Assembly (NCBI GenBank): GCA_016748015.1
Contig: JAAOMT010000261.1
Location: forward strand, 504,604 to 568,603
Source: Geosiphon pyriformis
Lineage: Eukaryota; Glomeromycota; Glomeromycetes; Archaeosporales; Geosiphonaceae
Direction: 5' to 3'
DNA length: 64,000 bases
Made by a program: the position numbers and the translations under genes. Positions 1 through 64,000 of the stretch are shown here, piece by piece. Within the stretch, counting starts at the first letter, position 1. Every line of letters starts with the position of its first letter. The notes under the pieces were generated by a model. It had not been told where the DNA came from and did not search any database. It saw only the letters and a list, made by a program, of their open reading frames with translations.

Positions 1-1969
1 GCTTATAGAACCTTGAAAAATTCTTGGTGAAGATACCATTAAAGTCCCTAAACCATTTTTTTTTGAATATTTTACTTGCTAAAAGAGTTACTATCTTACA
101 AACTATATTTCATATAGCATCCAAATCCAATAACCATACAGAGGCAGCAAATTTGTTCAAAAACAATAAAGCATTGGCTGATGTAACACTTCGAAAACAT
201 TCTCATTTACTCTTATTAGCACTCTTGAAATCAAACTTTCATTGATCCCTATTAGCTTGCTTGCAAAAAAAAATCAACTGTGTATTCAGAAGGCCACCCA
301 AACCTATAGATATAGAAACAGCTTTGTAATAGTATTAAAGTATTCCCCAACATTAGCCACACAGTAATTCACCACCATGTTAACCAAATTTGAGAAGATA
401 AACACATAGTCAATTGTCTTAGCTACACCTTGAGAATTGTTCTAAGTTGGCACCTTTGCAAACAAGCTTACACTTAAAAAGTTTACCAAACCCAAATTAA
501 GGCATCTTTTGAAACTGGTACACTTGGTAGAATTATCTTTATTGAAATTCCCATCCAAGACAACAAAAAAAGACTCATTGACTGCCTTTGCAATCATAGA
601 ATTAATATTATTAGCCTAAGAAAAACAAACAGCCAGAGATGTCTCAATATAAAGTCCCAAAATCAACACTAAAAGTTTGTTTTTGAAAAGCAGTTTAATG
701 GATAGGAGCCAACCAGGTATCTCAAAAACTTTGCACACATGTCTCACTAAAGAGGAGTTCATAATGATCACAACACCAGTACTCAGATAACCAGATTACA
801 AACCAGAAGTAAACATTCACACATCATCAAATTTGTTGACAATCCAGAGACAAACTTTTTCTTTTAGCTTTGATTCTGTAAAAATAGAAATTAAATTGTC
901 CTTGTCTTTGTGTCAACAAATGATATTATCCTGTTTTGCAGTGTTACCAGTAGAATTTTAGCTATTAATTAGCATAAAATTACTCTTATAATTCCTATTA
1001 TTAATTAGCATATATTATTATTATTTTGATTATTACTTATTATTTAATCAAATTATCAAATATCATTACTCAATCAATAATCCGATTTGTACTATAGAAA
1101 TTAAGATAATCAAATTACACAATACCCTGAACCATTTAACATAGTCAAAATTCGCCGAAATTAATGAAAATTGGCCGAAATAATCAATAGTTTAGTGAAA
1201 TAACTTGTAGTTCACCAAAATGTATCTTTAGTTTCCCAAATTGTAGCAAAGAGAAAAGTGCAAGTTCAAAGACTAGTACTACAACAAGTTGTATAAAAAA
1301 AGAGCTTCTCTTTTCAAGAAAATGTATTTTCTTATAATATTTTAACATAGTATCTTATTTTAAATATCTTAACTAAAACAAATCACCTTTTATATATTCA
1401 AATAAAAATTAAATATTCGAAAAACAAATTCTTAAAATTATTATATTTGAAATTCTCTCAACACAACTAATGTTTTGAAATTAATTAGCTACCAATTTCA
1501 ATAAACTGTTAGTGACTCCAGGCCTGAATAGAAAACGTTTCTCTTGATAAAATTCTATTTCTTCTATATTTCTTTTATTTTTATTTTTTTTTTATTACAA
1601 TTATTAGGGTAGTCTACAGATGAGATTCCTGTAGAAAAGTTGACTTTTACAATAAAGTAACTACACATTTTTAGTGAGCTTCCAGATGAGCAATTCTTGA
1701 GAAAGAGTTAATATTTGCTACAATGTAACTACACAAAGTAACTGGCACAAAATTGGCCATTCTACTTATAAGCCCAGCAGTTCAAATTATAGGAGATAAT
1801 TTAAAGATAAATTCAGTTACTAGAGGTCCAACTACTTCCTGAGAACATAAATTTACAGCAAATCAACATTAACAACATTCAAGAAAAGAGACCAAAAACT
1901 TCCAGTAACAGCAGGATTGTTTATTTCTTTAACATTACACATAGCAATTTTCCATATCAGACCACTTAT
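1..1969 (-). pseudogene. LINE-1 ORF2 N-terminus (apurinic-type endonuclease), broken
   Basis: The endonuclease would nick target DNA to prime reverse transcription. Read on the minus strand, ORF2 begins at about 1969 (PISGLIWKIAMCNV), is interrupted by the solo LTR at 942-1910, and resumes at 941 (AKQDNIICWHKDK). It runs to the window edge and is truncated only by that edge. The conserved G-D-F-N endonuclease motif reads GNFN near 535-571, a catalytic-region Asp to Asn change. Several in-frame stops sit where LINE-2 has Gln, Arg or Trp. The ORF2 start, ATG in LINE-2, is ATA here; the same G-to-A change turns the overlapping ORF1 stop from TGA to TAA. Confidence 0.8.
942..1910 (+). repeat. Solo LTR, family 1
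   Basis: The 969-bp sequence begins TGTTAC and ends GTAACA, and matches the LTRs of element A throughout. No internal sequence accompanies it, so it is a solo LTR left by recombination between two LTRs of a former full element. The target duplication is an exact GCAG (938-941 and 1911-1914). It interrupts the LINE-1 endonuclease domain. Its U3 array holds about five 20-bp units near 1146-1245, fewer than the other copies. Confidence 0.92.
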
Positions 1970-3160
1970 TGGAATAAAGAAAGCAATAAAGCACCCGAAA
2001 CAGAGCACAAACAATCTAATCTAACCAGCACTGAACTGATTGAAGCTTCCAAAGACACCAACTTTGACTCTAAGCCACCCACTTTGGTAGTTAGAACCTT
2101 GGAGCTATTTGAACTAAAACCAGAAACATTATCATCAACAGCAGAGAAAAAGAGAACAGAAGACACTAACACACCATCCAAGACCATGTCTGAGATCAAA
2201 CCCAAAGCTGAAGATACAAAAATAGCTAAAGAGAGTACTTGAAAGACAAATAGCAAAGGCACCAGTTCCACAAAACTGAATTTTTTCATAACACTAAAAA
2301 CTTGATTGGCTAAAAGTTCCAAAGAGCATTTCAAAGATGCCAAATGATTATATAAACCAGAGATGCCAAGAGGAGCAGAAATATATGAGGAAGATATAGC
2401 ACCAGGAGAAAACTTAGCACCAAAAGATGAACCAGTACCTAAAGAAAATAAAGAGACCATTAGAGAAGAAGAACCACTGGCAACTTGGGCCTAAGTTTTG
2501 TCACTGAAAGAAACTGGGCAAATGATAGATGTCTGCTTTTTTTTATAAATGTTGGCCAGGCAAGCCCAGTTCTAAGAATTAACCACCTGCTTACTATGAC
2601 CACCACAATTCTCACCCACTGCATAATCAACAGAAACATGACCAAATTGTTTGTACTGAGCACAACAAGCCAAAAATAGACCAGCCCAGTGCAAATTCAC
2701 ACTCTTAAAAACTGAAGTAGAATCAATAGCAGCCACTCTAAATGTCTCATTTTCAAAACAAATCACTGCACATTTGTTACAGATATATGAACTTGGATTG
2801 CGACCAATAAAGCATGTTTTTCTACCATAAGAATTTAACAAGTCAGAAAGATTATGAGCAGTAGTTCTAACTGGTAATGTATACAATAATACCCGATATT
2901 GGTCTCTTAAGGTCCATGATTGCTTATCATTAATAGCCAAAGCCACATATACAGAATTTTTTCCCATGAAAACAAACCATTTAGAAGCAACTGAACTAGC
3001 CACTTCAAATGATTCAAACTTTACCAAAGCCTTTTGTCATAAACCAATTAATTGTATTTTAATTGACACAATCTTATCAAATTTAGAAAAGACTGATTTT
3101 ACTGCCAATCTGGGAAGATCAACTGGGATTTTCTTAACAATTATTTCCCAATCTATATGG
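1966..3160 (-). pseudogene. LINE-1 ORF1, C-terminal part (nucleic-acid-binding protein)
   Basis: ORF1 of this LINE type should encode an RNA-binding chaperone. Downstream of the element C insertion the minus strand encodes IDWEIIVKKIPVDLPRLAVK and continues through a cysteine-containing region to the stop at 1966. The CCHC knuckle reads CAQYKQFGHVSVDY near 2600-2660: its second and fourth metal ligands are Tyr, each a single TGT-to-TAT type transition. LINE-2 keeps all four ligands. There are in-frame stops and at least one frame change near 2460-2600. The C-terminal tail (SSKVLTTKVGGLESKLVSLE) matches LINE-2 and could form a coiled coil. Confidence 0.8.
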
Positions 3161-4011
3161 TGTTGCAGGTGATTATTTGGGATCTTAAATCAAATAACAA
3201 AACCCATAACTTAGTGCTCAAAAGCTTATTTACAATGATGTGGATCTGAAGATATTGTTTTTTGAAAAGTTTGATTGAGTTTTTTGTATAATAGACAGAA
3301 ATTCAATAGTTGTTTATCTGTAGCTTTCCAAAATCGCAATTCTGTCAATTTCTTTCTTCAACTTGATGGCTGGTATTTCTCTGATAAGTAATCCGTATTT
3401 TTTATATGCTCTACCCATTCACAGGGGTCTTTTACCAGGCAATTCTTGATGTCAATAATTCTGTGCTTAATCTTCAATCAATTAGTAAAACAAAAGAAAT
3501 AACAAAAATAAAAAAAAATAAAAAAAAAATAAAAAAAAAATAAGCCAAGGCAATAAAGGTTAGTATTTCATCAATAGCCATAATTAAGAGCTATTGTTCC
3601 AATGGTGTTAAGTATCAATTACTATTAACATGAAGTGTTAATAGTGAGAGTAAATTAAGATAGTAAATAATTATTTATTTGATATTTTGTGATATAAAAG
3701 GTTGTTTAAATCAAATCTAAACTGAGAGGTCTGTTTTTTCTACTTCTAATACTACCACTATATATACATAATTGAGATTCCTCAATTTCTCAATTCTTCA
3801 CACCAGAAATCCTAAAATTTCTGGAATTCTGCAATTCCTTTGAGAGGAATCCTGGAATTCTGGAATCCTGTGATTTCTTGTACAAGAATTCTGAAATTCC
3901 TGGAATCCTGCAATTCCTCTAAGAAAAATTTTGGAATTCCACATTTTACTATAGTTACTTCTAATTGGCTAATTTATGCTAATATATATTTTTTATATTC
4001 TATGAGTAATA
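3161..4011 (-). repeat. 3' LTR of element C (family 2)
   Basis: An 851-bp LTR in minus orientation. On the minus strand it begins TATTAC (canonical TGTTAC) and ends TGCAACA (canonical TGTAACA). U3 contains a block of imperfect palindromic GGAATTCC-type repeats at about 3778-3945, next to a TATATATA box near 3762-3770. An A-rich run at about 3510-3541 on the plus strand is a T-rich tract in the sense direction. The polypurine tract, AAAAAGGAGAGAATAA on the minus strand, directly abuts the LTR at 4012-4027. Confidence 0.92.
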
Positions 4012-4025
4012 TTATTCTCTCCTTT

Positions 4026-5672
4026 TTAATATTAAGCTCTGTCAAGATCTCCTAATTCTAATTCTTCATCTTTGAGTATTTTTTGGACTTATTTTTTAAG
4101 AATTACTTGTGCTATCTTGTTTTGTAAGTCTTTAAATTAGGCATTAGTTATTTTTCCATTTGGTTAATGGTAATGGAGTTCATTTCTGAATTAAGTAAGA
4201 TTTCTGGTCGATCTTGAAATCTGATATGTAGCCAATAAATGGCTCTTACTTGTGTGGTCAAATTGTTTTTCCCCACAAATTGTTTCAGTTGTTGTAGTAT
4301 TGTTGTGTTAAATGATCGTTTTGTTTTATCTGTGTACAAGCCCTGAATGTTTAAGTATTGTTCCAAATAAAAATAACAAAAGTTTCTTGGAAATTATTGT
4401 ATCTACTGTTACTGGAGGTTTTTGGTCTCTTTTCTGTAATGTTGTTGATACCTGTTTGCTGTGAATTCACATTTTCTGGATGTGGTTGAACCTCCAGTAA
4501 CTGAATTTTCTCTTCAAATTATAGGAGATAATTTGAACTGCTGGGCTTATAAGTGGAATGGTCAATTCCATGCCAGTTACTTTATATAGTTACATTGTAG
4601 TAAACATCAACTCTTTCCCAGGAATTACTTATCTGGAAGCTTACTAAAAAATGTGTAGTTACTTTGCTGTGAAAGTCAACTCTTTTACAGGAATCTCATC
4701 TGTAGGCTACTTTAATAATTGTAATAAGAAAAGAAAAGAAAAATAAAAGAAATGTAAAAGAAATAGGATTTTATCAAGGGAAACGTTTTCTATCCAGGCC
4801 TGGAGTCACTAACAGTTTACTGAAATTGGTAGCTAATCAATTTCAAAACGTTAGTTGGGTTTTGAGGATTTTCCAAGTGCAATAATTAAAGAATTTGGTT
4901 TTTCGAATTATTTGATATTTATTTCTTTTTGTGTGTGTAGAAATGGTTCTAAGTGATAAATCTAAAGTAAGATACATTTTCCAGAAGAGAAAAGCTCTTC
5001 TTTTATACAACTTGTTGTAGTACTAATCTATGAACTTGCACTTTTTCTCTTTGCTCAAATTTCGGTGAACTAAAAATACATTTTGATAAACTACAAGTTA
5101 TTTCACTGAACTATTGATTAATTTGGGTGAACTATTCATAATTTCGGCGAATTTCTGTAAATTTCGGTGAATTTTTTATAAATTTCGGCGAATTTCTGTA
5201 AATTTCGGCAAATTTTTGAATGTTACAAAGTTCAGGGTATTGTGTAATTTGATAATCCTACTTTCTGTTATACTAATTAGATTATTTTAATTGAATCGTG
5301 ATATGTGATAATTGATTAAATAATAAATGATAATTTGAAATGATATTAATATATTAATTAATTATAGGAATTATAAGGGTAATTTTATGCTAATTAATAG
5401 CTAAAATTCTACTGGTAACACCACCAATTCCAAGTTTCTATAGTCAACTCTTGATAGTGAGTAACTTTTGGTTGTGTTTCTATTGCCAGTTTCACTTTTG
5501 CAATTATTTTGTCAACAGTGTTTTCTGTTTTTCTCTGTGTTTTATCTTATGTTCTTTTTCTGGTGTTTGTGTATCTAATAGTTTGTTGATTGATTGTAAT
5601 TTCTATTTTTTGTTGTTGTATTAGTTAAAAGAGTTGTTGTGCTAGTGAGTGAATGCTGTCAGTAATCACCAT
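4026..5672 (-). pseudogene. Element C ORF3, unknown protein, split by a solo LTR
   Basis: An unrecognised ORF between integrase and the PPT, present in the same place in A, B, D and E. On the minus strand it starts at ATG 5672-5670 (MVITDSIHSLAQQLF), is interrupted by the solo LTR at 4407-5420 just after a W-W pair, and resumes at 4406. The conserved core reads RAIYWLHIRFQDRPEILLN near 4190-4250. It ends with D-R-A-stop-Y-stop at 4026; the first stop replaces a Gln kept in the other copies. A frame change lies near 4366. No signal peptide or membrane segment is evident, so I see no support for an envelope role. Confidence 0.7.
4407..5420 (-). repeat. Solo LTR, family 1 (minus orientation)
   Basis: A 1014-bp LTR of the same family as the LTRs of element A, inverted, with TGTTAC/GTAACA ends and no internal sequence. 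The flanks are CTAC (4403-4406) and CCAC (5421-5424), a 4-bp duplication with one C-to-T difference. It sits inside ORF3 of element C; comparison with element B at about 44289-44305 shows uninterrupted sequence at the same site. It has about eight 20-bp U3 units (roughly 5055-5220), the longest array of this family in the window. Confidence 0.92.
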
Positions 5673-5739
5673 TTTCTGCTGTCTTTTTGTTGGATATACT
5701 GTGTGTTTATATACTCTTTTGATTGTTTAATTTTATGTG

Positions 5740-5962
5740 TTTGGTTCAATAATTATGATTGGTTTTAGATCTTATAAAATCTCATCTGGTTTGACTAGTA
5801 TTCTCTGTACTTCTAATTGTAGAATATTGTTGGTGGATAACAATGCTATATGGTAATATGGTTTCAGTCAATCACCATGTGCTGTTTTGGTTAAGATTTT
5901 GTTGTTCAATCTTAATTTATAAGCTCCATTTTCAAGAATTTCTTTTATGTGAAATAGTCTAT
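5740..5962 (-). pseudogene. Element C integrase, C-terminal end
   Basis: This minus-strand segment continues the integrase C-terminal module interrupted by element B. The upstream part ends at 45459 (WSGKFDPKWDS) and this part resumes at 5962 with FHIKEILENGAYKLRLNN. Together they make the GPY/F-like end seen in the other elements. No chromodomain follows. It stops before ORF3, which starts at 5672. Confidence 0.75.
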
Positions 5963-6783
5963 TGTTACTCATAAAATATAAGAAATATATTAGCATATAA
6001 ATTAGCCAATCAAAAGTAGCTGTAGTCAATGTGGAATTCCAGGATTCTCATATAAAAAATTGCAGGATTCCAGAATTCCAGGATTCCTCTCAAAAAGAAT
6101 TGCAAAATTTCTGGTGTAAAGAATTGAAGAATTGAGGAATCTTAATTATGTATATATATTGGTAGTGTTAAAAGTAAAAAAAAACAGACCTTCTAATTTA
6201 GATTTAATCTAAACAACTTTCCATTCACAAATATCAATAAATAATTATTCTTTATCTCCAATCTATTCTCTACTATCAACATGAAGTGTTGATAGTAATT
6301 GATATTTAATCATACTGGAACAATAGCTCTTGATCATGGCTATTGATGGAATACTAACTTGCAATTGCTTTTGTTTAAATTCTTAATCTTCTTTATTTTC
6401 TTTTATTTTCTTTTATTTTTTTTTTATTGCTGTTGTATTTCTTTTTGGTTGACTAATTAATTAAGAATTAAAGTACTGAATTATAGACATCATAGTGACT
6501 GGTAAAAGACCTGTGAAACAAGGGTAGAACACTTATAGATTTGAGGATAGCTTACCAGAAGGATTATTAGCCACCATGCTGAAAAAGAAATTTGACAGAA
6601 TTGCAATTCCAGGAGGCTACTAAAACAACTATTGAATCTCTGTTCATTATATAAAGAACTCAACAAAAACTTTCAGATACAAACAACTTTCAGATTACTA
6701 ATACCACCATCGCAAATAGCTTCTGAGCACCAAGTTATGGGTTTTGTTATTTGATTTAAAACCCCAAATAATCATCTGTAACA
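5963..6783 (+). repeat. 5' LTR of element B (family 2)
   Basis: An 821-bp LTR starting TGTTAC and ending GTAACA. U3 has a shortened palindromic GGAATTCC-type repeat block (about 6028-6138) and a TATATATA box at 6151-6158. A T-rich tract lies at about 6388-6426. It is about 40 bp shorter than its partner at 44596-45458; the palindromic block, which has fewer units here, appears to account for this. Confidence 0.92.
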
Positions 6784-6785
6784 TT

Positions 6786-6801
6786 TAGTGCTCCTTGTGA
6801 G
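6786..6801 (+). promoter_or_regulatory. Primer binding site of element B
   Basis: It lies two bases after the LTR and reads TAGTGCTCCTTGTGAG. The canonical first three bases TGG are TAG here, one G-to-A change. It resembles the PBS of C (TGGTGCTCCCTGTAAGG) and D (TGGTGCTTCTTGTGAG), which implies a primer tRNA ending in GAGCACCA or similar. I could not identify the tRNA. Confidence 0.65.
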
Positions 6802-6839
6802 ATATAACTCTACAGAGAACTAGTACCAACAACAAGCAT

Positions 6840-7340
6840 CCAAAAGTGGCAGAATTAGAAATCATAGAAGCAAACCATTTAGGATTTGCCAAATCCTTGT
6901 TTCAATAATACAGCCAACAATTAGAATTAAGCAATAATTATTTCCCAGCAGAATCAGTCTTTAACTTTTACATCAATAATAAAATCACAGACTGCTTAGG
7001 GAAAACAGTTAACATTGAATCCGCAAGAAAAAATTTCTATACAGAATTGTTTCAACATACCAGTTTACTAAGAAACTACAGTTCCATACCAATCATCAGG
7101 AAAATCAATTAAACTATCAAAAAGTACACTCAACAATAATTCCCTATTACTTATGCAAACAAAAACAAGGGAAGACTGCAAACACCAGTAGTAATACCAA
7201 AACAGATACAACCACCCACTTAGAAGAAAACCAGAGTTGAATTACTAACCAAACCATCATACTATTATACACCAGAAAGTGCCATCAATATTTTCTCAAC
7301 AGACACATCCACATCAAATGCGACATTAACCTTTGAATAA
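6840..7340 (+). pseudogene. Element B gag, N-terminal fragment
   Basis: The start of the capsid-precursor gene, from about VAELEIIEANHLGFAKSLFQ to the element D insertion at 7341. It parallels the element C gag N-terminus (minus, 55180-55560), for example around PITYANKNKGRLQTPVVIPK. Several TAA/TAG stops stand at Gln positions. No certain start codon is visible. The protein resumes at 17398. Confidence 0.65.
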
Positions 7341-8378
7341 TGTTATGAATAAACTTGGTGGGGTATGATGGTAATGTTTGGTGCTTTAATTTGGAGTTCT
7401 GGATTGGTCAGCTTTTGTCATATCAGTGTTATTAGTCTTTGAAAGTCTATTCCTGCACGTGAATTTACCCGTTGAGTTCTTTGGTTATAAGACACAGAGT
7501 TGGTATCTTGTCAATTGCAACATTTTTCTTTAAAGGTGAGCTTTTTTTTCCGAGCTAATGAGTATGGTCATTAGGGTCTGGTATTGTCTTTTTGCCCTTC
7601 TGGTAAGCTAACAAGATAAAGTTAATATCCAAAAACCTAAGGGGAGCTTCCCTCTTTTACCAGGCTATCACAAAGTCTATTCCCAGACAGTCAATTTTAC
7701 TATGTTGCTGCTCCACAAAAGAAAAAAAAAATAAAGAAAAAAAAAAAAAGAAAATAAAAGAGAATAAAAAGGGAAAGAGTAAAAGAAATTAGTATCGTCA
7801 ATTACCATGATCAAGAGTGATTGGTCCAAGTCATTAATGATTTAAGGTAGTTTATGCTAAGAGCATCTGTTCTGGAATGAGGTTAGGAAGTAATAAATCA
7901 ATTGAAACATAGAAGTTGGAAAACTCTAGGTTTGTAATTTGGAATATTTGATTTATTTTGAAATCTATGTACAGACTAAGATATAAGAGAGTAAAGGAAA
8001 TTTATTCTTGTCTAGCTGTTTGTTCTTTTAACTTCTATGACTACTCATTTTTATACATTCTTTTGGTTTTACAGGATTGCTTACAATTGTTATATTATCA
8101 CTAGCTATTGTTTCATTATTTCTATTATTGCTTCGTTATTTCTGTTATTGCTTTGTTATTCTATATTATTGCTAGTTATCTTATGTTATAACACATTATC
8201 TGGTATTATTACATGCTATTCTGTGTTATTCTATGTTATAACATGTTATCCTGTGTTATCCTAAGTTATAACGCATTATTCCACATTATTGCACATTATC
8301 CTGTGTTATGTCATGTTTTGTTCATGTTTTGGTCACATTTCTCTCCTAACTTGAATTGGTTTTTTTACTTGGGTAATA
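7341..8378 (-). repeat. 3' LTR of element D (family 4)
   Basis: A 1038-bp LTR with degenerate ends (TGTTAT at 7341; GTAATA at 8373-8378 for canonical GTAACA). Its U3, at the high-coordinate side, contains a 10-bp-period repeat array (about 8101-8310) followed on the minus strand by TATAAAAA at 8048-8055. An A-rich run at 7719-7765 on the plus strand is a pyrimidine tract in the sense direction. The PPT (AAAAAGAGAGGGATAA on the minus strand) abuts at 8379-8394. Confidence 0.92.
8101..8310 (-). repeat. Decamer-period array in the U3 of the D 3' LTR
   Basis: About 20 consecutive units repeat with an exact 10-bp period. On the plus strand they read like CTGTGTTATT, CTATGTTATA, ACATGTTATC, each with a central GTTAT or ATTAT. 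The array lies directly upstream (minus sense) of the TATA-like box at 8048-8055. The matching array in the other LTR is at about 17150-17330 and has a few units fewer at the low-coordinate end. Confidence 0.85.
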
Positions 8379-8392
8379 TTATCCCTCTCTTT

Positions 8393-9127
8393 TTAAAATT
8401 GAGCTCCTGCAAAACCATATGTATCTGTTGTTATGGCTTCATTCGTGTAATGTTAAATGGTTGCCTCGAATATTGCCTCTTGTAGATCTTTGAACTGTTG
8501 ATTGGTTATTCGTCCTATGTTGTTAATCATTATGGTTTTCATAGATCTGTTTAGTAGTACATTTGGACAATGTTGAAAGGTGGTGTATAGTCGGTATGCT
8601 GCTTTGTAATATAGGGTTAAGTTGTTTTTTCCTATGAATTTTTCTACTTGTTGCATTGTTTTTTTGTTGAACATTCTCTGGTTAAGGTTTTCATATGGTG
8701 TTTTCAAGTCAAGCTGCTTTCCAATTTTGTAGAACCAATAGGCTGGCAGAAGTTTTTTTTTCTATTTCTGGGCATTGTCTAGTGTCTATTCCTCTGTTTC
8801 GGGGAGTTTGGTCCTCTAAGCCAAAGCTTGTTTTATTTCTTCAAGCTCAGGGACCAAGTATCTTCTTTTATAAAATAATTCCCATTCTTTCACTCTTTCT
8901 TCTCCACCTCCCATCTGAAGGCAATTTTTCTTCCAATATTGCCTTTCGGATGGTATGTAGGAGAGAGAATGTTTAGTTCTTTTTGAACTTTCATCTTCTC
9001 CTCTCCTGCTTTTATCCTTGTACCATATCTCTTTTTTATCAATTGTTATTTTTATTTTAGCAGGAGATTGTTAAATTGCATCAAACAGTTGTTTCGAGAG
9101 TTGTAAAATTTGATCTAAAAGGTCCAT
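8393..9127 (-). pseudogene. Element D ORF3, unknown protein
   Basis: The conserved ORF between integrase and PPT, about 245 codons on the minus strand from ATG 9127-9125 (MDLLDQILQLSKQLFDAI) to the stop at 8393. The core AAYRLYTTFQHCPNVLLNR (about 8543-8599) matches the same block in A, B, C and E. The C-terminal G-A-Q-F-stop runs into the PPT, as in the other elements. Stops and a frame change lie in the middle. The region is charged and Gln-rich with no membrane segment. Function unknown. Confidence 0.75.
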
Positions 9128-9339
9128 GTTAAACTTTTGTTGACTTATTTTTGTTGTTTCAATGGTTATATATACTTGAATTTTCCAATTAAATAGTTGC
9201 ATATTACTTTTATGTTTCAATGATGATGATTGGTTCCAGATCTCATGGTATATTTTCTGGTCTGATTAATGGAATTTGTGTTCCTAACTGAGGTATTAAT
9301 GACAATGACTGCTGTTTTGCATGATAAATTTTCAATCAG

Positions 9340-10510
9340 TTTCCATAAGCTACTTTCTTTAGAATCTTGTCTTCCAATCATAATTTGTAAGCTCTATTTC
9401 CTAAAGCTTTGTGTATATGGAATAGACCGTCCCACTTTAGGTTGAACTTTCCACTCCACTGTTTTTCAGCTTTTGTACAGTGTAACAGTACTTGGTCTCT
9501 AATCTTGAATTTCATTGGTTGTTCAGACAGACAATCATCATGTCTTTCCTTTTGCCATTTTTGAGCATTACTAATATTATCAGCTGCTGTTTTTCGGTTG
9601 TTTTCTAATGTTTCCATTAGCTGGTACATTCTTTGGTATAAGGTAGCTTCAAAATTCTTTTCGGTGATTGTTTCTGTTGGGTAGGACAATATTTTTTATT
9701 CTATAGGTAATGTAGCTTTTCTTCTATAGACTAGTTCAAATGGTGTAAATTGTGTCATATTTTGCTTTAGTATTTGGTATGCAAAGAGTACTGAAGGTAT
9801 GAATAAGTCCCATTTTTGTTCATTTTTTTGACTTATTTTTGCTAGTGCTTCACACAGTGTTCGGTTAAACCTTTTTACCAGTCTGTTTGTTTGTGGGTGG
9901 TATAGTGACAATAAAGGATGTTTTATACCAAACCGTTGGCTTAGTTCAATTAGTGTATTATTAACAAAATGTGTTTCCTGATCAGATAATAATTCTTTTG
10001 GGCATTTATGTTGGCAAATTAGGTCTTGATGCACAAATTCGGCTACTGTTTTGGTGTTAGCCACTTGGATTGCTCTGGCTTCTGGCCATTTTGTAAGATA
10101 GTCTACTGCTATTGTGATGTAACAATTTTCTTTGGATGTTATGGAGAAAGGACCAACCAAATCGATCTCAATTCTATTAAATAGATTTCTAACTGGAATG
10201 GGTCAAAGTGGTTCTGTTATTCTGGCTCTTCCTCTTCACTGACATAAGTTACAATTGAGAACATATTCAAAGATATTCTTATATATTATAGGCCAATAGT
10301 ATAGATTTGTTGTTCTTTCCAAAGTCGTATCTTTGTTGAAGTGTTTTGAAGTTGAGTCAGAATGCATACTATATAATATAGCTTCTTTTTCACTGTCTTT
10401 GATTAATCATTGTGGGGTGGGGTGGTTTTGTTGTTTTTGATGATAGAGTTGGTCATTTTGAATAAAGTAATTTCGTGCTTGTTTCTATATGATATTTTGT
10501 TTCTGTTAAG
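9340..10510 (-). pseudogene. Element D integrase
   Basis: Integrase inserts the cDNA into the genome. The N-terminal HHCC zinc site is readable (MHSDSTSKHF, then NCNLC). The core has the first Asp (AVDYLTKWPEARA, near 10090) and second Asp (LLSDQETHFVN, near 9980). The catalytic Glu after YHPQTN is Lys (NRLVKRFNRT instead of GLIERF/GLVEHF in B and A), a G-to-A change. The C-terminal GPY/F-like module (WDGLFHIHKALGNRAYKL) ends near 9378. There are several in-frame stops. No chromodomain is present. Confidence 0.85.
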
Positions 10511-10619
10511 ATAAAATCTCCTTAAAACATAGTGTCAATAGGTACTGATGTAATCGCTGATAAGTAAGTGTGTCCATGGGTCCGAGATTAGGTTTGTGGC
10601 ATCCTCGACAAACTGTCGG

Positions 10620-11876
10620 CATTGGTGTTCTTGGATCTTTCCTTGTAATGGACTTTGAATGGGAATTGTTGCAGATAAGTACTCCATCTTGCATATTTCC
10701 CTTCTAGCTGTAGATTGTTGAGTAATCAAATAAGTCTTTTGTGGTCAGTATATAAGTCAAATGGTTGACTAAGGTAATGTTTCCATGTCTGTACTGTCAA
10801 ATAGATGGCGAGGCATTTCAAATTGGTTGTGCTGTAATTTTTTTCTACTGAACTAGTGCTGTGGCTGGCATAAGCAATTAGATGTTCTCTATTGTCCAGT
10901 CCTATCTGTGATAAGACTGCTCCTAGAGCATTTTCGAGGTGTCTGTAGTGACAATAAATCATTTAGTGAAGTCTGAATAGATCAATATGGGGGAGGTAAT
11001 TAATCATTGCTTGAGATAGTCAAATGTTTTCTGTTGATTTTCCTTCCACAGGTATGGTACATATTTGGACAACAAGTGATGGAATGGTTTTGCAATAGTT
11101 GAGAAACCTTTGACAAATTGACAATAGTATCTTGCCAATTCTAAAAATTCTCATAATTCTCTGAGGTTGATTGGGGCTGAAAAATTTCTAACTTTCTGGA
11201 CTTTGTCTGAGTTGGGTTTGATTCTGTCTTTGCTAATCACGTGTCTTAGGAATTTCAATTTGGTTTTTCCAAAAAAACATTTCTCGGGATTGAGTTTTAA
11301 TCCAGCACTATGAAGGCATTCGAAGACTTATTGAAGATAGAGTAAATGATCATCGAACATTTCAGAGAAGACATTGGTGTTGTCTAGATATACTATGACT
11401 AATTTCTACAGGATTCCCTTGTATACGACATTCATGAGGCATTAAAACATGGCAAAAGCATTACAGAGTCCAAAAGGCATTATATTAAACTCAAAGTTTC
11501 TATCTGGAGTAGTAAATGCTGTCTTTCTTTTGTCTCTGGGGTCTATTTCAATTTGCCAATATTCACTGGCTAGATCTAATGATGAAAACCATTTCTTTTT
11601 TCCTAAATTGTCTAGGATTTCTTGAATAAGAGGAGTGGGATAGCTATCTTCTCGGATAATGCTATTTAATTTCTGGTAATCCACACAGAATCATACCTTT
11701 CTGTTCTTCTTTGTGACTAAGACTACTGGGGAAGACCAAGGACTTAAAAATTCTTTGATTAAGCCATTATCGAGCATATGTTGTATTTCTTGCTTGATTA
11801 AGTTGTTACCTGATGGGGGGACTTGGTAAGCTCATTGCTTAATAGATCAAGCATCTCTTGTGTCAGTTTGGTGCTT
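10620..11876 (-). pseudogene. Element D reverse transcriptase and RNase H
   Basis: The RT begins around QMLDNGLIKEFLSPWSSPVV-like sequence near 11780. Motif A is intact (FSSLDLASEYWQI, about 11560-11600). The catalytic Y-L-D-D box reads YLDN: the second Asp, at 11379-11381 on the minus strand, is AAC, as expected from GACGAC losing its CpG. The RNase H part (AYASHSTSSVEKNYSTTNLK) follows to about 10680. Stops at Trp, Gln and Arg positions are numerous, so it is inactive. Confidence 0.85.
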
Positions 11877-12810
11877 CACAATGTCTGTACATCTGAACTC
11901 ATTTTGCTGGCAAAGACATCAGCATACTGATTCAGAAAGACTTTAAGTTGCATTTGCTGTAAAGTGCTCAGATTTTCCAGGTTTAGTTTGTTGATTTCCT
12001 TGGGCATAAACAGGTAACTTTCTTTTGGCAAGTTCCATACTTGTGAGGTAATGTTACAAAACAGGAATAATTGTGCAAAATCTAGAATAGACTGGGGTTT
12101 TTTTGGATTCTGAATATCTGCAGATATTGAACTGACAAGGGTTCCCTTAGGAATCTTTATGAGATCCTTAGTCGGATTGTGAATGGAAATTTTGAAGTGT
12201 TTATAAGCCTTTGTTGGTAGATATAAGTTAGTAACATCGGCTAGGGAACAAATTTCATGGTTGGCTTTAAATAACAAGACTTGGTCTTGGTTTTTTCGAT
12301 TCACTTTGAGAATATATTGTCGATAGGGAGGGATGGAAATAACAGTGTCGGTGTAGATAAGTTCTACCTGGTCACTGTCTTCCTCTGTAAAATTGACTGG
12401 TACGTTTTTTCTTTCACTTGATCCAAACTTATTGATTCCTTGGGCAGTGAAACCTAATTCTTTGCAAGTAATAACTGGAGCTAATTGTGGTATTTTCACT
12501 AGAGACAGGAAGATAGCTTGGGCTATTTTGTTGTGTGATTCTATTTTGTAAGACCTATCCAAATTGTTCTGTAGCATCACAATGATATTTCCAGTATATC
12601 CAGCATTGATGATTCCTCTTTTTATATCAATTTCTTTCTTTGTGAGGCTAGATCTAGATGCTACTTGTATCATAATACTAACTGAAATTTCTAATGCTAT
12701 TTTGAGATCTATGCTTATTAGGGAGTGTGGGACTATGACTAAAGGTGATTGTTCAGGATATCATAAATCAAAGCCAGCATTAGTGTTATGTGCTCTTTCA
12801 GGGCAAATTC
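11876..12810 (-). pseudogene. Element D dUTPase domain and linker to RT
   Basis: dUTPase hydrolyses dUTP to dUMP and limits uracil in new cDNA. Motif 1 is NAGFDL (near 12765-12785), motif 2 RSSL(T)KK, motif 3 GIINAGYTGN, motif 4 HNKIAQAIF, motif 5 degenerate (INKFGSSERK). The catalytic Asp of motif 3 is Asn (12605-12607), again G-to-A. A roughly 150-residue linker follows, ending in an RT-proximal segment (LNLENLSTLQQMQLKVFLNQ). A stop follows motif 1. The domain is placed between protease and RT, as in all five elements. Confidence 0.85.
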
Positions 12811-12929
12811 CCTCATTATTATCACTATACCATTTCAATTCTAATTCTTTGGAGAGGTCGGAATATGCGAGATACTGCTCTGTTTCAGTAGTTTCATTTG
12901 GCTCTTGAAACAGCATGTCCTTAACTATT

Positions 12930-13695
12930 AGCTTGGCTTCTTCCTTGGGTTCGAGTAGTTTGTCAATGGGGTATAATGTTCTTGGTAGTGGATTGAACAT
13001 GAAGTCACATTTGTTACAGTACTGGAAATGGCAAGGGATTAGGCAATGATCACATAATTTTGTGTTTAGGTTAGCCAATCTCTGTTCCTGTTCTTCTCGA
13101 GTGGAAGCCAATTCCTGGTATTGATCCTGAAATGTGTCTGGGTCATTAGTGAAAAAATCTTTGGTAATGTAATTGAATCTATCATATTCAGGTACAAATG
13201 GATTTTCTTTGATGTCTTGTATTTCGCTGTGTATGGCACCTTCGGCTTTGGCACTTGCTATTTTCCATATTTCATGTTCATCATGTGAGTACCCATCCAA
13301 TCAATTGAGTGCTCTTCTCTAGGTGTTCTCAATTAGGATTCCCTTTCATACCCAATCATTGATCAAGATAGTATATTGACATACTTTGTTGCATGTCTCT
13401 TCTCTGCCAAATACGTCATTCTAGAATCTTTTATCTAGTAGGATCTTGCTGCAGGCAAGACATGGCATATTGTCCTATTTGCCTTGTCATTTTGGTCACC
13501 CAAATTTTTTCACCATGCAAGATTTACAGTAGTATTTAGTGGCAGTGAGCCATTTTTTGTCATCTCTGATACATGTGCACATCGAAGATAGCTTCTTTCT
13601 ACAATCAACACAGATTAGCTTTGGAGTTTGATAAAATAGGTTTCTTTGATTGCTAGTTGGGTAGCCCCATGATGAAGATTCTTCTTCAGCTCTTC
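12930..13695 (-). pseudogene. Element D cysteine-rich (putative zinc) module
   Basis: A two-part module between protease and dUTPase, conserved in A-E. Part 1 has YYCKSC, then CLACSKILLDKRF followed by a stop and NDVFGR, then CNKVCQYTILINDWV (about 13340-13560). Part 2 reads LCDHCLIPCHFQYCNKCDF (about 12995-13060). A linker with EYDRFNYITKDFF and a Glu-rich stretch lies between them. CxxC pairs suggest zinc binding; I do not recognise the family. Stops occur at Trp and Gln positions. Confidence 0.75.
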
Positions 13696-13699
13696 TTTT

Positions 13700-14380
13700 T
13701 CCCTTTTCTTTTCAGGTTGGTGGTAGTGGTAACTCCATTTGGAAGTTATCTGTCCAAGAAACTTGGTATGTCTCTATTGTTGGTAGAGAGTTTGTTTCTT
13801 TGAATTCTATTAATGGCTGCTCAAAGTTTTGGATTTTGAAATGTCCACATGTAGCTGGCACTTGTGCATGTTGTTCATTGAAGGTGATTTGTAATTTCTG
13901 CATATTCCAGTTGAGAATAGCATTGGTCTTGGCTAGCCAATTGTTTTCGACAAGAGCTTAGTATTAAGTGGCTTCCATGATTAATACTTTGGTCAGAATT
14001 TGAATTCCATTTATTTCAAAGGGGAAGTTGTCAATCTCTCCTATTGGGGTTTTAGTGTTTCCATTGGCAGTGATTATCTTAACTGTAGCAGCATAATCCA
14101 CTTGGCAACCTAGTTGATCCATGAGTTGTTTTGTAATTATACTATCTGTAAATTTACTGTTGAGAATTAGCTTAATGTCTAAATTTCCGACTCTAGCATC
14201 GGCATACATAGCTGTTATTGGTTTGTCCGGGTTGATAGCAGCTTCACTAAAAAGATTGGTTGTTTTCAGGCTGTTGATATTGAAAAGAAATATAGTGGCA
14301 AGAGTCATGTTTTCCATAATAGTAGTGGGTGGAATGTTACTGGTCATCATAAGTTGATTTAGTGACAAAAGGTCGGGCAC
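13700..14380 (-). pseudogene. Element D aspartic protease
   Basis: A retropepsin-like protease that would cut Gag-Pol. It contains KPITAMYADARVGNLDIKLI and then the active-site segment LILNSKFTDSIITKQL, where the canonical D-S-G is N-S-K. The Asp codon is AAC at 14159-14161 (minus), so it is catalytically dead. Downstream ITANGNTKTPIGEID and QHAQVPATCGHF match the other elements. It continues from gag without a clear boundary. Confidence 0.8.
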
Positions 14381-14399
14381 TTTGCTTATGTTTCTCTCT

Positions 14400-16345
14400 T
14401 TAGCAAATGAAGCATTACAGAAATTCTGAGTTTCTGTAAGGTTAAGATATGAGGCCTGATTAGGGTATCCAGTTGGTATAGGCCATAATGGGGTATTGTC
14501 CTAATTTACAGATCAGGATGGTCCGTTCAAGGGTTGTGTCTGGTTTCCACTACTATTTTGCCAGCTTTGGCTGTAATCTATGGCACAAGGCTTGGACTGG
14601 TTATATATGGAGTTTTGATACTGAGGCACTGTTTGAGCCAGCGGAAGTTAATAGTAACTCGGAAGCAGTTGGGGTGAATATTGATTTTGATATTAAGAGG
14701 CATAATATGAGAGTCCTGTGGTTGGGAGATATTATGATTGATATTGATACTGGTTTCCTTGATTCTGATCAGCTGTTTTCTTTTGGCAGTTCTGCACAAC
14801 ATGACCCAGTTTTTGATAGTAATAACAATTATGGAGATCGAATTTCCAAGATTGTTGTCATTGTTGTCAATTCTGTTACTGTTGATATCAGTTATTGTTG
14901 TCATTGTCTTTTTGTTGAAGTGACTAATAGGTTTTTGTTATACTGGCCAGGAATCCCTCAATTTTCTGAGTTAATTTCTTACTTAATTGAGTTATCTTTG
15001 CATCGATATTGGATGCTCTATTGATGACCAAGTTAATGGCTTGAGTATGATGGCTTCTTGCTCTGTGGACTCAAAATCACGGACAAAGATAACTGCTTCG
15101 TGTAGGTTTGCTGGGTGGCAAGGTTTCACTGATTATAAGATACTACTTCTTAACCCTTTAACAAATTGATTAAGAATTTGTGCTATGATGTAGTAATCTC
15201 TTTCAATGGTCTGTATTTGACAAAGGATTTGATTGAATCATCCAAGATAAGTGATCACTGCTTCATGATCTTTTTGTTTAATTATGCTGAATTGATTCTG
15301 CAATCTGATTAGAGTATTAGGGTCACAAAAGTATCATAGAAAAGCAAGCTTGAAAGCGGCAAAGTTGGTTGGCTTTTCTGCCAGACTTTGATATCATGAG
15401 TCTGTGGTTCCAGTTAAAAAGAATGGCAGGGCTTGAATAGCTCTGTCTTTATCTCAATTGTTGGCAGTAATTGCTTTTTCGGCTTCCATGATCCATAAGT
15501 ATGCATTGTCTTCTTCACCAGAGAATTTTTCTAACTTTGCAATATCTCTATAAGCCATGATCTGGTTGATAGGTGAAGGGCTTAAGAGGATTCTCCTGGT
15601 GTGAGTTCCAGTTGTTTTCCTTTGTCATTAGAACCAATAAGTTGTAAAATAATGGTTTCTTCTATAAAGGGAGTTGCTAATCCTGCTGAGATTTGTGCTG
15701 TTGGTAATTCTCAAGTTGCTGTATTCTCATCTGTTTTATTAATTTTGGGGGTTAGATTTCCAAACAATAATCTGTATTCTCCTAAGGATTTGGTTCAACT
15801 GTGGTGACCCCAAGGGTATGAATTTCCAGAAGTTTGTGGTGTTTCTGGGGGTGAGTTGAGTACAATTCTACTTTGGGATGTCTGATAATATGATAGAGTT
15901 GTTAGGGAAAGGAGCTTTGGTTTCTTGTTGACTGTGGATTGGGCTTGTTTCTTTTCAGTTGTTGAATTGAATCCAGACTCATCTCTTTCGGAGTCCAATT
16001 CCCCTGGTTGGTTTACTTGAGGAAAACGTTTTTTCATGTAATGTTTAATGTTTGTATCAATGATGCAAAGAGTTTCAGCAATGGCTTGTGTTGTGGTGTT
16101 TGTCAAGTATCCTAATAATTTGTGGTAGATCTGTTCACCAAGTTTTCCTGTATCTGTCAAATAGCCTAGTAAGCAGTTGATTTTCACGTTTATGTAGTCA
16201 CAAAAATCACTTTCTGTGATAATGGATTTGGCTGGTATTTCTAGGTCTTCTCACAGGTGTTGAAATAATGCTCTTCTATATGGGGAGTGGTTCTTTTCTA
16301 CTGTTCCAATAGTCACCACTTTCATGAATGTCTGGAGTGCTCTGT
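14400..16345 (-). pseudogene. Element D gag
   Basis: The capsid/nucleocapsid precursor. The N-terminal part (15795-16187) is charged; a Retrotrans_gag-type core spans about 15560-15080 (IAKLEKFSGEEDNAYLWI, QALPFFLTGT). The nucleocapsid knuckle at 14786-14827 reads CYYYQKLGHVVQNC, where the second Cys ligand is Tyr. A Gln/Tyr/Pro-rich tail leads into the protease. There are many TAA/TAG at Gln and TGA at Trp/Arg codons. The start is not certain. Confidence 0.78.
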
Positions 16346-16361
16346 CTCTGTGGATTTTATA

Positions 16362-16379
16362 ATCTCACAAGAAGCACCA
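16362..16379 (-). promoter_or_regulatory. Primer binding site of element D
   Basis: On the minus strand, two bases (TT) after the LTR, it reads TGGTGCTTCTTGTGAGAT. It begins with TGG, complementary to a tRNA CCA end. The tRNA was not identified. Confidence 0.7.
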
Positions 16380-16381
16380 AA

Positions 16382-17397
16382 TATTACAAGTAAACTTGGT
16401 AGGGTATGATGGTAATGTTTGGTGCTCTAATTTGGAGTTTTGGATTGGTCGGCTTTTGTCATATTAGTGTTATCAGTCTCTAAAGGTCTATTTCTGCACA
16501 TGAATTTACCTGTTGAGTTCTTTGGTTATAAGACACAGAGTTAGTATCTTGTTGATTACAATGTTTTTTCTTAAAAGTGAGCTTTCTTCTCCGAGTTAAC
16601 GAGCATGGTTGTTAAGGTCTGGCATTGTCTTTTCGCCCTTTTGGTAAGCTAACAAGATAAAGTTAATATCCAAAAACTTACGGGAAGCTTCTCTCTTTTA
16701 CCAGGCTATTACAAAGTCTATTCTCAGACAGTCAGTTTTACTATGTTGCCACTCCACAAAAGAAAAAAAAAATAAAAAAAGAAAAAAAAAGAAAAAAAAA
16801 GAAAATAAAAGAGAATAAAAAGGAAAAGAGTAAAAGAAATTAGTATTGTTAATTGTCATGATCAAGAGTAATTGATCCAAGTTATTAATGGTTCAAGATG
16901 GTTTATGCTAAGAGCATCTGTCCTAGAATAGGGTTAGGAAGTAATAAATCAATTGAAACATAGAAGTTGGGAGACCCTAGGTTTGTAATTTGAAATATTT
17001 GATTTATTTCAGAATCTGTATACAGACTAAGATATGAGAAAGTAAAGGAAATTTATTCTTGTCTAACTGTTTAGCTGTCTGTTCTTTTAACTTCTATAAC
17101 TACTTATTTTTATACATTCTTTTGGTTTTACAGGATTGCTTACAATTGTTACATTATCACTAGTTATTGCTTTATTATTCTATGTTATTGCTAATTATCT
17201 TATGTTATAACACATTATCTGGCATTATTATATGCTATTCTGTATTATTCTATGTTATAACATGTTATCCTGCATTATCCTAAGTTATAATGTGTTATTC
17301 CACATTATAGCGTGTTATTCTGTGTTATGTCACATTTTGTTTATGTTTTGGTCATATTTTTCTTTTAACTTGAATCAGTTTTTCTACTCGGGTAACA
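16382..17397 (-). repeat. 5' LTR of element D (family 4)
   Basis: A 1016-bp partner of the LTR at 7341-8378. It starts TATTAC on the plus strand at 16382 (canonical TGTTAC, one G-to-A) and ends GTAACA at 17392-17397. It contains the 10-bp-period array at about 17150-17330 and the A-rich tract at 16757-16806. Confidence 0.92.
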
Positions 17398-17940
17398 ACA
17401 ACTTCCATTTTAAAGTAAATAAAAGAAAGCAGAATTATTAGAAACTTATAGCAATTACTTTGAAAAATTTAAATCATAATTTCCAATGCCATCAAGATTC
17501 TGATCACTGCCACCTCAACCAGATTTTAGAAACACAAGTCCCTAAAAGATAATGGCATCAGAAGAAGAGAAAAAAGAGGATCAAGAATTTAATTATCAAA
17601 ATCTGATTACAGAAAATCTGAAAGTTGAAACTCTAGATATTCAAACTCAGCAAATTCCAAATAATTTGAACTCCGAGTTAATTAATCAAAAAAACTTACT
17701 TCCAGTAATTGTCATTAATCAACCACTAGTGGAACTGATTATTGAACTGATTCAACCACCTTAACAATCTCAGCAGCCACTTCAACAGCTGCAACAACAA
17801 TTTTAACCACTACAACAACAACAAGAAATGGCATATGTGCCAATAGCAAAGCTGGAAAAATTTTCTGGCAAAGAAGACAACACTCAAACATAGATCAATG
17901 ATGTTACCAAAGCTATTACCACCAATAACTGGAATGACGC
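17398..17940 (+). pseudogene. Element B gag, middle fragment
   Basis: It continues element B gag between the D and E insertions. It contains KKAELLETYSNYFEKFKS, a Gln/Asn-rich acidic stretch (EEEKKEDQEFNYQNLITENL, from about 17567), then the beginning of the capsid core (VPIAKLEKFSGKEDNTQT). It breaks at 17940 in AATGACGC, and the next codons (Ala-Arg-Ala) continue at 27639. Stops occur at Gln and Trp. Confidence 0.75.
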
Positions 17941-18816
17941 TGTTATGGTTTAAGAATTTAACAAAAGAATCATAAAAATAATATAAACTATTCAATCATA
18001 ATATAGTGCAGTAATAATCTTAGAAAAGTAATGATTAACATAGTAGCAAACACTATCTCACAATAGTAGCAAGCACCAGTTCACAATAGCAGCCAACACC
18101 AACTGGTAATAGCAGCAAACACCAGGTTGAAATATCAAAAAGAAAGTATTACAATGTGTTTTCTCATAGAACTACAAACATGTATATATACAATAGCTTT
18201 AATATTGAAAAAAGTAATAAAGTAATAAAAAAAAATCATAACTTATCAAGCAATAAATCCAATTTATCCAACAAACTCCACTTTAAATCGTACCTTTAAA
18301 TTAAATATCCCAAGAAACTTTTAAATCAAAAAAAAATGAAAAAGAATATTTAAAACTGAATTATTACAAACCCAAAATAGTAAGAAACTTACTTGTGTTA
18401 ATTATTGAATGAAACTATCATTCATCAGTTGAATTCCTTGGAAGAATCATCCCTGATCAAGATTATTTACATTGTTACTAATTGATAAAAGCTTTATTGT
18501 GAGAATTAAGAAAATTCTAAAGACCATTAACATTCCATGTTTCTAGATTAGAAAAACACATTAAACAATTGCAAGAATAGCCTCAAAGAAGACCCCAAAC
18601 AGTGGGTAGATTTCAGTTCAGCCTCTGAAAAAGAATACATAAACACACACAACAATCAAGAATTGAAAAATAATTTATATTATAACATTAAAGAGAAAGT
18701 CTTCAGTATAACAGTAACATTATCACACAAATAGAATTAAGGAACTCACAAGAGACTGATTGCAATTAAAACGGGATATTGGCAATTAAATATAACAAGA
18801 AAACCATCCCATAACA
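17941..18816 (+). repeat. 5' LTR of element E (family 5)
   Basis: An 876-bp LTR with TGTTAT and ATAACA ends. It carries a four-unit 23-bp tandem array at 18038-18129 and a TATATATA box at 18183-18190. By eye it is very similar to 26762-27638. Confidence 0.93.
18038..18129 (+). repeat. 4 x 23-bp tandem array in the U3 of element E
   Basis: Units start at 18038, 18061, 18084 and 18107, each like CAATAGCAGCAAACACCA plus five variable bases. The same array is at 26859-26950 in the 3' LTR, with extra C-to-T changes. It ends 53 bp upstream of the TATA-like box. A likely enhancer, by position only. Confidence 0.85.
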
Positions 18817-18818
18817 TT

Positions 18819-18835
18819 TGGTGAACCCTATAAGG
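18819..18835 (+). promoter_or_regulatory. Primer binding site of element E
   Basis: Two bases (TT) after the LTR it reads TGGTGAACCCTATAAGG. It begins with TGG as expected for tRNA priming but differs from the TGGTGCTCC-type sites of the other families, so E probably uses another tRNA. Confidence 0.7.
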
Positions 18836-18898
18836 AAAGAAAATCAAAAAGAAAATAATAATTAGCAATAATTCATTGCTAAAAAGGAAGAAACAAAA

Positions 18899-20940
18899 GT
18901 GGCAACAAAAACTCCTAATCTTACTGTTCTTGAATTCTGCCATGCTATTTACACACAAAATTAAAGTGATCTTGGATTACCAGAAGGGTGTTGTCCAACA
19001 GAATTTGCCCTCACTTATTATATCAACACCAGAATAAATTATTATATAGGAAAAGAAGAAGAACCACACAATGCAAAACTTGGATTGTATAGAGAATTAT
19101 CACAATACACTACAAAAAAAGTAGCAGTAATAGCCACAACTATTGTCAAAATCCATCGAGAAATTGAGCAATACACCAACAAAAATTTTCCAATATTCAC
19201 AGAAAACACTAGGGAATGCACCAACAAAACCAAAGAAAATTTAGAAACTAATTAGGAAAGTAACCAGCAAAAACTAGGAACACCTGCCCAAACACCAAAG
19301 AAAACTGTCACTTAATCAATAAAGAAACAACGTATTTATTTACCAGAAGATAAATCATATCATTTTTCACCAGAAAATAAGATACAAATTCCATTAGGAA
19401 TTGCATTATTATCATCATCAACTCCACAAATGCCAAGAACTCCTAGTTATACTGATAAAATTAAACAACATAATTGGAGAAACATACCAATTACAGGAGA
19501 ATATTCATCACTATTCCAAAACCCTCTTTTTCAGCCAAAATTTAGAACGGGGTTTGAAAACCATGAAGAAGAGTCTGAATCAGAATCCGAAAAAGAGACC
19601 AGCGAAAAAACAATCACAAGACTGGTTATTGGAACAAGCAGTCAGTCCAGAAACCAAGAAACTCGTGATCAAGAGGAAGAACCAGATATAAGGGAAGCCA
19701 CCTTTAGGAACACTTAAGGAAATATCATCCCACCTCCTCTTAGACCAATAAGCCCACCAGCAGAAAATGGCCACACCATACATTGCAAGACTAACAGATT
19801 TCTCAGAAGAGAAAGAAGAAATGGATGTGTACACATGGTTCAGAGAAGTGCAAAAAGCCATTCAGGCAAATAACTGGAATGACCAAAGAGCAATTCAAAC
19901 ATTACCTTTCTTCCTAAAAGGCACAGCTAACTCGTGGTATCAAAGCCTGGAAACAAAACTCACAAGCTTCACCAAATTTAAAAATACACTTCTGGAGTAT
20001 TTTAGCAACCCAAACGCCATAATCCAACTACAAAACAAATTCAATACTATCAAGCAAGGTACTGGTGAAACTGTCACCCAATACCTTGCTCAATTCAATC
20101 AAATTCGCCATTAGATTGAAGCAATTAAACAAGGATACTACACTGACCCTCAGGTTTTAAATCAGTTTATTAGAGGATTAAAAAGCAGCATTTTAGGAAG
20201 AGTATGCCCTGTCCACCCTAATTCCTTACCAGAAGCCATTACACTTACCAGAGTTCTTGAATCAGCTGAGAAAAAAGCTAATCATAGTCAAATAGTTAAC
20301 ATGGTAATAGAAAAAAATAAGACAGAAACATTAGAGAAAAGAGTAATGCAATTAGGAGAGGAACTCTCTAAGAAAATAGAAAGTTATCTCATCCCGGATC
20401 CAAAAAGAAATACATACCAACCACCCCAAAGATGCAGCCAGGAAGTCAGCAACAGTCAAAATAATTGCTCGTCATACCAGGAATTCAGAACAGAAATGCG
20501 CGCCTGCCATTTTTGCAAATGTGTAGGACATTTGATTAGTCAATGTTGAATGCAAATGATGCAGGAAGCATGTGAAAATAATTATTACGTGCCACCCCAA
20601 ATGCCCAGAAACCAGTACACACTAATACCATGCCAATATCCCACCACGTATCAAAATCAAGGAACTTACCAGCAACAGCCCATGATAGCCAATCTGAATT
20701 GGCATCCCAAGGCCCAAAATCAGCCCATGTGGAACCAGAATGCATTGGTCCAGAGAAATCCAAACCACGCTGGAACCAGTCAGCAAACCAATCCAAACTA
20801 CCAAAATTATCAACAAACTTACCTTAATATACTGGAAAATCTGATCATTGGAAACAATGACAGTAGAAACATAAACATAACTGAAAATTTCTCCAACAAA
20901 TTGAGCCAAACAATACCATCAGCAGTTGCCACCAAAGATA
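18899..20940 (+). pseudogene. Element E gag
   Basis: The capsid/nucleocapsid precursor. The N-terminal part is in one frame (VATKTPNLTVLEFCHAIYTQ from about 18899; acidic EEESESESEKETSEK near 19565). A frame change at about 19690 leads to the capsid core starting ATG 19767 (MATPYIARLTDFSEEKEEMD). Stops are TAG at 20112-20114 (Gln site) and TGA at 20547-20549. The nucleocapsid knuckle CHFCKCVGHLISQC at 20505-20546 has all four ligands (CX2CX4HX4C). The frame then runs on directly into the protease, so in E gag and protease share one frame. Confidence 0.85.
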
Positions 20941-20944
20941 GCAG

Positions 20945-21530
20945 CCTCGTAGCTATTTTTCCTTTTGAATTAGAAGAAAATGAGGCTATGTTCAATGAAG
21001 CAGCATTGGACGAAAAATGCCCAATTACTGCTATGTATATGGAAGCCACTGTAAACAATACTCCAATCAAACTTATCTTAGACAGTGGATCCATTGGAAG
21101 CATTATAACACTTCAACTAGTAAACCAACTGGGTTTCAAAGTTGATTGTGCTGTGATGTTCTAATCATAACAGCCAATGGAAGTACAAAGCTGCCTTATA
21201 ACAAAATCAACTTATTCCCTTTCAAAATTAACAGCATAGTAATATCTACAAAAGTATTAGTAATGGACACTACACAATATTAAGCATTAGTAGGGAATAA
21301 CTGGCTAACAAAAGCCAATACCACCTTAGACTGGATCACTCAAGAGCTTTTAATCAATTATAATGGCCACCAGGCCAGAATTTCAGCCACCTGTGGCCAC
21401 TTTTAAAAACCCAGTGCCAACCAAAGACCTACCTTCGAATTTGAGAAAAATTTAGTACTACCAGTCATCAAAACCTATCAACTCTCTTGGGCTGATGACC
21501 AAAGAACAGGACTACCAGCCATACCAACAT
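20945..21530 (+). pseudogene. Element E aspartic protease
   Basis: It continues the gag frame. The active site is intact: LILDSGSIGSIITLQL, with the Asp codon at 21081-21083. A small deletion after FKVDCA (about 21160) shifts the frame into ITANGSTKLPYNKINLF, leaving the C-terminal half out of frame, with further TAA/TGA stops. The segment ARISATCGHF marks the conserved junction to the next module. Confidence 0.8.
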
Positions 21531-21589
21531 GAACCAATGAAGAAAGATCTGAATAGAACCAGATAAATCCACAAAAAAACCACCAGCAA

Positions 21590-22300
21590 TGTAAACCAAA
21601 GCTAGAATACTCAGTTTGTAAGAAAAAACTCTTGTCTATGACTGCATGCAGCACACCAGATAAAGACCCAAGAAATTCCACCCACTACTATTGTAACCAT
21701 TGTAACAAAAAAAAATATGGTTACTCAGAAAGACATGGAAAATGGGATAAGGAACTGTGTCTCACTTGTGGAGAACCATTACCAAGAGGGTACAACTGGA
21801 ACAACATACCAGACAGAGAAGAAACATGTGACACAATTTGCCAATACATGATCCTCATCTGTGACTGGGTAAGAGGAGGAACACTGTTTGAAACAGTATT
21901 CAACAGAGCATTAAAAAGACTACAGCACTACCCACACGATGAGGATGAGTTGTACAACATCACACAAGCCAAAGTAAGAGAAGAAACTGCCAAAGAAATA
22001 TGACATTGGAAAGAGTCAGCCGAAGTAGCCAACAAAGTTACCAGCTACAACATATTTGATCCAGTGGACAAATTCCAGGACTACTACCAACAACTATGCC
22101 CCACTCAACAAAAGCAAGAACAATATTTCGTCCAAATCAACACTTACCTTTGTGAAAACTGTCTTATCCCGTGCCAAAATCAGTGCTGTGAAGAGTGTCA
22201 AGATGAAAAGAACTTAGAAAAAAAAATGGAAATTGAGAATCAGCAGTCTCAAAATCAATCAATAAATCAACAAGACTCACTTGACGGTCCCGAGTCAGAA
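21590..22300 (+). pseudogene. Element E cysteine-rich (putative zinc) module
   Basis: The longest intact version of part 1: 21632-22003 holds YYCNHCNKKKYGYSERHGKW, CLTCGEPLPRGYNWNNIPDR and CDTICQYMILICDWV, followed by a helical-looking stretch (NRALKRLQHYPHDEDELYN). Part 2, YLCENCLIPCQNQCCEECQ, lies near 22146-22202. Both parts are conserved in order and spacing in A-D. Zinc coordination is inferred from the paired CxxC motifs; the role is unknown. Confidence 0.78.
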
Positions 22301-22329
22301 AAATTTGTAGCCTATACTAACCTAGAACA

Positions 22330-23073
22330 GGTGATTGACATTTAATACTTTGACAATGGGCACTTAGGAATAATACCCAAAAGAGCCCATCCAACTGATG
22401 CTAGATTTGATCTACGTTATCTAGAAGACCAATCCACAACATTACCACCCAGGAGCATCACCAAAATTGATCTAAAAATAGTGGTTGAAATTCTGCCAGG
22501 AATAATGGTTCAAATAACATCATGATCAAGCCTCGCGAAAAAAGGGATAAGTGTTCAAGGAGGAGTAATTGACTCTGGATACACTGGAAATTTGATGGTT
22601 TTGCTACAGAACAATTCAGAAAAGTCTTATACTATTGAATCTAAAGAAAAGATTGCACAAGCAATTTTTCTACCATTGGTAAAAATTGGGAAATTTGTGC
22701 CAGTGGAAAATTGTGAGGAATTGTCACAAACAATGAGAGGAACTTTTGGTTTCGAATTGACAGGAAAAGGATTGAAGCAAATTTTGCTAAAACAATAAAA
22801 GAAAAAGACAAAGTAATTAAAACTGAGTGGTTCATCATACTCCTACCATATGGAAAATCAGAAATAAGAATAAAAAAGACAATTAAAGAAAAAGATCTAA
22901 TATTTGAGCCCTACCCAGAAACTTGCTAACAGTTTCTCATAGGACTTACTAAACTTTTTATTCCAGCTAATAAAGCTCAATGGATAAAAATTTTTATCGC
23001 AAACACCACAGAAGAACTTGTCTACATTTCGGAAGATATCATCATTGGATACCTTGAAACGAAGCTAGAAAAC
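22330..23073 (+). pseudogene. Element E dUTPase domain and linker
   Basis: Motif 1 is DARFDLRY (about 22400), motif 2 SSLAKKG, motif 3 GGVIDSGYTGN with the catalytic Asp present, motif 4 KEKIAQAIFLPL, motif 5 degenerate (FGFELTGK). A stop precedes motif 2. A frame change near 22770 separates it from the linker, which continues (EWFIILLPYGKSEIRI, IIIGYLETKLENV) directly into the RT frame. Confidence 0.85.
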
Positions 23074-24597
23074 GTGTCAACACCACAAAAAATTCTAAAT
23101 TTCCCAGAAATTGCCCTCTACTGTGAACTCACTTCAATAAATTGGCAACAACTGTTGGAATGCTATCAATTTACGACAGAAGAATTGATCAAATTAAACA
23201 TTAAAACAATAGATCCTGATCAACAGCAACAATTAAAAGCATTAATTTTAAAATACTCTGATATATTTTCACGAAATGGCGAATTTGGAAGAACCAACTT
23301 GGTTCAACACCAAATTCTCACTGGAGACGCTAGACCTGAAAAACAACGCACTTACCATGTCCCACCAATGGAGCATAATTTTATCAGAGAAGAAGTCCAA
23401 AACATGTTAAAAAAAGAAATAATACAACCATTAATAAGCCCATGGTCCTCACCAGTTGTTTTAGAAAGGAAAAAAAATGGAAAAATTAGATTTTGCATTA
23501 ACTATTGCAAACTAAACAGCAAAACAACCAAAGACTCATACCCAATACCATTAATTGACAAAATCTTCGATGTTTTTAAAGGAGCAAAATGGTTTTCTAC
23601 ACTAGACTTGACCAGTGAGTACTGGCAAGTAGAAATGAACCCAAAAGACAGACATAAAACAGCATTCACAACACAAAATGGCAATTATGAGTTCAATGTA
23701 ATGCCATTTAGATTAACAAATGCTTCTGTGACATTTCAAAGACTAATGAACATAATTTACTCTGGAATCCTGTGGCAATTTATTGTTGTCTACTTGGATG
23801 ATACAAATGTTTTCTCATCAAAATTCACAGATCATCTCCAATATTTACAACAAGTTTTTGAGAGATTGAGACATGCTGGACTTAAACTAAATCTAGAAAA
23901 ATGTTTCTTTAAGAAAAATGAGCTAGCATTTTTAGGACACATAGTTGGAAAAGATGGAATAAAACCAGATCCATCAAAAATAGACAAAGTGAAAAATTTT
24001 CCAGTATCTCGAAACATTTCAGAAGTTAGAAGCTTTTTAGGACTCGCATCTTACTACTGCCACTTTGTAGAAAACTTTTCAAACATTGCCAAACCCCTTA
24101 ATTACCTACTATTCAAAAATGTGAAGTTTGAATGGACTGAAGCACAACAAAAAGCTTTTGAGTACCTTAGACAAAAATTCATTGAATTACCAATAATAAT
24201 CTATCCAAATTTCAACAAGAAATTTATTTTGGCCACAGATGCCTCTAAAACTGGACTTGGAGTCATTCTGTCACAAAAAGATGATAATAGAAGAGAATGT
24301 GTAATTGCTTATGCCAGCAGAAGTCTCAGTACGGCAGAACAAAACTATGTAGCACACAAACTTGAATGCTTAGCAGTAGTCTGAAGTTGTGTTTACTTTA
24401 ACACATATTTACAGTACCAACCCTTTGAGATTACCACAGATCATAGAGGTCTGGTCTGGTTAAATAACAAGAAAGTGCTAAAAGGAAAATATGCCAGATG
24501 GTCACAAATGTTAGCACTATATGATTATATTATCAAATACAAAGAAGATACCAAAAATGCTAATGCTAACTGTTTGTCAAGAATGAGACACACATAA
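23074..24597 (+). pseudogene. Element E reverse transcriptase-RNase H
   Basis: Copies the RNA genome and degrades the template. It is an uninterrupted 436-codon frame to 24384, extended beyond one TGA (24382-24384, a Trp site) to TAA at about 24597. RT motifs: RFCINYCKLN, motif A FSTLDLTSEYWQV, motif B MPFRLTNASVTFQ, motif C YLDDTNVFS with both Asp present, and FLGHIVGKDGIKPDPSKI. RNase H: ILATDASKTGLG, YASRSLSTAEQNY, and TTDHRGLVW. With only one nonsense codon this is the least damaged polymerase here. Confidence 0.92.
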
Positions 24598-24619
24598 AAA
24601 TCACTAACCTACCTGCCAC

Positions 24620-25840
24620 AACAACAATGAACAACCATCTTTACAAAAACCTTAGCCAATACTTGAAAACACTACAAATAGATGAAAAAATGCCAGTAAA
24701 AAAGCTAATTAAGCTCCAAAAATTAGCAAAACACTATTTTATTCAAAATCACATACTTTATTACCAGAATTGACAAATCCAGATAATCCATTAAGAGTTA
24801 TAACCACGGATGAAAAAAAAATTATCTTATTTAACATGTACTTAGATATTTATTCAGGCCACTTTGGAAAAACAGCAATCATCCAACATGCAACTAGCCG
24901 TTACTATTGGCCAAAAATAAGTTCAGACATAATCCAATACATAAAAAATTGTAACCTATGCCAATAAAGAGGAGGAGCAAAAACAACGGAATTATTAAGA
25001 CCAATAAAAGTTGAACAGTCATTTGACAGAATTGGAATTGATTTAGTTGGACCCTTACCAATAACAACAAGAAACAACTGTTATATTGCAGTAGCTGTGG
25101 ACTATCTCACCAAATGGCCAGAAGCTAGAGCTATTAAAACAGCTGATGCTATTTCCATAGCTCAATTTGTACATGAAGACTTAATTTGCCAGCATAGATG
25201 TTTACAAGAATTGCTATCAGATCAAGGCACACACTTTGTAAACAGCACCTTAAAAAAACTTAGCCAAAAATTTGGAATCAAGCGACCACTGTCATCACTA
25301 TACCACCCACAAACAAATGAATTAGTTGAAAAATTTAATCACACATTATGCGAATTACTGGCAAAAATTAGTAATAAACATAAAAAAGAATGAGATTTGT
25401 TCATACCAGCAGTACTACTAGCATATAGAACAGTAAAACAAGATACTATATAATTCACACCATTTGAACTAGTTTATGGAAGAAAAGTCACATCACCAGT
25501 TGAACTTACTATCCCAACTTATCTAAGTGACACTATCATTGAAGCAACATTCCAGGAAACACTACTTAGAAGAACATACGAATTAATGGAAACTTTAGAA
25601 AACAAAAGAAGAAAAACAGCACAAAATATTGAACAATCACAAAAACAACAAAAAGTAAGACATGATAACCAGTTACCAGATAATACAAAATTGGAGATAA
25701 AGTATTGTTGCATTGTACAAAAATGGAAAAACAATGAAGTAGAAAATTTGATCACAAGTGGGATGGACCATTTTATATTCATGAAATACTTGGAAATGGA
25801 GCATACAAGCTAAGACTAAATAATAAAATATTAAGAAAAG
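24620..25840 (+). pseudogene. Element E integrase
   Basis: The zinc site is partly lost: the first His of HHCC reads Tyr (MYLDIYSGHFG) while NCNLC remains. Catalytic core: AVDYLTKWPEARA (about 25092), LLSDQGTHFVN (about 25215), and the Glu in NELVEKFNHT (about 25318). Stops are TAA after NCNLCQ at a Gln-like position, TGA at 25391-25393 (Trp site) and one in KQDTI. The C-terminal part shifts frame after about 25680. No chromodomain. Confidence 0.87.
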
Positions 25841-26079
25841 CAGCACATAATAACCAGCTGAAATTCTATTACAGTAAATCAGTAATAATAACAAAGACAT
25901 CCAGAATTGGAACACAATTACCTTTAATTCTACCAGAACAAATTCCACAAGATTTAGAACCAATAGTTTTAATTAAACATTATTCAAAAAGATAATTAAT
26001 CTTAGATCACAGCAAAAATGATTTAACAACCATAAAAACGCATGCAAAAGATTCTAAAATAGCAGTCAAAATTAAAACA

Positions 26080-26748
26080 ATGATACTTATTCTAGAAAAC
26101 ATCAACAATATAATTCAACAATTAGTTGAAAGCTTACAACAATTAAAATCCAATCTGAAAATCACAGTTAATAGCTTCAAAATAACATACATAAAAAGAA
26201 CAATAGAAAATCCAAAAACAAGAAAAGAACATAATTTTAAACCATATAATATTACCAAACATAACAACAAATTTATCAGCAAAGTTATTGAAAAATTAGA
26301 GATAGCATTGGGCAATACATTAATAATAGAAGAAATAGAAATAAGTGAATTAATACCAGACACATTTAGCAACTTGAAAACGAAATTTCCTATTAACTAC
26401 TGTTATTATTAACTAGGAAAGCACTTGAACATATAAACATTATACTTAAAAGACTCAACTAGAGTGTTTGACAAAACAACTATCCAATTATTAGAACCTT
26501 TTATTGAAAAAACCAATACTACATTCCATTCAAAAACAGTTTACAGAATTTTCAAAGCATTTGAAAACTGTCACAAACTATTGTTGGACCCAATCATAAA
26601 CATAATAACAACCAACAGTATTAGACAACTTACCAACTCACAATTTAAAGAATTACAACAACAAATTAATAACACAGTATTGAACCACTATAGTAACTTA
26701 GAATTTAATGAAGAAATTAACTTTGATTTCGACAGAGCTCAATTTTGA
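26080..26748 (+). pseudogene. Element E ORF3, unknown protein
   Basis: The clearest copy of ORF3: a single frame of 223 codons from ATG 26080 to TGA 26746-26748, with two internal TAA stops (26410 and shortly after). The frame differs from integrase, so separate expression is required. The N-terminal half is Asn/Ile/Lys-rich (NINNIIQQLVESLQQLK). The core TVYRIFKAFENCHKLLLDP is followed by IINIITTNSIRQLTNSQFKE. The C-terminus DFDRAQF abuts the PPT (GAAAGAAGGAAATAA). No membrane helix is visible. Not recognised. Confidence 0.8.
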
Positions 26749-26761
26749 AAGAAGGAAATAA

Positions 26762-27638
26762 TGTTATGGTTTAAGAATTTAGCAAAAGAATCATAAAAAT
26801 AATATAAACTATTTAATCATAATATAGTGCAGTAATAATCTTAGAAAAATAATGATTAACATAGTAGCAAACACCATCTCGTAATAGTGGCAAGTACCAG
26901 TTCACAATAGCAGTCAATACCAACTGGTAATAGCAGCAAACACCAGGTTAAAATATCAAAAAGAAAGTATTACAATGTGTTTTCTCATAGAACTACAAAC
27001 ATGTATATATACAGTAGCTTTAATATTGAAAAAAGTAATAAAGTAATAAAAAAAAATCATAACTTATCAAGCAATAAATCCAATTTATCCAACAAATTCC
27101 ACTTTAAATCGTACCTTTAAATTAAATATTCCAAGAAATCTTTAAATCAAAAAGAAATGAAAAAGAATATTTAAAACTAAATTATCATAATCCCAAAGTA
27201 GTAAGAAACTCAGTTGTGTTAATTATTGAATGAAACTATCATTCATCAGTTGAATTCCTTGGAAGAATAATCTCTGATCAAGATTATTTACGTTGTTACT
27301 AATTGATAAAAGCTTTATTGTGAGAATTAAGAAAAGTGCTAAAGACCATTAACATTCTGTATTTCTAGATTAGAGAAACACATCAGACAATTGCAAGAAT
27401 ATCCTCAGAAAAGACCCCAAACAGTGGGTAGATTTCAGTTCAGCCTCTGAGAAGAAATACATAAACATACACAACAATCAGGAATTGAAAAATAACTTAC
27501 ATTACGACATTAAAGAGAAAGTCTTCAGTATAACAGTGACATTATTACACAAATAGAATTGAGGAACTTACGAGAAACTGATTGCAATTAAAATGAGATA
27601 TCGGCAATTAAATATAACAAAAAAACCATCTCATAACA
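26762..27638 (+). repeat. 3' LTR of element E (family 5)
   Basis: An 877-bp partner of 17941-18816 with TGTTAT and ATAACA ends, containing the 23-bp array at 26859-26950. The differences from the 5' LTR that I saw are mostly transitions. Confidence 0.93.
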
Positions 27639-28830
27639 ATGCCAGAGCCCTCCAAGCAATTCTCTATTTTTTGCAAGATGTTACCAACTCATGGTATCAT
27701 AGTTTGGCTCAGAAACTTCAAACATTTAATGTATTTAAATTGGAATTTTTAAGATATTTTAGCAACAGTAACAGTATTAATTGTCTGGCAAATACTTTCA
27801 CTACCATTAAACAGGGAAAAACTGAAGCAGTTACTACTTACTTAAGATGCTTCCATAGAAATCTGCACCAAATTCAAGCAATCCAAGCTGACTATTTTAC
27901 AGTACCACAGATTCTAAACCAGTTCATGCGTGGACTGTGCAGTAGTATCCTCCAACATATATGTCCAATGCACTCACAAACACTCCAAGATGCAGTTACT
28001 AATACATGGAATTTCGAGTTTGCCAAACTCAAAGCCAATCATGCTCAAGCCATCAATCTAGTAATGAATGAATTATCTGAATTAAATTCTAAGCTGAAAC
28101 AATTCAGTGATTCCATTGACAAAAAATTAGAGGGATATTTAACTAACAATTAGACAATTTATCAACCTTCACAACAACACAATAATCAAGGAAATGCGAA
28201 TTGGTTCCAGAATCAGTCACATCTATTATTCTCAACAAATCAACAATGGCAGCAAGAAACGTGTATTTGTTACAATTGTGGTAAATAAGGCCATTTGAGA
28301 ATTGACTGCCATTATTATAATAATAATTCACAATTGAGAAATCAATTATAAAACTCCAATCACTGATTTTAAACTCTGAGTTATCAATCAAACTCAAGAC
28401 TATATCAATTGAATTACATATCTATGACACAGCAGCAAATTTATCAACCACCAATTTATCAGTCAACAACACCTGTCATTTATCAACTATAGCCCCAACT
28501 CATTTATTAGCTGTAGCTTCAGATAATTTATCAGCCTCAACAGATTCAAACACCACCATAAAACTTACCTTAAAACAGAATCCAAAGGCTGAGACTGACA
28601 CAACAAAGCTGAAGATTATCAATGATAGTTTATCAACCAATCCCCAATTCTTCAACTCAGCCACCAGAATCTTGACACTGGAATTCAGGCACTGGATACA
28701 CTCAAAACCCAAATGCCCAACACTATTTAAGTCTTCTGGTTACCCCAGAAAACATCTTACCCAACAACCAAGAACTCAACCAAACCAAATCACTTATCAG
28801 CAATATACTTCCAGCCACCATAACCAATGA
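27639..28830 (+). pseudogene. Element B gag, C-terminal fragment
   Basis: It resumes element B gag after element E. The capsid core (FLQDVTNSWYHSLAQKLQTF, QILNQFMRGLCSSILQHICP) is open to 28153. The knuckle at 28268-28309 reads CYNCGK-stop-GHLRIDC: all four ligands are present, with a stop at an internal Gln position. A Gln/Tyr-rich tail with more stops (28320-28760) leads to the protease. The parallel region of element C is at 53840-54700. Confidence 0.8.
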
Positions 28831-29400
28831 CAAATTGCTAGCAGCAATTTTCCCATTTGAATTAGAGGAACCATTACAAACACTATTGTTCAGTAGAGCT
28901 GCGCTCAAAGAGAAACCCATTATGACCATGTACATAGATGTTAAAGTTGATAGTCAGTTTATAAAACTGATCCTAGATAGTGGTTTTACTGACAGCATTA
29001 TCACCAAGCAACTTATGGATTAATTAGGTCACTGAGTTGACCATGCTGTCAGTACAAGAATTATTACCACTAATGGAGCCACAAAAATGCTTATTGGAGA
29101 GATTGATGAGTTTTTATTCGAAATTAATGGTCTCATTATGCCCATTAAAGTTTTGGTGATAAAAGCCACCCAATACCAAGCATTAATTAGTAACGACTGG
29201 CTGTCCAAGACCAATGCTGTATTTGACTGGACTACCCAGAAATTACAACTCAACTGAAATAGTTAATACACACAAGTTCCAATCACATGTGGACATTTTA
29301 AAGCTCCTTCAAGAATCCAACCATTGATCGAGCTGGAGAAAAAAAAAGAGAAACCTATCTAAGAAGCATACCAAGTCTTTTGGGCTGATGAAAAACACAA
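28831..29400 (+). pseudogene. Element B aspartic protease
   Basis: It contains AAIFPFELEEPLQTLLFSRA, MTMYIDVKVDSQFIKLI, and the active site LILDSGFTDSIITKQL with the Asp codon at 28976-28978. Downstream ITTNGATKMLIGEIDEFLFE is readable. Stops occur at 29021-29023, at a Trp-like site in the following 20 bp, and around 29256. The end shades into a spacer with EKKKEKPI before the zinc module. Confidence 0.78.
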
Positions 29401-29635
29401 TGAGTTACCACCAATACTCTCTTGGGATGACCATGAGAAAAGAAAGTAAAAGAAAGAACCTACCTGGAATCCTGACCAAGCCTGAAAAACCAACAACAAC
29501 CAGGAAGAGCCAATAAATTGGGAGTGGGAAGAAAATAACAAGCAAAAAAGAAAAGAGAAGGAAGAAAAGCCAGCACCAATTACTATCACTTATAGTCCAT
29601 ATGCTTATACTTCACCACAACTGTTTAACTATTGC

Positions 29636-30300
29636 TAACCAAAATTAGTATGCATCAATTGTGGTAAGAAATTGTTATCAATGAGTGCATGTTGTAGTGA
29701 TAATAAGGAATATGCCATGACAACAAAATTCTATTGCTGCCTATGTATTATAGAACAGTTTGGAAGACCTAAGAGATAAGAAAAATGGGACAACAAACCC
29801 TGCTTAGCATGTGGTACTATTTTGCTTGACAAAAAAATATAGAATGACATTCCTGAGTATGGAGGTACTTGTGACAAAACATGCCAGTATACAATCCTGA
29901 TAAACAACTGGGTACACAAAGGAACTTCAATTGAAGATGCTTGGAAAAGAGCATTGTGATAATTAGAAGGCTATCCTTATAACAAACATAAGATCTGAAG
30001 AATAATGAATGTGAAAGCAGAAGATGCCACTACCAGTGAGTTACTAAAAATTAAAAATAACCCACTTTTACTGCCTAAACCAGAATATGTTCCTATTTTT
30101 GATATCTTTGGCAATATTGAGAATGATTTAGAAGAATTCTATGAACATTACAAGTAATTAGCACCTACTAAAGAAGAACAGAAGCAGCATTTAGAGCAGT
30201 TGAATACTTAATTATGTCAACATTGCTTAATTTTCTATGACTTTCAATATTGTAATGAGTGTGACTTTATTTACAATCTAGCACCATGCATAATCTACAC
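29636..30300 (+). pseudogene. Element B cysteine-rich (putative zinc) module
   Basis: Part 1: LVCINCGKKLLSMSACC, FYCCLC, CLACGTILLDKKI-stop-NDIPEY, CDKTCQYTILINNWV (29648-29925). Part 2: LCQHCLIFYDFQYCNECDF (about 30213-30270). The order and spacing are as in A, C, D and E. There are several stops at Gln/Trp positions. A Ser/Asn-rich linker (30330-30470) follows before dUTPase. Confidence 0.75.
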
Positions 30301-30529
30301 AATTCCAGAAGAAGAAGAACCAATCAGCAGCTGCAGATTGGAATCAGAATCAAATTTCAATCCTGATTCAAATTCTAACAATGATAACAATAAAAACAAT
30401 GGTTCCAGCTCTACTTAATATAGCAACAAAAATAACAATAATTCAGACTCAGATTCAAATCCCAAAACATATATTGCACTTCCTGATCTCACCAAGAAAC
30501 AGAAACTCAAATGGTTTAGTAATAATAAT

Positions 30530-31310
30530 AAAAGTAATATGCCAGAATGTGCACATAATACCAATGCAGAGTTTGATCTGAGATATCCAGGAAAAAATTC
30601 CATCAAATTGGAACCCTATTTGCACACCTGCATTGATCTCAAAATAATACTGGAAATTTCAGCAACAACAATGGTTTAGTTAGCATCTAGGAGTAGCTTA
30701 GCCAAAAAGGGAATCAACATTAAAGAAGGAATAATTGATGCAGAATACATAGAAAATATTATTGCTATGCTACAAAATGACTCAAAAAAGGCATATATTA
30801 TAGATTCAAACAAGAAGATAGCACAAGCAATATTCCTACCTTTAGTGAAAATAGCTCAGTTAATATCAGTAGGAAACAGAAAAAAATTAGGGATTACAGC
30901 AAAAAAAATACAGGGATTTAGATCAATGGGTAGAATAGATGTACCAGTTAATATGGCAAAGAAAAAAATTGTTGACAAGGGAGAAATTATCTTCATCTGT
31001 CAATCAATCTTCATTCCACTATATGACTAGTACATGGTAGTCATAGAGAGAAAAGTAAAGAATCAGGTTCAAATTTTTGAGACAGAAGCAACACTTTGTA
31101 AATCAGAAAAGATTGGATTAGTCAATCTATACATATTAGCCAAAAACCACAGCCACATCAAAATTCCCATTTACAACAACATAGGAGATATTATCAAGAT
31201 ACTGGAAGGAACTACTATTGGACATTTAACTACCAAAATTGAAGATCAACTGCCAAACACCATTTCAGATTTTCCACAATTGTGTGGATATGTAAATATC
31301 ACATTATAAA
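30530..31310 (+). pseudogene. Element B dUTPase domain and linker
   Basis: Motif 1 is NAEFDLRYPG (about 30564), motif 2 SRSSLAKKG, motif 3 GIIDAEYIEN (catalytic Asp kept, Gly changed to Glu), motif 4 NKKIAQAIFLPL, motif 5 IQGFRSMGR. A linker (31034-31310) with LVNLYILAKNHSHIKIPIY leads into RT. The Gly losses probably abolish activity; stops lie before motif 2 and after motif 5. Confidence 0.83.
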
Positions 31311-31319
31311 CAATATATG

Positions 31320-32004
31320 GACAAAAAAAATGTTATCTGCTCTAATCAGAACAATTAGAACAGATGAACATAGGAAACTTAGATCCACTATAATATATGC
31401 AGCTCAAAATGTTACTCAACAATTTCAATGACATCTTTGCCAGCAAAAACAAATTTGGTAGAACTGACATCATTTAACATCAAATTAAGACTGGAGATGC
31501 AATGCCAATTAAACAGAGAGCATACAGAGTACTACCAGCCAGCATGAGATCATTCGTCAAGAAATCAATCAAATGCTTAACAACGGACTAATTCAGCCAT
31601 CAATGAGTTCATAGTCATTACCAGTAGTACTAATCCAGAAGAAAAATGGAAAAATCTGCTTTTGTGTAAATTACCAGAAACTAAATGGAGTAACAAAAGG
31701 AGACAGCTACTCAACTCCAAAGATCCAAGAATTTTTCAATGTTTTTGGATAAAAAAAATGGTTTTTAATTTTAGATTTAGACAGTGGTTATTAGCAAGTG
31801 GCCATAAAACCAGAAAACAAAGAGAAAATGGCTTTTACAACTCGGAAAAAGAACTTTGAATTTGAAGTGATGCTATTTGGCTTAATGAATGCTCCAGCAA
31901 CATTCCAATGGCTTATGGAAATTGTTTATACTAAACTTTTGTGGAAATCTATAGTTGTTTACTTAGACAACACAAATGTGTTCTCCAAAACATTTGATGA
32001 CCAT
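31320..32004 (+). pseudogene. Element B reverse transcriptase, first part
   Basis: RT fingers and palm up to the element A insertion. Motif A reads FLILDLDSGY (about 31763-31790); motif B LMNAPATFQWLM; motif C YLDNTNVF, with the second catalytic Asp changed to Asn (GAC AAC). The sequence is cut at 32004 in the codon order F-D-D-H and continues at 41818 with L-H-H-L-Q-Q-V-F. There are several stops upstream. Confidence 0.87.
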
Positions 32005-32220
32005 TGTTACCAGATGAAATTAGAGATATTATTTAGCATGAAATTATCTTATAAATCCTATTATTAATTAGCATATATTATCGTTTCAAATTATCACTTA
32101 TTACATTAGCAAAATGTCCGAAATTATCATTTAATTAATAACCCAATTTGTACACAACACAAATGTAACCTAATTGCGATAATTAAATCATGCAATAACC
32201 CGAACTATGTAACATTCAAA

Positions 32221-32340
32221 AGTTCGCCGAAATTTGTAGAAATTTGCCGAAATAATTGATAGTTAACTGAAATATCTAATAGTTTGCAGAAATAACTTGT
32301 AGTTTGCCAAATGTATCTTTAGTTCAGCGAAATTGTAGAA
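32221..32340 (+). repeat. 6 x 20-bp tandem array in the U3 of family 1
   Basis: Units begin at 32221, 32241, 32261, 32281, 32301 and 32321. The core resembles AGTTCGCCGAAAT, an imperfect TTCNNNGAA palindrome. The array ends 43 bp upstream of TATAAAA. Equivalent arrays are at about 41047-41167, 1146-1245 and 5055-5220, with differing unit numbers. It is probably a transcription-factor binding array, inferred from position and palindromy. Confidence 0.85.
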
Positions 32341-32383
32341 AATAGCAAAGTTCAAGTTCATAGAATAGTGTTATGACAAGTTG

Positions 32384-32390
32384 TATAAAA
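32384..32390 (+). promoter_or_regulatory. TATA box of the A 5' LTR
   Basis: TATAAAA follows the 20-bp array. The same box is at 41211-41217 in the 3' LTR. Comparable TATA-like boxes follow the repeat block in families 2 (6151-6158), 4 (8048-8055, minus) and 5 (18183-18190). Confidence 0.6.
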
Positions 32391-32988
32391 GAAGAGCATC
32401 TCTCTTCGAGAAAATGTATCTTACTTTAGATTTATCTCTTAAAACCGTTCCTATACACACAAAAAGAAATAAATATCAAATAATTTGAAAAAACCAAATT
32501 TTTTAATTATTGTACTTGGAAAATTCCCAAAACCCAACTAACATTTTGAAATTGATTAGCTACCAATTTCAGTAAACTGTTAGTGATTCCAGGCCTGGAT
32601 AGAAAACGTTTCTCTTAATAAAAAATCCTATTTCTTTTATTTTTCTTTTATTTTTCTTTTTTTTTCTTATTACAATCATTAGGGTAGCCTACAGATGAGA
32701 TTCCTGTAGAAGAGTTGACTTTCACAGCAAAGTAACTACACATTTTTAGTGAGCTTCCAGACAAGCAATTCCTGGGAAAGAGTTGATGTTTACTACAATG
32801 TAACTACATAAAGCAACTGGCATGAAATTGGCCATTCCACTCATAAGTCCAGCAAGTTCAAATTATAGGAGATAATTTGAAGATAAATTCAGTTACTGAA
32901 GGTCCAACTACTTCCTGAAAACGTGAATTCACAACAAATCAACATTAACAACATTTAAGAAAAGAGACCAAAAACCTCTGGTAACATT

Positions 32989-33004
32989 TGGTGCTCTCCC
33001 ATGG
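32989..33004 (+). promoter_or_regulatory. Primer binding site of element A
   Basis: Two bases (TT) after the LTR it reads TGGTGCTCTCCCATGG. It shares TGGTGCTC with the C and D sites, then diverges. tRNA not identified. Confidence 0.65.
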
Positions 33005-34970
33005 AAATAATACAGCAACAACAAAATTCAAAGTGGCAACCACACCAGACGCAACAACTTTAGAGTATTACCAATCAATTTACACCCACTGCAAGCAAAG
33101 ATTCAACATTCCAGACAAAATTGAAGTTGTCAAGAAATCAGTATACTAATACATTGAAAACTGCATTAACAATTATCTTTTTGGAAATTACAATATCTCA
33201 GAAATTAGAAGCAATCTTTACAATAATTTAGCACATTATTCACAGTTGGGAACTGAAGACCTTAACAGTGAAACACTTGCCACTTACTTTCATGAACTTA
33301 ATTTTAACATTATCAAATACTGTGAAGAAACATATCCAGTACAGTCTCAATACTCTATTGATTTTGAATCAGAAACAGAAACAAGCAACAAAGGCAAAAA
33401 CAAATTGAAGCAATACTCAAAAACCACTCCAAATACTCCAACACTACCAAAAACAACTGCCAACCATTTACAAACACCTGAACAAGGAACCAGTTTAAAA
33501 CTTCTACTTACTATCACACCTTTTCCAGCTTCACTTGCACAAGCACAAACGCCTAATTCACCCTTGAATCGATTTACAAGACCAGAAGATTTTACATCAC
33601 TTAAAAGTCCCATCAGACAACAAGAACTCCTTCAAACTAGTTCCAATCTCCTTGACTTTCTAGCTGAAAATCAAAGTGAACACTCTAAGACAGCAGCAAA
33701 TGAAGAAAATGAATCTGAAATATCTGAAAAAGAATCAATAGACAGTGAAAATGAAGAAGACAAAATGACAACATACATCGCAAAAATCCTTGAATTTAAT
33801 GGAGAAGACATTGAGACCAGTTCCCAAGAATGGCTCGACCAAGTTACTAAAGCTGAAGATGCAAATGGATGGAATGCTGCCAGAATGTTAAGAACAATTT
33901 CCTACTTTCTCAAAGGAATAGCAGGAGAATGGTTTGAAAACTTGGCCACCCCATTCAATAATTGGAACACTTTCAAAGCAGCCTTTCTTGAACAGTTTAC
34001 TGACAATAATACCTCCATCACCCTTCGCAATTGTTTTCGAAATATCAAACAAGAACTCTCTGAATCTGTTATGCCTTATATTAGGAAATTCAACAAACTT
34101 CTCAGACAAATTTGCCAACTCAAAACAAATGATTATTATTCCGATGCTCAAATCTTGAATCAATTTATTGCTGGTCTAAAAGATAAACTAATTAAAAAGA
34201 TTTGCCCACATGCACCAAAAGATTTAAACTCTGCCATACAGTATGCGAAAAGATACAAAATGGCCATGGAAGAGGCCAATCGCACAAAACTTGTAAATTT
34301 GGCAATTGGAAAAACCAGCTCAGCAGCTGAGGAAAAAATTGACCAACTCACAAAGAAGGTTGAAAACTATTTCACCAATCAACAACAACAGCAACCCCAA
34401 AGATATTAACCACCCCAAAGACGAAATCAAAATAACTTTGCATTACTTTCCAATAACCAGCCTCAGAATTGCCATTACTGTGGAATCTCTGGCCACTGGA
34501 AAAGAGATTGCAGAAAGCTACAACGAGACCAACAAAATAGGAGTAATTAACATTACCCTCCACCACAGCAATCTTATTATCAACCACCACCACCAGCTTA
34601 CTATCCACCAAGATCCCAATACCAAAATAACTATTATCAGCCTGCCCCACAGCCAATCCAATAGCAATACCAACAACCACCCACACAACATTATCAAGTA
34701 CCTGCTCAAAGACTGATCACACAAAATCAATTCACACCACAAAACCAATACCAAGTAAACAACAATAGAATCAGTTTGAACAACCAATTGGTTTCCCGAA
34801 ATTCCACTCAACCAAGACCCAACCACTACCACACTCAATCCAGTTATTTAACAATGCCAGAAGAACAGGATTTTTACCATACTGCACCCTTGAAAAATAG
34901 AGCTGCAGCACAACAACAAAACCCTTTCTATACTCCCACCACAATCTCACCAGCCAAAATCGCTGAAAAG
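33003..34970 (+). pseudogene. Element A gag
   Basis: The capsid/nucleocapsid precursor. The frame starts near 33003 (no convincing ATG) and has one TAA at 33147 (Gln site), then is open to 34409. The N-terminal domain (LEYYQSIYTHCKQRFNIPDK) is followed by a Ser/Thr/Glu-rich spacer (33380-33760), the Retrotrans_gag-type core (TTYIAKILEFNGEDIETSSQ, ISYFLKGIAGEWFENL, QILNQFIAGLKDKLIKKICP) and the intact knuckle CHYCGISGHWKRDC at 34470-34511. A Gln/Pro/Tyr-rich tail follows. The stop at 34407 and two later ones (TAA, TAG) mostly replace Gln. A frame change near 34975 separates gag from the protease. Confidence 0.88.
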
Positions 34971-35599
34971 CTAACCTTTCAGATATATTCCCTTTTGAGT
35001 TCGAAGCAAATAAGTTACCATTCCTGCTTAGCAATGCAGCCGCCAATGAACAAAAAACAATCACGGCTATGTACACTAAAGCAGAAGTCAAAGGAAAGAC
35101 AATTTACTTGATCCTAGACAGTGGATCTGCCAAAAGCATTATCATCTACCAGTTAATGCAACAGTTGAAGAGAAATGTCGACCAACCAGCTCAAACAGTA
35201 ATCATCACTGCTGATGGCATAAAAAAAACCCCAGTAGGAGAAATTGACAATTTTCTGTTCACTCTTGATGGAATCACCATTCCAGTCAAAGTTCTTGTAA
35301 TGAACGCACTCCAGTACCAAGCTCTTGTCAGAAATAATTGGCTTCAAAAAGCCAATGCTAATCTGAATTGGAAAACACAAGAGTTAACAATCTCCTACCA
35401 AGGACAACATGCCCGAGTACCTGCCACTTGTGGTACATTCAACAAACGCTCTAAAAAAACCCCAGCTTTTGAATTCAAACCAGAAGAGAAAAAACCCCTC
35501 ATTGAAACATTCATGGCTCTTGGATCAATGTTCAACTGGGCCAATGAAACAGAACAAGAACATTTTACCCCACACTCTGAACCCGAAACCTCTGAATGA
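34971..35599 (+). pseudogene. Element A aspartic protease
   Basis: It begins with IFPFEFEANKLPFLLSNAAA after a one-base frame change relative to gag; in E the same junction is in frame, so this is a mutation rather than a programmed shift. The active site LILDSGSAKSIIIYQL is intact (Asp at 35117-35119). ITADGIKKTPVGEIDNFLF and ARVPATCGTF follow. It is open to TGA at 35597-35599. Confidence 0.87.
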
Positions 35600-36262
35600 A
35601 ATATTTCTTACTCAAAATCCGAACCAAGAAAACAACACCCCTATATTCCCCTTAAATATAAGGACTGCCACAAGAAACTATTGTCAATGGGAGCCTGCAT
35701 TTCACCTGAAGAAGAATATAAGAATCATACTTGTTATTACTGCAAGGCTTGCCACAGAGAATAATGGGGCCATCTAATAAAAAGAAGTGGAAAATGGGAT
35801 AACACCCCTTGTTTGACTTGTGGAGATATGCTACCAGAAGAATGCAATTGGATTGATGTAGCCATGAGAGGAGGAGTCTGTGATCAGACCTGCCAATATG
35901 CTTTATCAATTTCAGAAAAAGTAAAAAGAGAAACACCCTTTAATGCAGCATACAACAGTGCTCTTAACAAACTTTATTACTATTCTCATAATGCCGAGAT
36001 GATTTTTGATCTAGCAATGACATTAATTAATGGAGCTACCAAAGAAGATGTTCGTCAAATAAAGGAAGCAGAATACATTGAATACACCATGGAATTAGCT
36101 GGATTTGATTACGAAGACAAAGTAGAAGTCTATTATTAAATTGCAAGTCACACCTACCTAACTCAAGAAGCTCAAATTCAATGATTAGAGCAAATGAACA
36201 TTAGGCTATGTGAAGAATGCATTATGTCTTGTGATGAAAAGTGGTGTCCTGAATGCTATGCT
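35600..36262 (+). pseudogene. Element A cysteine-rich (putative zinc) module
   Basis: Part 1: DCHKKLLSMGACI, CYYCKACHRE, then a TAA, CLTCGDMLPEECNWIDVAMR, CDQTCQYALSISEKV (35660-35920), followed by an alpha-helical stretch open to 36139. Part 2: LCEECIMSCDEKWCPECYA at 36206-36262, six cysteines spaced CX2CX3CX4CX2C. Part 2 lies in the same open frame as dUTPase (ATG 36194). Stops at 36137 and 36182 separate the parts. Confidence 0.78.
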
Positions 36263-37240
36263 CTTAGTATCCCTTTGCTCAACAAAAATAATGAGAACGA
36301 AATTAAATTTGGAGAACCTGAAGCAACGGAAGAGATTGAAACAACACCCATCTACCTTATTGAAAATCAGCCTGTCTTACAACTTAAATACTTCAACAAC
36401 AACGGACAAAAAATAAAACCCGAAAAAGCACACAAAATTAATGCTGAATATGAGCTAAGATATCCAGGCAAGGATACTTTTGTTCTTAAACCCAAATCTC
36501 TCACAAAAATCAACCTCAAAATTGCACTCGAAATCCCACCAGGAGCAATGGTTCAAATTACCTTCTGGTCCTCTCTGGCATGCAAAAAAATCAATGTCAG
36601 AGGAAAAATAATTGATGCTGGATATACTGGAGACATTACAGTGATGCTTCAAAATAAAACTGACAAACTATTCAAGATCAAACATGCTAAAAAAATTGCC
36701 CAAGCTATTTACCTACTTCTAATCAACATTTCAGGTTTGCAACTAGTCAATCAAAGAGAACAATTAGGAAAAAGTGATAGAGAAACCCAAGGTTTTGGTT
36801 CAACTGGACGATTCACAGTTCCAGTTAATATAGCTCTTAACACACAGAACAAATTCCACCAGATTCTCAGACTTCCACAACCAATTACTATCTCATTCTT
36901 TGGAGAACATCTGGAAATCTACATCTGCCCAAAGCCAACAACCACACAACAAATTTTTGAGTCCAATGAACAAGTCTGCTTAGAGCATAATATTTTGATC
37001 CCAAACATTTATATTCCAGAAGGAACAAAGAAAGTCCAAGTTACTTTTTACAACCCCAATAATTACCCCATAATTTTATTAAATAATTTAGAAATTGGAG
37101 TTATTCACAGTAATAGATTTCAACAAAAATTACCCCAAACAGTTCTCGATTTCTCTGAAATTATTGGACATCCACTACCAAAAATCAACCCAAACCCCAG
37201 CTCCAAAAACTACCATGTTGTCATGGAAAAACTATCTTAA
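36194..37240 (+). pseudogene. Element A zinc part 2 + dUTPase domain + linker, open frame
   Basis: A 348-codon open stretch of the pol frame. Residues 6-21 carry the CxxC cluster. dUTPase motifs: 1 NAEYELRYPG (83-92), 2 WSSLACKK (125-132), 3 GKIIDAGYTGD with catalytic Asp141, 4 AKKIAQAIYL (165-174), 5 TQGFGSTGRF (198-207). Motif 1 has Glu for Gly/Asp at two sites. The roughly 140-residue linker contains ILIPNIYIPEGTKKVQVTFY and ends at TAA 37238-37240, a Gln site just before RT. The frame runs on into RT beyond it. This is the most complete dUTPase in the window. Confidence 0.9.
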
Positions 37241-38170
37241 ATCAACATGGGACAACTTGAACCACAACAACAGACCCAGCTCAAAGAGCTAATTGCAGAA
37301 TTTGCCAATATCTTCACTGAAAACAACAATAACTTAGGAAGAACTGATTTGGTCTAACACCAAATTTATACAGAAGATGCCAAACCAAGAAGACAACAAG
37401 CATATCGAATTGCTCCAGAAAGCCACCAATTCATCCAAGAAGAAGTACAACAAATGCTTAACAATGGGCTTATCCAACCCTCCATGAGTCCTTGGGCTTT
37501 ACCTGTAGTGCTAGTTAAAAAGAAAAATGGAAAGATCTGATTTTGTGTTGACTATCAACAACTCAACAGTGTTACAATTGGAGATGCCTACCCTCTTCCC
37601 CAGATTGATAACATGTTAGATGCCCTTGGAAAATCCAAATACTTTTCAACACTAAATTTAGAAAGCGGTTACTGGCAAGTTGCTATGGATCCCAAAGATC
37701 ACCCCAAGACAGCATTCACCACCCAAGGCGGAAATTACAAGTTCAATGTAATGCCTTTCAGATTATGCAATGCACCAGCAACGTTTCAGAGATTAATGGA
37801 TGTTGTGTACCAAGAACTTTTTTGGAAGTCAGTAGTCGTTTATCTTGACGATACTGATGTTTATTCTCCATCATTTGAATTACACTTAAAACACCTGTGA
37901 GAAGTTTTTCAATGATTACGAAAAGCAGGACTAAAACTCAACATCAAAAAATGCTACTTTGGAAAAACAAGCTTGGTCTTCCTTGAGCATATCATTAGTA
38001 AAGATGGAATCAAACTGGACCCTGGAAAAATCAGCATTGTCAAAAACTTCAAAACTTCTCAAAACACTACAGAACTAAGAGGATTCATAGGATTAGCATT
38101 CTACTATCGGAAGTTTATCAAAAGATTCTTGGAAATTGCAAAACCCCTCAACCAGCTCACCACCAAAAAA
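37241..38170 (+). pseudogene. Element A reverse transcriptase
   Basis: The same frame continues (MGQLEPQQQTQLKELIAEFA). Stops are TAA near 37356 (Gln), TGA near 37538 (Arg), TGA near 37898 and TGA near 37913 (both Arg, CGA origin). Motif A reads FSTLNLESGYWQV: the catalytic Asp is Asn at 37655-37657. Motif B is MPFRLCNAPATFQRLM. Motif C is YLDDTDVYS with both Asp codons intact (37847-37852). The thumb segment FIGLAFYYRKFIKRFLEIAK follows. The motif A change makes it inactive despite the good frame. Confidence 0.9.
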
Positions 38171-38600
38171 TTGAATACAAATAGACTACCGAACACCAAA
38201 AAGCTTTTGAAATTCTCAAGAAAAAACTGACAACAGCTCCAATCCTTGCCTACCCGGATTTCAGCAACCAATTCCGATTAGTAACAGATGCCTCTTATAC
38301 TGCCTTTGGTGCTATTCTATTACAATTAGATAACAATGGAAATGAGCGAGTAATCGCCTATGCCAGCAGAACATTAAAACCAGCTGAGAAAAATTATTCT
38401 GCCACAGAACTAGAAACAGCAGCTGTAATTTGGGCCTTACACTACTTCAACCTTTATCTTAGGCCTAAAAAATTTGATATTATCACTGATAATATTGGAC
38501 TCAAATGGCTTCAGAACAAAAATACTCAGCTGAATGCAAAACAAACCAGGAAAACTCCACACCAATGTTGACTGTTTCTCCAGAATGAGACAAGATTAGA
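38171..38600 (+). pseudogene. Element A RNase H (frameshift and deletion)
   Basis: After a frame change near 38170, RNase H reads KKLTTAPILAYPDFSNQFRL, VTDASYTAFGAILL (first Asp), YASRTLKPAEKNYSATELE (Glu region), and ITDNIGLKWLQNK. A deletion near 38535-38550 joins NAKQ to KPGKLHTNVDCFSRMRQD, removing about 20 residues found in element E (24480-24540). Confidence 0.82.
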
Positions 38601-38650
38601 AAACACAAAAACCAACACTTAACTTAACCAACCAAAAGAGCCAACAAACA

Positions 38651-40036
38651 ATGAATTCAAAAAACTACAACAATCTCAAGCAATATTTGGAAACATTAAC
38701 AATTCCAACAGATTGGTCTCCAGATGAAAAACATTGACTACAACAACAAGCCAAACAATATTTTCTACACAACAACATTATTTATCATCAAAATTTCAAA
38801 AACCCAAACAAACCACTCAGATTAATACAAAAACAGAAAAAAGAGACCATATTATACAACATGCACTCAGATCCTTCATCAGCACACTTCGGAAAAGATG
38901 GCACCACCCAAAAAACACTAGAATACTACTTTTGGCCTTGAATGAGAAAAAACATTCACGAATATGTCAAATCTTGTGATAGTTGTCAAAGAAGAGGAGG
39001 AACATGCCTTACTGAACCATTAAATCCAATCAAAGTTGGACAACCCTTTGACCGAGTTGGTATTGATTTAGTTGGACCACTATCTATCATCACTCAAGGA
39101 AACCATTATATTGTAGTAGCTGTAGACTATCTTACTAAATGGCCTGAAGCCAGAGTCATTCAACAAGCAGATGTGAAATCAGTAGCAAATTTCATTTACA
39201 AAGACATTATTTGTAGACATGAATGTCTAATTGAACTTTTATCCGATCAGGAGACACACTTTGTAAACAACCTGATACAAGAAATTTGCGAATGATTCAA
39301 TGTCAAAAGACCTCTGTCTTTGCCCTACCATCCACAAACAAATGGACTTGTAGAACATTTTAACAGAACATTGTGTGAGTCATTAGCCAAAGTCTCAACT
39401 GATTTTGAGTAAGAGTGAGATATCTTTATTCCATCAGTATTGCTAGCATACAGAACACTAAAACAAGATACCACAAAACACACACCATTTGATTTAACTT
39501 ACGGAAGGACAGCAACATTACCAATTAGTTTTACAGTGGAAACATACCTAGCACAACCAATCGATAAAAATGATTTTCAAGAAACGCTTCAGCGAAGAGC
39601 CTACACTCTGCTTAGCACATTAGAAAAAAAATGATGAATAGCAGCCACCCATATTGAACACTCCCAAGCTCAACAAAAAGAATGGCATGATGACAAATTG
39701 CCTCCAGTCACCAATGAATTTAAAATTGAAAACAAAGTTCTCTTACACAGAACTAAAGCTGAAAAACAATGGAGTGGAAAATTTGAAAATAAATGGGATA
39801 GACCATTCTTTATTCATGAAGTTCTAGGCAACAGATCATACAAGCTAAGACTTGATAACAAAATCTTAGCAAAAGTTGCACATGGAGATTGTTTGAAACA
39901 CTATTATTCCAGAAACAATCCTGAACCATTAATTCCACAAATTGGTACACATTCCTCTTTAGTCAATCCTGAAGATATTTCCCAAAACTTAAAACCAATA
40001 GTTGTCATTGAACAATCTTCCAATCTGAACACTTAA
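38651..40036 (+). pseudogene. Element A integrase
   Basis: The HHCC zinc site is intact (NMHSDPSSAHFGKDG, then SCDSC). Core: AVDYLTKWPEARV (about 39120), LLSDQETHFVN (about 39238), NGLVEHFNRT with the catalytic Glu (about 39340). Stops include TGA at 39293-39295, TAA and TGA near 39410-39420 (E-stop-E-stop-D, the second at a conserved Trp) and TGA-TGA near 39632. The C-terminal GPY/F-like module (WDRPFFIHEVLGNRSYKLRL) is open to TAA at 40036. No chromodomain. Confidence 0.9.
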
Positions 40037-40142
40037 TTTAATTTTACTAGTTATTCTCTTATAATTTAGAAACAATCAAAACAAAAATAACATAAAAACC
40101 CATACACCAAAAATAATTTTCTTTTATTTCAAATCTCTTATA

Positions 40143-40819
40143 ATGACTATTCCTCAAAACATTCAACAATTATCCCAAAAACTAATATTAGCTTTAAAAA
40201 TAATACCCAAATTATCTATTACTGTTACTGGAAACCACATTAATTATACCCAAACAGAAGTAGTTACAAATTTAGCTCCAAATTCACGAAAATATCACCC
40301 ATATAAGAAGAACACAAGAAGTTATTCTGGAATTCACCTGCCAGAACTTTTAAAGCTTGCTTTAAGAGAAAACCTAATGCTCACCCTGATTAGTATTCCA
40401 TCAAATGCTACAATTTAACAAAGACTTCAACTGTGTCTTAATGAGAAAAATACTGAATATCCTCCAATTTATAGATATTTCCACATTGAAAAAACACTCT
40501 ACGAACGGAAACTGGAACTTACAACAGCAAATCTCATAAAAGAAGCTATTTAAAAACAACTCCACAACAAATTCAAAACAACAGCTGGACCAACAAACAG
40601 TCACTACAAGCTCAGAACTGCTCTTAGACTTTATAACCTATTCCACACCTGTGAAAATGTCCTACAAAACCCAATTTTATGACCTTTGAAGATTCAATAC
40701 ATTAAAAAGCTCACAGAACTGAAATTTCAACAATTTTTAGACCAAATTTCTTCAATAATTTTGGATTACTATCTGGAAATTACAGACAGTACTTGGACTT
40801 TGACAGAGCTCAGTCTTAA
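40143..40819 (+). pseudogene. Element A ORF3, unknown protein
   Basis: It starts at ATG 40143 (MTIPQNIQQLSQKLILAL), 106 bp after the integrase stop and in another frame. Stops are TAA near 40416, TAA near 40551 and TGA near 40680 (Trp site). The core TALRLYNLFHTCENVLQNP is followed by IQYIKKLTELKFQQFL. After a small frame change it ends DFDRAQS-stop at 40817-40819, just before the PPT (AAGAAGGAGG). The pyrimidine-rich spacer before it could hold a splice acceptor, which is inference only. Function unknown. Confidence 0.78.
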
Positions 40820-40830
40820 GAAGGAGGTTA

Positions 40831-41813
40831 TGTTACCAGACAAAATTAGAGATATTATTTAGCATGAAATTATCTTATAAATCTTATCATTAATTAGCAT
40901 ATATTATCATTTCAAATTATTACTTATTACATTAGCAAAATGTCCGAAATTATCATTTAATTAATAATCCAATTTGTACACAACACAAATGTAACCTAAT
41001 TGTGATGATCAAATCATGCAATATCCCGAACTATGTAATATTCAAAAGTTTGCCGAAATTTGTAGAAATTCACTGAAATAATTGATAGTTCACTGAAATA
41101 TCTAATAGTTTGCAGAAATAACTTGTAGTTCGCCAAAATGTATCTTTAGTTCAGCGAAATTGTAGAAAATAGCAAAGTTCAAATTCATAGAATAGTGTTA
41201 TGACAAGTTGTATAAAAGAAGAGCATCTCTCTTCAAGAAAATGTATCTTACTTTAGATTTATCTCTTAAAACCGTTCCTATACACACAAAAAGAAATAAA
41301 TATTAAATAATTCGAAAAAACCAAATTCTTTAATTATTGTACTTGGAAAATTCCCAAAACCCAACTAACATTTTGAAATTGATTAGCTACCAATTTCAGT
41401 AAACTGTTAGTGATTCCAGGCCTGAATAGAAAACATTTCTCTTGATAAAAAATCCTATTTCTTTTACATTTCTTTTATTTTTCTTTTCTTTTCTTATTAC
41501 AATCATTAGGGTAGCCTACAGACAAGATTTCTGTAGAAGAGTTAACTTTCACAGCAAAGTAACTACACATTTTTAGTGAGCTTCCAGATGAGCAATTCCT
41601 GGGAAAGAGTTGACATTTACTACAACATAATTACATAAAGCAACTGGCATGGAATTGGCCATTCCACTCATAAGCCCAGCAAGTTCAAATTATAGGAGAT
41701 AATTTGAAGATAAATTCAGTTACTGGAGGCCCAACTACTTCCTGAAAATGTGAATTCACAACAAATCAACATTAACAACATTTAAGAAAAGAGACCAAAA
41801 ACCTCCAGTAACA
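40831..41813 (+). repeat. 3' LTR of element A (family 1)
   Basis: A 983-bp partner of 32005-32986. The ends are TGTTAC and GTAACA. It contains the 20-bp array at about 41047-41167 and TATAAAA at 41211-41217. It is followed by the CCAT duplication at 41814-41817. Confidence 0.94.
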
Positions 41814-42576
41814 CCATCTACACCATCTTCAACAAGTGTTTAAAAGGTTGAGAAGAGCAGGATTAAAGTTGAATGCAAACAAATGTTTTTTCAGAAAAAC
41901 AAAACTCAAGTTTTTGGGATATGTTGTAAGCAAAGATGGTATCAAAATGGATCCAGACAAGATCACAATAGTAAAGAAATTTCTAATACCAAACAATTTG
42001 ATGGAATTAAGAGTATTTTTGAGATTTGCAGGCTATTATCATCATTTTATTAAGAACTTTTCTAAACTGGCTCAGCCACTCCATCATTTACAAACTAAGA
42101 ATGTAAAGTATGAGTGGACAGAAACTCAACAAAAAGTGTTCAACACACTGAGAAGAAAGCTTATTTAAGCTCCAGTGTTGATGTATCCAGATTACAGCAA
42201 ACTATTCATCATTACCACCGATGTATCAGACCAAGCACTGGAAGCAGTACTATTACAGAAAAGACCAGATAGAAGAGAACATCCAGTAGTTTATACCAGT
42301 AAAAGCTTAAGTCCAGCAGAAAAAAACTATGGAACTCCAGCACTGAAACACTTAGCTATCTATTGGGCTGTTACCAAATAGAAAGAATACTTGAGCCAAA
42401 AGTTTGATGTGTATACTAACCACAAAAGATTAACTTCAATTCAAAAGCAAAAATTTGGAGACAATTGTTATACAAAATAGAAAATAGCACTATTACTATA
42501 TATATTTACAATACATTATAAAAAAGGAAAAGACAATGGAAATGCCAATGGTTTGTTACAAATAAGACAAATCTAA
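41814..42576 (+). pseudogene. Element B reverse transcriptase (second part) and RNase H
   Basis: It continues after element A: LHHLQQVFKRLRRAGLKLNA, FLGYVVSKDGIKMDPDKI, FAGYYHHFIKNFSKLAQPLH. RNase H: ITTDVSDQALEAVLLQKRPD (first Asp kept; Gly to Glu), YTSKSLSPAEKNYGTPALK, DVYTNHKRL where the usual Asp is Asn. TAA at about 42166 and TAG at about 42379 replace Gln/Trp. It ends at TAA near 42574. Confidence 0.87.
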
Positions 42577-42605
42577 AAACATTTTAAACCCAAAATTATA
42601 ACAAA

Positions 42606-43984
42606 ATATGAATATACAAAAATACCAACAATTCCAACATTATATAAATACCCAATTGTTCAAGGAGAAATTATCTCAAAAAAAACAAAACAACATAAAA
42701 CAACAATCAAAATATTTTAACAATTACCAAAATATACTTTACTGAAAAAACAAAAAGAATCCAGATCAACCAACCAGAGTAATCACAGAACCAGAAAAAG
42801 AGACAATACTATTCAACATACACTCAGATCCAACAGCAGGACATTTCCACAAAGAAGCAACCATTAAAAGAACCAGAAAAAGATACTATTGACCATTTAT
42901 GTATCCAGACATCATCTAATATGTTCAAAATTGTAATGTTTGTCAGAAAAAAGGAGAAACAAAACCTAGTGAACCATTAAGACCAATTAAAATAAGACAA
43001 CTATTTGATTACATTGGAATTAACTTAGTCAGATTATTAACAATAACCAGCAGAGGCAACAGATATATTGCAGTAGCTATGGACTATTTTACAAAATGGC
43101 CAAAAGCAAAAGCCATTCAAAGAGCAGATGCAGAATCTGTTGCTGAATTCATTCATTAAGATTTGATCTGTTAACATGGATGTCCAAAAGAACTACTATC
43201 AGATCAAGAAACTCACTTTGTGAATAGAACATTAGAAGAATTAAGTCAAAGATTTGGGATAAAAAAACCATTATCATCACCATATTATCCACAAACAAAT
43301 GGGCTAATTGAAAGGTTTAACAGAACATTGTGTAAAGCCATTGCCAAAATCAGCCAAGAAAACCAGGACGAATGGGACTTAATTATACCATCAGTATTAT
43401 TTGCTTATTGGACAATGAAGCAAGACACTACACAAACAACACCATTTGAATTAGTATATGGTAGAACAGCAACATTACTAGTTGAAGTAAAAGTCAACAT
43501 TTATTTAACAGAACCAATAATTAAAGACAATTTTCAAGAAATGTTGCTAAAAAAAACATATGACTTGATGGAAACTCTAGAAAACAAATGACGAAAAGCA
43601 GTTGATAACATCCAAAAGTCACAAGAAAAACAAAAAGAAAGGCATGATAACCAACTACTGAATAAACCAGTTGAATTTAAGATTGGAGACAAAGTACTTC
43701 TATATTGTACCAAAGTGGAAAAACAATGGAGTAGAAAATTTGACCCCAAATGGGACGGACTATTTCACATAAAAGAAATTTTTGAAAATGGAGCTTATAA
43801 ATTAAGATGGGACAACAAAATCTTAACCAAAGCAGTACATGGTAATTAACTGAAACCATATCACCATATAGTGTTACCATTTACTAGTAATATTTTACAA
43901 TTAGGAGTACAGAGAATACTAATGCAATCAGATGAGATTTCACAAGATCTGGAACCAATCATAATTATTAGACCAAACATGTAA
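42606..43984 (+). pseudogene. Element B integrase
   Basis: The HHCC site is intact (NIHSDPTAGHFHKEATIKRT, NCNVC). Core Asp in AMDYFTKWPKAKA (about 43078), second Asp in LLSDQETHFVN (about 43195), Glu in NGLIERFNRT (about 43300). It is open from 43220 to 43591 (TGA at an Arg position). The C-terminal module WDGLFHIKEIFENGAYKLRW is present. It ends at TAA 43982-43984. This copy covers, uninterrupted, the site where B itself entered element C. Confidence 0.88.
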
Positions 43985-44017
43985 AATTGAACAATAAAAA
44001 AAAAGTATATAAAAACA

Positions 44018-44582
44018 TGATAGACATGACAAAAGACATCAGAAAAATAGAAATTACTGACAACATTCATTTACTAGCACAACAACTTTTCCAATTAATC
44101 TAACAATGGGATATGAAAATTATCATTAATTAATAAACCATTAGATATAAAGATACCAGAAAAATATCTCAATACAAAGTACAAAAGAAAATGGAAAATG
44201 CTGTTGATAAAATAATTTTAAAAGTAAAATTGGCAATAAAGGAGCCAACAAATGTCACTACATATCAAGAAGTGACTAAAGAAACTTGGATGTGGTGGAT
44301 ACAACAATACTACAACAATTTGAGAAATTTATGGGAAAGAACAATCTAACAACACAAACAAGAACCATCTATCGATTACATGCTGGATTTCAAGACCAAC
44401 CAGAAATCTTACTTAATCCAGTAATGAACACTATCACTATTAACCAGATGGGAAAAATAATTAATGTCTAATTTGGAGAGTTACAGAACAAGATAACACA
44501 AATAATACTTGAAAAAGAAGTCCAAAAAATACTCAACAACAGAGAATTAGAATTAAGAGATCTTAACAGAGCTCAATATTAA
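44018..44582 (+). pseudogene. Element B ORF3, unknown protein
   Basis: It starts at ATG 44018 (MIDMTKDIRKIEITDNIHLL) and ends N-R-A-Q-Y-stop at 44580-44582, just before the PPT. The core TIYRLHAGFQDQPEILLNP is followed by VMNTITINQMGKIINV (44355-44470). A frame change lies near 44280. The region around TWMWWIQQ/VVDTTILQQFEKF is the uninterrupted equivalent of the solo-LTR site in element C. Confidence 0.75.
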
Positions 44583-44595
44583 AAAAAAAGAATAA

Positions 44596-45458
44596 TGTTA
44601 CTCATAAAATATAGAAAGTATATTAGCATATAAATTAGTCAATCAGAAGTAGCCATAATCAATGTAGAATTCCAAAATTCCTCTCAAGAAAAATTGTAAG
44701 ATTCCAGAAATTTCAGAATTCTTGTATAAGAAATTCCAGGATTCCTCTTAAAAAAAATTGCAGGATTCCAAGAATTCCAGAATTCCTGGTGTAAAAAATT
44801 GAGGAATTGAGAAATCTCAATTATGTATATATAGTGGTAGTACTAGAAGTAAAAAAAGACAGACCTCCCAGTTTAGTTTTAATTTAAGCAACTATTTATT
44901 TACAAATATCAATAAATAATTATTCTTTATCTCCAATCCATTCTTTACTATCAACACTTTATGTTGATAGTAATTGATACTTAACTATACTGGAACAATA
45001 GCTCTTGATTATGGCTATTGACAGAATACTAACTTACAATTGTTTTTGTTTAAATTCTTTATCTTTTTTATTTTCTTTTATTTTCTTTTATTTTTCTTTT
45101 ATTGCTGTTGTATTTTTTTTTGGTTAATTAATTGATTAAAGATTAAAGTACTGAGTTACAGACATTATAGTAACTGGTAAAAAACCTGTAAAACAAGGGT
45201 AAAACACTTATAGATTTGAGGATAGCTTACTAGGAGAATTACTGGCCACCATGCTAAGAAAAAAATTTGATAGAATTGCGATTCCGGGAGACTACTAAAA
45301 CAACTATTAAATCTCTGTCCATTATACAAAGAACTCAACAAAAACTTTTAGATACAAACAACTTTCAGATTACTAATACCACCATCGCAAATAGCTTCTA
45401 AGCACCAAGTTATGGGTTTTGTTATTTGATTTGAGACCCAAAATAATTATTTGTAATA
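44596..45458 (+). repeat. 3' LTR of element B (family 2)
   Basis: An 863-bp LTR. It starts TGTTAC and ends GTAATA (canonical GTAACA, C-to-T). The palindromic GGAATTCC-type block at 44660-44801 has more units than the 5' LTR. A TATATATA-type box lies near 44825-44835. Confidence 0.92.
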
Positions 45459-46680
45459 CTGTCCCATTTGGGGTCAAATTTTCCACTCCATTGTTTTTTC
45501 ATTTTGATACAATATAGCAGTACTTTGTTTCCAATCTTGAATTCAACTAGTTTTTCTAGTAGTTGGTTATCATGTCTTTCTTTTTGTTTTTCTTGTGACT
45601 TTTGTATGTTATCAGCTGCTTTTTGCCTTTTGTTTTCTAGTGTTTCTATTAAGTCATATGTTTTTTTTAACAATGTTTTTTGGAAATTTTCTTCTGTTAT
45701 TGGTTCTGTTGGATATGTTCATACTTCTATCTTAACTGATAATATTGCTGTTTTATTGTATACTAATTTGAATGGTGTTGCTTGTGTAGTGTCTTGCTTT
45801 ATTGTCTAATAAGCAAATAATACTAATGGTATAATCAAGTCCCATTTGTCCTGGTTTTCTTAACTGATTTTGGCAATGGCTTCACACAATGTTCTATTAT
45901 ACTTTTCAACTAACCTATTTGTTTGTGAATGGTATAGTAATAATAATAGTCTTTTTATTCTGAATTTTTGACTTAATTCTGCCAATGTTCTATTTACAAA
46001 GTGAGTTCTTTGATTTGATAGTAGTTTTTTTGGACATCCATGTCAACAGATCAAATCTTGATGAACAAATTCAGCAACAGATTCTGCATCTGCTCTTTGA
46101 ATGGCTTTTGCTTCTGGCCATTTTGTGAGATAATCTATGGCTACTGCAATATATCTGTTGTCTCTGCTGGTAATTGTTAATGATCCAACTAAGTCAATTC
46201 TAATACAATTAAATGATTGTTCTACTTTGATTGGTCTTAATAGTTTGCTGGGTTTTGTTTCACTTCTTTTTTAACAAGCATCACAATTTTGAACATATTG
46301 AATAATATCTAGATACATTGATGGCCAATAGTATCTGTTTCTGGTTTTTTCTATGGTTGCTTCTTTGTAAAAATGTTCTGCTGTTAGATCTGAGTGCATG
46401 TTGAATAATATTGTCTCTTTCTCCAGTTCTGTAATTACTCTGGTTGGTTGATTTGAATTTTTTTTGTTCTTCTGGTAAAGTATATTTTGATTGTTGATAA
46501 AATATTTTGATTGTTGATAAAATATTTTGATTGTTGTTTTATGTTGTTTGTTTTTTTTGAGATAATTTTTCCTTGAACAATTGGGTATTTATATAATATT
46601 AAAGTTGTTAGTATTTTTGTATATTCATGTTTTGTTATATTTTTGGGTTAAAATGTTTTTAGATTTGTTTTATTTATGAC
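45459..46680 (-). pseudogene. Element C integrase, main part
   Basis: Minus-strand integrase up to the element B insertion. It contains the HHCC-region Cys motif near 46275-46300, the core around MDYLTKWPEAKAIQRADAES (about 46080-46145), LLSNQRTHFVN near 46010 (second catalytic Asp changed to Asn), and a heavily mutated Glu region near 45910. Many stops are present. The C-terminal part (45422-45673) reads ETLENKRQKAADNIQKSQEK. Near 46482-46535 a 20-bp unit is repeated in tandem about three times, a local duplication not seen in B. Confidence 0.8.
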
Positions 46681-48075
46681 AATCCATCAGCATTTCCATT
46701 TTTTTTTCTTTTTTTATAATGTACTGTATAATTAAAAAGTGAAAGTTCTATTTTCTATCTAGCATGGCAATTGTTTGCAAATTTTTGTTTCTGAATTGAA
46801 GTCAGTTTTTTGTGATCCATATATACTTCAAACTTTTGGGTCAAGTATTCTTTCTATTTTATGACTGCCCAATAGATTGCTAAGTGTTCTAATGCTGGTG
46901 TTCCATAGTTCTTTTCTGCTGAACTCAAGCTATAGCTGGCGTATGCTACCAGATGTTCTCTTCCATTTGATTATTTTTGTGATAATACTGCTCCCAATGC
47001 TTAATCTGATGTATCTGTGGTAATGATGAATGGTTTGCTGTAATCTGAATACATCAATACTGGAGCTTGAATAAGTTTTCTTCTCAATATATCAAAAGCT
47101 TTTTGTTAAGCTTCTGTCTATTTGTATTTTACATTTTTGGTTTGCAGTTGGTGAAATGGTTAAGCCAGTTTAGAAAAGTCTTTGATAAAGCAGCAATAAT
47201 AGCCTGCAAATCCCAAAAATGCTCTCAGTTCTATCAAGTTGGTTGGTACTGGAAAGTTTTTTACTATTGCAATTTTATCTAGATCCATTTTAATGCTATC
47301 TTTGTTTATAACATGTCCCAAAAATTTGAGTTCAGTTTTGCCAAAAAAGTATTTGTTGGCATTTAGTTTCAATTCTGCTTGTTTGAGTCTTTCAAATACT
47401 TGTTGGAGATGATGTAGATAATCATCAAATGTTTTTGAGAACACATTGGTATTATCCAAATATATGACTACTGATTTCTATAGCAGTCTAGTATAGACAA
47501 TTTCTATAAGTTTCTAGAAAATGGCTGGAGTATTCATCAAGCCAAATGGCATAACTTTGAATTCAAAATTTTTTTTTCGTGTTGTGAATGCAGTTTTTTC
47601 TTTATCTTTCAGTTTCATAGCTACTTGCCAGTAACTACTGTCTAAGTCTAATGTTGAGAACCATTTTTTTTCTCCAAAAGCATCAAAAAGTTCTTGGATT
47701 TTTGGAGTTGAATAGCTATTTCCTTTTGTTACTCCATTCAGTTTCCGGTAATCCACACAGAAGTGGATTTTTTCATTTTTCTTATGGACTAGTACTATAG
47801 GTAATAACCATGGACTCATTGATGACTGAATTAGCCTGTTGTCAAACATTTGATTGATTTTTTGATGAATTATCTCATCACTGGCTGGTGGTACTTTGTA
47901 TGCTCTCTGTTTAATTAGCATTGTATCTCCAGTCTTGATTTGATGTTGGATGATGTTAGTTCTGCCAAATTTGTTTTTGCTGGCAAAGATGTCATTGAAG
48001 TTGTTGAGTAATATCTTGAGTTGTATATGTTGTAGTAAGTCTAGATTTCCTAAGTTCATCTGTTCTAATTGTTCT
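46681..48075 (-). pseudogene. Element C reverse transcriptase and RNase H
   Basis: On the minus strand from 48059 (MNLGNLDLLQHIQLKILLNN). RT motif A FSTLDLDSSYWQV is intact (about 47620-47660), motif B MPFGLMNTPAIF. Motif C is YLDNTNVFS with Asn at 47451-47453, as in B and D. The thumb FLGFAGYYCCFIKDFSKLA ends near 47160. RNase H (ITTDTSD, AYASYSLSSAEKNYGTPALE, DVYMDHKKL-like) follows to about 46690 with stops at Trp and Gln sites. Confidence 0.87.
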
Positions 48076-48096
48076 GGTTAGAGCAGATAACATTCT

Positions 48097-48836
48097 CCTC
48101 ATCTGTATATGATTTGAGATGTAATATCTACATATCCACACAGTTGTGAAAAGTCTGAAATGGTGTTTGGAAGTTGGTCTTCAATTTCTGTGGTCAAATA
48201 TCCAATGATGATTCCTTCTGGTATCTTAATGATGTTTCCTGTATTGTTGTAAATGGGAATTTTGATGTAACTGTGGTTTTTCACTGGTATGTGTAGATTG
48301 ACTAATCCAATTTTTTCTGATTCACACAGTGTTGCTTCTGTCTCAAAAATCTGAATCTGATCTTTCACTTTTTTCTCTATAACTACTATGTACTGGTTAT
48401 ATGGTAGAATAGAAATTAGTTGACAAGTGAAAATAATTTCTCTTTTGTCAATAACCTCTTCTTCTGCCATGTTGACTGGTATATCTATTCTACCCATTGA
48501 TCTGAATTCTTGTATCTCTCTTGCTGTTATCCTTAATTTTTCTCTGTTTCCCACTGATACTAATTGAGCTATTTTAACCAGAGGCAGGAATATTGCCTAT
48601 GCTATCTTTTCATTTGGATCTATGATATATGCCTTTTCTGAGTCATTTTGTAACATAACAATAATATTTTCTATATATTCTGAGTCAATTATTCCTCCCC
48701 TAATGTTGATTCTTTTTTTGGCTAAGCTACTTCTAGATGTTAACTGAACTATTGTTGTTGCTGAAATTTCTAATGCTATTTTGAAATCAATGCAGGTGTG
48801 TAAATGGGGTTCCAATTTAATGGAATCTTTTCCTGG
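48097..48836 (-). pseudogene. Element C dUTPase (motifs 2-5) and linker
   Basis: On the minus strand downstream of element G. Motif 2 SRSSLAKKR, motif 3 GGIIDSEYIEN with the catalytic Asp (about 48680-48700), motif 4 NEKIA followed by a stop then AIFLPL, motif 5 IQEFRSMGR (Gly lost). The linker (48099-48420) is open. Motif 1 is on the other side of G, at 51816-51905. Confidence 0.85.
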
Positions 48837-50254
48837 TGTTACCAGGTGAAAGCTACGGATTTGTAACTTCTTAGCAATGACAATAACTTTTACATGGAAC
48901 ACACATTACCATGATTATACTACTGACTATAGCATATTATGGGTGCATGGACTATTTTAATAGGTGGAAGAGCAAAAAAAGTATGTAATAAGATCATTAA
49001 AAGTGAAAGAAGTATTGTCATTATTATTTGCTTTTGGGCAAAACCAGTCTTAGATATTTGAAAAGAGGAAAGAAAAGTCACATCTCTTTATATGTATCAG
49101 AAGCACAATTAGCAACAAAGAGAAACCAAAACTACTTAAGAAAATTGTAACCAGAATTTTTTCAATTAGTCGTCAAAAGGGTGTGGTGTTCAAATACCCA
49201 CTTTGAAAACAAAGTTATAGAAATTATAAAAGAAATTATGAAAGTCAAACATAACTGAAATAGATTTTGCTTAAACTTTTTATTGTTGAGACCACTTTCT
49301 AATAATGTGATACTTTATTACTTATTTTTATATTTAACAACTTGTTCAGTAAAACAAGACTTAATATGAAATGGTAATAACACATGATTTGAAAGATCAG
49401 AAGTAATAGAACAACTTGAAATGATGATAACAAGTAAGTAAAAAATTATAAACAACATGATTCCAAATAGTAATAAGGAATATGAAAAAAACATACTTGA
49501 GATTGTGATAACAAGTATTTAGAGCATAGAAAAAGGGGAGAGAGTGTGTAAAAAATAGAGAAGAAGACTAACTGCTCACTATAAAACTATAGCAAAAAGT
49601 TGGCTCAGTATTGAACTGATGCTTTTCTGAGCTGACAGAAGGGCTGTATATATAGTTAAATTACATTAAATCTACATACTATATTAAAACTATTTAAAAT
49701 ACATCAATTATTTATATATATTAATTTAATCAATTCATGATAAGCTTACTCAGCCTGTTATTTTCTCAGAGCTAGTGATTTTTAGATGATCAGATTTAGA
49801 TGGCTGAATTTAGAATATTAATTGTAAATCAATGATACCAATTGTAATTATAATCAATGTAATCAAAAATAGATCAATTAATTATATTTCTTGATAACTA
49901 CTTTTAATCATTGATCGCAGATCTGAAATGTTAGATTGTTCCAATAAGAACATATGAGAATTTTGGAGTATAACAAAACCTGTTGTTATCAGATTACATG
50001 CAACAATTATTCATTTTCATTGGTGTTTCTTAGTTTGCCAAGATTTCTTTGTATCCAACTTAGTTAAACTGTTGGATTGTGCCATATTTCTTTGTCATAA
50101 TTGGATTGATTGCTGATCATTTATTTTCAAATTGCTGGCTGATTTTGTTAATTAAGTGTGATGATGTAGGTCTTTTTTGCATGATTTTAATATTAATTTT
50201 CATTGTATGTGTTGTAATTTTTGCATTGAAAAGTGTGAAAATCTTCTGGTAATA
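48837..50254 (-). repeat. 3' LTR of element G (family 3)
   Basis: 1418 bp, nearly identical by eye to 50396-51815, with scattered transitions. It holds a TATATATA-like box near 49645-49655 and AATTGTAATCAATG-like repeats at about 49815-49895 on its upstream side (minus sense). There is no ORF of note. Confidence 0.9.
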
Positions 50255-50375
50255 TTTTCTCCATCTTTGAAAAATGAGCTTCTGCAAATTGTTAAATTTT
50301 TCTTCTTTTCTAGGGAAAATCAAAGTTTTCTGAGATATCTAAAGGTTATTAAAATGTTCATAGTTGTCTTCATAC

Positions 50376-50393
50376 TGACAACAAAAGGCACCA
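50376..50393 (-). promoter_or_regulatory. Primer binding site of element G
   Basis: On the minus strand, two bases (TA) after the LTR, it reads TGGTGCCTTTTGTTGTCA. It begins with TGG and keeps the same two-base offset as the PBSs of A-E. It is a different sequence from them, so probably another tRNA. Confidence 0.65.
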
Positions 50394-50395
50394 TA

Positions 50396-51815
50396 TGTTA
50401 CTGGGTGAAAGCTACAGATTTGTAATTTCTTAGCAATAACAATAACTTTCACTTAGAACACATATTACCATGATTATGCTACTGATTATAGTATATTATG
50501 GGTGTATAAACTATTTTAGTAAGTGGGAAAGCAAAAAGAGTACATAATAAGGTCATTAAAAGTGAAAGAAGTATTGTCATTATTATTTGTTTTTGGGCAA
50601 GAACCAGTCTTAGGTATTTGAAAAGAGAAAAGAGATGTCATATCTCTTTATTTGTATTAGAAGCACAATTAGCAACAAAAAGAAACCAAAACTACTTAAA
50701 AAAATTGTAACCAGAATTCTTTCAATTAGTCATCAAAAGAGTTTGGTGTTCAAATGTCCATTTTGAAAACAAAAGTTATAGAAATTATAAAAGAAATTAT
50801 GAAAGTCAAACATAACTGAAATAGATTTTGCTTAAACTTTTTATTGTTGAAACCACTTTCTAACAATGTGATACTTTATTACTTATTTTTATATTTAACA
50901 ACTTATTTAATAAAACAAGCTTTAATGTGAAATAGTGATAACACATGATTTGAAAGATTGGAAGTAATAGAACAACTTGAAATGATAATAACAAGTAAGT
51001 AAAAAATTATAAACAACATGATTCCAAATAGTGATAAGGAATATGGGAAAAACATACTTGAGATTGTGATAACAAGTATTTAGAGCATAGAAAAAGGGGA
51101 GAGAGTGTGTAAAAAATAGAGAAGAAAACTAACTGCTCACTATAAAACTATAGCAAAAAGTTGGCTCAGTATTGAACTGATGCTTTTCTGAGCTGACAGA
51201 AGGGCTGTATATATAGTTAAATTACATCAAATCTATATACTATATTAAAACTATTTAAAATACATCAATTATTTATATATATTAATTTAATCAATTCATG
51301 ATAAGCTTACTCAGCCTGTTATTTTCTCAGAGCTAGTGATTTTTAGATGATCAGATTTAGATGGCTGAATTTAGAATATTAATTGTAAATCAATGATACT
51401 AATTGTAATTATAATCAACGTAATCAGAAGTAGATCAATTGATTATATTTCTTGATAACTACTTTTAACCATTGATTGCAGATCTGAAATGTTAGATTGT
51501 TCCAATAAGAACATATGAAAATTTTGGAGCATAACAAAATCTGTTGTTATTAGATTACATGCAACAATTATTCATTTCCATTGGTGTTTCTTAGTTTGCC
51601 AAGATTTCTTTGTATCCAACTTAGTTAAACTGTTGGATTGTGCCATATTTTTTTGTCATAATTGGATTAATTGCTGATCATTTATTTTCAAATTGCTGGC
51701 TGATTTTGTTAATTAAGTGCAATGATGTAGGTCTTTTTCGCATGATTTTAATGTTAATTTTCATTGTATGTGTTGTAATTTTTGCATTAAAAAGTGTGAA
51801 AATCTTTCAGTAACA
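50396..51815 (-). repeat. 5' LTR of element G (family 3)
   Basis: A 1420-bp partner of 48837-50254. It starts TGTTAC at 50396 and ends GTAACA at 51810-51815. Confidence 0.9.
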
Positions 51816-51905
51816 CCAGATATCTCAGGTCAAACCCTGCATTAATGTTATGCACCCATTCTGGCATAATACCTTCATTATTATCACTGAACTATTTGAG
51901 TTCCT
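51816..51905 (-). pseudogene. Element C dUTPase, motif 1 fragment
   Basis: The minus strand encodes FSDNNEGIMPEWVHNINAGF followed by D-L-R-Y, the N-terminal dUTPase strand with motif 1 (NAGFDL). It is cut by element G immediately after the R-Y pair. Confidence 0.82.
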
Positions 51906-52770
51906 GTTCTTTGGTGAGATCAGAGAGTGCAATATATGTTTTAGGATTTGAATCTGAGTCTGAATCATTGTTATTTTTGTTGCTATACTGAGTAGAGCTG
52001 GAATCATTGTTTTCATTGTCATTATTGTCAGAGTTTGAATTGGGATTGAAATTTGATTCCAATTCTGATTCACAGCTGCTGATTGGTTCTTCTTTTTCTG
52101 GAATCATGTAGATTATACATGATGGTAGATTGTAAATGAGGTCACACTCATTACAATATTGGAAGTCACAGAGAATTAAGCAATGTTAACATAATTGAGT
52201 ATTCAACTGCTCTAAATGCTGCTCCTGTTCTTCTTTAGTGAATGCTAATTCTTGGTAGTATTTATGAAATTGTTCTGGGTCTAGTAGATTTATAACTGGT
52301 TCTGGGTTCCAGTCAAGTTCTATAGGTTCTGGTGGGTTGTTTTTAATTCTTTTTATTTCTTCTGGTAACACTCCTTCAATTTTAGCAAGAGCCATTCACC
52401 AAATTTTATTGTTATTGTGTGAACATTTGTTCAAGCGTTTGACTGTTCATCTCTAAGCAGCATCTATAGGTGTTCCTCTTCTTACCTAGTCATTTATGAG
52501 AATCATGTACTGACATGATTTGTCATATGTTTTTTCTCTCCCAGGAATGTTGTTCCACATTTTTTCATCAAAAAAAGTTTTTCTACAAGCCAAGCATGAC
52601 TCATTATCCTATTTTTCAACTCATTTTGGTTTTCCAAAGCATTTAATGAGGCATGAGTGGCAATAAAACTTAGTTGCTGTCTGGTATTCCTTGTTATTGC
52701 CACAACATGCACCCATTGATAACAATTTCTTACTGTAATTGATGCATACTAGTTTTGGATGGCAGTAGTT
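51906..52770 (-). pseudogene. Element C cysteine-rich (putative zinc) module and Ser/Asn linker
   Basis: On the minus strand. Part 1: FYCHSC, CLACRKTFFDEKMWNNIPGR, and YDKSCQYMILINDWV (a Cys to Tyr in the last pair), about 52470-52690. Part 2: QLC-stop-HCLILCDFQYCNECDL (about 52130-52190). A Ser/Asn/Asp-rich linker (51892-52107) is longer than in A, D and E but shared with B. The LVCINYSKKLLSMGACC start near 52740 has another Cys to Tyr. Confidence 0.75.
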
Positions 52771-52974
52771 AGATGGTTGTGATAGAATATATGTGTATAG
52801 GATATAAATAGCAGTAGTAGTAAATATTGGTTTTTTTTCCTTTTCCCTTCCTTTTTCTTTGGTATTTTCTTTCCACTCCCAATTTAATAGTTCCTCCTGG
52901 TTATTGTTGGTTCTCCAGGCTTGGTTGGAATTCCAGGTATTTTTTTCTTTTTGCTTACCTTTTCCCTTATTTTT

Positions 52975-53640
52975 TCATGAGAGTATTAGTGGCAACTTAT
53001 TGTGATTTTCATCAGTCCAAGAGACTTGATATGCTTCCCAGGTAGGTTTTTCCTTTTCTTCCTCTAGCTTAATCAATGGTCTGTCTCTCAAAAGAGCTTT
53101 GAAGTGTCCATACATGGCTGGAACTTGTATGTGTTGACTATTTTGGCTGAATTGTAATTCCTGAATGGTCCAGTTGAGTATAGTGTTGGTTTTAAACAAC
53201 CAGTTATTACCAACTAAAGCTTGGTATTGTGTGGCTTCCATGACTAATATCTTGACTGGTACAATGATACTATTGACTTCAATGGATAAGTTATCTATTT
53301 CACCAATTAAAGTCTTAGTGGTTCCATCAGTGATAATTATCCTTGCATTGGTAGTTTGATCAACTCAGCAACTTAATTGGTCTATAAGCTGTCTTGTGAT
53401 GATGCTGCCAGCTGATCCACTATCTAGGATCAGTTTAATGGAATAACCATTAATTTTGACATTAGTGTACATTGCCATAATGGGTTTTTCTTTAAGTGCA
53501 GCTCCACTAAACAAAGAGGTTTCTAACAGTTCCTTAATTTCGAAAGAAAATATAGCTGCAAGTGACTCATCTTTCATAATGGTAGCTAGTGGTATGTTGC
53601 TGGTAAGTGATTTCTGGTTTGTTTCCAAGTTGTTGAATGG
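52975..53640 (-). pseudogene. Element C aspartic protease
   Basis: On the minus strand: AAIFSFEIKELLETSLFSGA, MAMYTNVKINGYSIKLI, active site LILDSGSAGSIITRQL intact (Asp at 53422-53424). ITDGTTKTLIGEIDNLSIE and HIQVPAMYGHFKALL follow (a Cys to Tyr in the latter). A stop near 53364 at a Trp-like position separates two open segments. Confidence 0.83.
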
Positions 53641-53699
53641 AGCATTTTCTGGGGTAATCAGGAGACTTAAATAGTTTTAGAAACTTGGGTTTTGAGTAT

Positions 53700-55800
53700 A
53701 CCCAGTTTCTGAACTCCACTGGCATGATCCTAATGGCTGGTTAAATGAATTGGGAATCAGTTGGTAAACAACTATTACTGATCTCTAGTTTTGGGTGACT
53801 CTTGATTTAAGGTTTTCTAATATCATCTGAGCTGGGTTTAATGGCAGTGTTTGAACTGCAGGTGTCTGATAAATTATTTGTGGCTGCAGTAATTGATATA
53901 TTATCTGTGGCTGTGGTTGATAAACTGGAAGTTAATATATAGGTGGTTGATATATTGCTTGTTGCATTATTGGCAGATAAGTAGACTGATATTGTTTTTG
54001 ATTTGAGTAATGATTCAGGATTTAAACTCTGCAATCAGGGTTTTGGTATTAATTTCCTGATCATAAATTACTATAAAAATAGCAGTTAGCTCTAATGTGA
54101 CCTTGTTTACTATAGTTGTGACAGACTTGTATCTCTGGCTGTCATGGCTGATTGGATAATGATGATGAGGGATATGACTGATTTTGGAAATAATTCATGT
54201 TTCCTGAATTATTGTGTCATTGTGGTGGTTGATAAATTATGTGATTGTTATCTAAGTATCTCTCTAATTTCTGATTAATTGAATCACTGAGTTGCTTTAA
54301 TTTAGAATCCAAGTCAGATAATCCATTTATTACTAGATTTACAGCTTGGGCATGATTTGCTTCGAGTTTAACTGCTTCAAAATCTCTGGCATTTGTAACT
54401 GTGGCTTAAAGGTCTGCTGGATGCATTAGATGTATGCATTGAAAGATGCTACTGCACAGACTTTTAATGAATTGATTCAGGATTTGTGGCACTGTAAAAT
54501 AGTCAGCTTGAATTGCTTAAATTTGGTGCAAATTCTTGTGGAAACATCCCAAGTAAGTAGTAATTGCTTCAATTTCTCCCTGTTTGATTGTAGTGAAAAT
54601 ATTGGCTAGATGATTAATACTGTTATTATTACTGAAATATTCCAAGAATACAATTTTAAATTCCTAAAATGTTTGAGATTTGGTAGCTAAACTTTGATAT
54701 CATGAGTTGGCAGTATCCTGTAAGAAATAGGGGATAGCTTAGAAAGCTTTTGCGTCATTCCATCTATTGGCTATGATAGTCTTTTTAACATTGTTGAGCC
54801 ATATTTGGGTATTGTCTTCTTTACCAGTGAACTTCTCAAGTTTTGCTATTGGAGCATAGGCCATTGAATTCAAGTTTGATTGTTATTGTTGTGATGGTAA
54901 TTGAATTAGAGGTTGTGGTAGTGGTTGTTGTGATGCATCAACTAGTGGTGAGTTGATAATGATTACTAGAGGTAAGTTTTGTTAATTATTAATGTCAGAG
55001 TTTGGATTGTTCTGATTTTGAGAAGTTTGAAGATTCAGAGTTTTAATTTTCAAATTTTTTACAATCAGGTTTTGCTGAGTTCAAACATTCAGAGTTTCGA
55101 TTTCTGGGTTTCCAGCAATCAGGTTTTGGTAATTGAATTCCTGATTGTTGTCTTTCTTTTCTTCCAATTTGGTTATTTCCTATGGATTAGCTGTTCCAAA
55201 ATCTGGTTGAGGTGGTGGTAATTGGAATTCTGATGGCATTGATGATTGTGATTTAAATCTTTCAAAGTAATTACCATAAGTTCCTAGTAATTCTGCTTTT
55301 TTTTGTTTACTTTGAAATAGGAGTTGTCCAAAAATTGATGTAGACGTGTCTGTTGATGAAATATTGATTGTGTGATGATATAGTGAATATATTGGGGATT
55401 TGATTTTTTGTTTCTTCCAGTTTGGTACTTGGATTCCTTTTGGTATTACTGTTGATATTTGTAATTTTCTTTTATCTTTGTCTGCATAGGTAATGGAAAA
55501 TTGTTGTTGTGTGTATCTTTCAATAGTTTGATTAATTTCTCTGATAATTGGCACAAAACTATAATTTCATAGTAAGCTGGTGTGTTGAATTAATTCTGTG
55601 TAGAAATTTTCTCTTGCTAATTCAATGTCAACTAATACTCCTAAGAAATCTTTGATTCTTTTGTTGATGTAAAAATTAAAGGCTGATTCTGCTAAATAAT
55701 GATTGTTGCTTAGTCTTAATTGTTGGCTGTACTGTTAAAATAAAGATTTGGCGAATCCTAAATAGTTTGTCCCTACTATTTCTGTTTCTGCCACTTTTGG
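53700..55800 (-). pseudogene. Element C gag
   Basis: On the minus strand. The N-terminal part (55180-55554) is a clean open stretch covering the site where D interrupts element B (TSIFGQLLFQSKQKKAELLG). The capsid core (about 54860-54300) includes VPIAKLEKFTGKEDNTQIWL-like sequence and is uninterrupted where E entered B. The knuckle at 54082-54123 reads CHNYSKQGHIRANC, with the second Cys changed to Tyr. A Gln/Tyr-rich tail ends near 53700. Stops occur at Gln and Trp. Confidence 0.82.
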
Positions 55801-55838
55801 AATGGTTGTAATTGGTGCTAGTTCTCTGTAGAATTATA

Positions 55839-55855
55839 CCTTACAGGGAGCACCA
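55839..55855 (-). promoter_or_regulatory. Primer binding site of element C
   Basis: On the minus strand, two bases (TT) after the LTR, it reads TGGTGCTCCCTGTAAGG. It starts with TGG. This is likely the intact form of the family 2 site, degraded in B. Confidence 0.7.
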
Positions 55856-55857
55856 AA

Positions 55858-56707
55858 TATTACAGGTGATTATTTGGGGTCTTAAATCAAATAACAAAAT
55901 CTGTAACTTGGTGCTCAAAAGCTTATTCACAATGATGTGGATCTGAAAATATTGTTTTCTAAAAGGTTTGGTTGAGTTCTTTGTATAATGGACAGAAATT
56001 CAATAGTTGTTTATCCATAGCTTTTCAGAATCGCAATTCTGTCAATTTCTTTCTTCAGCTTGATGGCTGGTATTCTTCTGGTAAGTAATCCGTATTCTTT
56101 ACATGCTTTATTCACTTACAAAGGTCTTTTACCAGACAATCCTTAATGTCTATAATTCCATGCTTAATCTTCAATCAATTAGTAAAACAAAAGAAATAAC
56201 AAAAATAAAAAAAATAAAAGAAAAATAAAAAAAAAATAAGCCAAAACAATGAAAGTTAATATTTCGTCAATAGTCATGATTAAGAGCTATTGTTCTAGTG
56301 GTGTTAAGTATCAATTACTATCAACATAAAGTGTTAATAACAAGAGTGGATTAAGATAGCAAATAATTATTTATTTGATATTTTGTGATATGGGAGGTTG
56401 TTTAGATCAAATCTAAACTGAGGGTTCTGTCTTTTCTACTTCTAACACTACCACTATATATACATAATTGAGATTCTTCAATTCCTTAATTCTTTACACC
56501 AGGAATTCTGAAATTCCTGGAATCCTGCAATTTCTTTGAGAAAAATCCTGCAATTTTGGAATCCTGCAATTCTTTGTACAAAAATTCTAAAATTCCTGGA
56601 ATCTTGCAATTCCTCTGAGAGGAATCCTGGAATTCCACATTTTACTATAGTTATTTCTGATTGGCTAATTTATGCTAATATATATTTTCTATATTCTATA
56701 AGTAACA
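55858..56707 (-). repeat. 5' LTR of element C (family 2)
   Basis: An 850-bp partner of 3161-4011. It starts TATTAC at 55858 (plus strand; canonical TGTTAC) and ends GTAACA at 56702-56707. The palindromic block is at about 56476-56640. It is followed by ATGA and then LINE-1 ORF1. Confidence 0.92.
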
Positions 56708-57520
56708 ATGACCATTTACTTTTTTTATATCATTATTAACCAGAATATTCTTACAAATAGCTAATTTCCTTGTCTTAATCAGACTTAATTCAGAAGTAAA
56801 AGAGGATTTGATAATCTCTAGAAATTTTGAAAAAGTAGAAGCTCTTCCAAAACCATCCACTTGATAAAAAAATTTTTTCACATTAAACAATTTTTCATTA
56901 AAAGTTTTACTTGGTACTGTAGAAAGCTCAATATCAAGAGTGAAAAATTTGGTTGAATTGAAGCTCCATTTTTCCAAAACACAAGATCCAGCCAATAAAA
57001 GACACTTAGAGCCAATAAACATAAATAATGAAAGTAATATAGCATTGTTATCATTAATATTACTCACATGGATAAACACCAGACCTTTTGGAGGTTGGCC
57101 AAGCACATATGTCTAAATATGAGTCTTTCATAATATGATATTGTCCATGTCTTTGTCAACTACCAAATTGTCAGAATCCATGTAACTTGTTTCTTTGGTG
57201 ACTGTATTTCTCATGTTTTCCACATCTAATAAACTGTTGATACTACTAGCTTCATTACCCATTTCATTACTCCAGAACATAGCAAACTTCCTATTAATAC
57301 CAGTCACATCCTTGAGATTCAAAGGGCCAGCAAACAAATTAATAATACCCATACCTATAACAGGCTTTCTTGGTTTCTTATGAGAAGCACCATGAGAATA
57401 CACATTATTTAAACAATTCTTTTTAACATTTAGGCAGGTTCCCAGACCAGCCAAAATCAAGCCAAAGCCACCAGCAGACAAGCCAATTGGTTTTATTATG
57501 ACAAAAAAGAGTTCAGTAAA
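56708..57520 (-). pseudogene. LINE-1 ORF1, N-terminal part
   Basis: On the minus strand: KPIGLSAGGFGLILAGLGTC (about 57430-57490), then a long charged region, FVINxxxK-like LFNVKKFFYQVDGFGRASTF (56820-56880), ending VNGH at the element C insertion. No ATG is visible at the start; the frame is open back to a TAA near 57530. One frame change lies near 57110-57130. The protein continues at 3160. Confidence 0.72.
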
Positions 57521-57540
57521 AGAAATGGTTTAAATAAACT

Positions 57541-58180
57541 AAGAGAAAAGGAAGAAAAAAAAAGCTATTACTTTAATAAAATCTTTTGTTCTCTTAAATA
57601 TTAGTTATTTTTGTTAAATAAAATATTAAGTAAAAATAATTTAATAACATAAACAGTAATTTTATATGTTTTAATAATTTTAATAAAATTTATTATAAAT
57701 AATTAATTTAGTTAAAATATAATTATTAAAAAAAAATTGCTTTATTATTAAATATTTAAATATTTTTTTAATGCTATTATTATATATATATTATTCTTAT
57801 AATATGAAATATTGTATATTTTTTAATATTTTTGACATTTTTGAATCTTTAATATTTTTGTTAATTTTTTTAAAATTTTTAATACTTTTAGTATTTTTAA
57901 AAATTTTTTAAGTATTCTTAAAATTTTTAATATTATTTTATTATTTTATTTTTAATATATAATTAATTAATTTATATTATATTAATTATTAATTATTTTT
58001 TTTATAATTAATAACATTAATAATAATTTTACAAAATTTTAATTTTTTTGTATTTTGTTTTTTTTTGTATTTTATTAACTATAAAATTATATTATTATTT
58101 TAATAAATTATTATCCAATTATTATCTAATAAAATACAATATTTATACAGTAATTTCATTTATATTTTTTTTTTTATTAA
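57541..58180. other. Very AT-rich spacer between LINE-1 5' end and LINE-2 3' tail
   Basis: About 640 bp composed almost entirely of A and T, with poly-A/T runs and many TTTAATATTTTT-like segments. I see no gene, RNA gene or LTR in it. A run of about 12 T at 58166-58176 on the plus strand may be the poly-A tail of LINE-2 (minus strand), which would mark the right end of the spacer. Confidence 0.6.
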
Positions 58181-58287
58181 TATTTAATGAGTGAGGTCTA
58201 AATACTATCTAATATATATATCAAATAATTGATCTAAACTAGGTGTGAATTATGTGTTTTCTATATGTGACCAGCCACTTAAGCCAA

Positions 58288-61200
58288 TCAGAATAATGCT
58301 AAGCACTTATATAAACAGAAATAGGATCCAATACTTGAAAAAAACAAGTGAGACTTACAAAATCCAAAGCTAGAACCAAAAGCATTGGCAATACCGAACA
58401 ACCTAATTATATCAGCAGAAAGCACTAAGAGCAGTCTAAAAACTAAAACTGGAGCCAAACTATCATGTGGTATCAGTCTATTTTTTTTCATAAACACATG
58501 ATACTTGGCATGGACAACCTAAACTTCATCTCTAAAAGCAAAGCAGAATTTATACACAAACTCTATAATCTTCCAATCTGCAATTTTTGAATCTCTGAAA
58601 ACAAACAAAGTTTTCTGTAGCTAATTATTAAAAACAAAATTTTTGCAAAAAGCCATACACACTGTTATATTTAAGACACAAGAGAACAACAATTGAGACA
58701 CATATAAAAAAAAATAAGAAAGACCAGAAAGCACTCTTTAAGCAACTGTATGGCCATCCAACAATTAACATCAAATGGAATTATCAACCATACAAAAAAA
58801 AATGTGATCTGAGATCTCAATATTATCACAATACAAACATAATATGCTGGAGTAACACTTGTCATACAGGCATTTCTGAACAGCAACTGGCAGCCAATAG
58901 TGTAAAGCCTTTATAAAATAAGTATGGGCATTAGCAGTTAACCTATTAGTGAAACCAGCAGTTATGTGTGAATTTAGATGCCACACCAAAGATAAATTAA
59001 ACCAATTAACATCTAACAGCAAACTACTATCCAGAATCTTAAAACCAGAATTGACTTTTCAATGTGCATGATAAATAGACCAAAAAATTCCACAAGCAAA
59101 ATGTCTAGAATTGTCAAAAACAATACCACTTTCAGCTACAATATAATATTCATCTATTCGAGGAGGAAGATACAATAAAGAAAAAGAAGCTATATTAGCA
59201 AGCACATTAGTATGCACATTACCCAATACATCTGAATTCTCTTTCACTTTATGCCAACTAATGTTTAAATTCTTTTTTCAAACAATATTTACTATATGCT
59301 GATGCTCAACCCAACACCAATTCCAAAAGTTCAGATGCACAAGACCTAATTCCATTTTATATGCATCTAAAGCAACTTGACTGTCCATAAAAATATGAAC
59401 TGAGCTAAGAAAGAGAACACACTCAAGAGCCAATACAACAGCCAGCAATTTCACAAGAGTGGAAAACATTAGACCCAAAATGCTGACTCCCAAACCCAAG
59501 TTAACATCCTCAAAATAAACTGTTGCACCAGCTCTAACATTCACACTTCTCAAGTTTTTCAGAGATTCATCAATATATACAGAAAGACTGTTAGCTGTAA
59601 CATCCAACAAATGATCTCATACAAGCTGAAATTTATTAGTCTCCAGAACATTTAAAGATCTAGAAACACCTAAAAAAGCCAAATGAGTGGAAAGAGAAGC
59701 TATATTATTAAGAAAGCTAATAGAATGACCAAACTATTCAGGAACAAAGCCACACAGATCCAACTTTTTCCAACACTTAAAAGTTTTCCAACTAAAAACA
59801 GAACTGTCTTTATAGAGAAGCTGCTTTATAAAAGCAATGTCATAATGCCAAAGAAACAAAAAAAATTTGAAAAATTCAGACTTGTTAAAAACTAATAACA
59901 TAGGAGTTCTATCATAAAAACAGAAAGAATTGTTCATATGACCACCCAAAGACAATTCACACCTGAAAAAAATACGAACCACACCTGCCAAAAAATTTTT
60001 AGAGACACTGATCCTAATATGAGCAGAGAAAATCAAAAGGTGAAGTGGACTCCAAGACAGAACTTACAAGTCATAAGACTGGTGCAAAAACAAATGACCT
60101 AAAATTCTGACAGAGTTGGCAAAACATACTACAAAAGTCATCTTATTCTCAGTTTGGATCTGCTCAAAAGTTTTTAAACCATACAAAGAAGAGTGATAGA
60201 ATGCATTATTGGGAAAATTAAGAGGCAGACCAGATTTCAACTTTAAGCCCTTATGAATCAAAGCATTTTACTTATTGTATACATTAACAGAAATAAAGCT
60301 AAACTGTGTCTTGTAGCTAATGATAAGATAAAAAACTGCTGAAACCAAATACAAAAATTGCTTATTAGAAACAGCTTTTCTCAGAACAAAGTTGGCAAAA
60401 AAATAGACATCAGAATATGCCTTGGTCAAACTAGGTTTTAACAAACTCTCAGTTGACAAAAAGATGTCCAGGTAGTAATGAGACTTGCTTCTCTTGGCAA
60501 TGAAAATAGATAAACCACTAATTGACAAATTAAGGCAATTATTTCTGCAATTAATAAGAATAACTACTGTCTTGTTATTATTGATAGAAATGTTATTGAT
60601 CTGAAAAAATTTACTAGCAACATTAAAAATATGTTGGGTCACTGTTTGGCTGTTTTCAACCCAGATTGTGTTATCAACAAAAGCATTAGCAGCAAGAAAA
60701 GACATTAATTCAGCTCAAAATTTCAATTGACTCATCCTGACAACATAATGAGAGTTTAGTCAGTATCCACATGCACTTTTCTGTCTCTTGACTTTACATA
60801 AAAAAGAATCATAAAATATGTGCCAAAAAAGTGGCAAAAACATTTTTCCCTGGTCTAAACTGTCATATACCCAATATCTATCTGTTAACTCAAAATCTGT
60901 TATAATTCTATTGACACAATCATTGTGAATATCACCAAAAAACCTAATAAATTTGTTACACATTTTTATTTTAACCAAGCTTCTTTTAAAATGTTCTTAT
61001 CCAACAGAGTTATAGGCCTTTCTTATGTCTTGCAAAACCAACCAAAGTTTCCGATTCTTTTTTAAAGCATTCTCAATGACCAAACTAACAGCAAAAATAG
61101 GAGATAGCATTGTTGTACCCTTTAAAACCAAAAAATTGTCTTTATGCAAAACATCAAAAATGCTATATGCCAATGAGATCCTGTCTGAAAGAATCTTGGA

Positions 61201-62985
61201 AAAGATTTTATGGGCCATTTTAATTAAAGCAATTGGCCAAGTATTAGTAAGAATGCTCTTCTACTCATAAGGCTTAGGAATTATTAAGATCCAAGCTTTC
61301 TTCCAAGTATGAGGCACCAATTCACAAGACAAACAAGAATTCAAAAGTGTTAGAAGCCTATTCAAAACCATCCTGTTATAATGTTTTCAGAGCTTATTAG
61401 AGATCCCAGACAAACCCACAGTCTTATTATCAGACAAATCAAAAACCACACCAAACAACTCATTAAAGCCAACCAGACTCATTACATTTAAAAAAGCATC
61501 ATCAAAAACATATTCTAAAGGCTGGTATTGATGAGACCACTTATCAAAGAAATTAGTCTCCACTCCATGCTTCCTAGTTTAGCCTTTTATTATCAAATTT
61601 ATCTTAGTTTTAACCAGGTTGGAGTCCAGAATTAGTTCATTTCTAACAACCAGATAGTCTAAAACTATCTTTTGAAAAGAACACTCTAACACACTTCTAA
61701 TTGTATAACTCTTATCAACAGCAAAATTTTCTATTCTCTTATCAATGGCTGACCTGATACTTGATTTTTTAGCTTGCGAAAACTCAGCAAGCTTGGAAGC
61801 ATAATAGAATTTTTTCACATGGAAAAAAGCCAAATGCATATGATCAAAATTCACATCAGAGTCTATAAGATCCTGAATAACAAAAGTCTTGACACTGTCC
61901 AAAGAACTTCAGCTCTCCATAAAGAACACAAATCTGTCAAAACTCTCCTTACAAGAAGTCTTGACAATTCTTGAAACCAAAAGTTCTAGTTTATAAAACT
62001 TGGAAGAACCTTTGTTAAAAACATCATCATGATCCTTGAACCATTTTTTTTGAATATCTCATTAGCTAAAAGAATCATTGTCTTGTAAACAACATCTCAT
62101 ATTACACTCAGATCTGAAAACTTCATAGAAACAGTGAACTCACTAGAGAACATAGCTGCATTGGCCACTGTGGCATCTTTGAAATTGTTCCACTTTGTAT
62201 CATTAGCATTCTTAAAATCAAATTTTCATCAGTTCTTATTAGCTTGTTTACAAATAGAGTTCAAACACTAATCCAAAAGCCCATCCAAACCCACAGACAC
62301 AAAAACTGCTTGGTAATTAGTGTCAAAATGTTCACTGATATCTATAACATTGCAATCCACTATCACATTAACCAAATTTGAAAAAAATGAACATGTAATT
62401 AATTGTCTTTTCTAAACCTCTTGAATTTTTCTAAGTTAGATCTTTTACAATTGGGCTTTCTGACAAAGAATTAACCAGTCCCAAATCAAGACATTTCTTG
62501 AAACTTGCACATCTGTAAGAACCATCTTCATTGAAATTTCCACACAATATAACAAAAGAAGACTCATTTACAGTCTTAGCTATTAGAGAATTAATATCAT
62601 TAGCTTGAGAAAAACAAACAGCCAGGAAAACACCAGCATAGAGTCCCAGAATCAAAACAGAAAGTTTATTTTTAAAAAGCAACTTGACAAAAAGAAGCTG
62701 GTCAGGCACTTCAGAAATCTTACACACATAATGAGCCAGAGAAGTGTTCATGATAATTGCTATCTTAGTGCCAAGAACTCTTTTGTTCAACCCAAATAAA
62801 AAAACCCTAATTTCACTGAACTTATCCTTAATCCATGGCCCACAGCTAGACTTTAACTTTATTTATGTAACTAATGAAACCAAATTTCCAGAATCTCTAT
62901 GCCAATGGATAACATTTTTCTGCTTGGCAAAAACATTAATACCACAAACATTACATGTAGCAATCTTCCACACAAAATCACTCAT
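58288..62985 (-). pseudogene. LINE-2 ORF2: endonuclease-RT-RNase H, one frame with many stops
   Basis: From ATG 62985-62983 (MSDFVWKIATCNV) to TGA 58288 is exactly 1,566 codons, and every recognisable segment is in the same frame. Endonuclease: LSVLILGLYAG, then CGNFNEDGS near 62550 (Asp to Asn in GDFN). RT: KILSDRISLAYSIFDVL, motif A QDIRKAYNSVG (about 61000-61030), motif C AFVDNTIWV near 60670 (second Asp to Asn). RNase H: VYIDESLKNL (59580), ALECVLFLSS, IFMDSQVALDAYK. A C-terminal Cys-containing region (LCLYCDN, ISDHIFFC near 58790-58850) may bind zinc. Stops checked at 62431, 61579 and 60997 are TAG, TAA and TAA at Gln, Gln and Trp positions. Confidence 0.9.
62982..62985 (-). promoter_or_regulatory. 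ATGA overlap of ORF1 stop and ORF2 start
   Basis: On the minus strand the four bases ATGA contain the ORF2 start ATG and the ORF1 stop TGA. Such overlaps typically couple translation by termination-reinitiation. In LINE-1 the same site (1966-1969) is ATAA, so one transition removes the ORF2 start while keeping an ORF1 stop. Confidence 0.7.
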
Positions 62986-64000
62986 TGAGAAATAAAAGGA
63001 GCTGATAAACCCAAACCAGAGTACAGGCAATCCAACCTTTCCAAAACTGATTCAACTAACACTTTTAAAGCCACTATCTTAGATTTAAACTCACCCACCT
63101 TGGTGGTTAAAATCTTAGAACTACTCAAGCTAAAGTTAGCAACTGTGTTTACAATAATTGAAAGAGAGAAAACAGAAGATGTCAATATATCATCTAGAGT
63201 CATATTCGAATCCAAATCAAAAGCCACAAATGCTTGAGCAACCAGAAAGAGCTTATGAAATATGTTTACTAAGGGCACCAATTCAATAAAACTCAGTTTT
63301 TTTATAATAATAGAAACCTAATCCAACAAAAACTCCAAAGAGCATTCCAAAAAAGCCAAATGATCAACCAAACAGAGATTACCAAGAGGATTGAAGACCA
63401 TCAAAATAAGTTTTGCACCTGAAGACAAATCAGCACCAAAAGAGTTTGATAAGATTACATGAGGAGAAAAACCACCAGCAATCTGGGCCCAAGTCTTGCC
63501 ACCAAACAAAACTGGACAAGCAATAGGTGCCTGTCTCTTTTTATAAATGTTAACCAAATGAATGCAATTCTGAAAAATTATTATCTACTTATCATGACCA
63601 CCAGAATTCTTATTTATAGCACAATTAACAGATATATGACCAAATTGTTTACATCAAGCACAATAGGCCAAAAAGAGACCAGTTCAATGCAAATTTACAC
63701 TCTTAAACATTAGAATAGAACCAATAGCAGCCAATCTAAATGTCTCATTTTCAAAACACACAATTGTACATTTATCACATATATATGAACTGGAATTACA
63801 GCCAATAAAACATGTTTTCCTATTATATAATTTCAATATACCAAAAAGATCATGAGCTGTAGTTCCAACTAAAAGAGTATACAATAGAGCTCAATGATAA
63901 TTCTTTGTTATCTACAATTTTTTGTCACTAACAGCCAAAGCTAAACACACCAAATTTTTTCTCATAAATACTAACCATTTGGAAGCAACCAAATTAGCTA
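62982..64000 (-). pseudogene. LINE-2 ORF1: zinc-knuckle protein, N-terminus beyond the right edge
   Basis: On the minus strand: NRKTCFIGCNSSSYICDKCT (about 63760-63835), FKSVNLHWTGLFLAYC, then the knuckle CA-stop-CKQFGHISVNC (about 63615-63660) with all four CCHC ligands and an Arg-to-TGA stop inside. KTWAQIAGGFSPHVILSNSF follows at about 63435-63495, then a Leu/Val/Ser-rich C-terminus that may be a coiled coil. It stops with TGA 62984-62982, overlapping the ORF2 start. It would be the RNA-binding partner of ORF2. Confidence 0.82.

Follow-up and report, generated by a model that had tools for sequence, protein, structure and literature searches.

Four families of Ty3/gypsy retrotransposons of Geosiphon pyriformis carry, between the integrase (IN) gene and the 3' LTR, a homologous third coding region (ORF3) that very probably specifies a selected accessory protein. 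One gene in the env position has been kept across these four families, in many copies, within one genome. We propose that these elements have in ORF3 an accessory gene that is particular to their lineage and unrelated to an envelope, probably regulatory, whose product may act on the element's own RNA, a reading to which we assign a probability of roughly one half.

Retrotransposons and ORF3 copies of the window

The window, that is, the whole stretch of DNA analyzed, comprises 64,000 nt of G. pyriformis (Glomeromycotina; GCA_016748015.1, JAAOMT010000261.1, positions 504,604-568,603, forward strand). Geosiphon is a fungus hosting cyanobacteria, and repeats make up 64% of its genome. The Ty3/gypsy elements of the window are arranged as gag, protease (PR), dUTPase, reverse transcriptase (RT), RNase H (RH) and IN, followed by a sense-strand ORF3 and then by the 3' LTR. 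In Pfam searches, element A possesses a Ty3-type Gag (Retrotrans_gag, 4e-14; Ty3_capsid, 5.9e-9) and a protease, and element E matches RVT_1, RNase H and rve, with PR and RT-RH before IN as in Ty3/gypsy elements (Metaviridae). Two LTRs are found in A, D and E, the pairs being 84.8-95.1% identical. Rfam and tRNA scans across the window gave no match. The domains and LTRs located are:

24968..25390, + strand: integrase core of E (rve, 3.6e-10), upstream of ORF3
38942..39292, + strand: integrase of A (rve, 1.7e-6, below the curated cut-off)
9699..10202, - strand: integrase core of D (rve, 3.8e-10)
43175..43588, + strand: integrase of B, placed by alignment with the integrases of A, D and E rather than by Pfam
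36185..37237, + strand: dUTPase-domain frame of A (PF00692, 1.7e-14)
11879..12760, - strand: dUTPase-domain frame of D (PF00692, 3.8e-13)
40831..41813, + strand: 3' LTR of A (5' LTR 32005-32986, 95.1% identical)
26762..27638, + strand: 3' LTR of E (5' LTR 17941-18816, 93.4% identical)
7339..8376, - strand: 3' LTR of D (5' LTR 16380-17395, 84.8% identical)

The ORF3 regions are:

40143..40859, + strand: A, broken; open pieces 40143-40415, 40419-40550 and 40554-40679
44017..44582, + strand: B, broken; N-terminal piece 44017-44100 and C-terminal piece 44298-44468 in different frames
4026..5672, - strand: C; N-terminal piece 5666-5628, C-terminal piece 4312-4151, other sequence between them
8393..9127, - strand: D; N-terminal piece 9127-9074, open C-terminal piece 8758-8456
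26080..26748, + strand: E; open pieces 26080-26409 and 26437-26745, internal stops between them

A reading of the sequence alone had credited each of the five elements with a separate ORF after integrase. The coding region is indeed present in all five, always on the strand of pol, but in none is it an intact single ORF: A and E have internal stops, the two pieces of B lie in different frames, some 1.1 kb of other sequence separates those of C, and D contains stops. Over the 223 codons of E, the ORF3 frame has 3 stops, the terminal one counted, vs. 27 and 25 in the other frames; in A the numbers are 3 vs. 17 and 13, and the ORF3 frame of this family continues beyond the PPT into the 3' LTR. 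Some copies are surrounded by apparent open frames as long as 2000-3000 aa; these were rejected as polyproteins, since in those fetched the length comes from runs of N.

Homology across families and copies

ORF3 is homologous among the families: when full-length copies representing A, B, D and E are aligned, z ranges from 10.2 to 41.4, and in each of 15 pairs, subfamilies E2 and A2 included, none of 500 shuffles matches the real score. Nine of ten pairs of the C-terminal pieces in the window also align (z 6.4 to 35.8), the exception being A vs. C, which is not significant (127/500 shuffles attain the score), and for the N-terminal pieces the alignment of A and E has a z of 6.0. The hydrophobic-Gln pattern previously noticed at the N-terminus is borne out as a Gln-containing helix, and the "I.I...I.Y" hairpin is real as well. 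Family A is outermost in the comparison of ORF3 and also in that of IN. Most simply, ORF3 would have come down from an ancestor shared by at least four of the families.

Full-length annotated ORF3 proteins exist for families A, B and D (e.g., P0004, P0124 and P0126). Of 30 family-E loci, 9 have a frame that is open along the entire ORF3, and so do 9 of 30 in family A, where one of these open copies has Ile in place of the start codon. Among the matches listed, the 265 homologue rows, beyond which lie 121 others, represent at least 248 distinct proteins, all of Geosiphon, to which ORF3 would on these matches be confined; many Geosiphon "hypothetical proteins" are therefore one transposon gene. 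The 239 annotated proteins compared with the ORF3 set fall into A (115), B (79), D (40) and E (5) and no other family; some of them are fusions with other pieces. A pattern search of IMG/VR gave 44 matches, none a relative, and among the open-licence PMC papers listed, neither a title nor the opening of an abstract mentions this ORF3.

Codon-level constraint and the conserved DNA motif

Because four families and many copies coexist in one genome, conservation, divergence and selection of ORF3 can be measured. The pN/pS of eight copy pairs was compared with neutral values (300 nulls per pair), and constraint was detected in six. Two comparisons of E with E2 gave 0.35 and 0.40 vs. neutral values of 0.64 and 0.63 (0/300 nulls each), and a B-B pair gave 0.19 vs. 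0.58 (0/300), with 58% of its differences at third positions vs. 34% in the null. Two A pairs (2/300 and 0/300) and one E pair (2/300) are also constrained; one D pair (66/300) and one other E pair (91/300) are indistinguishable from neutral, as expected where copies died recently. Together, between-family homology and codon constraint support the earlier suggestion that ORF3 has been selected for a function in the life cycle of the elements.

The C-terminal end of ORF3 is a different matter. The motif TTGACAGAGCTCAATWTT, with up to three mismatches, occurs five times in the window, once per element end, where 0.35 occurrences are expected:

40800..40817, + strand: PPT-adjacent conserved DNA motif of A, in a frame that differs from the other families
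44563..44580, + strand: the same motif in B
4028..4045, - strand: the same motif in C
8395..8412, - strand: the same motif in D
26729..26746, + strand: the same motif in E

What the sequence-only reading took for a conserved protein terminus, "D/N-R-A-Q-F/Y/S", is this DNA motif instead, which family A translates as "..TELSL..". With its last residues explained in this way, ORF3 might be regarded as no gene at all, only a conserved cis element combined with AT-rich composition; however, the remaining ~200 residues are homologous as protein and bear codon-level constraint, and these results refute the explanation, which we consider extremely improbable. Complete divergence of the LTRs, also stated before, was too strong: an alignment of 885 bp (75%) joins those of B and C, and patches of ~25-180 bp are common to members of the set A, B, C and D. 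The E LTR has only 17-20 bp matches to the others, which are of no weight.

Frame relative to integrase and expression

No frame relation between ORF3 and IN is common to all families. Relative to IN, ORF3 is in frame 0 in 22/22 copies of E, in frame 2 in 22/25 of D and in frame 1 in 2/3 of B, and in A it is mixed (11/11/3 of 25, counts that come partly from decayed copies); the spacer from IN stop to ORF3 start is 61-122 nt in the values listed. Family E, in which ORF3 follows in frame behind a conserved IN stop (TAA in 21/22), is what would be seen if ORF3 were a C-terminal integrase extension made by stop-codon readthrough or frameshifting. This is quite improbable, since ORF3 lies in another frame in 24/25 copies of D, 2/3 of B and 22/25 of A (decayed copies included) and the A spacer is found in all three phases.

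As its frame varies by family, ORF3 is probably translated independently, and its own AUG would be reached on a spliced or subgenomic RNA or by reinitiation after pol. Among 16 copies, all 14 with an ATG start have a purine at -3, and no obvious splice acceptor was seen by eye upstream of the ORF3 ATG. The gene models P0240 and P0243, which contain gag, and P0002 fuse ORF3 to gag or LTR pieces and may be gene-caller artefacts; part of the P0002 tail matches LTR-internal sequence, as, judged by eye, does part of that of P0003. These models were set aside as evidence of a spliced mRNA.

Protein features

The ORF3 protein is about 209-245 aa long and is predicted to begin with an amphipathic helix, followed by a beta-hairpin and, after a linker of variable sequence, a C-terminal domain made of helices, in AF2 models of modest mean pLDDT (64.4 and 61.7). 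Its pI ranges from 6.5 to 9.7, the charge not being uniformly basic. Patterns resembling an NES occur in all six representatives, but these are loose helix patterns. Hydropathy upholds the earlier remark that there is no membrane helix, the maximal 19-residue Kyte-Doolittle mean in these six representatives being 1.05. ORF3 occupies the position of env, but with no segment hydrophobic or long enough to span a membrane and with no env family matched in Pfam, an envelope protein conferring infectivity is hardly credible.

The HMM searches and structure prediction that had been suggested matched ORF3 to no Pfam family, PDB relative or known fold: in Pfam, 11 members searched at E <= 1 had no GDSL or DEDDy family among their matches and no RNA-binding domain, nor any DNA-binding or chromatin domain over the cut-off, and solved structures (PDB) yielded no relative by sequence or by fold. 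Of two resemblances seen by eye, an EF-hand, from "N..G.[IL]T..QF..L", was rejected, and no EF-hand family is among the Pfam matches. A duplication of Gag, suggested by a slight likeness of the C-terminal part to the N-terminal domain of the element's own Gag, is not supported by hhalign, which gave E values of 0.39 and 0.28 with a Gag profile of 4 sequences only. A virion-structural helper, whether an additional protein of Gag-like, capsid or matrix type or a packaged RNA chaperone, would agree with a predicted helical protein that has an amphipathic N-terminal helix and lacks a membrane helix, and we regard it as unlikely.

Possible roles

The elements probably use ORF3 to manage or protect their own copying. 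By analogy, a regulatory role at the RNA level is possible, if short of even odds, with the protein serving its own element, as CERV serves Cer1, by acting on the export of the RNA from the nucleus, on its stability or on its packaging; RNA export specifically is rather unlikely. Counting against an RNA-level role are the lack of any RNA-binding domain in Pfam or relative among solved structures, the charge that is not basic throughout, and the want of an obvious splice acceptor.

An alternative of low probability is that ORF3 is an anti-silencing factor, one that frees the element from DNA methylation or heterochromatin of the host, in the manner of the VANC proteins that plant VANDAL elements encode. 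The copies decay almost only by transitions, mostly at CpG-type sites. In eight E copies, 62/67 variable columns are transitions, and CG or CA/G sites are variable in 13/16 cases vs. 21/95 for CA; in eight A copies, the corresponding numbers are 123/141, 33/38 and 25/89, the CA/G context being partly circular as counted. Such decay fits host CpG methylation, a pressure that would favor an anti-silencing factor, but methylation pressure by itself is silent on the role of ORF3, and the missing DNA-binding or chromatin domain also argues against this role. More tentatively, ORF3 may represent a new class of accessory protein, outside the folds and families known so far, which these elements cannot do without in a symbiotic fungus that methylates its DNA, be it for RNA export or for anti-silencing, and which helped several gypsy families to expand alongside one another in this repeat-rich genome. 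The role of ORF3 is open to a single-gene assay.

Comparison with known systems

In many LTR elements the place of env is reported to be taken by an ORF that lacks clear homology and to which no function has been assigned (PMC10309623). CERV of the Caenorhabditis elegans element Cer1 is an env-position ORF with a tested role, a nuclear protein that unspliced gRNA needs for its export; it is 517 aa long and is made from a spliced five-exon mRNA, of which exons 1-3 are in the gag frame (PMC10309623). Like ORF3, CERV lies between pol and the 3' LTR without env features, but ORF3 is 209-245 aa long with its own ATG, and the likeness is one of position. Third ORFs other than env are also found in bdelloid rotifers, where those of LTR retrotransposons are described as GDSL esterases, DEDDy exonucleases or env, are family-specific, and in several lineages accompany a dUTPase (PMC5408684). 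The Geosiphon ORF3, in contrast, matches neither of these enzyme domains and is common to four families. The additional ORFs of plant Retand elements, with a TRP28 domain, are antisense to gag-pol (PMC11963269) and are set apart by orientation from the sense-strand ORF3. In fungal Ty3/gypsy elements with a dUTPase, such as PosPlaTy3-5, this domain lies between protease and reverse transcriptase, as it does here, but the account of these elements describes no comparable conserved third ORF (PMC2864245).

Element anatomy

The five Ty3/gypsy LTR elements A to E lie in the genome of Geosiphon pyriformis (Glomeromycotina, Archaeosporales; 124.7 Mb), for which a published table gives repeats of 64.35% and a largest scaffold of 2733.91 kb (PMC9453076). 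Pieced together from parts found in different elements, chiefly A and E, the element order is gag (Retrotrans_gag, Ty3_capsid), protease, a Cys-rich domain, dUTPase, RT-RNase H, integrase, ORF3 and 3' LTR. The sequence-only reading counted four families among the five elements, and this holds, as the LTRs of B and C are 75% alike over 885 bp and thus place both in a single family. The reading frames suggest that A is nested within the RT of B.

Features of the elements (window positions)
32005-32986 / 40831-41813, plus strand, mapped LTR pair of A
17941-18816 / 26762-27638, plus strand, mapped LTR pair of E
7339-8376 / 16380-17395, minus strand, mapped LTR pair of D
22568, plus strand, dUTPase-like motif, element E
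36611, plus strand, dUTPase-like motif, element A
30734, plus strand, dUTPase-like motif, element B
12610, minus strand, dUTPase-like motif, element D
48689, minus strand, dUTPase-like motif, further element
18965-19252 (plus), 33150-33370 (plus), 15990-16250 (minus), gag N-terminal domain, similar among families
1148-1233, 32220-32325, 41046-41151, plus strand, ~20-nt repeat units containing GCCGAAAT

The dUTPase-like motif is found at these five places in the window and not in element C; Pfam, run on A and D, matches dUTPase at 1.7e-14 and 3.8e-13, respectively, and fungal gypsy elements with dUTPase are already on record (PMC2864245). The Cys-rich domain between protease and dUTPase (A, 35765-36136; E, 21557-22002; both plus strand) is conserved between A and E, with an alignment score of 182 against 29 ± 5 for shuffles (0/500 reaching 182), and a Pfam scan of the A copy gives no match. 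The gag of several families carries a similar N-terminal domain ahead of the capsid part, with 22-35% identity to the E copy, and copies of the ~20-nt unit (..GCCGAAAT..) are found repeatedly in A's LTRs as well as in related sequence near 1.1-1.9 kb.

ORF3 homology, copies and distribution

ORF3, the third sense-strand gene, had been proposed to be homologous across the families, and shuffle tests bear this out: z is 10.2 to 41.4 for the A/B/D/E pairs, with 0/500 shuffles reaching the score in each. In BLAST against a 12-sequence database the best between-family match is 2.9e-38, while A versus B is weak (1.5e-4 to 5e-4 in most comparisons). Between-family identity is 25-36% for ORF3 versus 60-74% for integrase, for which comparisons involving B cover just 25-104 aligned residues; A is outermost by both proteins.

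All five window copies of ORF3 are broken, yet the coding frame is evident; in E, frame 0 holds three stops (one terminal) and the other two frames 27 and 25. When the whole genome was searched with ORF3 pieces from E, D, A and B, every search gave 150 scored matches, down to E values of 5.7e-20, 1.8e-39, 1.1e-44 and 2.2e-18, respectively. First-look candidates number 3571, 3619, 1269 and 2525 in the same order, which are not copy counts; the four lists may overlap and each includes the window's own copy. ORF3 is open over its whole length in at least 9 of 30 fetched E loci, a lower bound because at least 7 of the 30 read N across part of it, and in 9 of 30 fetched A loci, one with Ile at the start codon. 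By the pattern used, none of 30 fetched D loci is fully open; a full-length D protein exists (P0126, 244 aa), as do full-length B proteins (P0124, 209 aa; L091, from loci L091-L094, picked for fetching on open appearance).

Three protein searches listed the best 120 of 229, the best 120 of 132 and 25 of 25 matches, and among the matches listed all 265 rows (248 distinct proteins, P0001-P0248) are from G. pyriformis. In the second search the 12 further matches are weaker than 7.8e-15, and the third, with a single B protein as query, reached B-type relatives only. A match in these searches requires 5-residue words in common, and more distant relatives in other fungi may therefore escape them.

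Selection and decay

Nei-Gojobori dN/dS of ORF3 is 0.10 for B-B (1 pair), 0.31 for E-E (28 pairs), 0.46 for E2-E2 (1 pair; E2, a subfamily of E) and 0.47 for D-D (3 pairs), with medians of 0.27 for E-E2 (16 pairs) and 0.33 for A-A (28 pairs); between-family medians are 0.36-0.58, with dS near saturation. Because ORF3 substitutions are mostly transitions, a neutral null was applied to eight hand-chosen pairs of open copies, in which the same base changes were moved to random sites with stops forbidden and without CpG context, which is relevant since decay concentrates at CpG-type sites. The null mean is 0.58-0.71, so that the raw values overstate constraint. The selection proposed earlier is detected in six of the eight pairs (at most 2/300 nulls reaching the observed value); a D-D pair (66/300) and one E-E pair (91/300) do not differ from neutral.

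Decay of ORF3 is nearly all transitions, clustered at CpG-type sites (eight E copies, L004-L027; eight A copies, L062-L090), as expected from cytosine methylation. The hypermutable CpG-type sites in ORF3 copies keep in play an alternative for its role, that of an anti-silencing factor. VANC proteins are the anti-silencing proteins of plant VANDAL elements. One study (PMC8647823) reportedly concerns epigenetic regulation of TEs in Rhizophagus.

Frame and protein properties

The frame of ORF3 relative to integrase, counted with decayed copies included, is 0 in 22/22 E copies, 2 in 22/25 D copies and 1 in 2/3 B copies, and in A it is 1 in 11, 2 in 11 and 0 in 3 of 25; the spacer is 61-122 nt among the values listed. 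The frame differs by family, which leaves neither readthrough nor a single fixed frameshift as a mechanism common to all of them. Position -3 of the ATG is a purine in all 14 copies that start with ATG, out of 16 compared, and inspection by eye found no convincing splice acceptor upstream. ORF3 may be made from spliced RNA or by reinitiation.

Hydropathy predicts no membrane helix, in agreement with the sequence-only reading, and pI is 6.5 to 9.7. AF2 models of one B and one A protein (mean pLDDT 64.4 and 61.7) both combine an N-terminal helix and a beta-hairpin with a linker modeled at low confidence and a C-terminal part made of helices; in the A model, block means are 77-91 for residues 81-170 and ~30-57 for helix, hairpin and linker. 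No known fold was recognized in them, and at such confidence they are no evidence for a new one.

A conserved motif beside the polypurine tract

TTGACAGAGCTCAATWTT, with up to 3 mismatches allowed, occurs in the window at exactly the five element ends, and GAGCTCARTNTT matches exactly, once each, in 62 of 94 fetched loci.

18-nt motif adjacent to the polypurine tract (window positions)
A 40800-40817, B 44563-44580, E 26729-26746, plus strand
C 4028-4045, D 8395-8412, minus strand

The motif is conserved across families whose LTRs are mostly unalignable. The C-terminal residues of ORF3 had been thought conserved, but it is the DNA that is: E, B and D mostly read it as ..GAQ[FSY]*, whereas A, whose frame extends ~10 codons into the LTR, reads ..ELSL... 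The best interpretation of the motif is a cis-acting sequence adjoining the polypurine tract, possibly a signal for plus-strand priming.

Role of ORF3 and comparison with known systems

ORF3 is firmly a constrained, non-membrane accessory protein with a frame not tied to integrase. By analogy with CERV, the accessory protein of C. elegans Cer1 described in PMC10309623, and given the weakness of readings as an env, an enzyme or a Gag-like protein, we infer that ORF3 may regulate the element's own RNA. ORF3 defines a new family of proteins that several families of elements have conserved, all within the one fungal species in which it was found among the matches listed. It is not the first of its sort, because non-envelope third ORFs are already known in bdelloid ORF3, CERV and plant Retand.
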